From a virus, in the IMG/VR virus record IMGVR_UViG_3300031726_000433, positions 1-64,000 of that record: DNA of 64,000 nucleotides; one strand, given 5' to 3'. Of the stretch, positions 1 through 64,000 are shown piece after piece; the first letter of the stretch is position 1, and the number at the start of each line of letters is the position of its first letter. Both the position numbers and the translations under genes were made by a program. The notes under the pieces were generated by a model. That model saw only the letters and a list, made by a program, of their open reading frames with translations. It searched no databases and was not told where the DNA came from.

Positions 1-1
1 T

Positions 2-286
2 GATTTGAATGATCACGGCTATAAGTCACTGGCTAGTGATAAAGATGGTTACATTCAAAGATCAATGACGCAGTTTAGTCGACCATATGAATTGGATGGA
101 AGAGATGTCGTAGAAGATATGGTTCAATTTCTCCCCGCGGAGAAAAGACCTGGTCAAGTTATTGTTCATAGTTGGAATCCATCTGGAGCACAAGAGATGA
201 TGAAAATGCTTAAGGATGCCGGATTCAATGCGATTCGCTGGGTCTTCAATCCTAAGGATAATCTAAAGGCAAATGGCACATCATAA
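2..286 (+). CDS. Cyclic-phosphate-processing receiver-domain protein, 3' part (gene starts upstream of window)
   Basis: The reading frame is open from the first bases, so only the C-terminal ~95 residues are seen. Recognisable pieces are an Asp/His-rich start (DLNDHGYK), DGRDVVEDMVQFL, the strongly conserved-looking VIVHSWNPSGAQEM, and a C-terminal GFNAIRWV strand. This order (LDHDLG-like, GxDVVxxL, VHSxNPxGAxxM) is that of the small family called cyclic-phosphate processing receiver domain, a receiver-like fold proposed by comparative genomics to act on 2',3'-cyclic phosphate RNA ends or related nucleotides. The biochemical role is inferred from the family, not shown here. Its position next to a tmRNA and a tRNA cluster would fit RNA end repair. 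The next small gene starts 14 bases before its stop. An ordinary response-regulator receiver is a weaker alternative because the HSxNP motif is not typical of that family. Confidence 0.6.
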   Translation, partial: DLNDHGYKSLASDKDGYIQRSMTQFSRPYELDGRDVVEDMVQFLPAEKRPGQVIVHSWNPSGAQEMMKMLKDAGFNAIRWVFNPKDNLKANGTS

Positions 287-425
287 AAGAAAGAAACCAA
301 AACACCAGAGAGCTGGTTGTTTGATGTGTAAACCTTACAAAGATGAAAGAACAAAAGGTTCTAAGAACACCGAAAAACCAAGTGTAAGAAGAAAGTTGCA
401 GAAAGGAAAAGATGAAGATCTCTAA
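273..425 (+). CDS. Small basic protein with CxxC motif (50 aa)
   Basis: ATG start; 50 residues; very basic N-terminus (MAHHKRKKPKHQRAG), then CLMCKPYKDERTKG and a basic/acidic C-terminal tail. The GCLMCKP core resembles small conserved bacterial proteins of unknown function with one CxxC pair. It overlaps the end of the preceding receiver-domain gene by 14 bases and the start of the following methyltransferase by 14 bases, so the three are probably translated from one mRNA. One CxxC pair alone could bind metal only as a dimer or together with the histidines. Function unknown. Confidence 0.6.
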   Translation: MAHHKRKKPKHQRAGCLMCKPYKDERTKGSKNTEKPSVRRKLQKGKDEDL

Positions 426-1050
426 CTCTGATCTTGTTTCATTTACAAAGGATGCTTTCCACAAGGCTAGCAATAATCAGTCAAAGCTTTCTCCTTTTGA
501 ATTGAACATTGAGGGTATGTCTGGAAATAAGGGTCGTCATCTTCTTAATAATCTCTGTTCCATTCCTCAGACAAGATATCTTGAAGTTGGTATGTGGAGA
601 GGTTCTACACTTTGCTCTGCAATCAAGGGAAATTCAGTTATTGCTACAGGCATTGATAATTGGTCAGAATTTGGCGGACCAATGGGTGAATGCAAGAGTA
701 ACGTAGAAAAGTGCAAGGGATCTTCTCAAGTTAAGATCATTGATCAAGATTGTTTCACAGTAGATAAGAGTTCACTCGATGGTCCTTATAATGTTTATTT
801 CTATGATGGTGGTCATTCTGAAATCGAACAATATAAGGCCATCACTTATTTTGATGAAGTTATGGCAGATTCATTTGTTCTTGTTGTAGATGATTGGATG
901 CAACTTGAAGTTGTTCGTGGTACACTGTTTGGTCTTAAGGATATGAAGTATGATATTCTTTGGGAGAATCATTGTAGGTCTGTTGATTTTAACAGAGCTG
1001 ATTGGTGGTGTGGTTTGTATCTTGCTGTTGTTTCAAAACATAAGGGCTAG
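412..1050 (+). CDS. Class I SAM-dependent methyltransferase (TylF/Methyltransf_24-like)
   Basis: 212 residues. Motif I is visible as YLEVGMWRGSTL (~residues 57-68), followed by the acidic strand end GIDNW (~80) and VYFYDGGHS (~125-133) for motif IV, then VLVVDDW (~150). The DGxH and DDW pattern is typical of the Methyltransf_24 branch, whose members often act on sugars or small secondary metabolites, so a nucleic-acid substrate is not implied. Start supported by AAAGGAAAAG just upstream of ATG. It overlaps the preceding small gene. Its last two codons and stop (TAG, 1048-1050) lie inside the predicted 5' acceptor strand of the tmRNA, so the two RNAs cannot be intact on the same molecule. Substrate unknown. 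Confidence 0.75.
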   Translation: MKISNSDLVSFTKDAFHKASNNQSKLSPFELNIEGMSGNKGRHLLNNLCSIPQTRYLEVGMWRGSTLCSAIKGNSVIATGIDNWSEFGGPMGECKSNVEKCKGSSQVKIIDQDCFTVDKSSLDGPYNVYFYDGGHSEIEQYKAITYFDEVMADSFVLVVDDWMQLEVVRGTLFGLKDMKYDILWENHCRSVDFNRADWWCGLYLAVVSKHKG

Positions 1051-1414
1051 ACCTGGTTTCGACAGAGGACAGTGAAGAATAGAATGCGAGTCGTGGTTGA
1101 TCAGCTTGCCACGTAAAAAGCAGATCAAAAATAACAGTCAACGATAACGTTGAAGTCCCCGCTTGGATGATCTCGGCTAACGCCGCGGCACTCCAGGCTG
1201 CAGCCTAAAAAGTTGCAGGGAATGTTTTCTGGTGAATGTCTGAATAACCAGAAGGCACAAACTTTCAGACAAAAACTTTCAAAGGCGGGCCGTCACCCGG
1301 AGAGAGTTTGGTAAGAGACGGAGTTTGACCTAGCCTCGAGGGTAATAGAGGAAACACTCGTAGTATTTTGTTAATCATTTCTTTTGGACCGGAGTTCGAT
1401 TCTCCGCTAGTCCA
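1044..1414 (+). ncRNA. ssrA: tmRNA (one-piece)
   Basis: Rescues stalled ribosomes by acting first as tRNA and then as a short mRNA. The 5' end GGGCTAG (1044-1050) pairs over 7 bp with CTAGTCC (1407-1413, one G-U), followed by discriminator A. The D-like CCTGGTTTCGAC and the T arm GGAG TTCGATT CTCC are recognisable. The tag frame begins about 1140 after CAGTC (NDNVEVPAWM...) and ends ...LQAAA, TAA at 1206-1208. It is 22 residues, long for a tag but with the usual Ala-Ala end. Pseudoknot-like GC-rich segments follow. The 3' CCA is not encoded, so host CCA-adding enzyme would be needed. Not the permuted two-piece form seen in alphaproteobacterial chromosomes, although NDN is common in tags of that class. 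Confidence 0.9.
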
Positions 1415-1422
1415 AGTTTCAT

Positions 1423-1493
1423 ACACTCATTGTTCAATGGTAGAACATCTGCTTGACTCGCAGAATACAAAGGTTCGATTCCTTTTGAGTGTA
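1423..1493 (+). tRNA. tRNA-Val(GAC), irregular
   Basis: Acceptor ACACTCA/TGAGTGT (7 bp), D stem GTTC/GAAC with loop AATGGTA, anticodon stem TCTGC/GCAGA, T arm AAAGG TTCGATT CCTTT. The anticodon loop TTGACTC gives GAC (Val), but position 37 is T rather than the usual purine, so identity is less certain than the structure. CCA is not encoded. Confidence 0.7.
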
Positions 1494-1494
1494 C

Positions 1495-1592
1495 TCCATT
1501 AGTAGTTTAAAATTAACAAAAACAACGGACTCTGAATCCGGAGTTGAACTCCCAATCGGTCTAGAACGAGATGAAGAGATTGCCTAATGGAC
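1495..1592 (+). tRNA. Degenerate tRNA-Gln(CUG)-like element
   Basis: Acceptor strands TCCATTA (1495-1501) and TAATGGA (1585-1591) match perfectly and start with T-A as tRNA-Gln does. An anticodon arm with loop CTCTGAA (anticodon CTG) flanked by CGGA/TCCG is present. The D arm lacks the GG pair, and the T-arm position is occupied by an over-long stretch containing CAATC/GATTG but no TTCRA loop. It is either a decayed tRNA or one carrying an insertion in its T arm; another Gln(CUG) tRNA lies at 3631. Confidence 0.35.
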
Positions 1593-1597
1593 CATTT

Positions 1598-1670
1598 GCT
1601 CTCATGGTGAAACTGGATATCACGTTAGTCTTCTAAACTTAAGTTGGGGGTTCGAGTCCCTCTGAGAGCA
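1598..1670 (+). tRNA. tRNA-Arg(UCU)
   Basis: Acceptor GCTCTCA/TGAGAGC, D arm GTG...CAC, anticodon loop CTTCTAA (TCT) with one mismatch in the stem, T arm GGGGG TTCGAGT CCCTC. It reads AGA, by far the commonest Arg codon in this window. A near copy of its 5' half recurs at 2152. Confidence 0.88.
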
Positions 1671-1690
1671 TGTTGTGTTATAATACACAA

Positions 1691-2164
1691 ATGAGATACC
1701 AATACGATAACTGGACATGTGGACCCTGCGCTGTTATAAACGCCGCTGAAATTCTTGGTAGGAAGCTTGCTTTGAAGAGAGCAATCTCAGCTGCCAAGTC
1801 TAGTAACAGCAAAGGAACATCTTCAAAGGGAATCGAAAGAGCAGTTAAGGCTGCTGGACTTCAATGTGAGAAATTCAAAGGTAATCATACTCTTCTGTTT
1901 AAGAAGACTTGGAAGCACTCCAGAAAAGAAAAACTGAGAGCGTGTTTCAATCAAGTTCTTTTTTCTGTCAAATCAGAACCTGTTATAATTTGTGTTCAAA
2001 ATGATTCTCATTGGGTTACTGCTGTCGGAACGATAAACGATAAGATTCTTGTATTTGATCCAGTCGATGGGTTATATCTTATCTCAGAACAAACATTTGA
2101 AGGTTTGATTGGAAAGCACGTAAAAACATTCATAGGTATCAGAGTTCATAAGCCCTCATGGTGA
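1691..2164 (+). CDS. C39-like papain-fold cysteine peptidase
   Basis: 157 residues from this ATG. WTCGPCAVINAAEI near the N-terminus holds the likely catalytic Cys with its oxyanion Gln region (RYQYDNWTCGP), and NDSHWVTAVG (~residue 115) plus VFDPVDG (~130) supply His and Asp in the order and spacing of C39/papain-like bacteriocin-processing or phytochelatin-like peptidases. No leader, TM segment or transporter domain is present, so it is a free-standing domain. An earlier in-frame ATG at 1670 would overlap the final base of tRNA-Arg; the later start puts the conserved core at the usual distance and leaves TATAAT at 1679-1684 upstream. No clear Shine-Dalgarno precedes either. Substrate unknown; an anti-host or peptide-processing role is speculation. 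Confidence 0.65.
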   Translation: MRYQYDNWTCGPCAVINAAEILGRKLALKRAISAAKSSNSKGTSSKGIERAVKAAGLQCEKFKGNHTLLFKKTWKHSRKEKLRACFNQVLFSVKSEPVIICVQNDSHWVTAVGTINDKILVFDPVDGLYLISEQTFEGLIGKHVKTFIGIRVHKPSW

Positions 2165-2190
2165 AACTGGACATCACGGATTTCTTATTT
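2152..2190 (+). pseudogene. tRNA 5' half, broken, next to HNH gene
   Basis: Bases 2152-2178 match the first 27 bases of tRNA-Arg (1598-1624) at 25 positions, covering acceptor strand, D arm and the start of the anticodon stem. After that similarity stops and no matching TGAGGGC 3' acceptor follows. The 5' part overlaps the end of the peptidase gene and the 3' part overlaps the end of the antisense HNH gene (2174). It looks like a tRNA gene cut in the anticodon region by arrival of the HNH gene, or a partial duplication. Confidence 0.5.
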
Positions 2191-2677
2191 GTAAAGAACC
2201 GTTATCAAATTCCCAGTGACAATTTGGACAAAGTAGAATAACATTCTTGTCATCATTTATTTCTCTTACAGTAGTTGAACCAGTTGTTTTTGATATTGCT
2301 ATTATATGAGCACATTCTACATGCTTTGAATAACCACATATTCCACATATTTGCTGTTTATTTCGTTTCGAATTTCTTGCCAATTGTCTGATTTCAGAAT
2401 ACCACCATGATCTGTGAATACCTGACTCTCTATATTTTTCTTTCAACTCATCAAGGGTCAAATTTAAAAACTTATCCTTATCTTTAAAGAATTGGTCTAA
2501 ACATTGTGGACATCTTTCCTTTATTATCTCTTTTGGATGAAGCTTTTTCTTGCAAATTCTACATGCTCTTTTATTTGCTTTTCTCTTTGGATTTATACTA
2601 TTGTTAAATGAATTTGCGCAAGATATTGAACAGAACTTCTTGTTCTTTGTTTCAGCATTGCATAATGTACAATTCAT
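2174..2677 (-). CDS. HNH homing-type endonuclease with N-terminal zinc fingers
   Basis: 167 residues, the only convincing gene on the minus strand. N-terminus carries a zinc finger (CTLC...FCSISC, residues 3-20) and a second Cys cluster (CRICKKK...CPQC, ~39-60). The C-terminal third has CGIC, ECAHIIAIS and NVILLCPNCHWEFDNG, the H-N-H order with paired CxxC. Family members are free-standing homing endonucleases common in large phages, cutting cognate intronless or HNH-less alleles. It sits between a broken tRNA half and an irregular tRNA-like element, its start codon directly abutting the latter, which suggests tRNA genes as the target. Activity is inferred. Confidence 0.85.
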   Translation of the reverse strand: MNCTLCNAETKNKKFCSISCANSFNNSINPKRKANKRACRICKKKLHPKEIIKERCPQCLDQFFKDKDKFLNLTLDELKEKYRESGIHRSWWYSEIRQLARNSKRNKQQICGICGYSKHVECAHIIAISKTTGSTTVREINDDKNVILLCPNCHWEFDNGSLQIRNP

Positions 2678-2754
2678 GTTGTCGTATACCCTCAGTTTCC
2701 TAAACTGGTGAAAGGTTAATTGGATTCATGTGAGTTCGAGTCTCACCGACAATA
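2678..2754 (+). tRNA. Irregular tRNA-like element
   Basis: Total length 77. Acceptor GTTGTCG/CGACAAT (one G-U) and a perfect T arm GTGAG TTCGAGT CTCAC are clear. The middle does not fold as a normal tRNA: a hairpin TCAGT TTCCTAA ACTGG would give anticodon CCT (Arg) but sits where the D arm belongs, leaving a 21-base stretch before the T arm. It may be a non-functional tRNA altered by the adjacent HNH gene. Confidence 0.4.
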
Positions 2755-2758
2755 AGTA

Positions 2759-2776
2759 GAAAGTGTATGTACTTTC
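2759..2776 (+). other. Hairpin (GAAAGT/ACTTTC)
   Basis: Six-base perfect stem with a six-base loop immediately after the tRNA-like element; no U-run follows, so it is more likely a processing or stability element than a terminator. Confidence 0.3.
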
Positions 2777-2815
2777 GGCTTGAATATTGTTAAAATTTAA
2801 TCAAAGGAAAACAAA

Positions 2816-3619
2816 ATGACTGTAATTTTGAACAAGACTGGATTTTTTCTAAATTCAAGCAAGAAGAACAAGAAGACAAAAGAATGGGAATCTTTCTCAA
2901 AGAAGATTAATACAAAATCTAGCATTGAACTTTTGACATACTGGAAACATGAGATCAAAATTGGTAATGGCGTTTTAACTGGTGATTTCTTTCACATTCT
3001 CGAAGACATGGATTCTGCTCTTCTTACAACGATTGAGATGTTGACTGATTCGAACTGGAAGAAAAATCTTGTTGGTTGGAAGGATCCTGTCGAAGTTAAA
3101 GATCCTCTTGATTTCGTAGAAGTTTACAAGTATGTCGATATATCAAACCACCACGATCTTGATAATCCAGATTTTGAAATCTATCCTTCTTGTCACGGAA
3201 TTGGTAAACCGTGGGAAGGTGAGTCAATGAATGGTGTTTCTGAAGAAGATAGAAAACGATGTAATACATATGCTATAGAATTTCTTCAGTGGAAAGAGTT
3301 GAGAGCCATTCCTCTTCGTATCGCTCCAAAGATGCAGTTCGGAGAGATCGTTTGGAAGAAAGGTAAGAAGACAAAAGAAAGCGATGATGGTCTCGGAAAG
3401 CTATTTAAGAAGTGGAAGATGAATATTCCTCCGAGAGATATCGACAAGAGGGTTACTAGAGAATTTAACTACACTCTTTCAGTAGGCGAATTTTTTGAGG
3501 GAATCGCTGGTGAACTTTGTTTCTTTAGTACACCAGAGAATAGAAAGCAGCAGATGGACGTTTTGAATGAAAGAGTTGAATCTGTAGAAAAAGATGTTAA
3601 GAAAGGTAAGTATAAGTAA
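2816..3619 (+). CDS. Hypothetical protein, lysine-rich (267 aa)
   Basis: ATG preceded by AAAGGAAAAC. No family recognised. The protein has Lys-rich ends (SSKKNKKTKEW near the N-terminus, VEKDVKKGKYK at the C-terminus), a Trp/acidic central segment with PSCHGIGKPWEGE (~residues 122-134) and a short helix with FLQWKELRAIP. No signal peptide or membrane segment. It lies alone between tRNA genes, so context gives no clue. Soluble cytoplasmic protein by composition. Confidence 0.75.
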   Translation: MTVILNKTGFFLNSSKKNKKTKEWESFSKKINTKSSIELLTYWKHEIKIGNGVLTGDFFHILEDMDSALLTTIEMLTDSNWKKNLVGWKDPVEVKDPLDFVEVYKYVDISNHHDLDNPDFEIYPSCHGIGKPWEGESMNGVSEEDRKRCNTYAIEFLQWKELRAIPLRIAPKMQFGEIVWKKGKKTKESDDGLGKLFKKWKMNIPPRDIDKRVTREFNYTLSVGEFFEGIAGELCFFSTPENRKQQMDVLNERVESVEKDVKKGKYK

Positions 3620-3630
3620 GAAGATTTGTT

Positions 3631-3699
3631 GCCCCATAATGTAATGGTAGCATGAAACATTCTGAATGTTTTCGTTCGGGTTCGAGTCCTGATGGGGCT
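3631..3699 (+). tRNA. tRNA-Gln(CUG)
   Basis: Acceptor GCCCCAT/ATGGGGC, D arm ATG-TAATGGTAG-CAT, anticodon stem AAACA/TGTTT with loop TTCTGAA (CTG), T arm with loop TTCGAGT. CCA not encoded. G1-C72 differs from the U1-A72 common in bacterial tRNA-Gln. Confidence 0.82.
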
Positions 3700-3746
3700 G
3701 AGAGATGTACAAATAGAAGTTGTTGTTATATATTAGTAAAGTGATT

Positions 3747-3817
3747 GCGGGTATAGTATAGAGGCAATACGTCATCCTTCCACGTTGAAATCATCGGTTC
3801 GATCCCGATTACCCGCT
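3747..3817 (+). tRNA. tRNA-Gly(UCC)
   Basis: Acceptor GCGGGTA/TACCCGC, D arm GTAT...ATAC, anticodon loop CTTCCAC (TCC) with one T-T mismatch in its stem, T arm ATCGG TTCGATC CCGAT. It ends one base before the ATG of the next gene. Confidence 0.88.
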
Positions 3818-3818
3818 C

Positions 3819-4406
3819 ATGAAGAATGTTTTAGAAGAATTGCAGGTTCCAGAAGGACCGAGTTGGCCGTCAAGGTTAGCTGCAGCTCTTCTTACAAAGT
3901 TGGGCAAGTTAAAAGTAATAGAGATAGGAACTGCGTATGGTAATCACTTAAAAACGTATGGTCATCTTGCCAGTAGAATCGTTTGTATAGATCCAATGTA
4001 TGATTGGGTTCCTGACATCACAGAGAATGATGGATTCGATTCACAAAAAGTTGATCAAAGAAAAATTGCCGTCTGGCATCAAAACGCACTCGAGTGTGGA
4101 AATCACATAGAATTGATCACTGGAAATTCGTATATTTCCCATGAGTCAAATGTTCTAAATGAATCTTTTGAAATATTGTTAATTGATGGGTGCCATCATC
4201 CAGCTTCAGAAGTTGTTAAGGATTATAAACTTTACTTAAAACATTTGACGAATCCTCACTACGTCGTTTGGGATGATCTTAGAGAAAGTGATATAAAAGA
4301 AGCAGTAAGACTTCAAAAAATTTTTCTAGAAGAACAAGGTTTAAAGGTAGAAGAAAAAAGTTTCAATTCTGGCGCAGAAGCATTATTGCAGTTTATTTCA
4401 AAGTAA
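3819..4406 (+). CDS. Class I SAM-dependent methyltransferase
   Basis: 195 residues. Motif I VIEIGTAYGNHL (~34-45), acidic strand end VCIDPMYDW (~58-66), ELITGNSY (~106) and LLIDGCHH (~128-135) with VVWDDLRE (~153) give the TylF/Methyltransf_24-like order, similar to the enzyme at 412-1050. The start ATG lies one base after tRNA-Gly, leaving no room for a Shine-Dalgarno outside the tRNA, so translation may depend on tRNA processing or be leaderless. tRNA-Thr starts one base after the stop. Substrate unknown. Confidence 0.72.
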   Translation: MKNVLEELQVPEGPSWPSRLAAALLTKLGKLKVIEIGTAYGNHLKTYGHLASRIVCIDPMYDWVPDITENDGFDSQKVDQRKIAVWHQNALECGNHIELITGNSYISHESNVLNESFEILLIDGCHHPASEVVKDYKLYLKHLTNPHYVVWDDLRESDIKEAVRLQKIFLEEQGLKVEEKSFNSGAEALLQFISK

Positions 4407-4407
4407 C

Positions 4408-4491
4408 GCTCCTTTCCCATAGTGGTCTAGTGGACTGGTTTTGTAAACCAGCGGGGAAACCCAAACGTCGGTTCGAATCCGACAGGGAGCT
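4408..4491 (+). tRNA. tRNA-Thr(UGU) with long variable arm
   Basis: Acceptor GCTCCTT/AGGGAGC (one wobble), D stem CCAT/GTGG, anticodon stem CTGGT/ACCAG with loop TTTGTAA (TGT), T arm GTCGG TTCGAAT CCGAC. Between the anticodon and T stems lie 15 bases with a GGG/CCC helix, the class II arrangement of Ser, Leu and Tyr tRNAs and unexpected for Thr. Discriminator T. Confidence 0.82.
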
Positions 4492-4613
4492 TTAGAAGAA
4501 GCTCAACTTTTTAAGGGCACTCGAAGGTGTCGGAGTGATTTAAAATAAAATACCTATAACCTGGCATACTTAAGCCAAAGTGAGTACAGAAGCTCACCGA
4601 GGAGATCAAGAGT
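4492..4613 (+). promoter_or_regulatory. Intergenic leader of the lysozyme gene
   Basis: 122 bases without a gene. An AT-rich part (TTTAAAATAAAATACC, ~4540-4555) could hold a promoter, but no clean -35/-10 pair is seen. A strong Shine-Dalgarno GAGGAGATC lies before the ATG at 4614. Confidence 0.3.
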
Positions 4614-5174
4614 ATGTCAGATTTCACACAGGCTATAGTGGTTGTATTAAGGAATGAAGGTGGTTGGGTGGATAACCCAAAGGATCCAGGTGGCGAAACA
4701 GCGTGGGGCATTTCGACTCTGATAATCAATCAATCTAAGATTACCAATGAAGAACTTGGTTTCACTGCCGGAGTTGATCCAGTCGTTGATAATAGACAAC
4801 CTGGTTGGTTAAAGAAACTTTCCGTAGATGGAGCTAAAGCAATCTATAAGAAGCTTTTCTGGGATAAGTTTCATTACGAGAATATTCTTGATCAAAGAGT
4901 TGCTACAAAGATCTTTGACTGTGGAATTAATTGCGGACCTAAGAGAGCTCACATCATGGCTCAGAAGGCTGCAAATGTCTTGGGACAAGGACTGGTTGTA
5001 GATGGCATTCTTGGTCCTCATTCTATGTCAAGTATAAACGTTTGTGATCCTGATAAGTTTCTTCAAGCAATGTGTGAAGAAATGAAAAAGTATTATATCG
5101 CAATTTCAACATCAAATCCAACCCTGAAGGTATTCTTGAAAAATTGGCTTTACAGAGCTTCATGGGTAGGATAA
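4614..5174 (+). CDS. GH108-type N-acetylmuramidase (endolysin)
   Basis: 186 residues. The N-terminal catalytic segment carries NEGGWVDNPKDPGGETAWGI (~residues 14-33), matching the EGGY-x-DPGGxTxxGI signature of glycoside hydrolase family 108, whose Glu in EGG is catalytic. The C-terminal ~90 residues (DCGINCGPKRA, VVDGILGPHSM) match the peptidoglycan-binding domain usually paired with it. Length is normal for the family. No signal peptide, so release would need a holin. Clear GAGGAG ribosome site. It probably degrades host murein at lysis. tRNA-Thr(GGU) begins on the base after its stop. A baseplate-associated lysozyme is possible but less likely given its isolation from tail genes. Confidence 0.88.
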   Translation: MSDFTQAIVVVLRNEGGWVDNPKDPGGETAWGISTLIINQSKITNEELGFTAGVDPVVDNRQPGWLKKLSVDGAKAIYKKLFWDKFHYENILDQRVATKIFDCGINCGPKRAHIMAQKAANVLGQGLVVDGILGPHSMSSINVCDPDKFLQAMCEEMKKYYIAISTSNPTLKVFLKNWLYRASWVG

Positions 5175-5245
5175 GCTTCTATAGCTTGAAGGTCAAGCAC
5201 TTCCTTGGTACGGAAGAGTCAAGAGTTCGATTCTCTTTGGAAGCA
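5175..5245 (+). tRNA. tRNA-Thr(GGU)
   Basis: Acceptor GCTTCTA/TGGAAGC, D stem GCTT/AAGC, anticodon stem CTTCC/GGAAG with loop TTGGTAC (GGT), T arm AAGAG TTCGATT CTCTT. Starts directly after the lysozyme stop codon. CCA not encoded. Confidence 0.9.
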
Positions 5246-5246
5246 C

Positions 5247-5314
5247 TGCAGCGAGCTAGGAGTAAGCCGACTCTCATAAGGTTGTGCTCAAGGGTTCGAG
5301 TCCCTTCGTTGCAA
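5247..5314 (+). tRNA. tRNA-Met(CAU)
   Basis: Acceptor TGCAGCG/CGTTGCA (one G-U), D arm GCT-AGGAGTA-AGC, anticodon loop CTCATAA (CAT), T arm AAGGG TTCGAGT CCCTT. T1-A72 pairing argues against initiator tRNA. A lysidine-modified Ile(CAU) cannot be excluded from sequence. Confidence 0.83.
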
Positions 5315-5317
5315 CAT

Positions 5318-5401
5318 GGAGTATAAGCCGTGAACTGGGTCACGAGTGGTTTGCTAATCCATGACCGAAAGGTCAGCAGGGTTCGATTCCCTGATACTCC
5401 T
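5318..5401 (+). tRNA. tRNA-Ser(GCU)
   Basis: Acceptor GGAGTAT/ATACTCC, anticodon loop TTGCTAA (GCT), long variable arm with GACC-GAAA-GGTC helix as expected for Ser, T arm CAGGG TTCGATT CCCTG. CCA not encoded. Confidence 0.9.
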
Positions 5402-5404
5402 TAC

Positions 5405-5475
5405 GCTTTCTTCGTATAGTGGCAATACGCTAGTTTCGTAAACTAGTTACCTGAGTTCGATTCTCAGAGAAAGCA
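5405..5475 (+). tRNA. tRNA-Thr(CGU)
   Basis: Acceptor GCTTTCT/AGAAAGC, D stem GTAT/ATAC, anticodon stem CTAGT/ACTAG with loop TTCGTAA (CGT), short variable loop TTAC, T arm CTGAG TTCGATT CTCAG. Confidence 0.92.
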
Positions 5476-5492
5476 AACCCCCGTCAACTATT

Positions 5493-5510
5493 CATTCGGA
5501 TTTCCGAATG
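5493..5510 (+). other. Hairpin (CATTCGG/CCGAATG)
   Basis: Perfect 7-bp stem with a four-base ATTT loop between tRNA-Thr(CGU) and tRNA-Cys; its last base is the first base of tRNA-Cys. Likely a processing or spacer structure; no U-run. Confidence 0.4.
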
Positions 5511-5581
5511 ACCCTATAGCCAAGTGGAAAGGCACTAGTCTGCAAAACTTCTAATCCTCAGTTCGATTCTGAGTAGGGTCT
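5510..5581 (+). tRNA. tRNA-Cys(GCA)
   Basis: Acceptor GACCCTA/TAGGGTC, D arm GCC-AAGTGGAAA-GGC, anticodon loop CTGCAAA (GCA) with two mismatches at the base of its stem, T arm CTCAG TTCGATT CTGAG. Followed by TTTTT. Confidence 0.83.
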
Positions 5582-5769
5582 TTTTAAAAACAAAATATGC
5601 TTTAAGGTTTAATGAAACACCTAGTTATCTTACACGCTGTGAGCAAACCCAGACTATAAGTTATCTAATAAACTTATAAAGCTTCTACTAATAAGCTTAT
5701 ATAAGCTATGATATACTAATTATATATACTATTCTAGTAATAGTCTAATATTATTAAGGAGATATCTAT
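5582..5769 (+). promoter_or_regulatory. AT-rich non-coding region with inverted repeats; probable promoter of the next operon
   Basis: 188 bases without a gene. Inverted repeats: TATAAGTT/AACTTATA (5655-5678), AAGCTT repeated at 5679 and 5693, ACTATT/AATAGT (5728-5744). Two TATACT hexamers (5712, 5725) could be -10 boxes. AAGGAGATATCT precedes ATG 5770. Promoter assignment is inferred from position and composition. Confidence 0.45.
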
Positions 5770-6201
5770 ATGGCTACCAAACAAGAACTTGAAGCAAGAG
5801 TCGTAGAACTTGAAGCTAAGCTAGCTGAAGTTGCTGTTCCAGAGTCTGAATTGGTTACTCAACTTAGAGATGAACTTGCTGGAAGGACTGCTAATGCTTT
5901 AGCTTCTGCTGAGCAATGTGACATGCTTAAAGAGAAGGTAACAAAGCTTCTCGAAGAGAATGAAGTTTTGAATGTTCTTAGTACGAAGCTTTCTCAAACT
6001 GTCGATTCTCTTTCTGCAAAGAATGATGAGCTTACGAAGCTTTGTGCTTCATCTATTACTCCAGCAGTTGACAAATGTGTTATACTCTCCGGGAAGAATC
6101 ATGATATAATCCATGCTGAGAGGGTAAAGGATCTAGTCGATCTTCACAGAAAACACTTTGTTGAAGATGATGATCTAGTTCTTGTTGTTAAACCCTCCTA
6201 A
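5770..6201 (+). CDS. Coiled-coil protein of unknown function (143 aa)
   Basis: Strong AAGGAGATATCT ribosome site. Residues ~3-95 are heptad-rich (QELEARVVELEAKLAEV, KEKVTKLLEENEVLNVL), a long coiled coil. The last ~45 residues (KCVILSGKNHDIIHAERV and EDDDLVLVVKPS) look like a small folded tail. No membrane segment. It is the first gene after the AT-rich region and may be abundantly expressed. Codons are translated uniformly with its neighbours. No family recognised; an oligomeric scaffold or regulator is possible but unproven. Confidence 0.8.
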   Translation: MATKQELEARVVELEAKLAEVAVPESELVTQLRDELAGRTANALASAEQCDMLKEKVTKLLEENEVLNVLSTKLSQTVDSLSAKNDELTKLCASSITPAVDKCVILSGKNHDIIHAERVKDLVDLHRKHFVEDDDLVLVVKPS

Positions 6202-6213
6202 CTTGGAGGATTG

Positions 6214-7053
6214 GTGAGAGACAGAATTTCTTTTTCCGAATGGCAATCTTATCGTAAAGGTTGTCAATGGCGGTGGAAGATCGATTACGTCGATGGTGTT
6301 CGCACACCGGCGTATGGTATCTACATGGACTTTGGCACCTGCGCTCACGGTGCCATTGAAAAACATAAGACAAGAAAAGATCCTCTTTCAGTTGAAGATA
6401 CAAAGATTCATTTTGAGAAGTCTTTTAGGGATCTCTTCACTAAGAATAAAGATAAGTACAAGGAAAGAGAACGAACTCTTAACGTAGATGATTTTGTTAA
6501 AGCTGGTCACAAGATTATTGATCATCTTGATAAGTGTGAAGAATTAAAAACTGCTGAAGTTGTCTATAATGAACATGAGTTGATTCTACCAATTGATAGA
6601 TCTGATGAAGTGAAGATAAACTTCAAAGGATTTATCGACATGATCATTAAGACTACTGATAAGCGTGACAAGACGATTCTGTATATCATTGACTTTAAGA
6701 CGTGTTCTTGGGGATGGGGAAAAGACAAGAGACAGGATAGAGATCTTCATTCGCAACTTTTTCTTTATAAGCACTTCCTTTCAAAAAAGTTTAACCTTGA
6801 TCCAAAGAACATAAAGACAGCGTTTATTCTTCTTAAGAGAACTCCACCAAAGGGCGGAGATGCCGTCGAGTTCTTTCCAATAAGTGCCGGACCAATCAGT
6901 GTGCAAAGAGCTTTAGACGAATTGAATTCAGATATAACTGATATGGATCAGCGTACTAAAACTGATACACTCAAGAAAAACAGAAACATGTGCAAGAATG
7001 AGTACGGAGATGTTTGTCCGTACTTTGGGACAACAAAGTGTACCAATGAGTAA
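6214..7053 (+). CDS. PD-(D/E)XK nuclease, Cas4/AddB-like with Cys cluster
   Basis: 279 residues from GTG 6214; GGAGG at 6205-6209 leaves 4 bases to this GTG and too little to the TTG at 6211. RecB-family motifs in order: GTCAHGAIE (~residue 43), FKGFIDMI (~142), IIDFKTCSW (~160, catalytic D and K) and QLFLYKHF (~177). One N-terminal Cys (KGCQWRW) and three C-terminal Cys ([12 protein letters not shown]...C) have the 1+3 layout of the 4Fe-4S clusters in Cas4 and AddB. No CRISPR array or cas gene is nearby, so a role in phage DNA processing or recombination is more likely. The next gene overlaps its stop (ATGAGTAA). Confidence 0.8.
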
Positions 7054-7312
7054 AATGTATACTGTGCTTGTAATTTGTACAAACTGTAGAAATGAGTTTG
7101 AGGCAAAATCACATAATGCAAAATTTTGTAATAAGAAATGTTTTCACGATCACTATCTTAGAAAAGCTCATTGGTCAATTGATCACAACCATAAGACAGG
7201 AAAGATAAGAGGTCTTCTTTGTTCTAGATGTAATAGAGGTTTGGGACTCTTTAAAGACGACCTCTCGAATCTGTCGAGAGCGATTGACTATTTAAAAGAA
7301 GGAGATAAGTGA
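7046..7312 (+). CDS. Short endonuclease-VII-like HNH protein
   Basis: 88 residues from ATG 7046, which overlaps the preceding stop. N-terminal zinc finger CTNCRNEF...FCNKKC, then [16 protein letters not shown] and [11 protein letters not shown], the core of the recombination endonuclease VII family (His-Me finger nucleases). T4 endonuclease VII is about 157 residues and carries a dimerisation region, absent here, so this is probably a minimal homing-type nuclease rather than the packaging resolvase. It ends KEGDK with a TGATG junction to the next gene. It closely resembles the C-terminal half of the gene at 21391. Confidence 0.78.
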
Positions 7313-8637
7313 TGTCAGAGAGAATGAAGATCTTGGTGCTTTGCGATCATCCACTAGTGCCAAGTGGAGTAGGAACTCAGGCAAAGTATTTGATAGAGGG
7401 ACTTCTTAACACTAATAAGTTTAAGTTTGTAGTTTTTGGAGGAGCTGTTAAACATCCAGATTATAAACCACAGATGATTGCTCCAGAGAAGTTCGGTGAT
7501 GGAAATTGGATGATCTATCCCGTTGACGGATATGGCGACAAGGATAAGATGAGAGCGATCCTTCAGAAGGAAAAGCCAGATGCTGTTCTTCTTTTTACTG
7601 ATCCCAGATTCTTTGTTTGGGTGTGGGAGATGGAAGACGAGATCAGATCAGTATGTCCAATCTTCTATTGGCACGTATGGGATAACGATCCTGCTCCGAG
7701 ATTCAATAGCGTGTTCTATAATTCTACTGATTTTATCTCAGCTCTGTCTCTAAAGACATATGGCCTACTTCAGAGCCTAAAGTACAAGACCTGTAACTAT
7801 ATTCCTCACGCTGTTTCACCAGAAACATTTAAACCACTGCCAGAGCTTGAATGTCAGAAGTTTAAGATGGGACATTTCGGTCCTCATTCAGATAAGAAGT
7901 TTATTGCATTCTGGAATAACAGAAATGCTAGAAGGAAGATGACTGGTGACGTAGTTGCATGTATGGCAAAGTTTGCTGACAAGGTTGGTAGGGAGAATGT
8001 CGCCCTCGCAATGCACACTTCAGTTTCAGATCCAGAAGGACAGAATGTCGTAGAAGTCGCTAGAGAATTTGATTTCGAAAAGAACTTGATTATCTCAGAA
8101 CAGAGAGTTAATCCAGAAGTTCTAAATCAATTCTACAATGCTTGTGATGTCACTATCAACATTGCTAGTAATGAAGGATTCGGCTTGGGTACTCTAGAAT
8201 CTTTAATGTCAGGTACTCCGATACTTGTCCATATGACAGGCGGGCTTCAGTTCCAAATCGGCGATTGGTGGGAGGAACTGACAGACTTCTCAGATCAGGA
8301 AAAGATGACTGAACTTGCTAAGAGAAAGTTGAAGAAGGGAACGAGTAAGTGGTGGGGTAAGCCTGTATTTTCATCATCTAGATCATGCACTGGATCTCAA
8401 CCCATCCCATACATTTATGATGATCGGGTTAATCACGATGATGTAGTTAGGTCTCTCGTTGAACTATATGATCTTGGTAGAGAAGGAAGACGGACTATCG
8501 GATCTGAAGCAAGTATGTGGGCCAGAGAAAAGTTTAATCTCAATAAAATGATAGCTGACTGGGATGCCACGCTTACGGAACAGATACTTATATCAAAGAA
8601 TAACACAGGTAAGAATTTACGCGTAGTTGGATTGTGA
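7312..8637 (+). CDS. GT4-type glycosyltransferase
   Basis: 441 residues from ATG 7312 (GGAGATAAGT upstream). N-terminus MKILVLCDHPLVPSGVGTQA is the Rossmann start with the glycine-rich acceptor loop of GT-B enzymes. The GT4 donor motif NEGFGLGTLESLMSGTPI (~residues 288-305) carries the E-x7-E pair. Transfers a sugar from a nucleotide donor, retaining, in the cytoplasm. First gene of the long glycan operon. Its C-terminal ~90 residues (WWGKPVFSSSRSCTGSQP) are less typical. Donor and acceptor unknown. Confidence 0.85.
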   Translation: MSERMKILVLCDHPLVPSGVGTQAKYLIEGLLNTNKFKFVVFGGAVKHPDYKPQMIAPEKFGDGNWMIYPVDGYGDKDKMRAILQKEKPDAVLLFTDPRFFVWVWEMEDEIRSVCPIFYWHVWDNDPAPRFNSVFYNSTDFISALSLKTYGLLQSLKYKTCNYIPHAVSPETFKPLPELECQKFKMGHFGPHSDKKFIAFWNNRNARRKMTGDVVACMAKFADKVGRENVALAMHTSVSDPEGQNVVEVAREFDFEKNLIISEQRVNPEVLNQFYNACDVTINIASNEGFGLGTLESLMSGTPILVHMTGGLQFQIGDWWEELTDFSDQEKMTELAKRKLKKGTSKWWGKPVFSSSRSCTGSQPIPYIYDDRVNHDDVVRSLVELYDLGREGRRTIGSEASMWAREKFNLNKMIADWDATLTEQILISKNNTGKNLRVVGL

Positions 8638-8643
8638 GGAAAT

Positions 8644-9585
8644 ATGCCAGGCATTGCAGTGATGGGTGGAGCAGGTTTTATCGGTTCAAATCTTGTTGAC
8701 GAGCTATTGACGCAAGGGCATGAGGTTACAGTTCTTGATAATTTCTCCGAGGGCAAGGTGGAGAATCTTGCTAGATGGAAGGGGTCTAATAGACTCGAGG
8801 TTGTAAGAGGAGATATTAGAGACTTCAACACTGTTAAGAGAGTCCTAGCAAATAAGGAATGGTGCTTCCATCTCGCTGCGATGAGTAGGATTCAGCCGTC
8901 AATCACAGATCCTCTACTTGCATTTAACCAGAACTACATCGGTACTGCGAATGTATTAGAGGCAGCAAGACAAGGTGGAGTTAAGAGAGTCGTTTACTCT
9001 GCATCTTCATCTGCGTATGGGTTGAAGAACCCTATCCCAAACAGGGAAGACATGCCAACAGATTGTCTCAATGCGTATTCTCTATCAAAGAAGGGCGGAG
9101 AAGAACTTTGTGAAATGTACAACAAACTTTATGGCGTTTCCACAATTGCTCTTCGATACTTCAATGTGTACGGTCCGAGACACCAAGAAGAGGGTTCGTA
9201 TGCAACTGTAATTGCCATCTTCAGAAGGCAGAAGAAAGAAGGAAAGAAGATGACGATTGTCGGTGACGGAGAGCAGCGACGTGACTTCACATTTGTTGGA
9301 GACGTAGTTAGAGCAAACATGCTTGCAGCTATGAATAGAGAAGCAACCGGTATATACAACATCGGTACGGGCAATAACTACAGTATGAATGAACTTGCTT
9401 CTAAACTCGGTGGTGAATTCGAATTTGTTCCAGCTAGACCAGCTGAAGCAAGAGTTACATTAGCAGATGCAGGTAAGGCAAGAGAAGTTCTTGGATGGAC
9501 TCCACTTGTATCTCTAGATCAAGGTCTTAAGGTTCTAGATGAGTACGAGAAGAGAAACACCAAGGGACTTATCATAAGCATTTAA
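8644..9585 (+). CDS. NAD-dependent sugar epimerase/dehydratase (GalE-like SDR)
   Basis: 313 residues. GGAGFIGSN near the N-terminus binds NAD; SASSSAYG (~118) supplies the catalytic Ser/Thr, and YSLSK (~143) the YxxxK pair; RYFNVYGPR (~175) and RRDFTFVGDV (~222) are typical of the UDP-glucose 4-epimerase group of extended SDRs. Length is normal. Acts on a nucleotide-activated sugar; exact substrate not readable. Six bases after the preceding GT4 gene, GAGGAAAT ribosome site. Confidence 0.88.
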   Translation: MPGIAVMGGAGFIGSNLVDELLTQGHEVTVLDNFSEGKVENLARWKGSNRLEVVRGDIRDFNTVKRVLANKEWCFHLAAMSRIQPSITDPLLAFNQNYIGTANVLEAARQGGVKRVVYSASSSAYGLKNPIPNREDMPTDCLNAYSLSKKGGEELCEMYNKLYGVSTIALRYFNVYGPRHQEEGSYATVIAIFRRQKKEGKKMTIVGDGEQRRDFTFVGDVVRANMLAAMNREATGIYNIGTGNNYSMNELASKLGGEFEFVPARPAEARVTLADAGKAREVLGWTPLVSLDQGLKVLDEYEKRNTKGLIISI

Positions 9586-9596
9586 TTGGAGAGATA

Positions 9597-12500
9597 ATGA
9601 AAAAGCTTCTTTTCTGGGGTCCTGTATTAACTGCATCCGGATATGGTGAACACGCTCGTCAGTTATTGGCAGCCGTTCTTAATTCAGGAGAATTCGATGT
9701 CAGTGTTTGCTCTATAAAATGGGGTCAAACACCTTTTATTAATAGCAATGATGAATTCATCTCAAGGATCCATCGTCTAATTTCTAAATTTGAAGCAGAG
9801 AAGAATGAAGGAACAAGATATGATGTGTCAATACAGGTTTCTATACCAAATGAGTTCCAGAAACTCGCTGCAGTAAACATCGGTGTAACTGCAGGTATTG
9901 AAGTTGACAGAGTATCTCCTGAGTGGATTAAGAAGGCAAACGAAAATGTCGATCTGATAATTGTCCCCTCAAAGCATTCTGCAACTTCATATGCCAATGT
10001 CGTATACAAGGACAAGGATGGCGGATCAGAACTCGTATTAGAGAAGCCAGTGTTCATAGTTCCAGAATCTTTTGATTCAACTGTGTTTAATTTAGAAAGG
10101 ACAGAAGAGAAGCCAATCATCGAACTTGATACTGACTTCAACTTCCTCTCAGTTGGTCTTGGATTTGACAAGGCTCCAGGTGAAGATAGAAAAGATCTCA
10201 GCGGTCTTGTAAAGAATTTTTGTGAGACGTTTGCTGGTAATAAGAATGTTGGTCTTGTTCTTAAAGCAAATCTTGTCAATCATTCTTTGATGGATTTTGA
10301 GACGATCAAGACTAGAATAGATCAGATTAAGAAGATGACTGAGTGCGGTGAATTTCCCAAGATTCATCTTGTTCATGGAAGACTTTCAAAGAAGGAGCTT
10401 GCTTCTCTTTATAAGCACCCAAAGATCAAAGCTTATGTTACAACTACTCACGGTGAAGGTTACGGTCTCCCTATCATCGAAGCAGCTGCTTGTGGTCTTC
10501 CTGTTATTGCTACAAATTGGTCAGGGCATGTAGATTTTCTTAGTAACAAGGAAGGCAAGAGAAGATTCATTCCTCTTGAATTTGATCTCAAGGAAATTCC
10601 AGATAGTTCTGTTTGGCCCGGTGTAATTGAGAAGGGAACAAGGTGGGCTTATGTAAAGCCAGACGATCTCAAGATGAAGTTGAAGAAGGTTCAACTAAGT
10701 CCAGAGAAGCCAACTGAATGGGCAAGAGAACTTGCTGTTTATCTAGCCGAAGAATACAGCGAAAAAACTCTGGGAACTAAATTCGTAGAGTCTCTGAAAC
10801 ATTTCTTGGCAGAAGTGTCTGAAGCGTTACCACCTCACGCAAATCAACAGGTGTCGCCAGCTGAAGCCAAGATCAAGCTCAGGGAACAACTTGGTGTGCC
10901 AGAAGATTCCAAGATTCTTCTATATACAATGCCGATGTCTGCAGGTGATGTGTTCATCTCAACTGCCATCATAGATTCTCTCAAGAAGAAGTTCCCAGAA
11001 CATCTTATTCTTTTCGGAACAGATCAGAAGTATTCAAGTATTCTAAAGGATAATCCAAACATCTTCAGAACAATTCAGTTCGAACAGTGGATGATGAACG
11101 TTCCTTTCTGTGAAGGAATCTTTGATGAAGTATACACTCCAAATCTAGCTGTGCAGTTGAACACTTCAAATTGGGTTCATGGTGGAAAGGGTAGACTACT
11201 TGGTCATGAATTCGCTGCTCAATGTGGTGTAGAGTTCGGTGAATACTTTATCAAGCTTGAAGAACTCCAAGGACTTCCAGAAAAGTTTATTGTTCTCCAC
11301 ACTGGTTCTGGTAAGGGACAGTGGGAAGCAAGAAACTACAGACACTGGAAGAAGGTCGTCCACAATCTAAAGAAGAATTTCCAAGACGTAGATATTCAAA
11401 TTGTCCAAGTTGGACTCGATGAAGATCCTTTGATCGAGGGATGCGTCGATCTTAGGGGCCGTACCAATTACAACCAACTTGCTTATGTGATCTCGAAGGC
11501 GTTGTGCCTTGTCGGAATCGATTCTGTAACCATGCACATGGCCGCAGCTCTACATGTTCGTCATGTGTCATTGTTTGGGAGCTCGTATTCTTCATCGACA
11601 GGTCCAGCGTGGACAATGGGATACAACAGTTCGTTTAGAGTTCTTCTAGACGCAAAGAATAGGTGTAACGGTGGAAAAGCTTGCTACAAGTATCAATGTT
11701 CTGTAGATAGAGATAATCCTTGTATCAATGAAATTAGCCCAAGACAAGTTGTAGCAAGCGTTCTATCTTTCACTACAGTTAACAAGGGTGATATCGCAAA
11801 TCCATTTGAAGTTATGACAAAGGAATGGGATGATTGTACTCCGAAGATCGCTGGTTACACTCACGTACTTGATCCTGAACTTCATGGATTTCCGTACATC
11901 GAATCTATTAAGTCAATGTTAGGATTCTGTGATGAAGTAATTGTCGTTGATGGTGGTTCAACTGACGGGTCTCTTGAAAAGATTAAGGCAATTGGAGATG
12001 ATAGAATAAAGATCTTTGATAGAAAGTGGGATTGGACTGAACCCGGAATGGACGGAATGCAGAAAGCTTACGGCCGCGCAATGGTCTCTGTTGGTCCTGA
12101 TGATTTCTTGTGGCAGCAAGATGCAGATGAAGTTGTTCACGAGAGAGATTATCAGAAGATTAAGGACCTTGCAGAAAAGTTCCCGAGTGGAGTTGATTTG
12201 ATTCACCTTCCAGTTGTAGAGTTGTGGGGAGCTCCGGACAGAGTTAGAACAGACAGACACTCATGGAAGTGGAGAATGTCTAGAAACAACTTTAGAGTTA
12301 CTCATGGAATTAATAAGGATGCAAGATTGTTCGACGAAAAGACCGGAAGAACATTTGCCAAGAAGGGAATGTCTGATGGTTGCGAGTATGTAGACATTAT
12401 GACCGGTGAACATCTTCCTCACAAGGGATTCTACACTCAGGAGCTTGAGACAGTTAGACGTAACAATCCTAAGAATTATGGTCAGACGATGAACAAGATC

Positions 12501-12887
12501 TTCTCTGAACTTCCAAGTGTATTTCATTACTCGTGGGCAGATCTTCCAAGAAAGATCAGAAACTTCAAGTCATTCTGGAATAAGTGTTGGGCCAATTTGT
12601 ACAATGAAGAAACTCCAACTGATAGATTTCCCAATGTACTCTCAGAGGAAGATGTATTAAAATATGCTGAAATTCTGAGAGTCAGAGGTGGAGAACACTC
12701 AGAAGCTGAGACATTTAAACTTGAAGGCGCAGGTCCTTCAATAATGTCTGAGTGGTTCGAGAGGGTAAAAAATGCCGATAGATATCTTCATGACAACGAA
12801 GGACAGACCAACTCTACTGAGGAGGTCACTCAACTCTCTGCTGGAGTGCACGCCGAGGAATCTGTTCAGACTAACACTAGTCCATGA
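9597..12887 (+). CDS. Three-domain glycosyltransferase (GT4-GT9-GT2 fusion)
   Basis: 1096 residues with three enzyme domains. Residues ~1-400 are a GT4 GT-B domain (LTASGYGEHARQ; HGEGYGLPIIEAAACG ~285 with E-x7-E). Residues ~420-750 are GT9, the heptosyltransferase family (MPMSAGDVFISTAIIDSLKK; HTGSGKGQW ~567; GIDSVTMHMAAAL ~640). Residues ~760-1040 are GT2 (VIVVDGGSTDGSLEKI ~781; WQQDADEVVHERD ~839 with DxD). GT9 members transfer ADP-heptose, which fits the hldE/hldD genes downstream. A single chain adding three successive residues is the natural inference. The last ~40 residues are disordered-looking and encoded where the next gene already runs in another frame. Confidence 0.9.
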   Translation: MKKLLFWGPVLTASGYGEHARQLLAAVLNSGEFDVSVCSIKWGQTPFINSNDEFISRIHRLISKFEAEKNEGTRYDVSIQVSIPNEFQKLAAVNIGVTAGIEVDRVSPEWIKKANENVDLIIVPSKHSATSYANVVYKDKDGGSELVLEKPVFIVPESFDSTVFNLERTEEKPIIELDTDFNFLSVGLGFDKAPGEDRKDLSGLVKNFCETFAGNKNVGLVLKANLVNHSLMDFETIKTRIDQIKKMTECGEFPKIHLVHGRLSKKELASLYKHPKIKAYVTTTHGEGYGLPIIEAAACGLPVIATNWSGHVDFLSNKEGKRRFIPLEFDLKEIPDSSVWPGVIEKGTRWAYVKPDDLKMKLKKVQLSPEKPTEWARELAVYLAEEYSEKTLGTKFVESLKHFLAEVSEALPPHANQQVSPAEAKIKLREQLGVPEDSKILLYTMPMSAGDVFISTAIIDSLKKKFPEHLILFGTDQKYSSILKDNPNIFRTIQFEQWMMNVPFCEGIFDEVYTPNLAVQLNTSNWVHGGKGRLLGHEFAAQCGVEFGEYFIKLEELQGLPEKFIVLHTGSGKGQWEARNYRHWKKVVHNLKKNFQDVDIQIVQVGLDEDPLIEGCVDLRGRTNYNQLAYVISKALCLVGIDSVTMHMAAALHVRHVSLFGSSYSSSTGPAWTMGYNSSFRVLLDAKNRCNGGKACYKYQCSVDRDNPCINEISPRQVVASVLSFTTVNKGDIANPFEVMTKEWDDCTPKIAGYTHVLDPELHGFPYIESIKSMLGFCDEVIVVDGGSTDGSLEKIKAIGDDRIKIFDRKWDWTEPGMDGMQKAYGRAMVSVGPDDFLWQQDADEVVHERDYQKIKDLAEKFPSGVDLIHLPVVELWGAPDRVRTDRHSWKWRMSRNNFRVTHGINKDARLFDEKTGRTFAKKGMSDGCEYVDIMTGEHLPHKGFYTQELETVRRNNPKNYGQTMNKIFSELPSVFHYSWADLPRKIRNFKSFWNKCWANLYNEETPTDRFPNVLSEEDVLKYAEILRVRGGEHSEAETFKLEGAGPSIMSEWFERVKNADRYLHDNEGQTNSTEEVTQLSAGVHAEESVQTNTSP

Positions 12888-13575
12888 CACGTCAGATCAG
12901 ACAACTCATGACGTAATCCATGAAACATTTTACGGAAGATGGGACCACGTAATAGCTCACTCTGAAAATGAAGGTCTTGGTCCGTCAATTAATCAAGCTC
13001 TATCTCATATTTCAGCTCTGAAATCTTGGGATAACAATCCTTCTCCACTCACTCTTTATGTTCAAGATGATGTTCAGTTTTCTCCCGGATGGTTAGAAAA
13101 ACTTTCACAAAAGTTTCTTCAATTAGAGAAACCTCTCAATCTTGGTTTCGCTTCTGGTGTTGAGTGTGTCGAACATCCAATCAAGAAAGATCTTGGTAAT
13201 GGACTTGTTCTTAAAGACTGGATTCGCGCAACATGCATGCTTGCTCGACATGATTACTGGATGAGCATGTGGCCTATTTCTAGAATTGATCCTGAGACTG
13301 GTAGAGAACGCGGGAAGCCAAATGACGGTATGGGAAGTTCTGTAGATTGGTGGTTCATTCGAAATCATCCAAAGTCAGTTTGTCGATCAGGTAGAACTAA
13401 TCTTGTTATTCCTGGTCTTCTTCAACACGTCGGTTATAGAGAATCAACTTGGCTTAAGAGAGAACTTCCAGAATCTGAAATTGATAAAGCTCTTATGACA
13501 CATGGTTGCACATGTAGTTACGATGAAAGTGAAGAAATGACACGCCACTCTAATCTTTGTAAGACAAACAAATGA
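12772..13575 (+). CDS. GT2-type glycosyltransferase
   Basis: 267 residues. MPIDIFMTTKDRPTLLRRSL is the canonical GT-A start, and LYVQDDVQFSPGW (~95) holds the DxD-type metal site. WWFIRN (~188) and LLQHVGY follow as in phage and capsule GT2 enzymes. GAGAGGG before ATG 12772 supports this start even though it lies 116 bases inside the preceding gene, an unusually long overlap. A later ATG at 12790 would cut the first strand. C-terminal Cys/His pairs (HGCTCSYD, SNLCK) might bind metal. Ends in an ATGA overlap with the next gene. Confidence 0.85.
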   Translation: MPIDIFMTTKDRPTLLRRSLNSLLECTPRNLFRLTLVHDTSDQTTHDVIHETFYGRWDHVIAHSENEGLGPSINQALSHISALKSWDNNPSPLTLYVQDDVQFSPGWLEKLSQKFLQLEKPLNLGFASGVECVEHPIKKDLGNGLVLKDWIRATCMLARHDYWMSMWPISRIDPETGRERGKPNDGMGSSVDWWFIRNHPKSVCRSGRTNLVIPGLLQHVGYRESTWLKRELPESEIDKALMTHGCTCSYDESEEMTRHSNLCKTNK

Positions 13576-14612
13576 GAGACATTGTTCTTATTTCATACAC
13601 TACTCTTGACGCATCGGGTGGAGTTCCTCGATGGAATAGAGATTTCGTACAAGGTTTTACTGGAACAAGACACTACTCATGGGACGACGTTCAATGGAAA
13701 GGATCGTGGCAAGATCCGAATGTTTCAGAGTGGGATCGTGCAAGTTGTCTCGGTGCTTGGCTTCATGGAAGAAGATTGGTTAACAAGGAAGATATCATTA
13801 TCACAGACGGTTTCTGGGGAGAATGGTTAAGTTCAGCCGGCTACAATGTAATTTCTGTCGCTCATGGAATTTGGAGTCATTTAACGAAAGAAGATGTTTT
13901 AGCCGGAAAGCAACCAGAGTTTCCTGCTCACCATGCAGTTCAAAAGAAACATAGAAAAGATCATCTCACTAGAGGCGGAAAGATTGTAGCCGTTTCAGAT
14001 TTCATTGCAGATCAAATGAAGGAGCAGTGGGGATTTGATTCTACAGTAATTAACAATGCAATAGATCTAGAAAGATTTAAGCCACCACTCAGCCGAACAC
14101 CTCTAGAGAGGCCTTTGGTAATACATGGCGTAACCACTCATAACAAAGGCTTTGATCACATAGCGGCCTTCCAGCATGCTGTAGATGGTATTGCTGATGT
14201 GATGTTGCTTGATGACGCAGCCAAGAAGTACAAGATGGACAAGTATGATATTCTTGGTCATGCATCTCTTGTAGTTCAACCTTCTGCATATGAAGGCAAT
14301 TCATACTTTGTTTTAGAGACTCTTGCTTGTGATGTTCCAATTGTAGCATACAATGTTGGACTTTTATATTCTATTTCTAAGATCTGTAAATGTGATGGAG
14401 ATGAATGTTGTTGTATTGGTTCTATCATCGATAGGAAATTTAGATCTCCAGAAGAAACAGCGAAGGTCGGAAAGTTTATTCTGGAGTCAGTTCTAAGAGA
14501 TAGAACTCCATATGAGCCAAGGAAAGCAGCTTCTCACTTCTCTATAGGGAGATTTCATAGTGAATGGAAAAGCTATTTAGAAAACTATGAGCGTAATATT
14601 AAGAGTCGATGA
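13572..14612 (+). CDS. GT4-type glycosyltransferase
   Basis: 346 residues. N-terminus VLISYTTLDASGGVPRWNRD, AHGIW (~100) and INNAIDLERFKP (~155) mark a GT-B fold with the acceptor and linker features; VVQPSAYEGNSYFVLETLAC (~235-254) is the GT4 donor motif with E-x7-E. A Cys-rich insertion (CKCDGDECCCIG) near residue 275 is unusual. Overlaps both neighbours (4 and 26 bases). Confidence 0.82.
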   Translation: MRDIVLISYTTLDASGGVPRWNRDFVQGFTGTRHYSWDDVQWKGSWQDPNVSEWDRASCLGAWLHGRRLVNKEDIIITDGFWGEWLSSAGYNVISVAHGIWSHLTKEDVLAGKQPEFPAHHAVQKKHRKDHLTRGGKIVAVSDFIADQMKEQWGFDSTVINNAIDLERFKPPLSRTPLERPLVIHGVTTHNKGFDHIAAFQHAVDGIADVMLLDDAAKKYKMDKYDILGHASLVVQPSAYEGNSYFVLETLACDVPIVAYNVGLLYSISKICKCDGDECCCIGSIIDRKFRSPEETAKVGKFILESVLRDRTPYEPRKAASHFSIGRFHSEWKSYLENYERNIKSR

Positions 14613-15231
14613 TTTTCCATATACAAAGCCAGATGAACAGTGGCGACATAATTTAGAAAATTTCAAGAAGTTCGATGCAATCTTGAAAAAGAATGGTGTC
14701 AGCAGATATGTGTTGGGCGTTATTCCCAAACTAACTTCAGATGATCAACTTTATTATCTTCAAAGCAATCCTAAGATTCAGATTGCCATGCACGGAATTC
14801 AGCATGATGAGAGATTCTTAAATGAATTTCATAGTTTTAAAACAGAAGCTGACATAACTCGCGAAATATATGACATAAATTTGTTGCTTGGATTAACACA
14901 ACACTACATTCCGCCTCACAACGTAATTGACAGAAGAACAGTTAACGCATTGAAAGCGTGCGGATTTTCTACAATTTATTGTGGACCGGGAACGGACAGA
15001 AGAGTTCAGATTTATGCAGAAGATGTAGGCCTTAAAACATACTACAGCGAGCATCCAATTTGGTACGGAAGATCTGACGAATTGATGAATAGAGATAACG
15101 CAGTTGAGAAAATTTTAAATTCAGATCACAACGTTGATCACGTTCTTACTTTGCACTGGACGTGGGAAACAAATATAGGACTTAAGAGTCTAGATCAATT
15201 TTTAAACTTGATAAGGGAAGTGCTCCAATGA
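14587..15231 (+). CDS. Polysaccharide-deacetylase-like protein
   Basis: 214 residues. VILRVDDFPY (~residues 3-12) carries the DD pair, and IAMHGIQHDERF (~66-77) the H-x3-H metal ligands of NodB-homology deacetylases; YIPPHN (~103) and HWTW (~196) fit later motifs. Such enzymes remove N- or O-acetyl groups from sugars by a metal-dependent mechanism. Shorter than many but complete in the core. Start ATG lies 26 bases inside the preceding gene. Cytoplasmic, as no signal peptide is visible, so it probably acts on a nucleotide or lipid-linked sugar. Confidence 0.7.
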   Translation: MSVILRVDDFPYTKPDEQWRHNLENFKKFDAILKKNGVSRYVLGVIPKLTSDDQLYYLQSNPKIQIAMHGIQHDERFLNEFHSFKTEADITREIYDINLLLGLTQHYIPPHNVIDRRTVNALKACGFSTIYCGPGTDRRVQIYAEDVGLKTYYSEHPIWYGRSDELMNRDNAVEKILNSDHNVDHVLTLHWTWETNIGLKSLDQFLNLIREVLQ

Positions 15232-16259
15232 AGAAAACACTTCTCATAGACGCCAGAGTCGGAGGTGATTTTACAATTGATGCCCTGTGGGCCGGGCTTG
15301 TTGATCGTCTAGGACATGAGAGTGTCATTGATTTTCCTCCAGCTGCGAAACACAGAGCTGGAATTCCTCAAATCACTGGAAATGTAGAAAAAGATTACGG
15401 CGCAGAAAGAATGTCTCTTTGTTATACGTCATATCACGACTCGTTTAAATCATATGCACATCAAGATATAAACAGATTGATTGCTCTTAATGAAATAGAA
15501 AGAATTTTCATAGACGAAAGAGATGAATCGTATCTCTTGTATTGTATGACAACTGCTCGTTTTTCGAAGATTCCAGTTGTAGTCGTGGCTGGTCACGACA
15601 GGTTTTGGAATAAATCACCTGAGACACTTCGAGACATGTATGGAAATAACCTCGAAGCTCTCTTCATTGATAATTGGAGAGAGAATTATAGAAGCTTAAA
15701 GAATACATATCCAATGTCATATTCAACGAACTTCGATCATCTTTGGAACGTCTCAGAGAGAGAAGAGCTTTTAAAGAATAAGGTGTACGATATATGTTTC
15801 ATGGGTTATAATAGTCATGGAGATAGAGCAGTTATAGTTGAACACTTATTGTCGAAATACGGAGAAAAAGGAAACTGCCTTTTAATAGAAAAGCGTCCAA
15901 ATATAATGGACACATTCATAAGAAAGAGTGAGTATTTCAAGAAGATGGCTCAATCGAGAATTTGCATAAATCTTAAAGGTGCAGCGGAATGCGGGAAGGC
16001 TCTAAGATTTTATGAGATTCCTTATGTTGGTTCTTATATGATCTCGCAAGTAGATTCAGCAAATCAAGTTTATCCATTTCGAGGCGGCGAACACTGTGAT
16101 TACTTTGATGGTCTTGGAGAATTAGACTACAAAATAAAATTTGCTTTAGAAAATACCTCTCGCAGAGAATATATTGCTAACTCTGGACATTCTCACGCAA
16201 TGAAGTATCATACTGCCAGAGCTAGAGTTGATTACATCTACGAAAGACTTGGTAACTAA
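15228..16259 (+). CDS. CgeB-like glycosyltransferase
   Basis: 343 residues. Core features: YDICFMGYNSHGDR (~183-196), RICINLKGAAECGKALRFYE (~242-261) and PYVGSYMISQ (~263), the pattern of the CgeB/DUF3880 glycosyltransferase group. The first ~170 residues form a Rossmann-like half. An overlapping ATGA start joins it to the deacetylase gene, and the next ATG directly follows its stop. Sugar donor unknown. Confidence 0.7.
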   Translation: MKKTLLIDARVGGDFTIDALWAGLVDRLGHESVIDFPPAAKHRAGIPQITGNVEKDYGAERMSLCYTSYHDSFKSYAHQDINRLIALNEIERIFIDERDESYLLYCMTTARFSKIPVVVVAGHDRFWNKSPETLRDMYGNNLEALFIDNWRENYRSLKNTYPMSYSTNFDHLWNVSEREELLKNKVYDICFMGYNSHGDRAVIVEHLLSKYGEKGNCLLIEKRPNIMDTFIRKSEYFKKMAQSRICINLKGAAECGKALRFYEIPYVGSYMISQVDSANQVYPFRGGEHCDYFDGLGELDYKIKFALENTSRREYIANSGHSHAMKYHTARARVDYIYERLGN

Positions 16260-16991
16260 ATGGACAAACAAAGACTATATGACAACATGGCAGCAAGAAA
16301 AAGCAAGCCAGAGCATGATCTTCCTTATAACGGCGGCAATGGAAGAATAGACAAATGCATCAGATTTATGAAGCAGGGAAAGATTAAGACTGGTGGGACA
16401 TTACTTGATGTCGGAGGAAGCATCGGAGATCTTGGATATGCATCAAGAGATCTTTTTTCAAAGAGGATTATTGTAGACATTTCTTCTCAGCAGCTAAAAT
16501 CAGCGGAGAAGAAGGGATGCGATACTCTACAGACCGATGTTGACAAATGCGGCTTTCTTGGAATCGTCGATAACGAAATTGATGTAGTAACAGCTCTAGA
16601 TTTCATAGAACATATTATAGATCCAGAGTTTTTTGCCCAAGAGTCTTTCAGAGTTCTTAAGACTGGTGGCGAAATTTTCATTAATACGCCGAACATAGAA
16701 TATTTTGAACACTTTAATTCGCTCGTCATCAATGGAATGTTTCCTCACACATCTGGAGATAAAGAGGTTTACCACGGTGGTCATCTTGCATTTTACGGCA
16801 AATATGATCTAGATGTAATCTTTGGAAAAGCAGGATTTGTTGGAATGGAGCAAATAAGAGATGAGGAAGGATTTAGACAACCTCAAGAGTTTTGGCTTAA
16901 TCTAAGAAAGCCGAGGTCTCAATCTGAATATGTTCAAACATGTGAAAGACTCGGAAATCCAAATTTGTTGTTTAAGGCAGTCAAGCCATGA
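16260..16991 (+). CDS. Class I SAM-dependent methyltransferase
   Basis: 243 residues. TLLDVGGSIGDLGY (~43-56) is motif I, VVTALDFIEHI (~107-117) motif IV and VLKTGGEIFINTPN (~128-141) motif VI of the Methyltransf_11/23 type. In a glycan operon it probably O- or N-methylates a sugar. No target-recognition insertion visible. Start follows the preceding stop without a gap (TAAATGG). Confidence 0.82.
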   Translation: MDKQRLYDNMAARKSKPEHDLPYNGGNGRIDKCIRFMKQGKIKTGGTLLDVGGSIGDLGYASRDLFSKRIIVDISSQQLKSAEKKGCDTLQTDVDKCGFLGIVDNEIDVVTALDFIEHIIDPEFFAQESFRVLKTGGEIFINTPNIEYFEHFNSLVINGMFPHTSGDKEVYHGGHLAFYGKYDLDVIFGKAGFVGMEQIRDEEGFRQPQEFWLNLRKPRSQSEYVQTCERLGNPNLLFKAVKP

Positions 16992-17650
16992 AAACGTGTC
17001 ATGTCGTAGGAAATAGTCACACGATGTATTTCGTCGGATCACCAATGAGATCAGATGAAGAATGTGAATTCGAAGATGAAGATGAAAGTATTACGATAAA
17101 ATGTTTTAAGGCTGGACAGACAGGTGCAACTGTATTTGGACTTCATAATAAAGATTCGTCAACTGGAGCTGGCGAAAAGATAAAGAATTATCTTAATAAA
17201 CAACAAGTTGAAAATGTAGTGTTTGTTCTTGGAGATGTAGATTTTTTCATTCATCTCTTAAAGCATATTGACGGAACTGATCCTTCTTCATTTATCAAGA
17301 ACATAATGAATGTTTACTCATCGTACATAGAAACTAATGTGAGAAAAAATGTCAAGAACAAGGTGATTGTCTTTGACATCATTCCATATTCTTTCGACTA
17401 CTATAGACATCAAGTTTCTTTAGATTTGAAACACGGAAGTCTCTTTTTCATTTTAAAAGAATTCAGAGAAGCAATGAAGAAGATGACCGAAGAGTACGGA
17501 TACTCTTTCTTGTCAGTTACAAACGAAGTAACGAATTCCTCTGGAATTCTTAATCCAGAATATTGCAACAAGAAAGATGCCAAAGATATTCATGGTGATG
17601 AAAAAATGATTCAACCTGTTGTTCTTAGAAAGTTGAAGGAGATAATCTGA
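16988..17650 (+). CDS. SGNH-hydrolase-like protein
   Basis: 220 residues. VGNSHT at the N-terminus resembles block I (GDSH) with the nucleophile Ser, VFVLGDVDFF (~78) block III-like, and IHGDEKMIQPV (~205) near the C-terminus supplies the Asp/His pair position. Such proteins in sugar loci are acyl esterases or acyltransferases. The block II Gly and block III Asn are not obvious, so assignment is tentative. ATGA overlap with the methyltransferase. Confidence 0.5.
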   Translation: MKTCHVVGNSHTMYFVGSPMRSDEECEFEDEDESITIKCFKAGQTGATVFGLHNKDSSTGAGEKIKNYLNKQQVENVVFVLGDVDFFIHLLKHIDGTDPSSFIKNIMNVYSSYIETNVRKNVKNKVIVFDIIPYSFDYYRHQVSLDLKHGSLFFILKEFREAMKKMTEEYGYSFLSVTNEVTNSSGILNPEYCNKKDAKDIHGDEKMIQPVVLRKLKEII

Positions 17651-18591
17651 ATATTCTAATTGCCAAATGTTTCGGCATAGGAAATGCAGTTATGGCAGTT
17701 CCCATGATTAAAGCTATTCAGCAGACGTTCTCTCACGGAATCGTCGACGTTCTAATAGGGACAACGCCAGATGACTTCGGCGCATTCAATGTTCTTTCTA
17801 AGGTGGTAAGTGGCAATGGTAAAATTTATGCTGCCACGGCCCTCGAGCGTCACTACGACGTGGCTGTATTTGCTATTCCATATGATGGCCGCTGGAAGAA
17901 TGGAATTCACTTCAATGCAGATAAAGTAATGGATGGTAGACCAAGACCTGGTAACTCACAAGTTCTTGGATTCTCTTCATGGGTAGATCATGAAGTAGAA
18001 TATCAAATGGAAAACGCATATCAACTTGGATTCAATGGTTCCATTCCAGACACTAGCTTTTTTGAAAATAGAAAGCTTGTTATAAAGAAAGATTATAGGA
18101 AGATCTACTTTGGATTAGGATACAAGAAAGACATTGCTGGATTCTGGAAAGTAAAACATTGGGGTAATGAGAACTACGCTAGATTAGCAAGACTTCTATT
18201 GGACTTTGATAAAGATTTAACAATTGTCACAACTGGTGATATAATGGATAACAAGTTGTCAATGATGCCAGTTAAGAGACTTCTAAATGGAGATTCGAGA
18301 TTCCAAGTGATTACTGAAAAACTTGAGGATTCATTTAAGACTGTGAAGTCTTGTACAACGTATATTGGAAATGATACTGGTATGATGCATGTTGCATCTT
18401 CAATGGATTTGAATGTGATCGGTTTGTTTTTCATGGAGCACGCTTTTAGAAAGAATCGACCATGGAAGAATCACCAATGTTGTATAGAAGCAGTCGGTAG
18501 AGTTTTAACTCCAGATGAAGTATTCGCCAAATATTTGGATACGATAACTGAGCAACCTGCTTTTGCGAAGGAGTATATGTGTACATTGTAA
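17647..18591 (+). CDS. GT9 heptosyltransferase-like protein, probable CTG start
   Basis: 314 residues if translation begins at CTG 17647. The frame from CTG reads NILIAKCFGIGNAVMAVPMI, the expected N-terminal strand and loop of GT9 enzymes; the first in-frame ATG (17692) would delete it. GGAG (17638-17641) lies 5 bases before CTG, and the CTGA overlap with the preceding stop matches the ATGA overlaps of the operon. Later GT9 features are YIGNDTGMMHVASSM (~257-271) and the C-terminal GLFFMEHA. Together with the GT9 domain at 9597 it is a likely user of ADP-heptose. Confidence 0.8.
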   Translation: MNILIAKCFGIGNAVMAVPMIKAIQQTFSHGIVDVLIGTTPDDFGAFNVLSKVVSGNGKIYAATALERHYDVAVFAIPYDGRWKNGIHFNADKVMDGRPRPGNSQVLGFSSWVDHEVEYQMENAYQLGFNGSIPDTSFFENRKLVIKKDYRKIYFGLGYKKDIAGFWKVKHWGNENYARLARLLLDFDKDLTIVTTGDIMDNKLSMMPVKRLLNGDSRFQVITEKLEDSFKTVKSCTTYIGNDTGMMHVASSMDLNVIGLFFMEHAFRKNRPWKNHQCCIEAVGRVLTPDEVFAKYLDTITEQPAFAKEYMCTL

Positions 18592-19538
18592 CAGGCGGAC
18601 TTGGATTTATTGGAAGCAATCTTGTAAAGAAGCTATCTGACTTTGGTGAAAAGGTTTGTGTCGTTGATTATAGAGATGACGCGTCTAAATTGCTGAATAT
18701 CGCAAACTGCAAAGGCGTAGTAGATGTTATAAGTCCGCACACGTTCAGAGGATCCTTGGACAGATTTCTTTCATATAATGAAGTGCAAGGTGTATATCAT
18801 CAAGGTGCGTGTACAGATACGACAGTGGTGAATGTAGAGCGTATGCTTGGTGAGAATTTGGATTTTTCTAAAGAAGTTATTATTGGTTGCCTAAAGCATG
18901 GAAAGAAAATTGTGTATGCCTCATCTGCTGCAGTGTATGGTAATAATTGGAATAGTGAAGATACGATAAATGAAAATCCTCTAAACATCTACGGCGTGTC
19001 AAAGCTTCTTGTCGATAACTTCGTAAGACACATCATATTTGGAACAAATCCAGAGACTACACTTGTTGGGTTGAGATACTTCAATGTGTATGGGAATAAT
19101 GAAAACCACAAAGGCAAAATGGCCTCAATGATTCACCAGATTACTGAGAAAGTTAAGCAAGACAAACCTCCAGTTTTGTTTAAGCATGGTGAGCAGGAGA
19201 GAGATTTTATTCATGTAAGTGATGTCGTTAATCTTAATCTTCATTTTATGGATTCTGATCCTCGACAAGATATCTTCAATGCCGGGACCGGACAGACTAG
19301 AACATTTCTACAGATAGCTACGTACATTTCATATGTTATGGAAAAAACTCTCGGAAAGAAACATATGAATCCAGAGTACGTTGATATGCCGGAAGATGTG
19401 AGAAAATTTTATCAATTCAACACAAAAGCAGATCTAAGGAAGTTGAGAGCTGCTGGTTATAAAAAGGATTTTATGCCAGTGACAGAAGGAATTAGAAAGA
19501 CGATCGCTCCAGATTGGAAGGGAGATTTCAGTGTCTAA
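18579..19538 (+). CDS. hldD: ADP-glyceromanno-heptose 6-epimerase-like (HldD-type) SDR
   Basis: 319 residues from GTG 18579 with AAGGAG nearby. TGGLGFIGSN binds NADP; YHQGACTDTT (~72-81) closely resembles the HldD signature around HEGAC; SSAAVYGNN (~114) and YGVSK (~136) give the catalytic residues; FNAGTGQTRTF (~230) also matches HldD. HldD converts ADP-D-glycero- to ADP-L-glycero-manno-heptose, the last activation step for LPS core heptose. Other SDR epimerases share the fold, but these motifs with the hldE halves nearby make this reading good. Start overlaps the GT9 gene by 13 bases. Confidence 0.8.
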   Translation: MYIVTGGLGFIGSNLVKKLSDFGEKVCVVDYRDDASKLLNIANCKGVVDVISPHTFRGSLDRFLSYNEVQGVYHQGACTDTTVVNVERMLGENLDFSKEVIIGCLKHGKKIVYASSAAVYGNNWNSEDTINENPLNIYGVSKLLVDNFVRHIIFGTNPETTLVGLRYFNVYGNNENHKGKMASMIHQITEKVKQDKPPVLFKHGEQERDFIHVSDVVNLNLHFMDSDPRQDIFNAGTGQTRTFLQIATYISYVMEKTLGKKHMNPEYVDMPEDVRKFYQFNTKADLRKLRAAGYKKDFMPVTEGIRKTIAPDWKGDFSV

Positions 19539-19902
19539 AATATCGAAAGTAGAAGTCAATCACCAACAAATACACACAAAGGGTTGGGGATTTGAAGTGT
19601 GGATTGAAAATCTTCCAGAGTATTGCGGAAAGCTTCTTTGGTTCAAGTCAGGTAAGAAATGTTCAATGCACTTTCACCTGAATAAAAAAGAAACGATGTA
19701 TCTTCAGAGTGGACGCATCGACATAGACCTTATCGATCCAGAGAATGGAGAAAGATATACCGTCAGTTTATTTGAGGGCGATTCTCTCTTGATTCCTCCT
19801 GGTCAAATGCACCAAATTATAGCTCTCAAGGAAAGTCAACTCTTTGAATTTAGCACCACTCATGAAGATTCAGACTCTTATAGAATGCAAAAAGGTGACT
19901 GA
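19531..19902 (+). CDS. Cupin-domain protein (sugar isomerase/epimerase type)
   Basis: 123 residues from GTG 19531 (GGGAG upstream). CSMHFHLNKKETMYLQSG (~48-65) is cupin motif 1 with His/His/Glu ligands, and LLIPPGQMHQI (~91-101) motif 2. The single small cupin resembles type II mannose-6-phosphate isomerase C-termini and sugar cupins. It likely isomerises or epimerises a nucleotide or phosphate sugar. Overlaps hldD by 8 bases and meets the next gene at TGATG. Confidence 0.72.
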   Translation: MSKISKVEVNHQQIHTKGWGFEVWIENLPEYCGKLLWFKSGKKCSMHFHLNKKETMYLQSGRIDIDLIDPENGERYTVSLFEGDSLLIPPGQMHQIIALKESQLFEFSTTHEDSDSYRMQKGD

Positions 19903-20792
19903 TGAGATGGAATATCATTGGAGCATTTATTCGCAACAAGCCATTTGGCACAGAGATAGCATTTCAGAAGGGACTCGAAAGGATCGGAGAGACAGTAACT
20001 GTAATTGATCCAAGTTATCCTTATCAGAAGTTTGATGAGTCAGCAGACGTTACTGTATTATTCAAGTGGATTGATCCAGGCGAATATAGAAATACCCTGA
20101 CGAAGATCGGTGGCAAGAAGATCGTATACCAACCAGATGATCTAAGATTTCCTCATATCAAAAATATGATGCATGAGATGAGAAACATATGTGATCATGC
20201 GTTCACATTTGATAATGATGGAGCAGATCTAGCAATTCAATATGGTTATAAGTCAGCTCAAAGACTTCTGTTAACAGCAGACAATACTTTATACAGACGA
20301 ATTCCAAACATGCAGAAAGATATCGACGTTTGTTTTATTGGAAGCATGTCTAACGGAGATAATCATAAAAGTAGAATGAAGATGCTGAATATTGTTTCTC
20401 AAATGAAGGGCGTAAGACTTGCTGCAATGAATGAACTATTTGACATTGGAATGCTTAATGGAATTTACAATCGCTCAAAGATTGTCCTGAATCATGCAAC
20501 AGATGTGGGTCAACCTTTCGGGCATGGATATGGATATCAGTGTCGACATTTCGAAGCTGGACTTGCTGGAGCTTTTGTGTTGTCGAATGAGATTGATAAT
20601 GAAAGAGAATTAAAGAATATCATGACATTCCACGATGAAGAAAGTTTGGTTGGTGAAATCAGAACGTGGCTTGATTCTTCAATCGGTGAAAGACAGATGG
20701 TGGCAGATAGTTTGTACGAAGAGCTTAACAAGTCTCATCTTCCAGAACATAGAGCACAAGAAATGTTGGAATTCGTCAAGAGGATTTCGTGA
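19902..20792 (+). CDS. CgeB-like glycosyltransferase
   Basis: 296 residues. DVCFIGSMSNGDNHKSR (~141-157), SKIVLNHATDVGQPFG (~191) and CRHFEAGLAGAFVLSNEI (~214) form the C-terminal donor half typical of the CgeB-like group; the first ~135 residues are the N-terminal Rossmann half (YQPDDLRFPH). It is a relative of, but not a copy of, the enzyme at 15228. TGATG junction upstream, GTGA overlap downstream. Confidence 0.7.
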   Translation: MRWNIIGAFIRNKPFGTEIAFQKGLERIGETVTVIDPSYPYQKFDESADVTVLFKWIDPGEYRNTLTKIGGKKIVYQPDDLRFPHIKNMMHEMRNICDHAFTFDNDGADLAIQYGYKSAQRLLLTADNTLYRRIPNMQKDIDVCFIGSMSNGDNHKSRMKMLNIVSQMKGVRLAAMNELFDIGMLNGIYNRSKIVLNHATDVGQPFGHGYGYQCRHFEAGLAGAFVLSNEIDNERELKNIMTFHDEESLVGEIRTWLDSSIGERQMVADSLYEELNKSHLPEHRAQEMLEFVKRIS

Positions 20793-21403
20793 AGCTAAAT
20801 CTCGGTTGTGGCACAGATGTGAAACAAGGATATGTCAATGTGGACTTTAGAGATCTGCCAGGAGTAATGAAAGTAGATCTCTCAAAGTTTCCGTGGCCTT
20901 TCGATGATGAATCTGCAGATGAAGTAATGATGCTCGATTTTCTCGAACACTTCCCATATAGAGATACCGAAAAGATTATTTTTGAAGCATATAGAATTCT
21001 AAAGAAGGATGGCAAGATTATTCTTCAGGTTCCAGATCTAGATCATTGCTCAAGAGCGGCTTCGTTTATTCCACCGTTTCTTTGTAATAACTGTGGGTGG
21101 GAATTTCCAGTAAATGATGGTAGAGCTAAATTTTATCTAAAGGCAAATTTCGTTTGTAACAAATGCGGTAGATCTTGGAGATTAATTGCAGGCTCTGCAG
21201 TGGCTAGATTATATGGTGGTCAAGACTATCATGGCAACTGGCACTTCACAGCGTTTTCTAAATTGATTTTAGAAGACATGTTAAGCATGTCTGGATTCGG
21301 ATGCATAGAAGAAATACAAAAAAATGAAAACGGTGAAACGTTTTATGCAAATTGGAATTTAAAACTCGTAGCTAGAAAACTAAATATCATATGGGAAGAA
21401 TAG
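20789..21403 (+). CDS. SAM methyltransferase with zinc-ribbon insertion
   Basis: 204 residues from GTG 20789. KLNLGCGTDVKQGYVNVD (~2-19) is motif I, VMMLDFLEHFPY (~45) motif IV and ILKKDGKIILQVPDLD (~71) motif VI. Between ~95 and 130 two CxxC pairs (CNNCGW and CNKCGR) form a predicted zinc ribbon inserted in the methyltransferase core, not usual for sugar methyltransferases. The C-terminal WHFTAFS segment resumes the fold. Its end is overlapped by the endonuclease gene at 21391. Confidence 0.8.
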   Translation: MKLNLGCGTDVKQGYVNVDFRDLPGVMKVDLSKFPWPFDDESADEVMMLDFLEHFPYRDTEKIIFEAYRILKKDGKIILQVPDLDHCSRAASFIPPFLCNNCGWEFPVNDGRAKFYLKANFVCNKCGRSWRLIAGSAVARLYGGQDYHGNWHFTAFSKLILEDMLSMSGFGCIEEIQKNENGETFYANWNLKLVARKLNIIWEE

Positions 21404-21888
21404 GACCATATGAAAAACAATGTAATGGCTGTAAGGTTAATTTTTTAGCTAGAATGAAAAATCAAAAATTTTGTAAACCTGAATGTGCCAGAAAAAAGAC
21501 ATTCGCCTCATTGAGAAATTGTATATATTGTAAAAAAGAATTTTTAGGATATAGAGTCGACAAGAAAGTTTGCGGAGATGAATTGTGTCTAAAATCACTG
21601 TCCAAATCAAATTCATTATCTTGGAGAATAAAGTCTCTTGGTGTGTCAGTTAGTCAATTTGAAGAACTTCGTAGATTACAAAATGATCGTTGCGTAATTT
21701 GCGATCTTCCAGAGACATTAATTCACAAGGGCAAATTACAAAATTTGTCAATAGATCATTGTCACGAGACTGGTAAAATAAGAGGATTACTTTGTAAGCT
21801 GTGTAATATGGGTCTCGGTCTTTTTAAAGACGACAAGAAAAGATTAAAAAAAGCTATTCAATATTTAGAATTGTCAGAGGGTGAATGA
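21391..21888 (+). CDS. Endonuclease-VII-like HNH homing nuclease
   Basis: 165 residues. Two N-terminal zinc fingers (CNGCKVNF...FCKPEC; CIYCKKEF...CGDELC), then CVICDLPE and [29 protein letters not shown]. The C-terminal core belongs to the recombination endonuclease VII family and shares the stretch GKIRGLLC...C..GLGLFKDD with the protein at 7046. Presence between two sugar genes, overlapping both, marks it as a free-standing homing endonuclease that has been accommodated without breaking the operon. Confidence 0.82.
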   Translation: MGRIGPYEKQCNGCKVNFLARMKNQKFCKPECARKKTFASLRNCIYCKKEFLGYRVDKKVCGDELCLKSLSKSNSLSWRIKSLGVSVSQFEELRRLQNDRCVICDLPETLIHKGKLQNLSIDHCHETGKIRGLLCKLCNMGLGLFKDDKKRLKKAIQYLELSEGE

Positions 21889-22838
21889 TGAATGACCTTA
21901 GCGGAAAGAATATTCTCGTCACTGGAGCTGGTGGTTTCATCGGCTCTGCAATGGTTCGAACACTCGTGGGATTTAAGGCGAATGTTGTCAGTCTCGTGAG
22001 ATCGCATAGTGATACGACTCAGCTGGAAGGTTCTACTGTTCACGTAGGAGACGTTGCAGATTACAAATTCATGTGTGACATTATCTCAATGCATGAGATA
22101 GAATATATTTTTCATTTTGCAGCAAATGCGATTGTCAGAATTGCCGCAAAAGATCCAATGAATTGTTACCAGTCTAATGTAATTGGTACTGTATCTATTC
22201 TAGAGGCTGCACGCAATGTTGGGAAGTGTAAGAAGATTTTAGTATCTTCTAGTGATAAGGCATATGGTGATCATGAGAAGCTTCCATACACAGAAGATAT
22301 GGCTCTTCAGCCAAAAAATACTTACGACACTTCAAAGGCATGTGCAGATCTAGTAGCTAGATCCTATGCGCATAATTATAATATGCCTATAATTGTGACG
22401 AGGTGCAGTAACGTGTATGGTCCTGGTGATCCAAATATGTCCAGGATCATTCCAAACTCAATCAATAGAGCTCTTCAAGGAAATTCTCCAGAACTCTATT
22501 CAGATGTAAGTCAAATGGAAAGGGAATTTATCTACATAGATGATGTTATAGACGCATGTCTATTGCTTATCTTTTCAGATAACAATACAAATGGAGAAGC
22601 TTTTAACATTGGCGGGTCTGGTCCTGAATCCGTAGAGAATGTTGTAGATAAAATTTTGTCATTGATGAATTCTCCATTGAAGACAACAATAAAGGATCGT
22701 GACCCAACATTTAAGGAAATTAAGAGACAGTACATAGATGCATCGAAACTCAATAAGTTTACAGGTTGGGTGCCAAAAGTTAATCTAAATCTCGGCTTAT
22801 TAAGAACTATAAGTTGGTATAAAGAGAGATTCTCATGA
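21885..22838 (+). CDS. NAD-dependent sugar 4,6-dehydratase-like SDR
   Basis: 317 residues. VTGAGGFIGSA (~11-21) NAD site, SSSDKAYGDH (~121) and YDTSK (~146) catalytic motifs, SNVYGPGDPNMSR (~170) and REFIYIDDV (~210). SSDKAYG is characteristic of CDP-glucose and related 4,6-dehydratases. Product would be a 4-keto-6-deoxy sugar for deoxysugar synthesis. Exact nucleotide not readable. ATGATG start overlaps the endonuclease stop. Confidence 0.8.
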   Translation: MMNDLSGKNILVTGAGGFIGSAMVRTLVGFKANVVSLVRSHSDTTQLEGSTVHVGDVADYKFMCDIISMHEIEYIFHFAANAIVRIAAKDPMNCYQSNVIGTVSILEAARNVGKCKKILVSSSDKAYGDHEKLPYTEDMALQPKNTYDTSKACADLVARSYAHNYNMPIIVTRCSNVYGPGDPNMSRIIPNSINRALQGNSPELYSDVSQMEREFIYIDDVIDACLLLIFSDNNTNGEAFNIGGSGPESVENVVDKILSLMNSPLKTTIKDRDPTFKEIKRQYIDASKLNKFTGWVPKVNLNLGLLRTISWYKERFS

Positions 22839-23854
22839 AGATAGCTTTTGTCGGAATCAAAAGAAAGTATCAGGAGATACCCGAAGATTATCGCGATTCA
22901 TTCAATCAATATCATCTTGAGTTGCCGTATTACTACGCTAAGTATGGGAATAATGATGTTGTTATTTCAACTCTTGATTATGAAGATGATGGAGTTCAAT
23001 TTGAGGCCGGCAGCTTGAAATGTATGCTTGAAAAATCAGTACAACTTAGCAAGTTCGATGTAGTAGTACACTGGAGAAGATGGTTCCCAGAATTTTATGA
23101 TCCAGGCGCGATAAATGTCATCAACTGTCAGGATCATTCATTTAGCCAGGAATGGACGTCTTCAGCTAGCATTGCATTTCGTTCCGGCCAACTCTATGGA
23201 ATACTTTGTTTCAAGTCATGGCATAAAAGAAATCTGTTGATCGAGTGTCCATGGTTAACTGAAGACAGAGCCCTGGAGGGAGTAACTCTGGGCGTAGACA
23301 CAGACATTTACAAACCATCAGTAAATAAAGATCCATATCAAATGTTGTGGTCATCTGATCCTGGTAGAGGAATGTCTGGAGCAATTGCTCTCGTGATGAA
23401 GTTATTTCAGATAGATAAGAGATTTAGACTTCATCTTTGTTATCCAGATTATGTTAAACAACCTCAAAAGATTCAACATCCAGCATTGGTTTGGCATGGA
23501 TCAATTTCGAATGGTCCAAAGTTATGGAATATGTTTAATGACACAGGAATTCTTCCATACACTTCAACATTCAAGGAACCATCATCAAGAGCCCACAGAC
23601 AAGCTCAGGCTGCTGGAAGTTTAGTTCTCTATCCTCCGAATATGGGAACTCCATCTGAACTAATTGAAAATAATATAACTGGGGTAGTTGATAACCAATC
23701 CTTGTGGCCAGATCGCATAATTGATCTTATAAAAAGTGGTAAGTGGTTAGAGATTGGGCAGAATGCCAGAAAATTTGCAGAGTCACAGAGTTGGAAAGTA
23801 CAAGCTGAGAATTTCAATAACTTGATCATCGGAATTTTAAAAGAGAGGGAGTAA
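22835..23854 (+). CDS. GT4-type glycosyltransferase
   Basis: 339 residues. C-terminal half shows LWSSDPGRGMSGAIALV (~170), ALVWHGSI (~214) and the donor region EPSSRAHRQAQAAGSLVLYP (~250) with PSELIENNITGVV. The E-x7-E is modified (EPSSRAHRQAQ), so retention of activity is not certain. N-terminal half is a divergent Rossmann domain with HWRRWFPEFY. ATGA overlap with the dehydratase. Confidence 0.75.
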   Translation: MKIAFVGIKRKYQEIPEDYRDSFNQYHLELPYYYAKYGNNDVVISTLDYEDDGVQFEAGSLKCMLEKSVQLSKFDVVVHWRRWFPEFYDPGAINVINCQDHSFSQEWTSSASIAFRSGQLYGILCFKSWHKRNLLIECPWLTEDRALEGVTLGVDTDIYKPSVNKDPYQMLWSSDPGRGMSGAIALVMKLFQIDKRFRLHLCYPDYVKQPQKIQHPALVWHGSISNGPKLWNMFNDTGILPYTSTFKEPSSRAHRQAQAAGSLVLYPPNMGTPSELIENNITGVVDNQSLWPDRIIDLIKSGKWLEIGQNARKFAESQSWKVQAENFNNLIIGILKERE

Positions 23855-23857
23855 ACA

Positions 23858-24775
23858 ATGTTGGACATTAATGCAACAGACTTTTTGAAGAGCTTCAATA
23901 TGAAGAATGCAACAGTCGGTGTTGTCGGACATGGCTTTGTTGGAAAGGCGGTCGACGAGTTCTTCAAGGGAAAGTGCAATGTCTTGGTCCACGATAAGGC
24001 TAAACCAGAATTGAATTCTCTAAAGGAAGTAGTTTCTGGTGCAGAAGTAATCTTTATTTGCGTTCCTACTCCAATGAGAAAGGATGGATCTTGCTTTACA
24101 GGATTCATTGAAGAAGTTTTGACGAATGTCAGAAATACTGCGAGAGAGCTCAATAGAAATCTTGATTCATTTGTCACTGTTGTCAAGAGTACAGTTTATC
24201 CTGGATTCGTCGAAGACATGCAGAACAAGCTTCTTCCACTTAGAATTACATTCTCTCCTGAATTCCTCACTGAGGCAAACAGTGTTAATGACTTCAAGGA
24301 AGTTAATAGAATTATTGTCGGTGGTGATGAAGATGATGCTCTCGTTGTTTGTAAGTACTTTGCTGAAGCAGATCCTGATAGAGTTGAAGATGGACGTAGA
24401 ATCATTCTTCACGCAGATTCTACGACAGCAGAGATGGTTAAGCTTTATGCGAATGGCATTCTAACTGCGAAGGTAATCTTCTCAAACGAAGTCTATCTAA
24501 TGTGTCAGAAGTTAGGCATCAGCTTTGAGGACGTTCGTATGATGGCCGTTCTAGATCACAGAATTGGTGCTGGTCACACTCTTGTCCCTGGTCCTGATGG
24601 TCAATTGGGATATGGTGGACATTGCTTCCCGAAGGACGTGAACAACCTCAGAGCCTTTGCTAAGGAACTTGGTACTGGAGAGAAGATGTTCACTGCGATG
24701 ATAGAAAGAAATGAAGAAATTAGAGAGAAGAAGGATTGGCTTGAAATGAAGGATCGCGCCGTAACTGATAACTAA
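23858..24775 (+). CDS. Nucleotide-sugar dehydrogenase (UDP-glucose 6-dehydrogenase family), short form
   Basis: 305 residues. VGVVGHGFVGKAV (~20-32) NAD site, FICVPTPM (~67), VKSTVYPGF (~109), SPEFLTEANSVNDF (~135) and GYGGHCFPKD (~251) with the catalytic Cys. Oxidises a nucleotide hexose to the uronic acid (two NAD steps). The usual C-terminal substrate-binding Rossmann domain (~120 residues) is missing, since the protein ends shortly after the catalytic Cys helix. GGGAG ribosome site. It may be a natural short subtype found in phages, or may have lost one step. Confidence 0.82.
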   Translation: MLDINATDFLKSFNMKNATVGVVGHGFVGKAVDEFFKGKCNVLVHDKAKPELNSLKEVVSGAEVIFICVPTPMRKDGSCFTGFIEEVLTNVRNTARELNRNLDSFVTVVKSTVYPGFVEDMQNKLLPLRITFSPEFLTEANSVNDFKEVNRIIVGGDEDDALVVCKYFAEADPDRVEDGRRIILHADSTTAEMVKLYANGILTAKVIFSNEVYLMCQKLGISFEDVRMMAVLDHRIGAGHTLVPGPDGQLGYGGHCFPKDVNNLRAFAKELGTGEKMFTAMIERNEEIREKKDWLEMKDRAVTDN

Positions 24776-24776
24776 A

Positions 24777-25094
24777 ATGAGAAGATGGGTGTTCGATTTA
24801 GACGGGACGATATGTACTCAGGAAAAAATGGGTACATATCAAGATGCTTTACCAATAGAAAAGATTGTAGAAAAAATCAGGGTTCTTTGGTGTCTTGGCG
24901 ATTACATCATTATTTTTACAGCAAGAGGAATGAATACTTTTAGTGGCAACATTCTGGCGATTGAAAGAAATATGAGACCCATCACTGAAAAATGGTTAAG
25001 AGATCATGATGTTCCATATCATGAACTTATTTTTGGAAAGCCCGCTGCTGATGTTTATGTAGATGATAAGGGATGTAAGCCTCATGAAATTTGA
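24777..25094 (+). CDS. HAD-superfamily sugar phosphatase
   Basis: 105 residues. FDLDGTIC (~5-12) is HAD motif I, IIIFTARGMNTF (~47) motif II, and GKPAADVYVDDKG (~85) motifs III/IV. Small capless HADs of this type occur in capsule and LPS loci. By context it could provide the heptose-1,7-bisphosphate phosphatase step (GmhB, usually ~180 residues), but the sequence does not prove this. Overlaps the next gene's start. Confidence 0.7.
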   Translation: MRRWVFDLDGTICTQEKMGTYQDALPIEKIVEKIRVLWCLGDYIIIFTARGMNTFSGNILAIERNMRPITEKWLRDHDVPYHELIFGKPAADVYVDDKGCKPHEI

Positions 25095-25587
25095 TCCTGA
25101 AGTTTTGGAAAGCGAATCAATGGAAGACATGTGCTCTTGGATAAGAGAGACTGGATTTCAACATTACGGGTCAAATGGATATAGCAGAATAGTTTTTACG
25201 AATGGTTGCTTTGATATTCTTCACGAGGGTCATCTTAAGCTTCTTAGGGAGTGTAAGAAGCTAGCTGGTCCTCGTGGAGCAGTTGTAGTTGGCGTGAACT
25301 CAGACGCGTCGATAAAGAGAATTAAGGGTGACAAGAGACCAATCAACAATGAGAAATCAAGATGCATGCTTCTCATAAGTCTTAAGTTTGTAGATCATGT
25401 TACAACATTTGATGAAGATACCCCTGAAAATCTCATTACGACCTTGAAACCAGATGTCATTGTTAAGGGTGGAGATTATAAACCAGAAGATGTCGTCGGG
25501 AATAAAGTAGCTCCAGTTATTATAGTTCCAATTGTAGAGGGAGTTTCTACAACTGAATTCATTAGAAAGATAAAAGAAAATGAGTGA
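25084..25587 (+). CDS. hldE: Heptose-1-phosphate adenylyltransferase-like (HldE C-domain type)
   Basis: 167 residues from ATG 25084. FTNGCFDILHEGHLKLL (~39-55) carries the HxGH nucleotidyltransferase motif, GVNSDASIKRIKGDKRPI (~70-87) the RfaE-type segment, and VVKGGDYKPEDVVG and GVSTTEFI the C-terminal signature of HldE/RfaE. It forms ADP-heptose from heptose-1-phosphate and ATP. In most bacteria this domain is fused after the kinase; here it is separate and precedes it. Eleven-base overlap with the HAD gene. Confidence 0.88.
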   Translation: MKFDPEVLESESMEDMCSWIRETGFQHYGSNGYSRIVFTNGCFDILHEGHLKLLRECKKLAGPRGAVVVGVNSDASIKRIKGDKRPINNEKSRCMLLISLKFVDHVTTFDEDTPENLITTLKPDVIVKGGDYKPEDVVGNKVAPVIIVPIVEGVSTTEFIRKIKENE

Positions 25588-26506
25588 AGACAGAAAACTA
25601 AGAGTTCTTGTTGTGGGAGACATAATGATAGATCGTTATGTCTTTGTCTCTTCTGAGAGGAATGCAGCTGAAGCTCCAATCCCTGTTTTTGATGAGCTAA
25701 AAGAAGAGAAGAGACTTGGAGGAGCGGCCAATACAGCTCACAATCTGAAAGTTATTGGTGGAGATGAAATAGAAGTTGATCTAGCTGGAATTGTCGACAG
25801 TGTAGATAGAACTCTAATTCAGAGACTAGGCATAGGAACTGAATTTTGCACAGGATATGAGACTATGATGAAGACGAGATACGTGTCTTCGATAGATCAG
25901 AAATATCTCTTCAGAGCAGATAACATGAAGAAATTTCCGTCCTATTCAATTGCACAATTCAAAAAGAATGTAAATTATTTGTTCTTTGATATGACAAATC
26001 CGACCAATGATTCTCCTGAAATGTACGACGCCATCATATTCTCAGATTATGACAAGGGAACGATAGATAGTGACACTGTGAATATGTTCAAGAACAATTC
26101 AAGACTATTCGTAATTGATTCAAAGAAAGTTGATTTGTCTATCTACGAAGGAATGAATGTTCTAAAGATAAACGAAGGTGAATATTCTATTCAGGTATCA
26201 AGAGGTCCATACACGAATGTAGAAAAACTTTTTGATTTTGTCATTGTTACTCATGGCTCGAAGGGTTCGGAGCTAAGGCAGTGTGAGAAGGTAAAGAGTA
26301 ATGACACTAGGTACATGATTCACTCCGAAACCTTTCCAGTGGATCCAGTGGCCATTGGAGATGTGACTGGGTGTGGAGACACACACACGGCAGCTCTAAC
26401 TTTCTCACTCTTAAAGAATGGTGATATTAGAAACGCTGTAAAGTTTGCAAATGCATGTGCTAGAAGTGTTGTCCAGAAGTTTGGAACAAGCGTAGTGGAA
26501 AAATAG
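25580..26506 (+). CDS. hldE: Heptose-7-phosphate kinase-like (HldE N-domain type, PfkB family)
   Basis: 308 residues. VVGDIMIDRYVF (~10-21), RLGGAANTAHNL (~45-56) and DVTGCGDTHTAAL (~253-265, Asp base and anion hole) are PfkB/ribokinase signatures as arranged in HldE kinase. It phosphorylates heptose-7-phosphate at C1. It overlaps the adenylyltransferase gene by 8 bases: a split HldE in reversed order. The last gene of the operon. The sedoheptulose-7-phosphate isomerase GmhA is not in the window. Confidence 0.85.
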   Translation: MSEDRKLRVLVVGDIMIDRYVFVSSERNAAEAPIPVFDELKEEKRLGGAANTAHNLKVIGGDEIEVDLAGIVDSVDRTLIQRLGIGTEFCTGYETMMKTRYVSSIDQKYLFRADNMKKFPSYSIAQFKKNVNYLFFDMTNPTNDSPEMYDAIIFSDYDKGTIDSDTVNMFKNNSRLFVIDSKKVDLSIYEGMNVLKINEGEYSIQVSRGPYTNVEKLFDFVIVTHGSKGSELRQCEKVKSNDTRYMIHSETFPVDPVAIGDVTGCGDTHTAALTFSLLKNGDIRNAVKFANACARSVVQKFGTSVVEK

Positions 26507-26517
26507 TTTCCATCTTG

Positions 26518-26537
26518 TTTTTAATGTATTATAATAG
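26518..26537 (+). promoter_or_regulatory. Tandem promoter-like repeat, copy 1
   Basis: TTTTTAATGTATTATAATAG with a consensus -10 TATAAT at 26530-26535. No good -35 at 17 bases, so it may rely on upstream T-run and TG. Copy 2 lies 42 bases on. Confidence 0.55.
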
Positions 26538-26559
26538 CTGAAATGGAAGTAAGATTGAA

Positions 26560-26579
26560 TTTTTAATGTACTATAATAG
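26560..26579 (+). promoter_or_regulatory. Tandem promoter-like repeat, copy 2
   Basis: TTTTTAATGTACTATAATAG, 19 of 20 bases identical to copy 1, TATAAT at 26572-26577, ending 12 bases before ATG 26592. GGAG between serves as ribosome site. Likely transcription start of the next operon. Confidence 0.58.
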
Positions 26580-26591
26580 TGGAGATATAAA

Positions 26592-26762
26592 ATGAAACTA
26601 GACGAAGATGTGTTGCTTGAGATTGTTGATATTGTTCGTAAGGGGTTAATCGACGGAGTCGATATCTCTGATCTCTTGAGAGAGATGGATCTTTTTGTTG
26701 AACCTGATTCTGATCTTGGCGCAGACGATAAGATTTCTCTCACTAGAAATCATAACCCATAA
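26592..26762 (+). CDS. Small acidic protein (56 aa)
   Basis: GGAGATATAAA then ATG. Begins MKLDEDVLLEIVDIVRKGL and ends SLTRNHNP; a helical acidic protein (many D/E, two hydrophobic faces). No family recognised. First gene after the tandem promoters, one base before the FmdB gene. Confidence 0.65.
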   Translation: MKLDEDVLLEIVDIVRKGLIDGVDISDLLREMDLFVEPDSDLGADDKISLTRNHNP

Positions 26763-26763
26763 T

Positions 26764-26982
26764 ATGCCAACATATACGTATGAGTGTGAGTTCTGTAAAG
26801 ACAGAGTTGAACTCATCCAAAAGATTTCTGAAAAGAAGAATCCTGTCTGTACAAGACCTGATTGCAATCTTCCAGATGGATCTCAACGTGTAATGGAAAC
26901 TGTGATGATGCCATCTTCTTTTGTATTGAAGGGTGGCGGATGGGCCAAGGATGGGTATTCATCAACTAAGGGAAATAAGTAA
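26764..26982 (+). CDS. FmdB-type zinc-ribbon protein
   Basis: 72 residues from ATG 26764. MPTYTYECEFCKDRVELIQ is the standard start of FmdB family proteins; the second Cys pair is CTRPDC, and FVLKGGGWAKDGY the conserved tail. Family members bind zinc; their role is poorly known and they are common in phages and bacteria. An upstream in-frame ATG would add an unrelated hydrophobic leader. It overlaps the next start by one base. Confidence 0.85.
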   Translation: MPTYTYECEFCKDRVELIQKISEKKNPVCTRPDCNLPDGSQRVMETVMMPSSFVLKGGGWAKDGYSSTKGNK

Positions 26983-27311
26983 TGGACTATATCTTACTTA
27001 CTCTCGTGTTATCTCTTGTATTAAATGTCGTCGTTGTATTTGTGTGTTTAAGATTGGCCAGGAGATTGTTTCAATTTGATGATTTGGTTCAAATTCTTGC
27101 AAACGACATAGAAGTTAATGTCGAATATTTTAAAAAGTTGCTGACCACACCTCTTTTTAACAATTCAGAAGAGGTCAAGAAAGCAAATAAGAACATGGAG
27201 ATTATCGCGATGCGACTTGATGAATTTGTTAATCGCATGGAAGATGTCTCCAACAACAAACTGCGCAGACCGAAGATCGTAAAGAATTCGAATCCGCCAG
27301 TTTTCAAATAA
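26982..27311 (+). CDS. Membrane-anchored coiled-coil protein
   Basis: 109 residues: one N-terminal membrane segment (LLTLVLSLVLNVVVVFVCL, ~5-23), then charged helix with coiled-coil character (EVKKANKNMEIIAMRLDEF) and a basic C-tail. Single-pass inner-membrane topology. No family recognised. TAATG-type junction with fmdB-like gene. Confidence 0.7.
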   Translation: MDYILLTLVLSLVLNVVVVFVCLRLARRLFQFDDLVQILANDIEVNVEYFKKLLTTPLFNNSEEVKKANKNMEIIAMRLDEFVNRMEDVSNNKLRRPKIVKNSNPPVFK

Positions 27312-27322
27312 CCGGAGAATTC

Positions 27323-27997
27323 GTGGCTAACTATTTTACTAAAGACACTGACATTGCACTTGAAAAATTCATAAATTCAAAAGACCAAAAAGAAAAGCAC
27401 GACACGTTTGAAACAAGCATTAGACCTGCATTCGAGAAGCTAATTGAGAATTTGATCTTTGTTTATGGTTTTTACAACATTGGTGACGTTGAGACCCTCA
27501 AGAGGGAATGTCTTTCAAATTTGTATGAGATGATTCCGAAGTTTGATCCCACGAAGGGTACGAAGGGATTCTCATATTTCAACGTCGTTGCCAAGAATTG
27601 GTTCGTTGCTAAGACAAGAGAGAATATAAAGAAGAACAGAATTGAAAGTGAACTTCATGTAGATCTTGACCATGAATCAACTAAGAGTGATCCAAATTTC
27701 ACAGTTAATCCATACGAAGCCTTAGTTGAAGAAAAAGAAAAGTGGATCATGTTTTATGAAGCAATGGATACTTGGAGAGATCGTCTAACGAAGAAGACAG
27801 AAAAGCAAGTACTTGAAGCCGTTATCTTTCTTTTGAAAAACCCTGATCTTGTTGGCATTTATAACAAGAAGGCAGTCTACTTGTATCTCCGAGAACTTAC
27901 CAATCTGAATACGAAACAAGTCGTTGTAAATCTTAAGAAGATTAAAAGTCTTTACAATGAATGGCAGGATGAATACAATACGACCGGTGAATTCTAA
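27323..27997 (+). CDS. Late-transcription sigma-like factor (gp55-type)
   Basis: 224 residues from GTG 27323 (CCGGAGAATTC upstream). A region-2-like segment FDPTKGTKGFSYFNVVAKNW (~74-93), followed by a basic helix KTRENIKKNRIES, resembles sigma-70 region 2 and the T4 gp55 family as found in marine T4-like phages. The C-terminal half (LYLRELTNLNTKQVVVNLKK) looks like a helix-turn-helix, as in sigma region 4. It would direct host RNA polymerase to phage late promoters. Position just before the virion module is fitting. Family assignment is from motif memory only. Confidence 0.65.
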   Translation: MANYFTKDTDIALEKFINSKDQKEKHDTFETSIRPAFEKLIENLIFVYGFYNIGDVETLKRECLSNLYEMIPKFDPTKGTKGFSYFNVVAKNWFVAKTRENIKKNRIESELHVDLDHESTKSDPNFTVNPYEALVEEKEKWIMFYEAMDTWRDRLTKKTEKQVLEAVIFLLKNPDLVGIYNKKAVYLYLRELTNLNTKQVVVNLKKIKSLYNEWQDEYNTTGEF

Positions 27998-28017
27998 ACT
28001 TCTTCATATTTAGAAGT
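27998..28017 (+). other. Hairpin abutting a start codon (ACTTCT/AGAAGT)
   Basis: Six-base perfect stem, eight-base loop TCATATTT, ending on the base before ATG 28018. No Shine-Dalgarno lies between, so it may control access to the start. Its 3' half coincides with the TATTTAGAAG motif. Confidence 0.4.
28005..28016 (+). promoter_or_regulatory. Candidate late-promoter motif
   Basis: CATATTTAGAAG, one of four similar sites (others at 38626, 40971, 44730) just upstream of virion-region genes. Consensus NTATTTAKAAG. Confidence 0.3.
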
Positions 28018-28335
28018 ATGGGAAAAAAGACAGAAAGTTTAGCGGACGAAATTCTCAACAATGTCAGGAAAGATCGTGCTCAAGTGGAGAGGGTGAGAGA
28101 TCATATCATTGATATTGTTGAGAATGAATCAATGTCAGAAGAACCTCTCGGTATGCTAGGGATAGCTGAGAATGTAGCTAAACTCTCAGATGTTTTGACA
28201 AAGATGAATGCTCAATTGGTTGAATTGACAAAGATAAATGTGAAGCACGACAAAGATACAGACGACCCAAAGACAGAGAAAGAAAGTATCTTTGATGAAA
28301 TTGAGTCATCTGGTTCTGGCGATGATGCCAACTGA
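28018..28335 (+). CDS. Hypothetical acidic protein (105 aa)
   Basis: MGKKTESLADEILNNVRKDRAQ followed by helical segments and an acidic, Gly/Ser-ended tail (DEIESSGSGDDAN). The middle (LSDVLTKMNAQLVELTKI) is coiled-coil-like. No signal or membrane segment. No Shine-Dalgarno; a hairpin abuts its ATG. Between the sigma-like gene and the baseplate hub gene; a transcription co-factor or hub chaperone is possible but unsupported. Confidence 0.65.
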   Translation: MGKKTESLADEILNNVRKDRAQVERVRDHIIDIVENESMSEEPLGMLGIAENVAKLSDVLTKMNAQLVELTKINVKHDKDTDDPKTEKESIFDEIESSGSGDDAN

Positions 28336-28344
28336 GGTTTGACA

Positions 28345-28968
28345 TTGTCAAGCGATCCATTTACAAGAGAGAAAATAAGAAGACCGGAACTCATCTTCAA
28401 TGAGATTCTTCGTAAAGGAGCACAAGGTCTCTACAAGGAAAGAGGAGAAGTAACTCCGTTTCTTTATAGGGCCCTTGTGTTAGCTGTCGATGTCGAAGGT
28501 GGGAAGCTCGAGAATCCAAACGGTGAAGGCACTCTTGTAAATGAGATAGGAAGTAACAAGATAGAAATTAAAGCTAAGCTAGGACCAGCAAATCCCCAGA
28601 ATAGTATAAAAGCAAGAATCTTGACGGATGGCATAGACAAGTTTGCCTCTGATGAGAATTTGAGAGTTTATTGGCCGTTCTTTCCAGAGAACGTCTCAGT
28701 ACCAATAAAACCTGGAGAGCATGTTTATGTGCTATTCGAGGACTCAAATTTACAGCATGGTCTTTGGGTATCAAAGATTCCCGGACATGAAGGTGTAAAT
28801 TATTCCCCGGGAGAATCTCACTACAAGCCAGTTGAGAATCATCCAGTCGGTAGCAACTTTCCAGATGTTAAAGCGCTTCCAAAAACAGATAAACAATTCA
28901 ATAAAAATGAAGATGCAGCCGAAACTACTTCAGGTGATAAGCTTAGCGGCTTAAAGTGGGGTAAGTAA
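28345..28968 (+). CDS. Baseplate hub OB-fold protein (gp5 N-domain/gpV-like)
   Basis: 207 residues from TTG 28345; GAGG (28334-28337) is 7 bases before it, while the TTG at 28339 would be too close. RALVLAVDVEGGKLENP (~46), IKARIL, VYWPFFPENVSVPIKPGEHV (~112-131), VLFEDSNLQHGLWVSKIPG (~133) read as the OB-fold of phage baseplate spike proteins such as T4 gp5 N-domain or gpV. No lysozyme domain is fused, unlike T4 gp5. Pro/Asp-rich C-tail. Likely sits at the tail tip. Confidence 0.6.
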   Translation: MSSDPFTREKIRRPELIFNEILRKGAQGLYKERGEVTPFLYRALVLAVDVEGGKLENPNGEGTLVNEIGSNKIEIKAKLGPANPQNSIKARILTDGIDKFASDENLRVYWPFFPENVSVPIKPGEHVYVLFEDSNLQHGLWVSKIPGHEGVNYSPGESHYKPVENHPVGSNFPDVKALPKTDKQFNKNEDAAETTSGDKLSGLKWGK

Positions 28969-28969
28969 A

Positions 28970-29746
28970 ATGGCTGGAGACATTGTACTTGAAGATGTTC
29001 CGAAGTTTGTCAAAAGAATCGGAGACAACGTAACAGAAGGATCCAACAACACAATCATTATATTGGGTAGAGATAGGGCTGCAAATGGTCCAGCATCACG
29101 AGACAGTGGTCTCGGAAAGGACGGTGGAACGGGAACGATTCATCTGATAGCTGGTAGAAAAGCTGCTGATCCTGATCTTAAGTCAGATGAATCATTTCTA
29201 TATCTCAGCAGAAAAACTAAAGCAGATTCAAACCTAAACATCTCAGAAGAAATGAAGTCAGATGATAAGCCAAGTGCAATATTAAAGTCTGACGTTCTAA
29301 GATTGGTTGGTAGAAAAGACATAAAGATTTGTGCCAATGATGATGACAAGCACTTTATTTCAATGGATGGAACCAAAATAAAGACAAAGTTCAATGATCA
29401 TTTCATCAGCGTTGACAATGGAGAAATCAAACTTTCTCATTCAAATAATTCAATTATTACAGCAAATAGTTCTAGAGTAACAGCGTTTGCAAAAAATACA
29501 GGAGTAACGATTAATGGAATGAGTGAGATAACTACAATTCATGCCAAAGCTCTCAAGTCACAGAATGGTTGGTCTAAACCGTGGGAAGATCTTCTCACGG
29601 CAATTGTTACATTGTTATTGAAGCACACGCATCTTACAGTGGTAGGTCCAGCTCTTCCAGTGATAGCTGGACTTGGTCCGGGTGATACTGAGGGGCCGAT
29701 GTTTGTTCAGACAAAGTTAACTCCTTGGTTAGCTTCACTTCATTAA
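28970..29746 (+). CDS. Baseplate/tail-spike beta-helix-like protein
   Basis: 258 residues. Repetitive short strands (FISMDGTKIKTKFNDHFISV, DNGEIKLSHSNNSIITANS) suggest a beta-helix or OB/spike stem, and the C-terminal LLTAIVTLLLKHTHLTVVG with PALPVIAGLG resembles the ends of gpV/gp45-like spike proteins. Adjacent to the OB-fold gene (one base gap), so it may be the rest of a gp5-like spike split in two. Tentative. Confidence 0.5.
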   Translation: MAGDIVLEDVPKFVKRIGDNVTEGSNNTIIILGRDRAANGPASRDSGLGKDGGTGTIHLIAGRKAADPDLKSDESFLYLSRKTKADSNLNISEEMKSDDKPSAILKSDVLRLVGRKDIKICANDDDKHFISMDGTKIKTKFNDHFISVDNGEIKLSHSNNSIITANSSRVTAFAKNTGVTINGMSEITTIHAKALKSQNGWSKPWEDLLTAIVTLLLKHTHLTVVGPALPVIAGLGPGDTEGPMFVQTKLTPWLASLH

Positions 29747-29747
29747 T

Positions 29748-30266
29748 ATGCCACTCGTCAAAGATGATCTAAAAAATAGATTTATCAAGATCTTCAATGA
29801 TGTCGAAACAGGTGTGCTGAAGATCGATGTACTTCCAGCTCCAATGCCACTAATGCCTCCGCCCTTAGCTGCAGCATTTGCTCAAGCATACCATGAGTGG
29901 GCAATGACAGCGATGGCGAATGTGATGCATCCATCACCTGGAGTTCCAGATGTGATAGCTGCTCAGCTTGTTCTCGTTCCATTGATGGCAGGATGGGGCC
30001 CGGGGACAATCGCTTATTGGTCAATGGTTTCATGGAATCTAGAGGGAATCGCGACAGGTGTAACGATAGCTGCAAATATGGCAGCAGTCTCGGCTCAACT
30101 TCTAGCTGAGATTTTTACTCCTCCATTTCCAAACAATTCAAGTCCAAAGACAAAAGAAGAATTTGCAGACAAGCTAGCTACAATTCTAGACATGCACACA
30201 AGGATGATACAGGTCACACAGACAGATTTGTCGACCGGAAACACGGCCGTAGTGTCTCCTTACTGA
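29748..30266 (+). CDS. Hypothetical virion-module protein, Ala/Met/Pro-rich
   Basis: 172 residues. After a charged N-terminus come PAPMPLMPPPLAAAFAQAY (~32-50) and hydrophobic helices (IAAQLVLVPLMAGWGPG, GVTIAANMAAVSAQLLAEIF). Two or three segments are hydrophobic enough for membrane interaction. Similar proteins adjacent to spike genes in T4-like cyano- and marine phages are uncharacterised. One-base gap after the spike candidate. Confidence 0.65.
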   Translation: MPLVKDDLKNRFIKIFNDVETGVLKIDVLPAPMPLMPPPLAAAFAQAYHEWAMTAMANVMHPSPGVPDVIAAQLVLVPLMAGWGPGTIAYWSMVSWNLEGIATGVTIAANMAAVSAQLLAEIFTPPFPNNSSPKTKEEFADKLATILDMHTRMIQVTQTDLSTGNTAVVSPY

Positions 30267-30310
30267 GAAGAATCTAGAAAGTTATCCTACATATCATGAG
30301 GATAGATTTC

Positions 30311-30706
30311 ATGTCTATAGGATTCATTCTACCATTTTCTAAGTCGACTGGCTCTATCGGATACTTCGATATGACCAATGATGAGTTTTCTGCAGTAAGG
30401 CAGGATCTTAAATCACTTCTTCTTACGAACTGGGGAGAAAGGGTCAATCATTACTATTTTGGGTGTAATTTCAAGGAGTTTCTATTCGAACCGATTCACT
30501 CAGACGAACTTAAATCAAGGATGGCAGATAGAATTCTAAGCCAAGTTCAAACGTGGCTTCCATTTGTTTCTATAGACAATCTAAATATATTTCTAAGTGA
30601 AGATGATGCAAATGTTCCAGAAAATGGAGTGAGTGTAAGAATAGACTTTAGACTAACTTCAAAGCCAGACCTCTCTAGTCGCTTAGAGGTTCTTGTTTCG
30701 CAGTAA
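30311..30706 (+). CDS. Baseplate wedge protein, gp25-like
   Basis: 131 residues from ATG 30311; GAGGA (30298-30302) is 8 bases upstream. An in-frame ATG at 30296 would lack a ribosome site. GERVNHYYFGCNFKEFLFEP (~50-69) is the signature of the gp25/GPW family (lysozyme-like fold without activity), and VRIDFRLTSKPD the C-terminal strand. Sheath-initiation position of the wedge, where gp25 contacts gp6 and the sheath. Confidence 0.88.
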   Translation: MSIGFILPFSKSTGSIGYFDMTNDEFSAVRQDLKSLLLTNWGERVNHYYFGCNFKEFLFEPIHSDELKSRMADRILSQVQTWLPFVSIDNLNIFLSEDDANVPENGVSVRIDFRLTSKPDLSSRLEVLVSQ

Positions 30707-30719
30707 CGGAGAGTAATCA

Positions 30720-32558
30720 GTGGCTACTGACTTTAAAGAAAGAACGATAAAGTATATTAACAAGGATTTCCAGAGTTTCAAGAGAGACTTGATGGAATTC
30801 ACGAAAGCCCACCACAGTGGAGTTTTTCAGGATTTCAATGAATCTTCTCCTGGAATGGCTCTTCTTGAACTTTCTGCGTACATTGGAGATGTTCTTTCAT
30901 TTTATCAAGACATGCAGTTCGAAGAAATGAGGCAGGAGACAGCAAGACAAATAGAGAACGTTACATCATTTGCTAAGACTTTGGGATATAGACCTGCGGG
31001 GAAGAGGTCAGCAAGAGGAATCGTGTCTGTGTTCGTAGAAGTTCCAGCGACTACACAGAATGGTACAAGAGTTCCAGACGATGCATATTCTCCAATTATG
31101 AGACAGGGATCTCAATTCCAAGGACCAAGTGGAGTTGTGTTCGAAACTCTGTCTGATGTAATCTTTAGCGCGTCTGTACCTTCTGATAATACAGATGCAA
31201 TAAGAATGGTTACTGGCTCTCAATTTGACACATCAACAGGACTTCCAACATTTTTCGCATTGAGAAAAGATGTTGAGGTAATTGCTGGAACCACAAAGAC
31301 AGACACTGTATCTGTGGGAAACTTTGAACAGTTTAAGACAATCGAATTATCTGAAGAAGATGTTATAGAAGTTCTCTCTGTCGTAGATAGCGATGGAAAT
31401 GACTGGACTGAAGTTGATTATCTACCTCAAGAGGTTGTTTTTAATGCAACTACAAATGACGGATCTGATAGTAGAGTTGTTCCATACGTACTTAAATTGA
31501 AAGCGGTACCAAGAAGATTCATAACTGATATGGATCCTGTTACAAACAAGACTACTTTGATATTTGGATCTGGTGACGGTGTAAACTTCGATGATGAACT
31601 CATCCCGAACGTTTCAGATTTTGCTCTCCCAATTTCAGGGAGACAGAGTTTCTCATCATTTTCTATCGACCCTCAGAATTTCTTAAAGACAAGAACACTT
31701 GGGTTAAGTCCTTTCAATACGACATTGACAATAACATACAGAGTTGGTGGCGGTGAACAAACGAATGTTGCTCCAGGAACGATAAAATCTGTGAATTCTG
31801 CCGTTCTAGAATTTATGACCACAAATTTAAACCCACAGACAAAGGCAAACGTAATCGGTTCCATCGAATGTCTTAATATGAAAAAGACTGAGGGAGGTGC
31901 CGGTGCAGAGTCAATTGCTGAGATTAAGGCAAACAGCGCAGCTTTCTTCGCAGCTCAGGACAGAGTTGTAACGAAGGAAGACTACATTGCCAGACTATTC
32001 TCGATGCCGTCAAAGTTTGGAAAGATAGAGAAAGCTTTTGTTCGTAAGGATGCAGTAAATGACATGGGACTTGATATTCATATTTTGACCAAGGATGAAA
32101 ACGGTTTCATGTCTCAAGCGTCACAAACTCTAACTCAAAACATCAAAAGATATCTTGCACCTTATAGAATGCTAACGGACGGCGTTAACCTTCTTAAGAC
32201 TGATATAATCAACATTCAGATTGACTTTGGTGTCGTTATATCTCCAAAATTTAATAGGAATGAAGTTCTGACGAAATGTCTCAGTGTGCTAAAGGATTAT
32301 CTAAGCATTGACAACATGCAAATCGGCCAACCCATCGTGATTTCTGATCTGATGTCTTTGCTACAGAACGTTGTCGGAGTAGTTTCTGTATATGATTTAA
32401 AAGTCAAGGGTGTTGCAGGAACTCACAATGGAAGAGATTATTCAACGAATAGTGTTGACTTAAACGCATGGACTCAGAACGGTATAGTTTATTGTCCAGA
32501 AAATTCTATCTTTGAGATAAAGTATCCAAACAAGGACATTAATGGAGCTAGCAAATAA
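30720..32558 (+). CDS. Baseplate wedge protein, gp6/baseplate-J-like
   Basis: 612 residues from GTG 30720 (GGAGAG upstream). FNESSPGMALLELSAYIGDV and LSFYQDMQFEEMRQETA (~40-75) are the conserved N-terminal core of T4 gp6/baseplate J; EDYIARLFSMPSKFGKIEKA (~422) and the C-terminal dimer region follow. Length matches T4 gp6 (~660). Forms the wedge dimer ring around the hub. Directly after gp25 as in T4-like orders. Confidence 0.9.
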   Translation: MATDFKERTIKYINKDFQSFKRDLMEFTKAHHSGVFQDFNESSPGMALLELSAYIGDVLSFYQDMQFEEMRQETARQIENVTSFAKTLGYRPAGKRSARGIVSVFVEVPATTQNGTRVPDDAYSPIMRQGSQFQGPSGVVFETLSDVIFSASVPSDNTDAIRMVTGSQFDTSTGLPTFFALRKDVEVIAGTTKTDTVSVGNFEQFKTIELSEEDVIEVLSVVDSDGNDWTEVDYLPQEVVFNATTNDGSDSRVVPYVLKLKAVPRRFITDMDPVTNKTTLIFGSGDGVNFDDELIPNVSDFALPISGRQSFSSFSIDPQNFLKTRTLGLSPFNTTLTITYRVGGGEQTNVAPGTIKSVNSAVLEFMTTNLNPQTKANVIGSIECLNMKKTEGGAGAESIAEIKANSAAFFAAQDRVVTKEDYIARLFSMPSKFGKIEKAFVRKDAVNDMGLDIHILTKDENGFMSQASQTLTQNIKRYLAPYRMLTDGVNLLKTDIINIQIDFGVVISPKFNRNEVLTKCLSVLKDYLSIDNMQIGQPIVISDLMSLLQNVVGVVSVYDLKVKGVAGTHNGRDYSTNSVDLNAWTQNGIVYCPENSIFEIKYPNKDINGASK

Positions 32559-32560
32559 CC

Positions 32561-33937
32561 ATGTTCTATAGAATTTATCCATCGAAAGATACGTACATAA
32601 CAAACTACCAATTGAGAAATATCCAGAGAACTGGCTCAAACTTTGGAGCATCTGAGATACTTCACTTACATAAGCTCTGCGGTGTGTCTGGATCTGCCGG
32701 CGTTTCTGCATCTTCAAGTTTCGCTCACATCTTGACTAGATTCGATATTGGAGAGATTGAATCATTGATCGCATCTGGTGAAGCACAATATGGAAATATA
32801 AGATTCTTCCTCAAAATGTCTGATGCAAGACATGATCAGACATTACCAACAAGTTTTGATGTTGAAGTACAAGCTTTAGATAAAGATTGGGATGAAGGTA
32901 AAGGCAGAGATGTTGATTCATTCTCTGATCTTGGTGTGGCAAATTGGGTGAAAGCAAAATCAAATGTATATTGGACTTCACCAGGTGGCGACACTGTAGG
33001 AGTGATAGCTAATACTCACTTTGACGATGGTCATGAAGATCTTGAAGTCGAAGTAACTGACATAGTACAGCAGTGGATATCTTACAATGTCAACAACAAT
33101 GGTGTGATGATCAAGATTTCTTCTTCTCAAGAAGCAGACAACAATGATTACTACGTAAAGATGTTTCATGGAAGAGAAACGTTCTTCAAGGACAAGAGAC
33201 CACATCTTGAAGCAAGATGGGATAACTCAGAAAGAGATGACAGAAATAACTTTTTCTTTGATGTATCTGGAACTTTGTATCTAAATCATCTTGAAAGAGG
33301 TCAATTTACAAACATACCTCAAGTCGGAACTGGTCAACTTGGAGTAAAGATTATCGATGTTTCCGGTTCATTGATTTCGCACGTCACTGCTTCATGGACT
33401 GGATTCACGGGAAGATACAGTGCGTCCTTTGCAATCCCAAGCGGAACGTATTCTGGATCATTATTTACAGATGTCTGGCATGATATATCAAATTCATCTA
33501 GATGGTTCATGTCTGGTACATTCCCAATTTCCGATAGTCTCAATGTCACTAGCGTACAGCCAAAGAGATACTACGCAACGGTAACAAATCTAAAGAGTAC
33601 GTATGAAAATGACGAAGTAGTCAGAATGAATCTGTTCATTCGTCCTCACGATTACAGCCCAGCTCGAGTGCTCACAGCTTCACTCGATGCCAACGGAATC
33701 GTTATAACCAAGGCCTACTATCGTATTATCAATGATCGCACAGACGAGGTCGTGGTCCCTTTCGGCACAGGGTCATTAGAGTATACGAGACTCTCATATG
33801 ATCAACGCGGCAATAGTTTCAAGATTTATATGAATTCCTTGAGTCCAGGGAATGTTTACAGGCTGTCATTCTTATTCGACGTAGACGGTCAGAGACAATA
33901 CATAGATCAACAGGGTTTTAAGTTTAAGGTGGTTTGA
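32561..33937 (+). CDS. Virion structural protein with DNRLRE/CBM-like N-domain
   Basis: 458 residues. MFYRIYPSKDTYITNY, SNFGASEILHLHK and LTRFDIGEI with IVQQWISYNVNNNGVMIK (~170) match the DNRLRE (CBM96-like) carbohydrate-binding jelly roll found in surface proteins. The C-terminal half is beta-rich (VSGTLYLNHL, VNRTYRL-like strands). Two bases after gp6; likely a baseplate-bound wedge or fibre anchor. Confidence 0.7.
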   Translation: MFYRIYPSKDTYITNYQLRNIQRTGSNFGASEILHLHKLCGVSGSAGVSASSSFAHILTRFDIGEIESLIASGEAQYGNIRFFLKMSDARHDQTLPTSFDVEVQALDKDWDEGKGRDVDSFSDLGVANWVKAKSNVYWTSPGGDTVGVIANTHFDDGHEDLEVEVTDIVQQWISYNVNNNGVMIKISSSQEADNNDYYVKMFHGRETFFKDKRPHLEARWDNSERDDRNNFFFDVSGTLYLNHLERGQFTNIPQVGTGQLGVKIIDVSGSLISHVTASWTGFTGRYSASFAIPSGTYSGSLFTDVWHDISNSSRWFMSGTFPISDSLNVTSVQPKRYYATVTNLKSTYENDEVVRMNLFIRPHDYSPARVLTASLDANGIVITKAYYRIINDRTDEVVVPFGTGSLEYTRLSYDQRGNSFKIYMNSLSPGNVYRLSFLFDVDGQRQYIDQQGFKFKVV

Positions 33938-33938
33938 A

Positions 33939-34139
33939 ATGGAAGATACACAATTTAGATTTTCTTCTAAGATTCATTACGAGATAGAGCTGGCAAAATT
34001 GCTATCTGAACTTAATAAAATGAGAAACTCCAAAAAGTCCGCTAGACTAATAAAGAAACTTGAAGTGGAATACGAAGATTTGATAGAAGAGTATATGAGG
34101 TTCTGCGGAACAGGAGCTGGTGTAGATGGCAGCCAATAA
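33939..34139 (+). CDS. Small coiled-coil protein (66 aa)
   Basis: Helical throughout: IHYEIELAKLLSELNKMRN and KKLEVEYEDLIEEYMRFCG. Overlaps the following large gene by 14 bases and follows the preceding by one base. A minor baseplate or chaperone role is possible. No family recognised. Confidence 0.65.
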   Translation: MEDTQFRFSSKIHYEIELAKLLSELNKMRNSKKSARLIKKLEVEYEDLIEEYMRFCGTGAGVDGSQ

Positions 34140-37050
34140 GTTATTCTCTCTATTTGATGAAAAGCTTCGTACTCCAAATGACTTGGTAGCAGGTCCTTCT
34201 CAAAATTTAGATTCTGTAGGAAACGATGTTCTTGATTCTGACACGATCCTAAAGAAACTTCAGTATTTTGAAACTGTACGTCCCAAAGTAGATTACTCAG
34301 ACTTCACAAATTTCGTGTTTTTCAATTCAGCTCTTGATTATTTCAACATCACTGGTGAAAAAATTCTAAATGAATATCCATTTGATGGAACATCTAATGA
34401 AATAGAGGGATTTACAAACGCACTAGACGGATATCAAAAGCATGTTCTAGACTCTTGGCCAAAGAATAGCGGTCATCTTCGTTTCTATCCGCCATCTGGA
34501 TTTTCTTATGTGACAGTAAATGATGTAGGAAAAGACGTCGACACGATGAGAACGTCGATGTTAAGTCCAGACACTGGTTCTTTGTCTGTGGAGTTTTGGG
34601 CGTTGCCTCCGCCAAGTCTCACAGGTTCTAATAATGTGATGATTGTGTTGCAGAAGGTCACGGGATCAGGAGAAGGTTATTCTGTGTTTTTCTCTGGATC
34701 TTCTGCGTTTATGTCAGTTACGTCAGGATCTACTACTGATCAGATATCTGTTCCATTTAACGCCGGTGTCGCATCTTACTTTTGTTTTGCATATGATAGA
34801 AGCTCGACAAGTCCAGTGATGAGTGTGTTCACCGGAAGCATCAGCACATTCCCTGTTCTTGCATCTTCAGTTACTGGAACGATTGCCGGAGCAATTTCTG
34901 CAGGATCTGGAAAGTTATATATTGGATCAGGATCATTAATTTCCAAGGTCGTAAGACCTCTGACTGGATCTCTTGATGAATTAAGATTGTGGAAGTCAGC
35001 AAGAACAGTATCAGACATAAGTTCTAGTTTCAATGCAAAGATTTATGCACAAGATAATTTGTATGCTCTGTGGAGTTTCAACGAATCGGGATCTCTTGCA
35101 TCTGGCGAAAACGTTCTTGTAAAAGATGTGTCTGGTCATAGGCTAAACGGATCTATACAAAACTATTTCTCAGCTCTCAGAGGATCAGGTTCAATACTTC
35201 CATATGACATAGAAGATAAGATTCTTTCCTTAAATTCTCCAGAGGTAGCTTCTTACATTTCAGAACAGCAAGCGTCTGGATCTTTATACGACAGGTATAA
35301 TGACAACATTATCACGAGAATGCTACCCGAACAATTCTTTCTTCTAGAAGAGTTTAAGAATACTGAGGTGCTCAAGAATTTTCTATATGTGCTCGGAAGA
35401 TACTTCGATCAGATCAAAGTGTCAATAGATCAATTCATTCACGTGACTAAAACAAATTACGGAAGATTTAATCAAACTCCCGATGCTTTATTACAAGACG
35501 TAGCTAAGATGTTTGGATGGGAATTTACAGGAAACTTCCTAGATGCAGATGTTGTTCAATATCTCCTGGGAAAGCAAGTTCTAACGAATACTCAGAGTAA
35601 CAAGGCTCTTGATGTAAAGCTTTATGAAATTAAGAATGAGTTTTGGAAAAGAACTCTTATAAATTTGATGCATCTCTATAAGACAAAGGGAACAAAGGAA
35701 AGTGTCGAATCTCTTTTGAGAATTTATGGTCTTAATAGAAACTTTGTAAGACTTAAGGAATTCGGTTACAAACCAGATTCTGGAATAGAGACTCACAGAA
35801 TAGCTGCTGAAAAAAGTGTCGCTGCATTAACATTTGGAAGTGGATCTGCGACGAGTACAAACAGAGTGTTCTCGAAGAATTTCGTCAGGTCATATGATTC
35901 AGCAATAGAAACTCGTGTGTGTTTCCCAACTCAGATAAGTTCTAATTTGACATCAAGCATCTCAACTGGATCTATCTGGACGATGATGTCATCTTCAAAA
36001 CTTCATCAGTTATATTTCACGAAGTCATCGGCAACATCTCAGACAGGCAGTCTCATATACACAGGTTCAGAGGGGTCTCTCTCACTCTCGAATGTACCAA
36101 TTTTTGATAATAGGTGGTGTAATGTAACTGTCCTAAGAAGTGCTACGTCGTCATCTATTGTGATTGATGTGCGTATATTGGACGATGACGAAATCACGTA
36201 TCATCAATCGGCTAGTATGACTGCTTCTCTTGCATTTACAACACCAAACAACTCGTTTTGGTTAGGATCATCTGGAACAATGGGCAGTCAAGTATGGATG
36301 CAGGAAGCAAGAGTTTGGAATGGAACTTTAAGTGACAGCGAAATGAATGATCATGCTTTGAATTACCAAAGCTTCGGATCTGATAACTCAAACGGTGCTT
36401 CAAATTTATTGCTACATTGGAGATTGAATGAGAATGTTTCTGCAAATTCTGGCGGTTTGCTGTACAATCAGATTTACGATTTCTCTGGACAGAATGTATC
36501 AGGATCAGGAATTGGCTTTACAGCAAGTGTAAATCCATATAAGAAATTTCTAAATTCTTATAACTACGTCGCATCTCCAGAGTATGGGTGGAACGAAGAA
36601 AAGATTAGAAGCTTAGACACATCGACAGTTCTTCCAGCCGATGCGTTTATAGACAATCCAATGATAGCTTTAGAGTTCAATCTTGTAGATGCTCTCAATG
36701 AAGATATCTCACAAATACTATCAACACTAGATAATTTCAACGAGTTTATTGGTGCTCCTGTCAATAGATACAGAGACACATATCCCGATCTTGATATTCT
36801 TAGGACAAACTACTTCAAGAGATTGAATGGGTCTATAAACTTTAGATTGTTTGCTGATCTTTTGGAATTCTTTGATAGATCATTTATCGGTATGATACGT
36901 CGACTTATTCCAGCTAGAGCAGTATTTATAGGTGATGAATTTGTTGTAGAGAGTCATATGCTTGAAAGACCAAAGGTTCAATGGAATTATAGAAGAAGAG
37001 AAAAGGAACTCGATCTTGAAGGTGTGATCAGAGTTTATATTAGATCATGA
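34126..37050 (+). CDS. Tail protein with gpI-like domain flanked by two LamG domains
   Basis: 974 residues. LamG-like concanavalin fold 1 at ~150-320 (TGSLSVEFWALP ... SLDELRLWKSAR). A tail-protein gpI-like helical core at ~395-545 (MLPEQFFLLEEFKNTEVLKN; GTKESVESLLRIYGL). LamG 2 at ~590-770 (WMQEARVWNGTLSD; LLLHWRLNEN). C-terminal ~120 residues return to conserved tail sequence (RYRDTYPDLDILRTNYFKR; RRLIPARAVFIGD). It may join baseplate and adhesion parts in one chain. LamG modules bind glycans or proteins. Confidence 0.8.
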   Translation: MAANKLFSLFDEKLRTPNDLVAGPSQNLDSVGNDVLDSDTILKKLQYFETVRPKVDYSDFTNFVFFNSALDYFNITGEKILNEYPFDGTSNEIEGFTNALDGYQKHVLDSWPKNSGHLRFYPPSGFSYVTVNDVGKDVDTMRTSMLSPDTGSLSVEFWALPPPSLTGSNNVMIVLQKVTGSGEGYSVFFSGSSAFMSVTSGSTTDQISVPFNAGVASYFCFAYDRSSTSPVMSVFTGSISTFPVLASSVTGTIAGAISAGSGKLYIGSGSLISKVVRPLTGSLDELRLWKSARTVSDISSSFNAKIYAQDNLYALWSFNESGSLASGENVLVKDVSGHRLNGSIQNYFSALRGSGSILPYDIEDKILSLNSPEVASYISEQQASGSLYDRYNDNIITRMLPEQFFLLEEFKNTEVLKNFLYVLGRYFDQIKVSIDQFIHVTKTNYGRFNQTPDALLQDVAKMFGWEFTGNFLDADVVQYLLGKQVLTNTQSNKALDVKLYEIKNEFWKRTLINLMHLYKTKGTKESVESLLRIYGLNRNFVRLKEFGYKPDSGIETHRIAAEKSVAALTFGSGSATSTNRVFSKNFVRSYDSAIETRVCFPTQISSNLTSSISTGSIWTMMSSSKLHQLYFTKSSATSQTGSLIYTGSEGSLSLSNVPIFDNRWCNVTVLRSATSSSIVIDVRILDDDEITYHQSASMTASLAFTTPNNSFWLGSSGTMGSQVWMQEARVWNGTLSDSEMNDHALNYQSFGSDNSNGASNLLLHWRLNENVSANSGGLLYNQIYDFSGQNVSGSGIGFTASVNPYKKFLNSYNYVASPEYGWNEEKIRSLDTSTVLPADAFIDNPMIALEFNLVDALNEDISQILSTLDNFNEFIGAPVNRYRDTYPDLDILRTNYFKRLNGSINFRLFADLLEFFDRSFIGMIRRLIPARAVFIGDEFVVESHMLERPKVQWNYRRREKELDLEGVIRVYIRS

Positions 37051-37061
37051 TGGAGATTTGA

Positions 37062-38096
37062 ATGTCTAGAAATAGGGTTTGGTATACAGACATGAACGTA
37101 CTCGCTGTTGATGTTTCAACAGCATTCAGAGCTACATGCAGCTCGGCATGGGCATACAAAGAATTCCTAAAGGGAACAATGACTGGCTCAAATGGACCAG
37201 AGGGTCCTCCTCTATCAAGTTCATTTTGGGTTGTAGCTGGTTCTGGAGACGGTGTTACATCCGCCATGGATGGTATCGACCGCACAGGAACAGGATCATT
37301 TGATGCGTCTAAGTGGGTTAGAGGTGCTGCTCATACAAACGTACATACTTGGGTAGCATTAAGAAATCAAAGTAGTTCAATGCACGTTCTGTTGTCTATA
37401 GTTGGAGCAACTGATGCTTCATGTATTTCAATATATGGAGCGACAACAGCCTTTACGACAACGAATACTGGATCAAATGCTCGTCCAACATCAACAACGG
37501 AATGGGTCGGGTTCGGAAGAGATGCTGTAACTAACGGTGCACCAACTGATATAAATCAATTCACTGACGGTCTTGCAGTACCATATAGATTTCATATGTG
37601 TAGAGATGCAAATGGAGAACATTACTTTGCCGCCAGTAAAAATAGTTCCAACATATTTCAAACATTATATATGTTTGCTAGTAGAATTAAGGCTCCAGTT
37701 TCAGATCTAGCAAAATATTCAATTGTCTGGGCATATTCTTCAACTGGAGTTGTTGGTACTGGTGCCACGTCATTTGCTGGAAGTGCTCCAATGGGTCGTA
37801 ACATAGGTAATAGTGCGCAGGAAAAGCAGGTTATTCCGTTATTCTCAGTCGGTGGCAGCGGTAACAACTCAGTTTTTAATAACTCATTCGCCACCGTCGA
37901 TGCTGACGGTAAGGCTAATTTGTTTGAAGTGCCAGTGCTTGCGTTATCGTCCTTCGCGTATCGCGGTATTCTTCCAGATGTTCATGTAGTTATTCCGTAT
38001 GTTACTGCCGGATTAACAATACCAGCTACTGGAAGCGTCGAGAGGGTCGGGTTCTCTGGTTGGACAGCACCCTTTTCTGTTGCGCCATTATTGTAA
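37062..38096 (+). CDS. Virion structural protein, unknown
   Basis: 344 residues. Beta-rich with many Ser/Thr/Gly/Asn and short repeats; pieces include KGTMTGSNGPEGPPLSSSFW and YRFHMCRDANGEHYFAAS. No family recognised; composition and position indicate a fibre or baseplate-attached protein. GGAGATTTGA ribosome site. Confidence 0.72.
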   Translation: MSRNRVWYTDMNVLAVDVSTAFRATCSSAWAYKEFLKGTMTGSNGPEGPPLSSSFWVVAGSGDGVTSAMDGIDRTGTGSFDASKWVRGAAHTNVHTWVALRNQSSSMHVLLSIVGATDASCISIYGATTAFTTTNTGSNARPTSTTEWVGFGRDAVTNGAPTDINQFTDGLAVPYRFHMCRDANGEHYFAASKNSSNIFQTLYMFASRIKAPVSDLAKYSIVWAYSSTGVVGTGATSFAGSAPMGRNIGNSAQEKQVIPLFSVGGSGNNSVFNNSFATVDADGKANLFEVPVLALSSFAYRGILPDVHVVIPYVTAGLTIPATGSVERVGFSGWTAPFSVAPLL

Positions 38097-38105
38097 GGAG
38101 ATATC

Positions 38106-38618
38106 GTGACGGCATATAACGTCACAGCTGAAATTGTTTCTGGAGATGTTTCAGCATCTAGTCCAGACGGGATATCTAATTGGACTCACCCGTTCTTCGG
38201 CACCAATATCCAGGGCGAAGCTCAAATAAGCGTCGTTCTCTCAGAATCAATTTCATACGTCCTTTCTCAATCAATCACATACGTATATGTTACTGCGTCT
38301 GTTGGTTCTGCTCCAGTCGTAAGCAATATTCTTCCAACTCCTGGTTCCAATATTCAAGAAACAAACATTCTATCTTTTGACATAACTGATGATTCTGGAC
38401 AATTCAAGAGGATTATCATTCATGCCTACTTTCCAACTCTGAGGATAAAAGAGGTAGTTCACGACGGCGGCTTCGGTCCAACGTATACAGATTCAGCCAA
38501 TATCGTTACAGTAATATCAGGTGGGTATAACTACGCCCTTCGTAGAGATGGTGGATGGCCTTCTAACCCGACAATCATACCTTATGTAATAGACATAAGC
38601 GGTTCAGAGAATTCATAG
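38106..38618 (+). CDS. Virion structural protein, unknown (170 aa)
   Basis: GTG start with AAGGAGATATC. Beta-sandwich-like composition (SESISYVLSQSITYVYVTAS), Ig-like VSNILPTPGSNIQETNILSF, and AYFPTLRIKEVVHDGGFGP. Probably a small fibre or linker domain. No family recognised. Confidence 0.65.
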   Translation: MTAYNVTAEIVSGDVSASSPDGISNWTHPFFGTNIQGEAQISVVLSESISYVLSQSITYVYVTASVGSAPVVSNILPTPGSNIQETNILSFDITDDSGQFKRIIIHAYFPTLRIKEVVHDGGFGPTYTDSANIVTVISGGYNYALRRDGGWPSNPTIIPYVIDISGSENS

Positions 38619-38625
38619 AGTAGAC

Positions 38626-38637
38626 TCTATTTATAAG
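38626..38637 (+). promoter_or_regulatory. Candidate late-promoter motif
   Basis: TCTATTTATAAG, 17 bases before the GTG start of the kelch/LamG gene; similar to sites at 28005, 40971 and 44730. Confidence 0.35.
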
Positions 38638-38653
38638 TTGAGGAACAATTTAA

Positions 38654-40969
38654 GTGCCTACTTCATATTCTTGGGAAATAATCTCAGCACCTCTAAGCGG
38701 ATCATCTCCTGGTCCAGGCGTCTATGTTCCGCAACAAGCTATTTTTGGAACTGATCCGAGAAAGAAACAATTTGAAAGAGGAATAAAGTTTGCAAATGCT
38801 CCTGGAAATAGAGCAGACATGGTTGTTCATGGTGGACCAAGAGTCCAACATATCAACAGCTTAGATGCTGCTCATATGAACCCAATGAAATCCATTCCAA
38901 GAGATGGAACATATTCTGGGGCTATGAAGTTTAGATTTAGAAGTTATAGAAACTTTGGCGTACCTTCGAGTGTAAATAAGGTTGAGTATAGATCTAGTGA
39001 TAGATATACAAACCCAATTCTAGATGGAACCGGAGTTTATCAAGCTGATCATGTGTGGTTTACAACTGGCTCAGTGACATTCTCGACTAATCAGATGGCT
39101 CATGCAAGAACAGTTGCGACAGCAAACAGACTCAACGATTCGAGGATTATTGTTATTGGTGGTAATGAATCATCAAGTTTGGGGTTTGCAACGACACCAT
39201 CGGCGTCAATTTTCGCGTCAGGAACAACAGGATCTTGGACACAGATAGCGTCAATGCCAACACCAAAGCAATATCATGCAGCTGTTACGTTATCTGGTTC
39301 TGGAGATGTTGTGGTTTTCGGTGGAGTAAATGACATCGAAACTTTAACAGAGGAAGTAAGAGCATACAGATACGTAACTACTTCAGGAACATGGATAGCG
39401 ACATCAGCTTCTTCGTCTATTCCTAGATTAGATTTTCAAGTAGTACAATTACAAGACGGTACTGTGTTTTTGCCAGGAGGAAGAAAAACTGGCCTCACTC
39501 CAACTGGAATAACAGTTAACGGAAGTTCAAACACAAAAGCTTATTGGAACATGGATAGTCTAGGTTATTCTTCTGATAGTGATGGCGCCACTGACATGTA
39601 TTTGCTGACAGTTGGTGCTACTGCTTCTATTGTTCCTGGGATTTTAGGAAATGCTTTGCAAACAAGTGCTAGTGGGACGATATACGCAGTTGATGCAGCT
39701 GGAAAACTTCCAGGTATACTTTCTGGAAATTGCACGGTTGAGTTTTGGATGAATATTCTCTCAAGTTCAACAGCATCTCCATATGTTCAAGATCAAGGTG
39801 TCTTTGCGTACAGTGGAATTTTTTGGGATGATACGGGATTACAAACGACGAGACCGATGTTCCACATTCAATGGTCAAACTCTACAAGAAAGTTAAGTTT
39901 CTACATGAGCCACATGACTAATGGGGTGTGGACAACACCAACACCTGTTTACAGTGCTGGGACAGCTTCTCTTGATACATGGCAGCATATAGCAATAACA
40001 AAAGAACATACAGGCGTATCTTTAGATGGATCTGTAAAATATTCAACTATAAAAATGTACATAAATGGAGTTCTTGATTCTACACACGTATCACAAGAAA
40101 TGTCTACCATCCTCGGAGTAGCTGGAGAATACGTTTTGTTCGGAACGTCTCCGTCTCCAAGTAATGGTTTTGGTAGTTTAATTAACCTAACTGCCGCAAA
40201 ATTTGATGACGTTTGTATAAGTTCAATAACGAAGACGGCATCTCAGGTAAGAACAACATATTTGAATGGAATTGGATATATTGAACGCTCAGAGATTTTT
40301 AACACTGGCTCTAATACATTCTCACTTGTCAATCCATTTCCGATAGAGCCTCTTTCGCGTCAAGGTTACACAACAACACTACTTGATGATGGGACAGTAC
40401 TTGTGTGTGGAGGCTTAGAATCAGGCGTCGCAACGTCCGCTTATAGTCACGCAATGAGATACTATCCAACACAACAAAGTTGGTCTCTTGAACCATCCAT
40501 GTCTCTACCAAGAACATCTCATGAAGCTGTACTGGTTGGAGGCGAAGTATATGTCATGGGTGGACAGTCGTCAATATCTCCAACTGTAATAGAAAATTCA
40601 GCTGAGGTTTATAATCCAGTGACAAGAACATGGAGAAGATTAGCTGACATGAATGAACGACGCGTGAGATTTACTGCTCACGGATATAATAAGGAACAGG
40701 GTTCAAGAGTTATTGTCTTTGGTGGCAGAACAACGCTAGCTGGTGCTTTAAGTAAGACTGTAGAGGTCTTTGTTCCATCCGATTCAGATCCACTTGGGAG
40801 ATGGTATTACATGCCATCTCTAGACTTTGAAGTAGCATATCAACGCGGAGCGTGTCTTAATCCAGGAGACACAGGATCAGTGTTCAAGTTCTTGATTCCG
40901 GGTGGTACAATGACATTAGGACCAACAACTCTAACAACATCGTCTCAACTCTATACAACCACAGGATGA
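38654..40969 (+). CDS. Kelch-repeat adhesin with inserted LamG domain
   Basis: 771 residues from GTG 38654. Kelch-type blades: RIIVIGGNESSSLGF (~160), GDVVVFGGVNDIETL (~217), GTVFLPGGRKTGLT (~270), GTVLVCGGLESGVA (~580), EVYVMGGQSSISP (~632), RVIVFGGRTTLAG (~686). Between the third and fourth lies a LamG-like domain (~340-545, NCTVEFWMNIL ... NLTAAKFDDVCISS). The propeller is therefore interrupted by a lectin-like fold. Receptor-binding fibre is the likely role; kelch propellers bind glycans (galactose oxidase type) or proteins. Confidence 0.82.
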   Translation: MPTSYSWEIISAPLSGSSPGPGVYVPQQAIFGTDPRKKQFERGIKFANAPGNRADMVVHGGPRVQHINSLDAAHMNPMKSIPRDGTYSGAMKFRFRSYRNFGVPSSVNKVEYRSSDRYTNPILDGTGVYQADHVWFTTGSVTFSTNQMAHARTVATANRLNDSRIIVIGGNESSSLGFATTPSASIFASGTTGSWTQIASMPTPKQYHAAVTLSGSGDVVVFGGVNDIETLTEEVRAYRYVTTSGTWIATSASSSIPRLDFQVVQLQDGTVFLPGGRKTGLTPTGITVNGSSNTKAYWNMDSLGYSSDSDGATDMYLLTVGATASIVPGILGNALQTSASGTIYAVDAAGKLPGILSGNCTVEFWMNILSSSTASPYVQDQGVFAYSGIFWDDTGLQTTRPMFHIQWSNSTRKLSFYMSHMTNGVWTTPTPVYSAGTASLDTWQHIAITKEHTGVSLDGSVKYSTIKMYINGVLDSTHVSQEMSTILGVAGEYVLFGTSPSPSNGFGSLINLTAAKFDDVCISSITKTASQVRTTYLNGIGYIERSEIFNTGSNTFSLVNPFPIEPLSRQGYTTTLLDDGTVLVCGGLESGVATSAYSHAMRYYPTQQSWSLEPSMSLPRTSHEAVLVGGEVYVMGGQSSISPTVIENSAEVYNPVTRTWRRLADMNERRVRFTAHGYNKEQGSRVIVFGGRTTLAGALSKTVEVFVPSDSDPLGRWYYMPSLDFEVAYQRGACLNPGDTGSVFKFLIPGGTMTLGPTTLTTSSQLYTTTG

Positions 40970-40970
40970 G

Positions 40971-40982
40971 GCATATTTATAG
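40971..40982 (+). promoter_or_regulatory. Candidate late-promoter motif
   Basis: GCATATTTATAG, two bases before ATG 40985. That spacing is too short for a leader mRNA, so it may be fortuitous or support a leaderless transcript. Confidence 0.25.
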
Positions 40983-40984
40983 AC

Positions 40985-43900
40985 ATGGCTGATGACTTCG
41001 GCGTATACAACATAACTGGTAAACTTGAACCAACTGTGAGTGCTTCACTTAGTACAGCTCTGCAAGTTTCCGGAAATTTGAACATTAAGAGAAGACCAAC
41101 AAGAATAACGAGAGACTACAACGAAGTTCAGACTGCGAGATCATCTTCTACAAAGCTAATGAACACTTTCGTGATCCCAGAGATTTCATCATCTCACTAT
41201 GAATCGACATCATTAAATGCTTATCTAAGTGGAACGCAGAAACTAGAGAGTACAGCTGTTCCAGCGTCTGGAGCGTTCTACTACTCAAAGCAGAATAAAC
41301 TTGTCAAGTACACGTTTGCAGTTACTGCCTCAAGTCAACTGGCGACTTCTATAGGTACTCAAGACACAAGTCCTGCGACAGATGAATATGCTGCCAGAGC
41401 TACTTACCTTGCGCTTTCTGGAACATATATCAACTCAGACATGTTTACCCCAGCAGTTATAAATTTCACAGTTCCAAATCATGGAAAGATCAGAGACATT
41501 AAGGTGTGGTTGGAATTTATCAACGATCATCGCGGCGGCCCAGGTCAAACATACACAGGTAGCCCATTCAAGGCTGGGGGCGCTGGAGATTCTGTAAACA
41601 ACATGCAACAGGGACTACAAGGAGTTCAGGTAGCGCTGAGAAGTCCGAATGTTTCATTTGAAAATGCTCATCCTTTATGGAACGATCCAACAGTGAGGAA
41701 TTTTCAAAAGTGGCCGACTGGTACAGATAGAGTAAGTTCTCAATTTACATATGTTCCAGAACTCTTGAAGAATTCTTATCCATTATGGGCGGGACATAAA
41801 TGTGAAGATGATCTTGGAGATGTTCTTGGATATCATACAGGATCAGTTTCTGCATCTTTCTCTATAAGAAGAATAAACAGTTCTTCATTTGGTCCTGGTA
41901 TATTAGGAACAGAATTTGCAGATCAAACGATTCTGAATGCTTATCCACACGATTTAGTAATGTCTGCATTTAGAACGATAGATGTCATATCTACGCAAAG
42001 AACATTGAATGACGTGAATGATCAAACTTCTCTGTACTCACCAGGTGCATCAGTATTATATCTCACAACGACAGGAACATTGAACACAGCTGGTGCTTCT
42101 TACACAAACATAGATGGGAATGGCAACTTAAATAATTCATACACTGGATATTACGTGATGAGTAGTTCACTACCACAGTCTGGAACAATTCAAGTAATGA
42201 TGAATTATAACGACAATGGCACGTACACGAATGCAAATGTTTCTCAATTCGCATCAGGATCATTACAGTTTTTTTCTAGTTCTTTGTCTTTTAACTTTAA
42301 CGGCATGACGAGCGGAAAATATGTATATAGAGCTCCCTTCTCTATGCATAGTCCAAGAATAAGACAACAAAGAAATTCACAATACTTACATGCAATTTGT
42401 TGTGATTACTCGTATGGTATAGTTTACGGAATAAGAATAGCTGGTTCGAATAATTATTCTCCGTGGAGATTAAAGTCTCCGATAATTTCATATAACGGTG
42501 GACAAGCATTCGCATCTCCATGGGGACCAAATCAAGAAATTCTACCTGGTCCATTTGTAGATTTTGCTCTTGATTCAAGAGGTAAACCACATTTCATATT
42601 TAGTTCTGTAAATCTTAATACAATTACATCTCAACTCGAATATGCTTTTTTCTCTGGATCGACAGCTGTTTACGAATCAACTCCTCCAAATTCACTTCCA
42701 GTTACTAATACAAGCGACACAATATATCCAAAACATTATGAATATTACACAGGATCAATACCAGGATTCACAAACGCGTCCTCATTCTATTGGCCTGATT
42801 TCATGGTCGGTGTGCTAGATAATCCACAATTGAATCCTATCAAGGATAGTAAGAATCCTCAATCGTCAGCCGGACCATATTGTAGAATTGAAATTGATAC
42901 AAGTGATATGATTCATGTCGTTTACGCCGATGTCATCAATAAATCTGTCAAATATGCGAAGAAACAAGTTGCATATACACAATGGTCTGGATCATGGGAC
43001 TTTAATCTAGTTTTTAAACACTCTGGTTCATCTGTATTTCCAACGTACATTTCTCTAGACATAGATAAAAATAATAAACCACATATTGCTTATGCTTTAT
43101 CTGATGTGTCGGCTAATAGCAGCAGCATTTACTACGCTAAGTCAGGATCATCAGGATGGGAGACCAATCTTGTATCTTCAACACGCGGTGTTAAATTCGG
43201 AACAAACATAAAACTTGATAACGATGATAACCCTGTGATAATTACGACTGCACAAAATTTTGATGGAAATAACAAATCAGCTCTTTTAATGTTCACATCC
43301 AATTCAAGTGGTTGGGATTTCATAACACTCAATATGTCAAGCAGTAATGATCCAAGGACTACTTCGCTGATGTTCGACAGGAATAATAAGAAAAGAATTT
43401 ACACGGGTGGAGAGGACTTGACAGCGATATGGGAACTTTCATCTTCTCAAGATGCAACTCATACGTCATATGACACAGATATTGACATGAGAACTATTTT
43501 TACTGATAGCTCGAAGAATCTTAATCCAAGGAATCTCTCTTCGTTATATGACAGCTTGTCTGATATATCTCCTGGAGATTCAAAACGACCTTATCTTAGA
43601 TTCTTTGATGGAAGAGCTTACCCAAGTCCCTTTTCTGCATCATTGCCAATCCTTCAAGCTTTTGGTGTATGGGGATTAGTTTCAGCATCTCACTTGTTTG
43701 ATCCACCAAAAGGTCAATCAACTGCTCTCTCTGGAGCAAATATTCCATGGATGTTAGATCCTAGAATCCCACCAGGAATATTTCACGGTTTAAATTATCA
43801 ACCAACGACAACATCTTCAATCGGTTGGTCTCCTCCTACAGGCTGGCTAACTGGACCTGGAGGAACTGCAAATGTAAATGAGTTCCCAACGACTGGTTCA

Positions 43901-44698
43901 AATCTTGGTCCAGTTGACTTACAACCAGTGTATCCATTACTAGATGACATTTACGTTGAAAAGATATGGGATCAAGAATCTCTTACTTCAAATCCAACAG
44001 TTCTACCGACAACGAGAGGCAAGATAGTAGGATTTAGACCAGGGCTTCGCGGAACAGATATCAATGGAACTTGGAAATTAATGATTGGAATGGCAGGAGC
44101 TCCTGTCGCAAATGTTCCAACTGCAGGTGGAAGAAATGGAATTTGGTTCCGTCAAGCTCGTATAGAGTTTACAGTTGATGAAGGAGAAGGAACAAGAGCA
44201 ACATATGATAGCAAGAAGCTGAGATTCAAGAAATCTGGAACTCCACAAAAGCCAGGTAAGAGACGCGTAGCTGTTATGTCTGGTAGTTCTGAATGGGACA
44301 TCGGAATTAGCTACGTGTTTGTCGAGCAACAAGCAGACTACGGCAGAAGCTATGGAATTACAAGTCAAACAGACTCAAATCAATTTGCTGTCTTCTCTCA
44401 GTTGACGGGAACGTTCGTGGACATACTGTCAGGTTCTGGTGATCTTGAATCAGTTCAGTCAACATATCTTACAAATGAGTTTGGAACTCCATATATTCCA
44501 CTTTCAGCAGGATCAGCTGAGCCTCCTTCATTCGATGTCTTTAGTACAGAAGAGGTTAAGAAGTCAAGAGATTTGTTCACTACCACGTTGAATCCTAGCA
44601 CACTGATTCCAAGAGACAATACTCTAAGATCTGCTCTTGCAAGAGCAGACGTCATAAAGTCTACTAGAGATACAATCATATCTAAACTTAAGCCTTAA
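40985..44698 (+). CDS. Giant virion protein: P-domain-like fold split by beta-propeller
   Basis: 1237 residues. ~155-215 (INFTVPNHGKIRDIKVWLEF, GVQVALRSP) looks like the first half of a proprotein-convertase P-domain, and ~1020-1070 (GTDINGTWKLMIGMAGAP, GIWFRQARIEF) the second half. In between, ~520-820, five Asp-box-like blades repeat (DSRGKPHFIF, DTSDMIHVVY, DKNNKPHIAY, DNDDNPVIIT, DRNNKKRIYT), as in sialidase-type propellers. C-terminus has a helix (LFTTTLNPSTLIP; RADVIKSTRDTI). Likely a large tail fibre or baseplate plate. Confidence 0.75.
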   Translation: MADDFGVYNITGKLEPTVSASLSTALQVSGNLNIKRRPTRITRDYNEVQTARSSSTKLMNTFVIPEISSSHYESTSLNAYLSGTQKLESTAVPASGAFYYSKQNKLVKYTFAVTASSQLATSIGTQDTSPATDEYAARATYLALSGTYINSDMFTPAVINFTVPNHGKIRDIKVWLEFINDHRGGPGQTYTGSPFKAGGAGDSVNNMQQGLQGVQVALRSPNVSFENAHPLWNDPTVRNFQKWPTGTDRVSSQFTYVPELLKNSYPLWAGHKCEDDLGDVLGYHTGSVSASFSIRRINSSSFGPGILGTEFADQTILNAYPHDLVMSAFRTIDVISTQRTLNDVNDQTSLYSPGASVLYLTTTGTLNTAGASYTNIDGNGNLNNSYTGYYVMSSSLPQSGTIQVMMNYNDNGTYTNANVSQFASGSLQFFSSSLSFNFNGMTSGKYVYRAPFSMHSPRIRQQRNSQYLHAICCDYSYGIVYGIRIAGSNNYSPWRLKSPIISYNGGQAFASPWGPNQEILPGPFVDFALDSRGKPHFIFSSVNLNTITSQLEYAFFSGSTAVYESTPPNSLPVTNTSDTIYPKHYEYYTGSIPGFTNASSFYWPDFMVGVLDNPQLNPIKDSKNPQSSAGPYCRIEIDTSDMIHVVYADVINKSVKYAKKQVAYTQWSGSWDFNLVFKHSGSSVFPTYISLDIDKNNKPHIAYALSDVSANSSSIYYAKSGSSGWETNLVSSTRGVKFGTNIKLDNDDNPVIITTAQNFDGNNKSALLMFTSNSSGWDFITLNMSSSNDPRTTSLMFDRNNKKRIYTGGEDLTAIWELSSSQDATHTSYDTDIDMRTIFTDSSKNLNPRNLSSLYDSLSDISPGDSKRPYLRFFDGRAYPSPFSASLPILQAFGVWGLVSASHLFDPPKGQSTALSGANIPWMLDPRIPPGIFHGLNYQPTTTSSIGWSPPTGWLTGPGGTANVNEFPTTGSNLGPVDLQPVYPLLDDIYVEKIWDQESLTSNPTVLPTTRGKIVGFRPGLRGTDINGTWKLMIGMAGAPVANVPTAGGRNGIWFRQARIEFTVDEGEGTRATYDSKKLRFKKSGTPQKPGKRRVAVMSGSSEWDIGISYVFVEQQADYGRSYGITSQTDSNQFAVFSQLTGTFVDILSGSGDLESVQSTYLTNEFGTPYIPLSAGSAEPPSFDVFSTEEVKKSRDLFTTTLNPSTLIPRDNTLRSALARADVIKSTRDTIISKLKP

Positions 44699-44729
44699 GA
44701 TTTCTAATTAATAGATTGTCAAAAGACTT

Positions 44730-44741
44730 ACTATTTAGAAG
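44730..44741 (+). promoter_or_regulatory. Candidate late-promoter motif
   Basis: ACTATTTAGAAG, 15 bases before ATG 44756, with GTGGAGG between as ribosome site; similar to the site before 28018. Confidence 0.35.
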
Positions 44742-44755
44742 TGGAGGTTCTCTGA

Positions 44756-45409
44756 ATGGCTGGATTCTTAGATAGAAATACACGAATTGTAGACATGGTT
44801 CTCACAAACAATGGGAAACGTTTACTTTCTAAGGGAGCTCTTCATTTTTGCTATTGGTCTCCATTTGATGACGAAATAGAGTATTCTCCAATCATAGCTG
44901 AAAGTGCTTCATTGACTCCAGTACAACTTAGTTCGTCGATCTACCAGTCAATAGAAACAACTCCAATTAGAGAAGCGACAACTGGATATAGAAATTTCAA
45001 TGGTTTAGGTGAAGATACAACCAACGTAATTCGTCCTTTATTTACAATGGCACAAGGACAGAGAATTCTTCCAAGGACACTATTCCCAGATAATTCTGCG
45101 AGAACGATTAAAACAAAACAAAGGAAAGTACAAAGAGTTTACATCCAGAATGGAAAGAGAGAGAAGTTTCTAAATCCAATAGAACCAGTAGATCTTGGAA
45201 TGGAAAGATATGCATCAACAGCTGTCACTCTTGACTTTTCATATTCGAAAGATAGTTTTCCAACTGATTTTCAACCAGATGGATTTCACATGAAGATTCT
45301 AAGAAGCGGATCTCAGGGATGGACAGAGATTAATCCAAAGCGTGATATGAGTAATGATCTTTCATATCACAATGATATAAGGATTTTCACAGGTCGTAAG
45401 GGACGTTAA
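44756..45409 (+). CDS. Virion protein with shared 'DxVLTxxG' N-domain (copy A)
   Basis: 217 residues. N-terminal ~35 residues (IVDMVLTNNGKRLLSKGAL, FDDEIEY) match the N-terminus of the gene at 53596 in spacing and key residues. Remainder is beta-rich and basic (KTKQRKVQRVYIQNGKREKF). Function unknown; the repeated N-domain suggests a docking or multimerisation element of the tail. Confidence 0.72.
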   Translation: MAGFLDRNTRIVDMVLTNNGKRLLSKGALHFCYWSPFDDEIEYSPIIAESASLTPVQLSSSIYQSIETTPIREATTGYRNFNGLGEDTTNVIRPLFTMAQGQRILPRTLFPDNSARTIKTKQRKVQRVYIQNGKREKFLNPIEPVDLGMERYASTAVTLDFSYSKDSFPTDFQPDGFHMKILRSGSQGWTEINPKRDMSNDLSYHNDIRIFTGRKGR

Positions 45410-45411
45410 AC

Positions 45412-48400
45412 ATGCCTCTATTTTTTGACAGAAGTTCTCCAGGCACGTCGGTGAACATAGACTCTGACGTCGCTAAACGTTCTAACACAACTTTCACTTC
45501 TGCTCGCAAATTCTCTGCTCCAAACTCTGAAGAACAAGAAACAAAAGGTTCTCAGGTAATATCGAATGACGAACATCTCATAGAACAAGCTGCTACTCTC
45601 AAGGGCGTAGCTATAGCGGCTGAACAGATTGCACTTGTTGCTCGTGGTAATCTAGCGACCGTTAGAGATCAGATAAACTCTACTCAGAGTTCTCAACAGC
45701 AGGATTCTAGATCAATTGCTCCAGCTGTCATGCAATCAGATGTCGCAAATACATCTGATGCTAATTCTAAAAATCTATTCGATTATCTCCAAACAAGAGT
45801 TCCTCTTCTTGAAACAAGTGCTATAGCAGATGACCTACATAAGAACATAACAGAGACTGTTTTCAAGAATAAGACAGATGTTCCTGCTCCATCTGCATTT
45901 AATCAGAATGTTCCACAACTTGTGAGTATCACAGTAGACATGGCAAAGAACAGAGGAACTGTAGATTGCTTCTTCTCTCACTTGAGATTCAATCTTCCAC
46001 TTTCACAGGTCTGGAACAAGAATGTAAAAGCTGTAAGAATATTCAGATCCACTATCCTAAATCCAACTCTTAAGAGAGGAACGATGCCAGTTCTAACGAT
46101 GAGAGGAATGGAAAGACTATCAACTCTTAAGTCTAGATCTAGAGCAAAGGGTGGAGATCAACTCGGTCCAATGGAAATCAGATATAGAGAAGCCGGAGTT
46201 ATGACAGCAACTTCTATACTCAATCCAATAGATCCGGCAACAAATGCAAGAATTTCTACCAACATGTATGATGGCGTTATAGGATCAAAAGATTCATCAA
46301 CGACTCCAGCTTCAGATACTCAAAGCACACAGACAGATATATCATCATTTCTTGATGCTTCAAGATTTTCTGGAATAGATGCAGGTGTAGCTCAGAATCT
46401 AAATGTTCTTAGAAATATCAAAATGCAGGATCCATCATCTGCTCACCTTGATATACCTCAGCAATTCACCTTGAACACTGCAGAGGCCCGCCAGAAGGGA
46501 CTTCTTAATACCGGCCAGGTAACTAGCCTGGCTAGTGATATAACATCACAGATCGTCATCGACAAGAATAACACATCTGAGTTTAGAGAAATAGCATTTA
46601 TGTCTTTGGACAAGTTGAAGTCAACAATAACTGGAGATGTTGTAGAATATGACTTTGTAGATGAATCTGTAGGATTTGGAAGAGGATACAGTTATTACAT
46701 TGTTTCTATAGACCATAACATGATGGAGAGTATAAGATCTCAGATTGTTGATGTTACTATCGAAGGGATAAGGGTACCGGAGCGTCCAAAGAGAGTGTTC
46801 TCGTATAAGGTAAACAATGCGATTGCTCTAAACATACTCGTAGATGATCAACTTGTAGAAAAGTTTGAAATCCATAAAAGAGAAGCAGATTCATCTCTTA
46901 TCAAAGATAATAGTTTGATAGTGAGAAATTTCTCTGATGTTAAGGGTTTTAATGTAAATGCAAGTATTGTGAAAAGAAGCTCCAACATGTTCATAAAGGC
47001 TGGAGAATGTCTAAACGGCTCTAAGGGATCCGGAGCAACATTCTACGATAGAGATACTATCACCGGTCGCAAGTACATGTATAGAGTGTATTCTGTTGAC
47101 GTTTTTGGAAACAAGTCAGAAAGTCCATACGAAGTAGAAATGTTCTTGCAAGATTCCTCAAGACCAAATGAGTTGATTAAGCCAACACTGTCTGCTGAAA
47201 TGGACGCAAAGACAGGAAAATCAAGAATAGTATTCAAGTGCACAGATAAAAGAGTCAGAATGTTGTTCTTGGCCAGAAGAGATTTGACAGTTGGACAGAG
47301 CGCGTTTACAACACCAAGTCAGGTTAATATGATAAAGTTCGGTACTCCTAAGTCTGGCGAGGGTTCTAAACATTTTGAAGACATTGTGCTACGTGGCGAG
47401 AATAAAGACTATTCTTGGACAGGCATGTTTCAGAATTCGCTAGAAGAGACGACATTCATAGATAAGACAGTTTCGCTAGATCACATATATCAATACAGTA
47501 TTTATGGTGTTGATGTCTTCGGCAATGAAACATCTCATGAAATTTCAAAACCTTTCATGATTATAAGAAGACCAATGATAAATGCTCCCGTGAACTTAAC
47601 TGCTGAGGTCACACAGGGTCCAGGTTTTACTGTTGGTGGTGTGAGATTGGAATGGCAAGACGGTGACAATGATACTTCGTCAGAAGATAGATTGGGTAAT
47701 AGAGCTTCGTTGGCTGACTCATCAGTTAGAACGTTATACCAGATAGAGAGAAGAAAGGTTGGAGATGAACGTTGGGAAGAATTCCCAATGATAGAAAATA
47801 GGATTCTCTTCGATCCAGCTCCATCTGTTGGTATTCCTGGGAAAAAACGCACGTTCATCGACGAGCCAGGAGTGAACAGACCCAAGTTTAGGCCGACATA
47901 CATAGAGACCAATCAGACATATGTATATCGTGTAAAGGCTGTACAGACAGGATCGTACGTCAGCAATTACAGTAATTACGCTGAGGTATTTGCTGCCCTG
48001 AAAATCTCTGAACCAAAGAATTTTAGAGTGAGAGCAAGTGACGTGAAGGTTAAACCATTCTACATCGTTCTTAATTGGGATACATCAAATGACTCTGGTG
48101 TGGTTGATAAGTGGGAAATAGAAAGAGCAGATGTCAATAACTTTGCTGCTGCAAGGTTGAATCTTAAAAATCCAAGTGACTTTCAAACGCTAAACTTTAA
48201 GACGTTTAGAACAGTTTTTAGAGAATCTAGCAGATTCCGCTCTCAGGGAATGGATGAGACACTAGTTGTAAGCAATCAAAAGGCAAAGGTGTTTAACCAA
48301 ACAAATCTTCAAAGCATAGACAAGAATGCTTTTACTGGAACACACCAGTTTCAAGACACTTCAATATCATTTGGAAATACGTACTTCTATAGAATAAGAG

Positions 48401-48771
48401 CTGTGGGAGTAGATGGAACGTTATCTGCATGGGTTTACAGAGGAATGAAAGTTGCTGAGCAACATACCGATAAGATGATAAGAGATATGTTGACACCAGA
48501 TATCAAGAAGAGTTTGTCTGATAACAAGATTCCTATGATTGTTCCTGGAATTGGCGGAAGAAGCAGAGCTGAAACGAGTCTATCATTGCAACCTCAGTTC
48601 TCTAAGCCAGCAGACATTGCACAGGTTAGAGTTGGTGTACCTCCTCCAGTTCAGTTAACTGTACAAAATCCATCTACTCTAGCTACTTATAATTTACAGA
48701 CAGTGTCTGTGAAGCCAACTGTACCGAGTTCAACAACAGTAAGAGCTCAGCTTCTAGGTCTAGGAAAGTAA
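45412..48771 (+). CDS. Giant virion protein with FN3-like repeats
   Basis: 1119 residues. N-terminal ~350 residues are helical/disordered (EEQETKGSQVISNDEHLIEQ). From ~460, several fibronectin-III-like units follow, each ending in a Y-x-Y-x-V strand (YMYRVYSVDVFGNKSE; YQYSIYGVDVFGNETS; YVYRVKAVQTGSYVSN; YFYRIRAVGVDGTLSA), about four units, with WEIERADVNN and YQIERRKVGDERW strands. FN3 units commonly extend phage tail structures and bind cell surfaces weakly. Two bases after copy A. Confidence 0.78.
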   Translation: MPLFFDRSSPGTSVNIDSDVAKRSNTTFTSARKFSAPNSEEQETKGSQVISNDEHLIEQAATLKGVAIAAEQIALVARGNLATVRDQINSTQSSQQQDSRSIAPAVMQSDVANTSDANSKNLFDYLQTRVPLLETSAIADDLHKNITETVFKNKTDVPAPSAFNQNVPQLVSITVDMAKNRGTVDCFFSHLRFNLPLSQVWNKNVKAVRIFRSTILNPTLKRGTMPVLTMRGMERLSTLKSRSRAKGGDQLGPMEIRYREAGVMTATSILNPIDPATNARISTNMYDGVIGSKDSSTTPASDTQSTQTDISSFLDASRFSGIDAGVAQNLNVLRNIKMQDPSSAHLDIPQQFTLNTAEARQKGLLNTGQVTSLASDITSQIVIDKNNTSEFREIAFMSLDKLKSTITGDVVEYDFVDESVGFGRGYSYYIVSIDHNMMESIRSQIVDVTIEGIRVPERPKRVFSYKVNNAIALNILVDDQLVEKFEIHKREADSSLIKDNSLIVRNFSDVKGFNVNASIVKRSSNMFIKAGECLNGSKGSGATFYDRDTITGRKYMYRVYSVDVFGNKSESPYEVEMFLQDSSRPNELIKPTLSAEMDAKTGKSRIVFKCTDKRVRMLFLARRDLTVGQSAFTTPSQVNMIKFGTPKSGEGSKHFEDIVLRGENKDYSWTGMFQNSLEETTFIDKTVSLDHIYQYSIYGVDVFGNETSHEISKPFMIIRRPMINAPVNLTAEVTQGPGFTVGGVRLEWQDGDNDTSSEDRLGNRASLADSSVRTLYQIERRKVGDERWEEFPMIENRILFDPAPSVGIPGKKRTFIDEPGVNRPKFRPTYIETNQTYVYRVKAVQTGSYVSNYSNYAEVFAALKISEPKNFRVRASDVKVKPFYIVLNWDTSNDSGVVDKWEIERADVNNFAAARLNLKNPSDFQTLNFKTFRTVFRESSRFRSQGMDETLVVSNQKAKVFNQTNLQSIDKNAFTGTHQFQDTSISFGNTYFYRIRAVGVDGTLSAWVYRGMKVAEQHTDKMIRDMLTPDIKKSLSDNKIPMIVPGIGGRSRAETSLSLQPQFSKPADIAQVRVGVPPPVQLTVQNPSTLATYNLQTVSVKPTVPSSTTVRAQLLGLGK

Positions 48772-48773
48772 AA

Positions 48774-51077
48774 ATGCCAATTCCTGTAAACGAAATATCT
48801 GACATATTCCACCCTCAACCAAGTATTTCTCAAGCATTAACTCCATCTTCAAATGGTCCAGCTACAGATTTGCTCGGTCACAACAGTGGTCCATATGGTA
48901 TTTCATCTCTAGTTGATCAAGTAACAGACATAGCATATCCAACAACGAATGGAAGAGAAACAAATGGTGCAGACATCAACGCTGCAATAGACATCATCGA
49001 TTGTCTAAACAGACCACCACCCCAGATCACAGCAATTTATATGTCAATAATAGAAAGAGTATCTTCTATGCTTGGATTTAAGGCTGTAGATGCATCGTCA
49101 ATGAGAACTACTGGTGCAAGACCAGCTTGGACTCAATCACAATTTCCAGAACACCTGAACACAAATAGCAATACAAGTTTGATAAATCCACAAATCATAG
49201 GTGATATGCCTGATTCACAGGATAAGCTTAGAAATCAAGTCAATAAATCAAGAAATGACATCTACGCTGTTATCAACAAGGTTAACTCATTTATCGCTAG
49301 AGCAAAGAACGCTGGATTTGTTCCTCCTGAGAATCCATTTGCTTTAGCAATGTCGTTCAATGTTGGGCGCATAGGATTTACAAGAGTTACTCCTCCACCT
49401 AACATTGCATCCAAAATAGTTGGAAATATAAAGTCGTATATCACACTACTAGATGCTGAGAGTTCAGGTAAACTAAACTTAGATACAAATGTGAACTTGG
49501 CTGCACAACTATCTTCGGCAACTCTCTCACTTGATGGATTTGGAGGCTCTGGTAATACTTCCGTAGATCTTGCTAAGTTGCTACCAGACGCAGATGAGGT
49601 AAAAGCTCAAAAGGCATTTGAGTCTCTTTCTGTATTTGATTTTACAAAGAGAATTCCAAAGTTGATTTTCACATCCTTTTACGCGCCAGATGGAACACCA
49701 AAGGGTGTAATAATTGGTTGGAAGAAAGTCCAGGATGCATCTGGATACGTAATAAAGAGAAAGAATATATTCGACGGAACTGAAGTAACATATACGGTAG
49801 ATAACGATCATGCGAAGGAAGATACGGGAAGACTCAGGGAATATGTGAAGGCGTGGGTTCTATCTTTCTATGACAATATGAACCACGATCTAGTGTACAC
49901 GTTCTTGGATTCAGATGTTCCTCCACATGGATATTACTACTATACTTTGAAGGCGTATCAACTACAGAACAACATTCCAGGTTCGTTATTTTCTACTGAG
50001 ACATCTCCTGTATTCCTATCATCTATTCAAAAGGAAAGCATGAGAAAGCAGATTGAGCAACTTGATCCAGGTGCAGGACCTGACACAATAAGTCCATACC
50101 CAATTCTTTCTCACGTGTTATTCGGTGATAGTAAATTTGACTGGATTCTTGCTGCAATTAATGTTAGAAGTTCTATCAACAGGGGAGATCCGAGGTCGAC
50201 AACAAGAAAGTATTCGTATCTATCAGCACAGTTGGATTTCTTGTTTTCGCAATCAGATAACGGTTTGTTGATTGCTCCGAAGGGAAAAGACGTCTCTAAG
50301 GTGATGAACAACATAGAGACATCCATATCAAAATTTGGAGTGAATCAGGTGTTGAAGGACGTGCTACAGGAGACTGGTGCTCTCTATCACTTCGACGGCA
50401 AGGACGCGAATGACAGTACTATTTTCAGTAGTGTTGATTCTGGTAACTCACAGGATAATGGATTGATATCGATAGTGGCAGCATCAATAGATCCAGAAAC
50501 AGCAACAATGAATCTTAAAACTCTCTCAACAAACTTACCACTTCTTTTGTCTGGTGAATTCGTAAGTATCAAGGAGTCTCTAAAATCTGACGGGAGAAAA
50601 TCATCAATTACATCTGTCCCAGCAGAGATAGAGTTTCCAAAAGAATTTGATAACACCACACAGACAAATGCAGAAGACGAAATACAGTATTTACAGAAGC
50701 TTGGCAATCTTGCAGATGGAGTCATTGATCTAACTACAGCTAATGGTATAGCTTCATTCATGAGAACTGTCAGAATATTCTCCGACATCGGTCCAGGAAG
50801 AGGTGCTCCGATTGCATCCACTCCACAAGTTGTTGTTCCAGATCCAGCAACTCCAATGACAATGCCATACGCAAACAACGGTCCGATACAGCCATTTACT
50901 CCTCCACCACTACAAGCAACAACACAGACTCAAGTAACACAGGAACCATTCAACGAAGGACCTGGCACATCTAATTCAGTTCCTCAAACGACAGGCACAG
51001 ACCCGACTGTCGGAGATGGAAGAAATGGTGGAAAGAAACCAAATAAGCCAGGTGGAAATAACGGGAGTGCATTATGA
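48774..51077 (+). CDS. Virion protein with FN3-like unit and Pro/Thr-rich tail
   Basis: 767 residues. An FN3-like unit at ~295-415 (IIGWKKVQDASGYVIKRK; YYYYTLKAYQ). The rest is helical (RMNVGRIGF-like; KNIETSISKFGVN) and the last ~75 residues are Pro/Thr/Gly-rich low complexity (PFTPPPLQATTQTQVTQ; KKPNKPGGNNGSAL). Part of the same series as its neighbours; overlaps the next start (ATGA). Confidence 0.74.
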   Translation: MPIPVNEISDIFHPQPSISQALTPSSNGPATDLLGHNSGPYGISSLVDQVTDIAYPTTNGRETNGADINAAIDIIDCLNRPPPQITAIYMSIIERVSSMLGFKAVDASSMRTTGARPAWTQSQFPEHLNTNSNTSLINPQIIGDMPDSQDKLRNQVNKSRNDIYAVINKVNSFIARAKNAGFVPPENPFALAMSFNVGRIGFTRVTPPPNIASKIVGNIKSYITLLDAESSGKLNLDTNVNLAAQLSSATLSLDGFGGSGNTSVDLAKLLPDADEVKAQKAFESLSVFDFTKRIPKLIFTSFYAPDGTPKGVIIGWKKVQDASGYVIKRKNIFDGTEVTYTVDNDHAKEDTGRLREYVKAWVLSFYDNMNHDLVYTFLDSDVPPHGYYYYTLKAYQLQNNIPGSLFSTETSPVFLSSIQKESMRKQIEQLDPGAGPDTISPYPILSHVLFGDSKFDWILAAINVRSSINRGDPRSTTRKYSYLSAQLDFLFSQSDNGLLIAPKGKDVSKVMNNIETSISKFGVNQVLKDVLQETGALYHFDGKDANDSTIFSSVDSGNSQDNGLISIVAASIDPETATMNLKTLSTNLPLLLSGEFVSIKESLKSDGRKSSITSVPAEIEFPKEFDNTTQTNAEDEIQYLQKLGNLADGVIDLTTANGIASFMRTVRIFSDIGPGRGAPIASTPQVVVPDPATPMTMPYANNGPIQPFTPPPLQATTQTQVTQEPFNEGPGTSNSVPQTTGTDPTVGDGRNGGKKPNKPGGNNGSAL

Positions 51078-53533
51078 TTAAGCTATTTGGTAAAGGACTC
51101 GGGCTGCTCGATCATCCATTTGATATCTCTAGCCCTGTAAAGATAAGTTCAACTGGATTACCGGGAAGAATAATAAGCGATACAAGTTCCAAGACTGATT
51201 CAACAAAAAGCAGTCTCAATATAGATGGGTTATATTCTCATGTTCAAGTTCCAAATTCTGATCTGAGAAAAAATAAAGACGAAACAACGATAGCTAGACA
51301 AATCATAGACCACGGAATCAAACCTCAGGTCTTTTCAGCTGAATCTGGTAGAGCTCCATTCGAGACCTTGTTTCATGATTTCAATCTTGAAGCTTACCCG
51401 TTCTATAATTTTTGGGCTCCTGATGAACTTACAAATGAAAATGATGTTAGAGGAGATAGAAAGCTTGAAGATCTGCCTCGATTTATCAAAGTCATATGGA
51501 ATATAGCTCCTGATTTGAAGGATCCTGAAGAAAAAGCTAAACCAAAAACAGTTGATAGTCGTCATATCAATCCTGTGATATTTTCTAGAGAATTAGAAAG
51601 ACCAGTTACACACACGACCAGAGGGATCACGTTCACTCCAGATCACTTGCAGATCACTGGCTTTAGTTCCATAAAGTCAATGATAGCAAATGGTCATATG
51701 TCACCTGGTGTGCTCGAGACCATTGTTGAGATGCCACTACACAACACAGGTGTCGAATCCAGTAGAGCTCATGCTGGAACAGATCCAATAAACATGGTCG
51801 ATGAAGATGCATTCTTGACGGACACTGGGATGAATGGAATTTCAATTCACGAACTCCAGGGACAGATAAGCCAAGTAACAAATGGAATCGCCAGCATGAA
51901 TTCTATAGCTTCTGATGGCGTGTCTTCAAATATGACGCAGGTCAAGGAAACTTTAGTCGACGGAAAGACGATGATATCAAAGTCAATTCAGAGAGGAGGG
52001 TTCGCACAAATATCAAGTATTCATCCCTCATCTCCAACGTTGAGTTTGCAGTCAAGAACAGCAACACCAGCAAGACCGGCAATTTCAGATCCAGTTGTCG
52101 ACATGACACAAAGGATATCTCAACCAGAACAAGTAACTGATGTACAATCAACAGCTCAGGTAAAAGTTAAGTTCTTTAATCCAGCAATCGGTGGACTAAT
52201 TTCTAAGGACAAGGTTAACTTCATGAGTGAACCACATCATGTAGAGACGTTGTCGGCTATAGCGCCTTCACTTCACAGTCTTGAAGTTCTTTCTCGCACT
52301 GATATATTTGAGAAGCCAAGACACATTACAATCCCTTCTCTTCCTTCTCCAAAGCTTAAGCCACTTGAATACACTGGATATATTATTGAAAAGTATAAGA
52401 GACAAAAGTCTGGAGCATTTACAAAGGTTGAAGAGATTGATATACCAAGCAGAGAAGTAAATTTGTATATTGACACAAAGATTTTGTACGGAGAAGTGTA
52501 CAGATACAGAATAAAGGCTGTGTTAAGGTGGACGAGACCTGGACACTGGGGAATTGATGGACCAGATCCACTTACGCAAACAACATTTGGTTCACACACT
52601 GCTAATTTCAGCGACCACAAGAGTTCATACTTCGTAAGTGAGTGGAGTCATAAATGGGCATATGGTACATGCATCGATGATCAGCCACCTGGTCCTCCTG
52701 ATGAACTAACTGTAAGACCAGAGTCTCACAAGAAGAGAATTGTTGTAACGTTCAAGTTGCCAGAGAATAGCCAGAAAGATATTCTAAAGATGAGACTGTT
52801 CAGAAAGTTCCAAGATGAAAATGGAAGAGATATATCTCACTGGCAACAAATAAAGGAATCGTGGTCGTCAGATAAGAACGTCGACTTTGCTCCAAACAAT
52901 GTTATCTTCTTCGATGAAGATGTAGAGTTCTTCCAGAAACATAAGACAAAGCACGTATATGCAGCTCAATGCATTTCTAGACACGGAGAAGATTCTGTTC
53001 TTTCAGAACAGCTTGCAACTCGTTTGAATGAAGAGTATTTCACAAGAGGTGAGTTTCCAGTTGACTTTGTCTCATCTGCTGGTGTTCGCTTAGACTACTA
53101 TGGTGCGTTCGGAACTATTCCGAACAGAGTGACAAAGACAGAAGTGGTTGTTTCGCCTGCTCCAACGAGGAATGGAAAACCTCCAGGAATCACATCTTTA
53201 GTAATTGCTGGAAGAAATACGATAGGAAATGCAAGTTTGAGTGATGCGAACTACCTCTGCAGGGTTCAATCTCTAGATACTGGCGAATCTATAGACATTC
53301 CAATCAATCTTTCTATTTTGAGCATGCAACCAAGGCAAACTGTGTCTAAGTTCGACTTCTTTATTCCACAACATTCAATTTCTAATAAGAATTCCAATAA
53401 CTTTGATAGCGAGAGTGACGCAAGACTCAATGAAGAGCTCAAGAAACTTCAAGATGCAGCTCTCGTAGATGATAGAGACGAGGAAAATGAAGTACTTGTC
53501 TATGATAGATCTTCACCTGGTGAGAGATGGTGA
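51074..53533 (+). CDS. Virion protein with FN3-like units
   Basis: 819 residues. FN3-like units at ~425-500 (YIIEKYKRQKSG; YRYRIKAVLRW) and ~535-650 (PPDELTVRPESHKKRIVV; YAAQCISRHGED). N-terminal half is extended with Asp/Pro-rich turns and ~270 helical residues. C-tail is acidic. Same series as 45412 and 48774, probably assembled together in a tail or baseplate appendage. Confidence 0.75.
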   Translation: MIKLFGKGLGLLDHPFDISSPVKISSTGLPGRIISDTSSKTDSTKSSLNIDGLYSHVQVPNSDLRKNKDETTIARQIIDHGIKPQVFSAESGRAPFETLFHDFNLEAYPFYNFWAPDELTNENDVRGDRKLEDLPRFIKVIWNIAPDLKDPEEKAKPKTVDSRHINPVIFSRELERPVTHTTRGITFTPDHLQITGFSSIKSMIANGHMSPGVLETIVEMPLHNTGVESSRAHAGTDPINMVDEDAFLTDTGMNGISIHELQGQISQVTNGIASMNSIASDGVSSNMTQVKETLVDGKTMISKSIQRGGFAQISSIHPSSPTLSLQSRTATPARPAISDPVVDMTQRISQPEQVTDVQSTAQVKVKFFNPAIGGLISKDKVNFMSEPHHVETLSAIAPSLHSLEVLSRTDIFEKPRHITIPSLPSPKLKPLEYTGYIIEKYKRQKSGAFTKVEEIDIPSREVNLYIDTKILYGEVYRYRIKAVLRWTRPGHWGIDGPDPLTQTTFGSHTANFSDHKSSYFVSEWSHKWAYGTCIDDQPPGPPDELTVRPESHKKRIVVTFKLPENSQKDILKMRLFRKFQDENGRDISHWQQIKESWSSDKNVDFAPNNVIFFDEDVEFFQKHKTKHVYAAQCISRHGEDSVLSEQLATRLNEEYFTRGEFPVDFVSSAGVRLDYYGAFGTIPNRVTKTEVVVSPAPTRNGKPPGITSLVIAGRNTIGNASLSDANYLCRVQSLDTGESIDIPINLSILSMQPRQTVSKFDFFIPQHSISNKNSNNFDSESDARLNEELKKLQDAALVDDRDEENEVLVYDRSSPGERW

Positions 53534-53555
53534 TGAGTTTTAGAAGCTAAATCTG

Positions 53556-53571
53556 AGATAGATTACTATCT
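53556..53571 (+). other. Small hairpin (AGATAG/CTATCT)
   Basis: Six-base perfect stem with ATTA loop in the gap between two virion genes. No U-run. Could affect mRNA stability. Confidence 0.25.
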
Positions 53572-53595
53572 ATCTACAGTGAGGAGAATAACGAC

Positions 53596-54312
53596 ATGGG
53601 CTTTCAGGACAACTCGGGCGAAATTTTCATAGACGCCGTTCTAACAGATGAAGGACGTGAACGTCTGGCAAGAAACGATGGAAGTTTCTCCATTGTTCGT
53701 TTTAGATTGGGCGACGATGAGATAGATTACAGATTCTGGAATGAATTGACAGGATCTGACTCTAAGGATAGAAAGATTCTCGATACTCCAGTCTTTGAAG
53801 CCTTCACGAATGAAGTCGTTGCTCTTCGTTTCCCACTGGTAACTGTGAGAAATGCAAGACTCCAGTTCCTTCCAACAATGACAGCCAAGCCAGATTCTGT
53901 AACATTGAAGGAACAGAATGACTCAGTTGGCGGCGGAACAGACGTCACGGTAAGTCAAGAGATTGCAAGGTCACAGACTATCCTCCCATCAGAGATTATC
54001 GATGTCAACTACTCGGTTGAAGTTGACAACGATCTAATCTTTATTTCTGGAGAGACTCCAATCGCTATCACTCCATTTGGAACTGCGAGATATGTTATCC
54101 CAGCCGCTGCAGGAAGACAAACATCTGCTGGTGGAACTGAATGCAAGTTCAATGTTAGAGTCCAGACACTCACAACTGAAGCTTTCGACACTCTCGTTGG
54201 TGCCAATGTAACTAGGCCAAGAACAATAGACACAACGATCGTCGTAACCGGTCAACAGTCTGGCATGAATGTCCAGATTCCGGTCTCAATAGTAGAATTT
54301 GCAACAACCTAA
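53596..54312 (+). CDS. Virion protein with shared 'DxVLTxxG' N-domain (copy B)
   Basis: 238 residues. FIDAVLTDEGRERLARNDG and RLGDDEIDY align with copy A at 44756. The remainder is beta-rich with a hydrophobic turn AIAITPFGTARY-like (GETPIAITPFGTARYVIPAA) and the C-terminal QQSGMNVQIPVSIVEF. GAGGAGAATAAC before ATG. Function unknown. Confidence 0.72.
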   Translation: MGFQDNSGEIFIDAVLTDEGRERLARNDGSFSIVRFRLGDDEIDYRFWNELTGSDSKDRKILDTPVFEAFTNEVVALRFPLVTVRNARLQFLPTMTAKPDSVTLKEQNDSVGGGTDVTVSQEIARSQTILPSEIIDVNYSVEVDNDLIFISGETPIAITPFGTARYVIPAAAGRQTSAGGTECKFNVRVQTLTTEAFDTLVGANVTRPRTIDTTIVVTGQQSGMNVQIPVSIVEFATT

Positions 54313-54313
54313 T

Positions 54314-55063
54314 ATGAAAATCTTGCTCCCAAAAAAGATTTGTAGAAATTGTGGAATTGAATATCCACGATCTGGAGCAAAGTTCTCATGTTCTACTAAG
54401 TGTCGTGATGAATACACGATGAAGAATTCTAGAGAAAGCATATCATGCGGAATATGCGAAAACATATTCGTAAAGATGAAGGTAGAAAAGAGAAAATTTT
54501 GCTCAATGAAGTGTGTTGGAGAGAACAACAGAAGATTAATTTCTGGAAAAAGAGATGAAAGTAAGCATGAAAACTTCAATTGCAAAACATGTGGAAAAGA
54601 ATGTGACAGATTGAAGGGTGGTCAAGGTGGAAGTATTAAGCAATTCTGCAGCAGAGCTTGCAGGTCTAAATTTGTATGGACAGAAAAAAAACTTTCTGAC
54701 AAAATGAGATCTAAAACATATCTTGTCACTCTCAAGAATGGAAATGATTTAAAGGTTCGTTCTCGATGGGAAGCTGCTTTTATAAAGGACTATCTTGAAA
54801 AAGAAAATATAAACTTTGATTATGAACCGACAATTAGATTACTGGACGGAAGCAGCTACACTCCAGATTTCTATTTAAATGAAAAAGATACATTCGTTGA
54901 GATAAAAGGATTTGAAAGAGGTCCTTCCTTAAAGAAGGTTAATTCTCTTCGAAACATGGGACGTACCGTTGTATATGCGACTGGGGAAGTACTGGAGAGA
55001 GATTTTGGGCTCAATCTCAAAACAGATTATCTTAAAAGCATAACTCGGGAATACAATAAGTAA
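54314..55063 (+). CDS. PD-(D/E)XK homing endonuclease with zinc fingers
   Basis: 249 residues from ATG 54314; the stop of the preceding gene is 54310-54312. Three zinc-finger pairs (CRNCGIEY...FSCSTKC; CGICENIF...FCSMKC; CKTCGKEC...FCSRAC) cover residues ~10-120. The C-terminal ~110 residues hold RSRWEAAFIKDYLEKENI, YTPDFYL and FVEIKG, the PD-ExK nuclease core (Vsr/TnsA-like). Such fusions are phage homing endonucleases. Inserted between two virion genes; its base composition resembles its neighbours. Confidence 0.82.
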   Translation: MKILLPKKICRNCGIEYPRSGAKFSCSTKCRDEYTMKNSRESISCGICENIFVKMKVEKRKFCSMKCVGENNRRLISGKRDESKHENFNCKTCGKECDRLKGGQGGSIKQFCSRACRSKFVWTEKKLSDKMRSKTYLVTLKNGNDLKVRSRWEAAFIKDYLEKENINFDYEPTIRLLDGSSYTPDFYLNEKDTFVEIKGFERGPSLKKVNSLRNMGRTVVYATGEVLERDFGLNLKTDYLKSITREYNK

Positions 55064-55089
55064 TGTGTTAAGCCTAGGAGATTATTAAT

Positions 55090-56085
55090 ATTTCATTCAA
55101 AACTTTCGATTTGAGCCATGACGTGGCGTCCATTGTATCCTCTATAAATGAGGTCGTCTCTGTATCAAGTTCTATATTCTACTTTGATCAGAACACAAAG
55201 AAGTATTCAAACATCGCCTCTTCATCTGCAGGAGCAGATCTTGGTGGCTATTTCCAGACCATATTCGATTCCTCTCCAACGAGTTCACTAAGTACTGCTC
55301 TCATGGATGTCACTTATGGTTATGCAACCACATCATCGTTCAATCTTCCAGTAACAGCAACAGCTTCTCAGAACGAAAAGATTAAGATTTATAGAATGAT
55401 GGCTTCTTCATTACTCGGGAGTCCAGATTCGCTCTTTACAGTCAACAGCGTTCAGCAACCAGAGTGCTTCTTCATCATGCTGAAGAGAGGAATTCAGAAG
55501 GACGAGATCAAGAAAGGTAGTACGTCTCTTATCATCAATCAGACAAGCGCGCAAATAACTGCGTCTGACGATGGAGCAACGTCAAACTTCAAGCAGACTG
55601 TTGGTGGAGACTATGCTCCGTTGAAGTACAATGGAACGGGAAGTGAAATTGGGCAGGTGTGGTACAACGCCGGTGTGATTGTTATTCCAGATAGTACGGC
55701 CTGGGTAGCTGGCACGACGTTCTGGTCTGGAAGCAAGACGCTAGAGAACCTTCAATCGTCAGGAACTATCAATCAGTTGGCTGATGGTCTTAGAACTCAC
55801 CTAGAAAAGATTAACATTCACAACCAGACAAACTTGTACTCAACGATCTATTTCTGCAGAGCAACGAACTCTGAATTCAACTACTCAAGCAATCCAACGT
55901 TTGTTGATTCCAATAAGAGAATCAGAGTAACATCAGGTAGCAACATCCTACAGACCAGATCCTATGTCACAACAGTTGGTCTATACGATGCAAATGACAA
56001 CCTATTGGCAGTTGCTAAGGTCAACAAGCCTATAACCAAGTCACCTGATAGTGAAGCGATCTTCAGAATCAGACTCGACTACTAA
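55090..56085 (+). CDS. Virion protein, probable ATT start, shared C-terminal module
   Basis: 331 residues from ATT 55090; the frame is open to a stop at 55075. TAGGAG (55075-55080) is 9 bases upstream, and the ATT start gives (M)SFKTFDLSHDVASIVSSI. Without ATT, the next credible start is TTG 55111, which lacks a well-placed ribosome site. The last ~80 residues (SNPTFVDSNKRIRV, TTVGLYDANDNLLAVAKVNK) match the end of the next gene. Beta-rich body. Likely a tail or baseplate component. Confidence 0.7.
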   Translation: MSFKTFDLSHDVASIVSSINEVVSVSSSIFYFDQNTKKYSNIASSSAGADLGGYFQTIFDSSPTSSLSTALMDVTYGYATTSSFNLPVTATASQNEKIKIYRMMASSLLGSPDSLFTVNSVQQPECFFIMLKRGIQKDEIKKGSTSLIINQTSAQITASDDGATSNFKQTVGGDYAPLKYNGTGSEIGQVWYNAGVIVIPDSTAWVAGTTFWSGSKTLENLQSSGTINQLADGLRTHLEKINIHNQTNLYSTIYFCRATNSEFNYSSNPTFVDSNKRIRVTSGSNILQTRSYVTTVGLYDANDNLLAVAKVNKPITKSPDSEAIFRIRLDY

Positions 56086-56102
56086 GTTTATATCGAGAAT
56101 AC

Positions 56103-57995
56103 ATGAGTGTCTTTAGAAAATTCGACAGAAATGACATTCTTTTCTCTACTGTTCACACTAGACCTAAGGTGTCTGTTGGATTAAGAAGAAACCAAGATGG
56201 TGTAACTTGGGATTGGTTTGGTTCAACTGGTGCTTCTGGATCATTAAGTTTATACGGTGGAATTAGATCAAGATACAATGTAAAATCAAGTGACTTTAGT
56301 TCATCTGGTATAGCGATATATCCACTTGATCCACTTGATACTCATAGTATAGATAAAGTTGTTTTTGTCTCTGGATCTTATCCGTCGACAGGTTCGATAC
56401 GTCTCGTCACATGCGATAATACTCCATACTCATCTTTTCTAGATGTCACGGACACACAGTGGTATGACGAGCATTTTAGTCCAATAGAATTGTTATTCGA
56501 TCATTACTCAAAGTTTGATTCAAATTATTTTCTTGGTTCTCACGATTTTTATGTTCTTCACTCAAATCTCTGGTATCCATCTTCCGGATGGGGACAAAGC
56601 GTCGTGTTTTCAGGAGCGCTATCTTCTCACCCAATAACATCAACCTCTTCATTTACTGCCGAAGCATGGATAAAACCAACGTCGCAGGTTATGACAAATC
56701 AATTCATAATTGGACAATCTGGATTGTGGAGAGTAGCATTAACGAGTTCAAACGGATCATCTGCAGATTTAGTTTTAAGTATCACAAGTGGATCAACTGT
56801 TGCAACAACTGGATCGAATAATTTTGATGTTCAACCTGGAGTGTGGTCACATGTTGCTGTGGCTGTAAGTGGTGGTGTATCTGCGAGTTTTTATGTCAAT
56901 GGACAATTGAAGTCTAATCTTCAAGTTCCTCTTACGATTCAAAGTGGTTCTTCTACAAAACCGTTGCTGTTGGTATCAGATGTATCATCTTCTGCTCCTG
57001 TATTAAGTCCTCTTCCGTCAACGGGACTCATAGGCGGGCTGAATGGATATATTTTTGAAACAAGACTGTGGAATTCTGTCAGAACAGCAGCTGAGATCTC
57101 ATCTAGTTTTTGTTCAACGCTTATAGCTTCTTCATCTTCTAATCTTTTACATTATGCAAGATTAAATGATGGAGCTTTTTCTTCATTACATGGCTTTAAT
57201 CATGGCGAAGGTGTTTTTGATTATAGCGCAAATGCAAATCACGGATACTTCCTCTTATCTTCTTCAATTGGGATCGGTTTCGAGTGGGAAAGAAATGATC
57301 ATCCAACATTCAAAACAAGATATCAAATCGTAGATACTGATATAAACAGAGTTAAACTTTTCCACATTCCAAGCATGTTCTATGGAAGACAAATAGAACC
57401 AGGATCAGTAAAGATAGTAGATAATTCAAGAAATGATTGGCAGCCTGGTTCTGGCATTACATTTTATTCAGGAATTAAAAAGGTATATATTGACGACGGA
57501 AAAGGTACGTTGTTCTTATCTGGATCAGTTTCAAGACAAATATCAAATGAAGACTATACGGGAAATACAAGGTGCAAAGTAGGAAATGTGTTTTATTCTG
57601 AGGGTTTGATAGTTTTCACAGACAAGACGATAGTACAGACGTTTGTAGATAAGGAATCAACTCGTGCTCAAGTGTTTGATGCAGATGTACTTCCAGCTTT
57701 TACTCTAGAATTTAGAGGTAATGCAAGAATCCATACCAAGACATTCAATTGCAGACTGTCGACGGCGCAGGCGAATGCATCCAATAATCCAACATTCAGC
57801 TACCTTGATGATAATGGCACCGAAGCCACGGATGATGATCGTATGGTGGTTGAGAGGGTGGATGGGATCACATATATTACAGCTGTCGGTCTATACAATG
57901 AGGATAGACAACTTGTAGCTGTCGCGAAGTTAGCTCAACCAATAAGAAAGAGAGAGAAGGACAAGATAAATATTAGATTGAAGATGGATTTCTAA
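56103..57995 (+). CDS. Virion protein with LamG domain and shared C-terminal module
   Basis: 630 residues. LamG at ~180-350 (SFTAEAWIKPTSQVM; GVWSHVAVAVSGG; IFETRLWNSVRTAAEI). The last ~80 residues (SNNPTFSYLDDNG; ITAVGLYNEDRQLVAVAKLA; INIRLKMDF) align with the preceding gene's C-terminus. The shared tail may be an assembly tag used by several fibres. N-terminus starts MSVFRKFDRNDILFS. Confidence 0.78.
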   Translation: MSVFRKFDRNDILFSTVHTRPKVSVGLRRNQDGVTWDWFGSTGASGSLSLYGGIRSRYNVKSSDFSSSGIAIYPLDPLDTHSIDKVVFVSGSYPSTGSIRLVTCDNTPYSSFLDVTDTQWYDEHFSPIELLFDHYSKFDSNYFLGSHDFYVLHSNLWYPSSGWGQSVVFSGALSSHPITSTSSFTAEAWIKPTSQVMTNQFIIGQSGLWRVALTSSNGSSADLVLSITSGSTVATTGSNNFDVQPGVWSHVAVAVSGGVSASFYVNGQLKSNLQVPLTIQSGSSTKPLLLVSDVSSSAPVLSPLPSTGLIGGLNGYIFETRLWNSVRTAAEISSSFCSTLIASSSSNLLHYARLNDGAFSSLHGFNHGEGVFDYSANANHGYFLLSSSIGIGFEWERNDHPTFKTRYQIVDTDINRVKLFHIPSMFYGRQIEPGSVKIVDNSRNDWQPGSGITFYSGIKKVYIDDGKGTLFLSGSVSRQISNEDYTGNTRCKVGNVFYSEGLIVFTDKTIVQTFVDKESTRAQVFDADVLPAFTLEFRGNARIHTKTFNCRLSTAQANASNNPTFSYLDDNGTEATDDDRMVVERVDGITYITAVGLYNEDRQLVAVAKLAQPIRKREKDKINIRLKMDF

Positions 57996-58004
57996 GGAGA
58001 TCTA

Positions 58005-58628
58005 ATGTTATTCGGTTGGGACATCTCTACGTCAGTTATCGGTTTTACCGTCTTGGATGATTCTGGTAAATGGGTAAAGTCTGACTACTTTGATTTCAAG
58101 AAGTTAGATGCCAAGTCTCTGCACGATAAAATGGATGAATGTACTTGGTGGGTTCATGATCAACTAGAATCTTATTCTTCTGGTTCTCACCATCATTACT
58201 TTGAAGACAAGCTTGGAAATTTTGCATTTGGAAAGACTCAGATGCAAACATTGATGAAGCTTGCAGCATTCAATACTTTATTCTCATACGAAGTTATTAG
58301 AATTCACAACGAGATTTGTACATTCGAAGCTGGTGGATTAGGGATGGGATCAACTCATATTCATCCGTCTACTGTTAAGTCAATCATGAAACGAGAAGGT
58401 CTGATAATTCCAAAGGGATCTAAAGAAAAGAAGAAGATAACATTAGACTTTGTGATGAAAAAGCTTCCTGAATTTCCCATTGTGTATAACAGAAATGATA
58501 AACCACAGCCATTTTGCTTCGATATGGCTGACAGTTTCATCACAGTTAGGGCTGGTTATTTGAGATCCTATTTATTAGGTGACTCCTCAACAAAAACTAC
58601 AAGCGATTCGGAAGACTCTGAATCATGA
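58005..58628 (+). CDS. RuvC-like Holliday-junction resolvase
   Basis: 207 residues. RNase H-fold with D6 (GWDISTS), E67 (HHHYFEDKLG), and a C-terminal acidic pair D173/D176 (CFDMADS) matching the RuvC catalytic tetrad order. KSIMKREGL and KKKITLDFVMKK fit the DNA-binding helices. Such enzymes replace endonuclease VII in resolving branched phage DNA before packaging. AAGGAGATCTA ribosome site. A crossover junction or transposase-type RNase H is the main alternative. Confidence 0.75.
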   Translation: MLFGWDISTSVIGFTVLDDSGKWVKSDYFDFKKLDAKSLHDKMDECTWWVHDQLESYSSGSHHHYFEDKLGNFAFGKTQMQTLMKLAAFNTLFSYEVIRIHNEICTFEAGGLGMGSTHIHPSTVKSIMKREGLIIPKGSKEKKKITLDFVMKKLPEFPIVYNRNDKPQPFCFDMADSFITVRAGYLRSYLLGDSSTKTTSDSEDSES

Positions 58629-59499
58629 GCAGATAACGAAGGGTGACGAAGTAGTATTCTTCTGTCCTCGTTGCAATCATCATAAGCCAAAACTCAGTGT
58701 AAATCTACTAACTGAGATATTTCATTGTTGGATATGCGATTGGAAGGGCAAAAACATTGCACCTCTTCTTGAAAAGAACTCAAAAGAGAAACAGGAGTAC
58801 ATCGAAGAGTTAAAAGAAAAGTCGCTAACTCCAGTTGCAAAGCAGGAGAAGAAGTATGATCCACTTGTACTTCCAATAGAATTTAAAACACTTTCAAAAG
58901 AATGGTCAGGACCCTATTATAAAGCAGCAGTTAGATATCTCTCTGAAAGAGGAATCGAAAGAGAAGATATTCTTAAGTGGAAACTTGGGTATTGTGAAGA
59001 TGGTGATTACAAATACAGGATCATTATTCCGTCGTTCGACGATTATGGACATCTAAACTTCTTTACTGGTAGAGCTTTTTACGATAACAATCCCAAGAAG
59101 TATAAGAATGGAAATTTTTGTAAGGACATCATCTTTAATGACTATCTTATTGATTGGAATAAGCCAATTACAATTACTGAAGGTCCATTCGATGCTTTCA
59201 AGATAAGCAAGAACGCCATAGCACTCCAAGGAAGCACACTTAGTTATAGGTCAAAGTTGTTCTCAAAAATAGTTCTGTCTGGAGTAGATGTTCACTTCGC
59301 CATGGATACAGATGCTTTTGAAAAGCAATTAGACATTATTGACAATTTTCTATCGTACGGTGTAACATGTCATTACGTAAATCTCAATGGCAAGAAAGAC
59401 GTCGGAGAAATGACGAAGAGTGAATTTGACACTGTTGCATCAAGATCAATCGAAATAAAATCGGATCTAGATATTCTTAGAATGAGGGCCAGAGTTTGA
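58579..59499 (+). CDS. DnaG-type DNA primase
   Basis: 306 residues from GTG 58579, 50 bases inside the RuvC gene. Zinc finger CPRC (~29-32) and CWIC (~50-53), then TOPRIM core with ITITEGPFDAFK (~194-205) and HFAMDTDAFEKQ (~236). Short form like T4 gp61; makes RNA primers for lagging-strand synthesis with a partner helicase not in view. Confidence 0.85.
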   Translation: MTPQQKLQAIRKTLNHEQITKGDEVVFFCPRCNHHKPKLSVNLLTEIFHCWICDWKGKNIAPLLEKNSKEKQEYIEELKEKSLTPVAKQEKKYDPLVLPIEFKTLSKEWSGPYYKAAVRYLSERGIEREDILKWKLGYCEDGDYKYRIIIPSFDDYGHLNFFTGRAFYDNNPKKYKNGNFCKDIIFNDYLIDWNKPITITEGPFDAFKISKNAIALQGSTLSYRSKLFSKIVLSGVDVHFAMDTDAFEKQLDIIDNFLSYGVTCHYVNLNGKKDVGEMTKSEFDTVASRSIEIKSDLDILRMRARV

Positions 59500-62400
59500 A
59501 AATAGTACACATAAGCGATATCCACATCAGAAATTTGAAGTATCACTCTGAGTACAAGAGAGTTTTTGAAAACTTGTATAAGAAGCTTGATCAAATTAAA
59601 CCAGACTTGATAATCAACACTGGAGATACGGCTCATACAAAGACTCAGATTAGTCCCGAATTCGTAGAGATGGCATCGGAGCATATGAGAAGAGCCAGTG
59701 AGTATGCTCCTTATCACATGATTCTTGGAAATCATGATATGAATATGATGAATGCAGATCGCCAGGATGCGATCACACCAATCATTGACAGCATTAAGAG
59801 CGATAAGATTTTCCTGCATAAGAAGTCAGGATTGTCATTTACTTTCAAGAGTGGTGGAGTAAACTACAATTTCTGGACTTTCTCACTAGCAGATAGAGAA
59901 CGATATCCAATCCCATCAGATTGGGCTAAGCTAAAGGATGATGTTAACATAGGGTTATTCCATGGTTCTGTTACTCACTGTGTAACAGATATGAATTGGA
60001 GAATGACTCAGGTAGAACATGATCTGACAATATTCGACGGTTTAGACTTCGCTTTCCTTGGTGATATTCACAAACAACAATTCTTTAGAGAAAGAACAAT
60101 AGCATATCCAGGTTCTTTGATTCAGCAAAACTTTGGAGAAGAGCTTGAAAAAGGGTTTCTGTTGTGGGAACTGAATGGGAAATCAAAGTATAACGTTACT
60201 TCACATATCCTTGATGGAAGCAGAAAGTTCCATACAATAAGATTGAATACAGATCTCTCAATTCCAGACTTGAAAATTGAAGAGGGTTCAAGAATAAGAA
60301 TAAGCCCTCCCGTAACAATAACGTTGGCACAGCAGAAGGAAATTGAGAAGAAGGTAAAGCTTCAGTTCAAGCCTTATGATGTAATTACATTGTCTGCTGT
60401 TGATATGGGAATGCAGAAGGCCACATCTGGTAAGGACACAGCATCAATAGAAAATTTGCGTGAGCTTAATGCACAAGAAAAGCTCATACGTGAATATCTT
60501 AAGCCAAAGAATCTAAGTGAAAAGATTCTGCAAAAGGTTCTAGATCTTAATAGGAAGTATCAGATACATGTAGAACAGGATGATGATACAACAAGAAATA
60601 TCCAGTGGAAAGTTAACAAACTATTGTGGTCCAACTTCTTTAACTACGGTGAAAATAATCTAATTGACTTCTCTCAAATTCCAGGGTTGAGTGGTATCTT
60701 TGCACCGAACGCATCAGGAAAGTCTAACTTTATAGACATACTGTTAGAGACGTGTTTCGATGCTACAACTAAGGGTGTGAACAAGAACATTTATCTGATC
60801 AACGATAACAAGGATAATGCTACAGCAATCGCTGATATCACAGTGAATGATCAGAATTACATGATCGAGAGAACTGTTGAAAGAATAAAGTATGGCACAA
60901 GAAAGCTGGAAGAGTCGAAGGAGTGGGGAAAGACATCTGTAAACTTTTCAATGTTGGACGGCCTTGGTGGAACAGAATCATTAGAAGGAACTCTTAGACC
61001 AGAGACTGAAAGAAACATAAGACAGCGTCTCGGGACGTTCGATGACTTCATGCTCACTTCACTCTCAGCTCAGTGGAATCCGATGGACGTTATTGGAGTC
61101 AAAGAAACTAAGAGAAAGGAAATCTTCTACAAGTTCTTTGACCTCGATATTTTTGCTCAGAAGGGATTGTTGGCTAAGGACGAGAGCAAGGAATTCTTTG
61201 GTAGATTACATGAACTTGAGGAAAGTGGTATTGAGGATGCAATTAAACAATATACATTCAAGATAAAGCAGAGAGAGGAAGCAATTGCTGAAATCAATAA
61301 GTTGATAACCACTAACACAGACGCTCTCGAGATGATAGACGCAAATATTCTTCATTATACATCACTGAAGAAAAATGTAGACATATCTTGGAAGGACCTT
61401 GGTGACTGGGCAGGAAGAATCAAGAAAGCTGATCTTTCGATAGAGTCAAATGAGATTAAGTTAAAAGAGCTTGTAGAGAGACTGGCTGCTGTCGATATGG
61501 ATCTCGCAAAGGTTCTTAAGTTAGAGCAGCGCTTTGATCTCGAAAAGTTCGAAGTTGCCGAAAAGAGAATAGAAGAGATTTTCGGGATCATAAGTGAAAT
61601 CAAGATAAGAGCAAATGAAAAGACAGGCAATCTTAACTACCACAAGGAGAATGTCAAATTACTTGGTCAGGTACCATGTGGTGATAAATTTCCATCATGT
61701 AAGTTCTTGGTTAACGCATTTGATTCTAAGAATAAGATAACTGAAATAGAACTAGAGTTAGAGGATCTTTCTAAGAGAAACTTGACGCTTTATAATGAGC
61801 GTGAAGAATTGTGGCCGTTAAAGAACAAGCTTGATGCATACAGAGAATTTACAGGCGAGAAAGAATCACTAACATCTCGAAGTGATAATCTTAAACTTCA
61901 AATAGAGAATATGAAGTTAAAGATTGAAAGTCTGCAGTCTGAAAAGGAACAGGCTGTGGCCGACAAGGAGAAGTACGAAAAGGCAGAAGGCGATCTCGAA
62001 AACAATAAGATGTACGATCAGATGATTAGCAATTGCCAGAATAACAAGATTGGAGTCGTAAAATCTTTGGAAGAACTGCAAAAAGATCTCTCGACTAATG
62101 ATAGACTACTTGGAGCCGACCAGGGTATTCTAGAAAAGCTCTCTTCTCAAATATCAGAGCTTGAAGATCTTCGTGATATGTGCACGGCATTTGAAGTCTA
62201 TGGCCAGGCTATGGGCAAGGATGGAATCGCTTACCAGATTCTTGCGCAGAAGATTCCAATGATCAATGAAGAGATTAACAAGATTCTCTCCAACTCTGCA
62301 GACTTCAATGTTCACATAGAACATGATCCGGAAGAACAATCCATCAGATTCTTTATTCAGTACGGTCAATACAAGAGTAGACTCTTGGAGTTGGGATCCG

Positions 62401-62675
62401 GAGCAGAGAAATTCTTAGGTTCTCTTGCTATCAGAGTTGGACTTCTAAACATGTCCAATCTTCCCAAGACAAACATGTTCATTATAGACGAAGGATTCGG
62501 TAAGCTTGATCCTAAGAATCTAGAGAGCATTCAGAGAATGTTTGACTACTTAAGAACAGTGTTTGAACATATCATCGTTATCAGTCACCTCGATACAATG
62601 AAGGACATGGTTGATAACATCATAGAGATTACAACTGACGATGAAGGTTATGCTCATCTAAATGTTGGAGGATAA
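59496..62675 (+). CDS. Fused SbcD-SbcC-type recombination nuclease (gp47-gp46)
   Basis: 1059 residues from TTG 59496 (TTGA overlap with primase stop). Residues ~1-330 are an Mre11/SbcD phosphoesterase: HISDIHIRN, INTGDTAH (~40), LGNHDMN (~75), LFHGS, FLGDIHKQQ (~187). Residues ~370-1059 are Rad50/SbcC: Walker A FAPNASGKSN (~401), CGDKFPSC zinc-hook-like (~728-735), signature LELGSGAEKFLG (~963), Walker B MFIIDEGFG (~994). T4 and bacteria use two chains; here both are one. Roles: end resection, recombination-dependent replication, host DNA degradation. Confidence 0.9.
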   Translation: MKIVHISDIHIRNLKYHSEYKRVFENLYKKLDQIKPDLIINTGDTAHTKTQISPEFVEMASEHMRRASEYAPYHMILGNHDMNMMNADRQDAITPIIDSIKSDKIFLHKKSGLSFTFKSGGVNYNFWTFSLADRERYPIPSDWAKLKDDVNIGLFHGSVTHCVTDMNWRMTQVEHDLTIFDGLDFAFLGDIHKQQFFRERTIAYPGSLIQQNFGEELEKGFLLWELNGKSKYNVTSHILDGSRKFHTIRLNTDLSIPDLKIEEGSRIRISPPVTITLAQQKEIEKKVKLQFKPYDVITLSAVDMGMQKATSGKDTASIENLRELNAQEKLIREYLKPKNLSEKILQKVLDLNRKYQIHVEQDDDTTRNIQWKVNKLLWSNFFNYGENNLIDFSQIPGLSGIFAPNASGKSNFIDILLETCFDATTKGVNKNIYLINDNKDNATAIADITVNDQNYMIERTVERIKYGTRKLEESKEWGKTSVNFSMLDGLGGTESLEGTLRPETERNIRQRLGTFDDFMLTSLSAQWNPMDVIGVKETKRKEIFYKFFDLDIFAQKGLLAKDESKEFFGRLHELEESGIEDAIKQYTFKIKQREEAIAEINKLITTNTDALEMIDANILHYTSLKKNVDISWKDLGDWAGRIKKADLSIESNEIKLKELVERLAAVDMDLAKVLKLEQRFDLEKFEVAEKRIEEIFGIISEIKIRANEKTGNLNYHKENVKLLGQVPCGDKFPSCKFLVNAFDSKNKITEIELELEDLSKRNLTLYNEREELWPLKNKLDAYREFTGEKESLTSRSDNLKLQIENMKLKIESLQSEKEQAVADKEKYEKAEGDLENNKMYDQMISNCQNNKIGVVKSLEELQKDLSTNDRLLGADQGILEKLSSQISELEDLRDMCTAFEVYGQAMGKDGIAYQILAQKIPMINEEINKILSNSADFNVHIEHDPEEQSIRFFIQYGQYKSRLLELGSGAEKFLGSLAIRVGLLNMSNLPKTNMFIIDEGFGKLDPKNLESIQRMFDYLRTVFEHIIVISHLDTMKDMVDNIIEITTDDEGYAHLNVGG

Positions 62676-62678
62676 AAT

Positions 62679-62921
62679 ATGTGGATTAAGAATACTGACG
62701 GAAAGAAAGATGCAGTTCTAACAATGGCTACGCTTGGATTTGCTGTGGTGCTCATAAAGGTGCTTCTAGGGGGTTCTCACTTCCACATAGGTAACCAGGA
62801 GGTTGTCATAGGAGTAATTGACGGCAGTGTGATCGGCGCCCTTCTGACCCCAACCTTGGGAGCATATGTGGCCCGCAGGTACACAGACAAGAAGCTTCCT
62901 CCGCCAGCGGAACAGAAGTGA
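62679..62921 (+). CDS. Small two-TM membrane protein (holin-like candidate)
   Basis: 80 residues. TM-like segments at ~13-31 (AVLTMATLGFAVVLIKVLL) and ~42-66 (EVVIGVIDGSVIGALLTPT), basic/acidic C-tail (RRYTDKKLPPPAEQK). GGAGGATAAAAT ribosome site. Size, topology and a membrane-anchored coiled-coil gene next door would fit a holin, but the lysozyme gene is far away and no family is recognised. Confidence 0.6.
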   Translation: MWIKNTDGKKDAVLTMATLGFAVVLIKVLLGGSHFHIGNQEVVIGVIDGSVIGALLTPTLGAYVARRYTDKKLPPPAEQK

Positions 62922-62927
62922 GGATAT

Positions 62928-63737
62928 ATGGAAATTCCAGATAAAGTTGTCAAGATTACTTTACTTGTTTTTGTAGCTTTACTTCTTTCTGCTGTGATAA
63001 TTGTTGGTGTAGTAAAGAAAGTCAATGATGATAAGGTAATTGAACTTCAAAACCAGATTGCGTCAAAGGATACTACGATAGAGACGCAGAAAGGTTTGTA
63101 CGAAAAGTTATCATTGCAATCTGATGATCTTAAGGATCTACTTGACAAGAGTGACGCTCAAAATAAGACGCTCATCAAGGCTCTAGAAGCAAATAGAGAA
63201 GAGCTTTTAACTGCGAATTCACTTGTAATTAAGTGGAAGCATGCATATGAAGCTGAAGTTGCTGGTCACCAGACTGAAATTCCTCCCGTTAATCCTGGAG
63301 GAGTTGCACGCAAGAAGGTAGAATTCGATAAAGACTTTGGTTATCTTGTAGTTCACGGATATACTTTAACAGATCCTCCACAAGCATACATCAATGTTTC
63401 ACAGGGTAGACCTCTAAAGTTAACGATTGCAGTTTCTCAGGATAAAAACGGAGTGTGGCGATCAAGAACTACATCATCTGAAGAAAACATGCAAGTTGAA
63501 ATAGCTCTAGCTTCAGTTAATCCATTCATGTTAGAATCTCGTTGGTATGAGAATATTGGTGTTGGTGCAGATCTTGCCGGTGGTCAAGCTGGAACTGGAT
63601 TCGGAATTTTAGCTGGAGTAGGTGCAAGTTATAAGATTGGCAAGTTCGAAGTTGGACCTCATGTCTGGATAGGTATCTCTGATAGAATTGATAAATATCT
63701 TGGCGTTCAATTCATTTGGCATCCTTTTGCGAGGTAA
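62928..63737 (+). CDS. Membrane-anchored coiled-coil protein with beta-rich C-domain
   Basis: 269 residues. TM segment ~8-28 (VKITLLVFVALLLSAVIIVG), coiled coil ~30-105 (ELQNQIASKDTTIETQKGLY; LKDLLDKSDAQNKTLIKAL), then a beta-rich domain with Gly-rich ADLAGGQAGTGFGILAGVGA and VGPHVWIGISDRI, outer-membrane-like in rhythm. The layout (inner-membrane anchor, periplasmic coil, C-terminal surface domain) resembles spanins, but length and domain differ. Cell-envelope function likely. Confidence 0.65.
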   Translation: MEIPDKVVKITLLVFVALLLSAVIIVGVVKKVNDDKVIELQNQIASKDTTIETQKGLYEKLSLQSDDLKDLLDKSDAQNKTLIKALEANREELLTANSLVIKWKHAYEAEVAGHQTEIPPVNPGGVARKKVEFDKDFGYLVVHGYTLTDPPQAYINVSQGRPLKLTIAVSQDKNGVWRSRTTSSEENMQVEIALASVNPFMLESRWYENIGVGADLAGGQAGTGFGILAGVGASYKIGKFEVGPHVWIGISDRIDKYLGVQFIWHPFAR

Positions 63738-63740
63738 TTG

Positions 63741-64000
63741 TGCAATCAAAACAAAAGTTTGTACTCTATAATCTCCGCGAAACATATCATGAACTAGGGA
63801 ATTACGAGTTCAAAATAGTTCTAGATCCAAGATCTTTTAAAAACGGACATCTTTCAGAACTTCTATGTTTAGATTCAGATGGTAAACCCATGAAGTTTGA
63901 ATATGAAAAATGGGGAAGAAAGATAAACTGTAAGTTTCTAATAGACAAGAGTGTAGCAGACGGAGTTTCTACTATCAAAATGAACTTAAAAGATGATAGT
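63741..64000 (+). CDS. Unknown protein, 5' part (runs off window)
   Basis: GTG 63741 with GAGG five bases upstream, 86 codons visible and open to the end. Sequence VQSKQKFVLYNLRETYHELG, then LDPRSFKNGHLSELL and KFEYEKWGRK; soluble, no signal peptide. No family recognised from this part. Confidence 0.6.

What the first reader, a model, noticed from the sequence alone, without database searches (positions are those of the whole stretch)
7312..26506. Phage-borne ADP-heptose and glycan assembly operon
Seen: a tightly overlapping + strand operon holds a separate HldE-type adenylyltransferase (HxGH motif) and kinase (PfkB motifs), an HldD-like epimerase (YHQGACTDTT), GT9 domains (9597, 17647), three SDR enzymes, a nucleotide-sugar dehydrogenase, HAD phosphatase, cupin, deacetylase, methyltransferases and eight glycosyltransferase genes. 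Known: GT9 enzymes use ADP-heptose for LPS core. Inference: the phage makes its own ADP-heptose and either decorates its virion, remodels host LPS to block superinfection, or supports capsule-like glycan. The presence of two GT9 units beside the pathway argues for dedicated use. GmhA is not in the window; host or distant phage gene must supply it.
Basis: partly seen in the sequence, partly recalled or inferred. Interest (0 to 1): 0.9.

Follow-up and report, generated by a model that had tools for sequence, protein, structure and literature searches.

The report
Phage ADP-heptose pathway with cupin isomerase
A virus of bacteria carries an 18-kb set of genes that appears to make the rare sugar donor ADP-heptose by itself and build a glycan with it; gene order and gene fusions suggest that a small cupin protein does the first step in place of the textbook enzyme GmhA, which matters because it would be an unrecognised enzyme family found in hundreds of viruses and some minimal bacteria.

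Summary
The operon is real (7309-26506, one strand, mostly overlapping genes, 98.7-kb tailed-phage record). HldD passes its curated cutoff. Both HldE halves score far better to heptose than to rival families, though below cutoffs. GT9 domains are present.

The 123-aa cupin (19531-19902) belongs to a family (HxH..E..H ligands invariant in 166-168 of 168 sequences) that sits beside HldE genes in many viral contigs. In viral HldE loci not chosen for cupin, GmhA and cupin never co-occur; two cupin-selected loci have both. In Patescibacteria, GmhA-HldEN-GmhB-HldEC operons (one GmhA=HldEN fusion) alternate with cupin-HldEN operons (three cupin=HldEN fusions) whose genomes lack GmhA. By comparative genomics the cupin is a non-orthologous sedoheptulose-7-P isomerase, and the HAD a likely GmhB substitute. 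Prochlorococcus phage P-SSM2 has the same five-gene set.

The cassette is largely colinear in ten related contigs, in a slot that in most relatives holds only two glycosyltransferases, near baseplate genes. No membrane protein, flippase or ligase is encoded; virion decoration is slightly favoured over host-LPS remodelling. Acceptor and all activities are untested.

The parts
6211..7053 (+). PD-(D/E)XK nuclease; left boundary marker of the conserved slot
   Evidence: PF12705 50 bits; within 1.3 kb upstream of the first glycosyltransferase in 53 of 63 relatives (7 more are cut off)
6998..7312 (+). HNH/endonuclease VII-like ORF, paralogue of 21391-21888
   Evidence: 61% identical over 49 aa to 21391-21888
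7309..8637 (+). Core glycosyltransferase 1 (GT4 type)
   Evidence: PF00534; conserved in 63 relatives
8644..9585 (+). SDR 1, NDP-sugar epimerase/dehydratase
   Evidence: PF16363/PF01370; no NCBIfam equivalog cutoff reached
9597..12887 (+). 1096-aa GT4-GT9-GT2 fusion; its GT4 part is core glycosyltransferase 2
   Evidence: Pfam domains; GT4 part conserved as a separate gene in minimal relatives, fused in the expanded clade
12772..13575 (+). GT2 glycosyltransferase
   Evidence: PF00535 37.6 bits
13572..14612 (+). GT4 glycosyltransferase
   Evidence: PF13439 30 bits
14587..15231 (+). DUF2334 polysaccharide-deacetylase-like protein
   Evidence: PF10096 36.6 bits
15228..16259 (+). Glycosyltransferase (Glyco_trans_1_2)
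   Evidence: PF13524 38.4 bits
16260..16991 (+). SAM methyltransferase
   Evidence: PF13489/PF08241
16988..17650 (+). Unassigned 220-aa protein
   Evidence: No Pfam or PHROG match
17647..18591 (+). GT9 (heptosyltransferase-family) enzyme, probable non-ATG start
   Evidence: PF01075 41.1 bits; reading frame open to 17647
18579..19538 (+). HldD, ADP-glyceromanno-heptose 6-epimerase
   Evidence: TIGR02197 301.6 bits, above cutoff; PDB 1eq2
19531..19902 (+). Cupin, proposed non-orthologous sedoheptulose-7-phosphate isomerase (GmhA substitute)
   Evidence: 51% identical to P-SSM2 cupin; metal ligands invariant; homologues fused to HldE-N in three Patescibacteria
19902..20792 (+). Glycosyltransferase (Glyco_trans_1_2)
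   Evidence: PF13524 49.1 bits
20789..21403 (+). SAM methyltransferase
   Evidence: PF08241 31.3 bits
21391..21888 (+). HNH/endonuclease VII-like gene inserted in the operon (probably mobile, not pathway)
   Evidence: Similar to 6998-7312; a relative sits between HldE-C and HldE-N in L003
21885..22838 (+). SDR 3, dTDP-glucose-4,6-dehydratase-like
   Evidence: TIGR01181 187.6 bits, below cutoff 365
22835..23854 (+). Probable glycosyltransferase
   Evidence: No Pfam match; conserved in the colinear cassettes
23858..24775 (+). Short UDP-glucose/GDP-mannose dehydrogenase-like protein without the C-terminal domain
   Evidence: PF03721 and PF00984 only
24777..25094 (+). HAD phosphatase of EcbF/BcbF type, proposed GmhB substitute
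   Evidence: TIGR01689 77.8 bits, below cutoff 162; 41% identical to P-SSM2 gene named 'phosphoheptose isomerase'
25063..25587 (+). HldE-C, heptose-1-phosphate adenylyltransferase
   Evidence: TIGR02199 164 bits; 47% identical to E. coli HldE C-terminal half
25580..26506 (+). HldE-N, heptose-7-phosphate kinase (PfkB)
   Evidence: TIGR02198 157 bits; PDB 4e84 E=2e-19
27323..27997 (+). Conserved gene at the right boundary of the slot (sigma-like by eye only, no Pfam match), upstream of baseplate genes
   Evidence: Downstream of the two core GTs in 56 of 63 relatives, usually 190-320 bp after the second; no Pfam match

Best explanation
The cassette encodes a self-contained ADP-heptose pathway plus the glycosyltransferases that use it. 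Proposed steps: host sedoheptulose-7-phosphate is isomerised to D-glycero-D-manno-heptose-7-phosphate by the cupin (19531-19902) instead of GmhA; HldE-N (25580) makes the 1,7-bisphosphate; the HAD (24777) or the host's GmhB removes the 7-phosphate; HldE-C (25063) makes ADP-D,D-heptose; HldD (18579) makes ADP-L,D-heptose. The two GT9 units then add heptose to a glycan built by soluble cytoplasmic glycosyltransferases, with further sugars from the SDR and dehydrogenase genes and trimming by deacetylase and methyltransferases. Shown by sequence: the HldD/HldE/GT9 families, and the cupin's replacement of GmhA in operon position, fusion and genome content. Inferred: all enzyme activities and the isomerase assignment. 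Guess: the acceptor; I slightly favour a phage structural protein (about 0.45) over host LPS (about 0.35).
For: HldD above its curated cutoff; both HldE halves best to heptose families; conserved motifs align with E. coli. The five-gene set recurs in unrelated P-SSM2. Cupin genes abut HldE/HAD genes (median gap negative, 124 of 126 same strand). Of 76 HldE-C-selected viral loci with both HldE functions: cupin only 63, GmhA only 1, neither 12, both 0; of 7 GmhA-selected: cupin 0. After 70% clustering no overlap, p=1.7e-4. Patescibacteria: 8 GmhA-type and 4 cupin-type operons, none both; GmhA=HldEN fusion (L398) against cupin=HldEN fusions (L410, L415, L212). The four cupin-type genomes have no GmhA (only ~600-640-aa ORFs with a weak SIS match, or none) and the GmhA-type ones tested have no closely related cupin, except G326 with a separate one. 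Fold relatives include D-lyxose isomerase and phosphomannose isomerase. No clear transmembrane protein.
Against: The cupin fold is not specific: top structural matches are oxalate decarboxylase and quercetinase. Cellular homologues stand alone, without HldE neighbours, in Binatota, Planctomycetota and Patescibacteria. Two viral loci carry both cupin and a SIS protein. 22 of 80 cupin-selected viral loci lack the HldE pair; some are cut off. The HldE halves and HAD are below NCBIfam cutoffs. The HAD is not orthologous to GmhB and is missing from some sister cassettes. Four sister cassettes replace HldD by other sugar-phosphate enzymes. GT9 similarity is weak and donor specificity cannot be read from it. 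Nothing shows the acceptor.
Confidence: 0.68

Rival explanations
1. The pathway is: GmhA comes from the host, and the cupin does something else, such as isomerising or epimerising a later nucleotide sugar (like FdtA, WxcM or WbuC cupins in O-antigen clusters).
For: Cupins of this size with other sugar roles exist; 23 of 24 family members match the WbuC cupin model (the window member well below its cutoff); standalone homologues occur; sister cassettes keep the cupin where HldD is absent.
Against: Does not explain absence of GmhA from the four bacterial genomes with cupin-type HldE operons, the cupin=HldE-N fusions in the place of a GmhA=HldE-N fusion, or the mutual exclusion in phages.
Confidence: 0.22
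2. The product remodels host LPS so that competing phages cannot adsorb (superinfection exclusion), as proposed for jumbo cyanophage sugar clusters.
For: GT9 enzymes are LPS heptosyltransferases; published proposal for similar clusters (PMC7824862).
Against: No flippase, ligase or membrane glycosyltransferase; the slot lies beside baseplate genes and its two core glycosyltransferases are nearly always kept in 63 relatives, which suggests a role in the particle; but inner-core LPS is also made by soluble enzymes, so this is not decisive.
Confidence: 0.35
3. The genes are laterally acquired filler or non-functional cargo.
For: Published doubt about cyanophage LPS genes as 'stuffer DNA' (PMC3037559).
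Against: Open frames, conserved motifs and colinear order retained across ten strongly diverged contigs, and the same gene set in unrelated phages.
Confidence: 0.04
4. HldE/HldD-like enzymes make a different ADP-sugar, not ADP-heptose.
For: Kinase and HAD diverge; four sister cassettes swap HldD for AraD-like, RpiB, second kinase and TalC genes, so the exact sugar may vary.
Against: Window HldD exceeds the heptose-specific cutoff and its best solved relatives are HldD enzymes; kinase and adenylyltransferase rank heptose families first by a wide margin.
Confidence: 0.15

Closest known systems
Prochlorococcus phage P-SSM2 sugar cluster (PSSM2_309-313)
   Same: Homologues of HldE-C, HldE-N, HAD, cupin and HldD-type epimerase; GenBank labels the HAD 'phosphoheptose isomerase' and the cupin 'cysteine dioxygenase'
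   Different: Proteins 27-51% identical; different genome position; no GT4-GT9-GT2 fusion found; not previously read as a complete pathway in the papers I could read
Jumbo cyanophage capsular polysaccharide modification clusters (PMC7824862)
   Same: Epimerases, cupin 'sugar isomerases', PfkB kinases, HIGH nucleotidyltransferases and glycosyltransferases noted together
   Different: That paper does not mention heptose and, in the passages found, does not assign the cupin to a step
Bacterial ADP-heptose pathway GmhA-HldE-GmhB-HldD (E. coli)
   Same: HldE activities and HldD
   Different: HldE split into two genes; GmhA absent and replaced by a cupin; HAD of EcbF/BcbF type instead of GmhB
Cupin aldose-ketose isomerases (phosphomannose isomerase, D-lyxose isomerase)
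   Same: Fold, HxH..E..H metal site, proposed chemistry
   Different: Separate sequence family; no structure or assay for this one

Membership tests
HldD (ADP-glyceromanno-heptose 6-epimerase) | Score above curated NCBIfam TIGR02197 cutoff | tested here: met
   301.6 bits, cutoff 274.6
HldD (ADP-glyceromanno-heptose 6-epimerase) | SDR catalytic YxxxK and heptose-type active-site segment | tested here: met
   YGVSK and QGACTDTT align with E. coli YGYSK and EGACSSTT
HldE kinase domain | Score above TIGR02198 cutoff | tested here: not met
   156.8 bits against cutoff 345, but best family by far; ribokinase 38. Works like it; not filed as a strict equivalog
HldE adenylyltransferase domain | Score above TIGR02199 cutoff | tested here: not met
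   164.2 against 181.5; next rivals 45-55 bits; HxGH and KGGDYKPE motifs present
GmhA (SIS-fold sedoheptulose-7-P isomerase) | SIS_2 / TIGR00441 domain | tested here: not met
   No SIS_2 match in the 98.7-kb record; the cupin is a different fold
GmhB | Orthology to E. coli GmhB | tested here: not met
   HAD best matches TIGR01689 EcbF/BcbF, 77.8 bits, below cutoff 162; no E. coli GmhB match
GT9 heptosyltransferase | Glyco_transf_9 domain above gathering score | tested here: met
   43.7 and 41.1 bits, cutoff 22
GT9 heptosyltransferase | ADP-heptose donor use | not testable with these tools
   Needs an assay; the D(S/T)..H motif of WaaC/WaaF is conserved in both
Cupin sugar isomerases | Double-stranded beta-helix with HxH, E, H metal ligands | tested here: met
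   Model pLDDT 89.5; ligands in 166-168 of 168 sequences
Cupin sugar isomerases | Aldose-ketose isomerase activity | not testable with these tools
   Inferred from operon position, fusion and exclusion only

The most novel reading that the evidence does not exclude
The cupin is an unrecognised family of sedoheptulose-7-phosphate isomerase that replaces GmhA, used by hundreds of phages including marine cyanophages and by some Patescibacteria as an isomerase-kinase fusion, so that these phages carry a complete ADP-heptose pathway.
Probability: 0.7. Interest if true: 0.78.

Novelty: new variant of a known kind. Interest (0 to 1): 0.72.

Why it matters
It gives a function to a gene set noted in marine cyanophages since 2010 as possibly 'stuffer DNA' (T4-GCs 304, 305, 307, 308 shared by P-SSM2, S-SM2 and S-SSM7; PMC3037559), corrects misleading database names ('phosphoheptose isomerase' for a HAD, 'cysteine dioxygenase' for the cupin), and proposes a directly testable new enzyme family for the first step of ADP-heptose synthesis. 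Pathway surveys that look for GmhA would miss these organisms.

Tried and rejected
A search of viral contigs with HldD alone found nothing by its strict patterns. No near DNA relative in the phage collection. The first cupin alignment was too diverse for the genome scan and could not be sent for folding because of a database row; a narrower set worked. I first suspected the HAD might be the missing isomerase because PHROGs and GenBank call it so; its profile matches are HAD phosphatases, so I rejected that. I considered the fold search as proof of isomerase function and rejected it, since oxalate decarboxylases score higher. I considered a TibC/AAH-type role (protein heptosylation of Ser/Thr repeats) for the GT9s; the best solved relatives are WaaF and an unnamed GT9, with no TibC match, so it stays a guess. 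Paper searches for cupin with ADP-heptose or phosphoheptose isomerase found none; two papers hold 'sedoheptulose 7-phosphate isomerase' and 'cupin' once each and were not read.
Full report
Setting. The window is the first 64 kb of a 98,721-base virus record. Gene content is that of a large contractile-tailed phage: baseplate genes (relatives of 30720-32558 are baseplate wedge proteins), terminase, portal and sheath-like genes in the rest of the record (read by eye), ten tRNA/tmRNA genes. No near DNA relative exists in the phage collection.

From 7309 to 26506 there is an unbroken run of same-strand genes, most overlapping by a few bases. HldD passes its curated cutoff (301.6 against 274.6 bits) and its three best solved relatives are HldD enzymes. 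HldE is split into two genes: the adenylyltransferase half scores 164 bits to the heptose model against 45 for glycerol-3-phosphate cytidylyltransferase, and the kinase half 157 against 38 for ribokinase; its only PDB hit is heptose-7-phosphate kinase. Both are below the curated cutoffs, so they work like, but are not strict equivalogs of, HldE. Catalytic motifs align with E. coli.

GmhA. The pathway needs five steps; the operon shows four obvious candidates (HldE-N, HAD, HldE-C, HldD) and no SIS-type GmhA. The fifth candidate is the 123-aa cupin between HldD and the next glycosyltransferase. Prochlorococcus phage P-SSM2 has the same five genes (cupin 51%, HAD 41%, adenylyltransferase 38%, epimerase 32%, kinase 27% identical). 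GenBank names its HAD 'phosphoheptose isomerase', and PHROGs does the same, but the protein matches HAD phosphatases (EcbF/BcbF model).

Tests of the cupin hypothesis. (1) Linkage: of 80 viral loci found with HldE-C alone, 76 have both HldE functions; 63 of these have the cupin, 1 has GmhA, 12 neither, 0 both. Of loci found with GmhA, 7 have both HldE functions and 0 have the cupin. Of loci found with the cupin, 58 have both HldE functions and 2 also have a SIS protein. After clustering at 70% HldE-C identity: cupin only 20, GmhA only 8, neither 6, both 0, p=1.7e-4; one contig may be counted twice there (L037 and L214), and with it counted once I get 4e-4 by hand. (2) Adjacency: the cupin overlaps or abuts a module gene (median gap -12 and -34 bp, measured on stop-to-stop frames; 63/65 and 61/61 on the same strand). 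(3) Fusion: in Patescibacteria, of 40 HldE-C loci, the 11 with the kinase carry either GmhA (8) or cupin (3), never both; L212 from the earlier cellular scan is a fourth cupin case. L398 has a GmhA=HldE-N fusion; L410, L415 and L212 have cupin=HldE-N fusions; L212 and L415 also have a GmhB=HldE-C fusion. (4) Genome content: the four cupin-type genomes have no GmhA, only weak SIS matches inside about 600-640-aa ORFs (GlmS-like by length, my reading), or none; the GmhA-type genomes checked have GmhA at 183-197 bits and no cupin above 80 bits. (5) Chemistry: the fold is a metal cupin, with HxH, E and H invariant in 166-168 of 168 sequences, and related sugar isomerases (D-lyxose, phosphomannose) are among fold and profile matches. 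The fold alone is not specific: oxalate decarboxylases score higher. A precedent from my own knowledge: glucose-6-phosphate isomerase is a SIS-fold enzyme in most organisms and a cupin in some archaea.

What remains weak. Homologues in Binatota, Planctomycetota and Patescibacteria stand away from HldE genes, so the family may have more than one substrate. Some viral cupin loci lack HldE genes. MAG and viral records are incomplete.

The slot. Scanning with the first glycosyltransferase gave 63 loci. In 53 a PD-(D/E)XK nuclease is just upstream (7 more are cut off); in 62 the GT4 of the fusion follows; in 56 the conserved gene of 27323 lies downstream, typically 190-320 bp after the second GT. 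So the ancestral slot appears to hold two glycosyltransferases. Intermediates add an SDR and the dehydrogenase (L297, L300). In the window's clade the second GT4 is fused to GT9 and GT2, and more than 10 kb of genes follow. The expanded cassette is largely colinear in G085, G086, G087, G089, G090 and G092, and in partial contigs L003, L095, L001 and L002. In the cassettes that cover them, both HldE genes, GT9 and the dehydrogenase are constant; the cupin is present in all of these by direct search (for G089, where the script's gene picking skipped it); the HAD is absent from some. HldD or an HldD-like SDR is present in the window, L003, G089 and G090, while G085, G086, G092 and L095 have at that exact point an AraD-like protein, RpiB, a second HldE-N-like kinase and a TalC-type transaldolase. 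TalC-type transaldolases can make sedoheptulose-7-phosphate (my own knowledge), the pathway's precursor, which fits but does not prove a heptose theme. GT9 follows the expanded cassette: two in each of seven contigs, none in eleven minimal relatives searched.

Where the glycan goes. No cassette protein has a convincing transmembrane segment, and no flippase, polymerase or ligase was recognised. The slot sits beside baseplate genes and its two-GT core is nearly always kept. Both suggest cytoplasmic glycosylation of a phage protein, but inner-core LPS synthesis is also cytoplasmic, so host modification remains open. Published proposals for similar clusters favour superinfection exclusion (PMC7824862), and an earlier study could not say whether such genes are functional (PMC3037559). 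That study lists T4-GCs 304, 305, 307 and 308 as shared by three phages; in P-SSM2 these are HldE-C, kinase, cupin and epimerase, the set discussed here.

Verdict. A real and conserved phage glycan cassette with a heptose pathway; the likely new element is the cupin in place of GmhA. Everything about activity is inference.

Noticed in passing
1044-1415: Phage-borne tmRNA gene (Rfam 114 bits) with a long predicted tag peptide VNDNVEVPAWMISANAAALQAAA, followed by tRNA genes.
   Followed up: no
L357:11552-14235 (also L359, L366, L095, L026, L156): At the exact HldD position, sister cassettes carry AraD-like, RpiB, a second HldE-N-like kinase and a TalC-type transaldolase; in L026 the contig also has a second HldE-C and a divergent cupin, perhaps a separate ADP-sugar pathway.
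   Followed up: partly
L082:7632-13784: 2050-aa repeat protein rich in Ser/Thr/Asn/Gly, no Pfam match, followed by a GT2-like gene and a methyltransferase-like gene; a possible glycosylation target.
   Followed up: no
9597-12887: One protein fusing GT4, GT9 and GT2; the fusion is kept in the expanded clade. Microcystis phage Mel-JY01 also has GT9 inside a 1234-aa open frame elsewhere.
   Followed up: partly
21391-21888 and 6998-7312: Paralogous HNH/endonuclease VII-like genes inside and at the edge of the operon; in L003 a relative lies between HldE-C and HldE-N, as a mobile element would.
   Followed up: partly
23858-24775: Short UDP-sugar dehydrogenase lacking the C-terminal domain of the family, constant in the cassettes that cover it.
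   Followed up: no
L175-L211 (several): Standalone cellular homologues of the cupin without heptose genes nearby, e.g. next to GroES/GroEL-like genes in Patescibacteria (L185); substrate unknown.
   Followed up: partly
412-1050 and 3819-4406: Two Methyltransf_24 proteins near tRNA genes outside the operon.
   Followed up: no
L199, L184, L189, L202, L213: Contigs in bacterial or archaeal MAGs that carry the phage-like HldE-HAD-cupin set; some may be phage contigs mis-binned.
   Followed up: no
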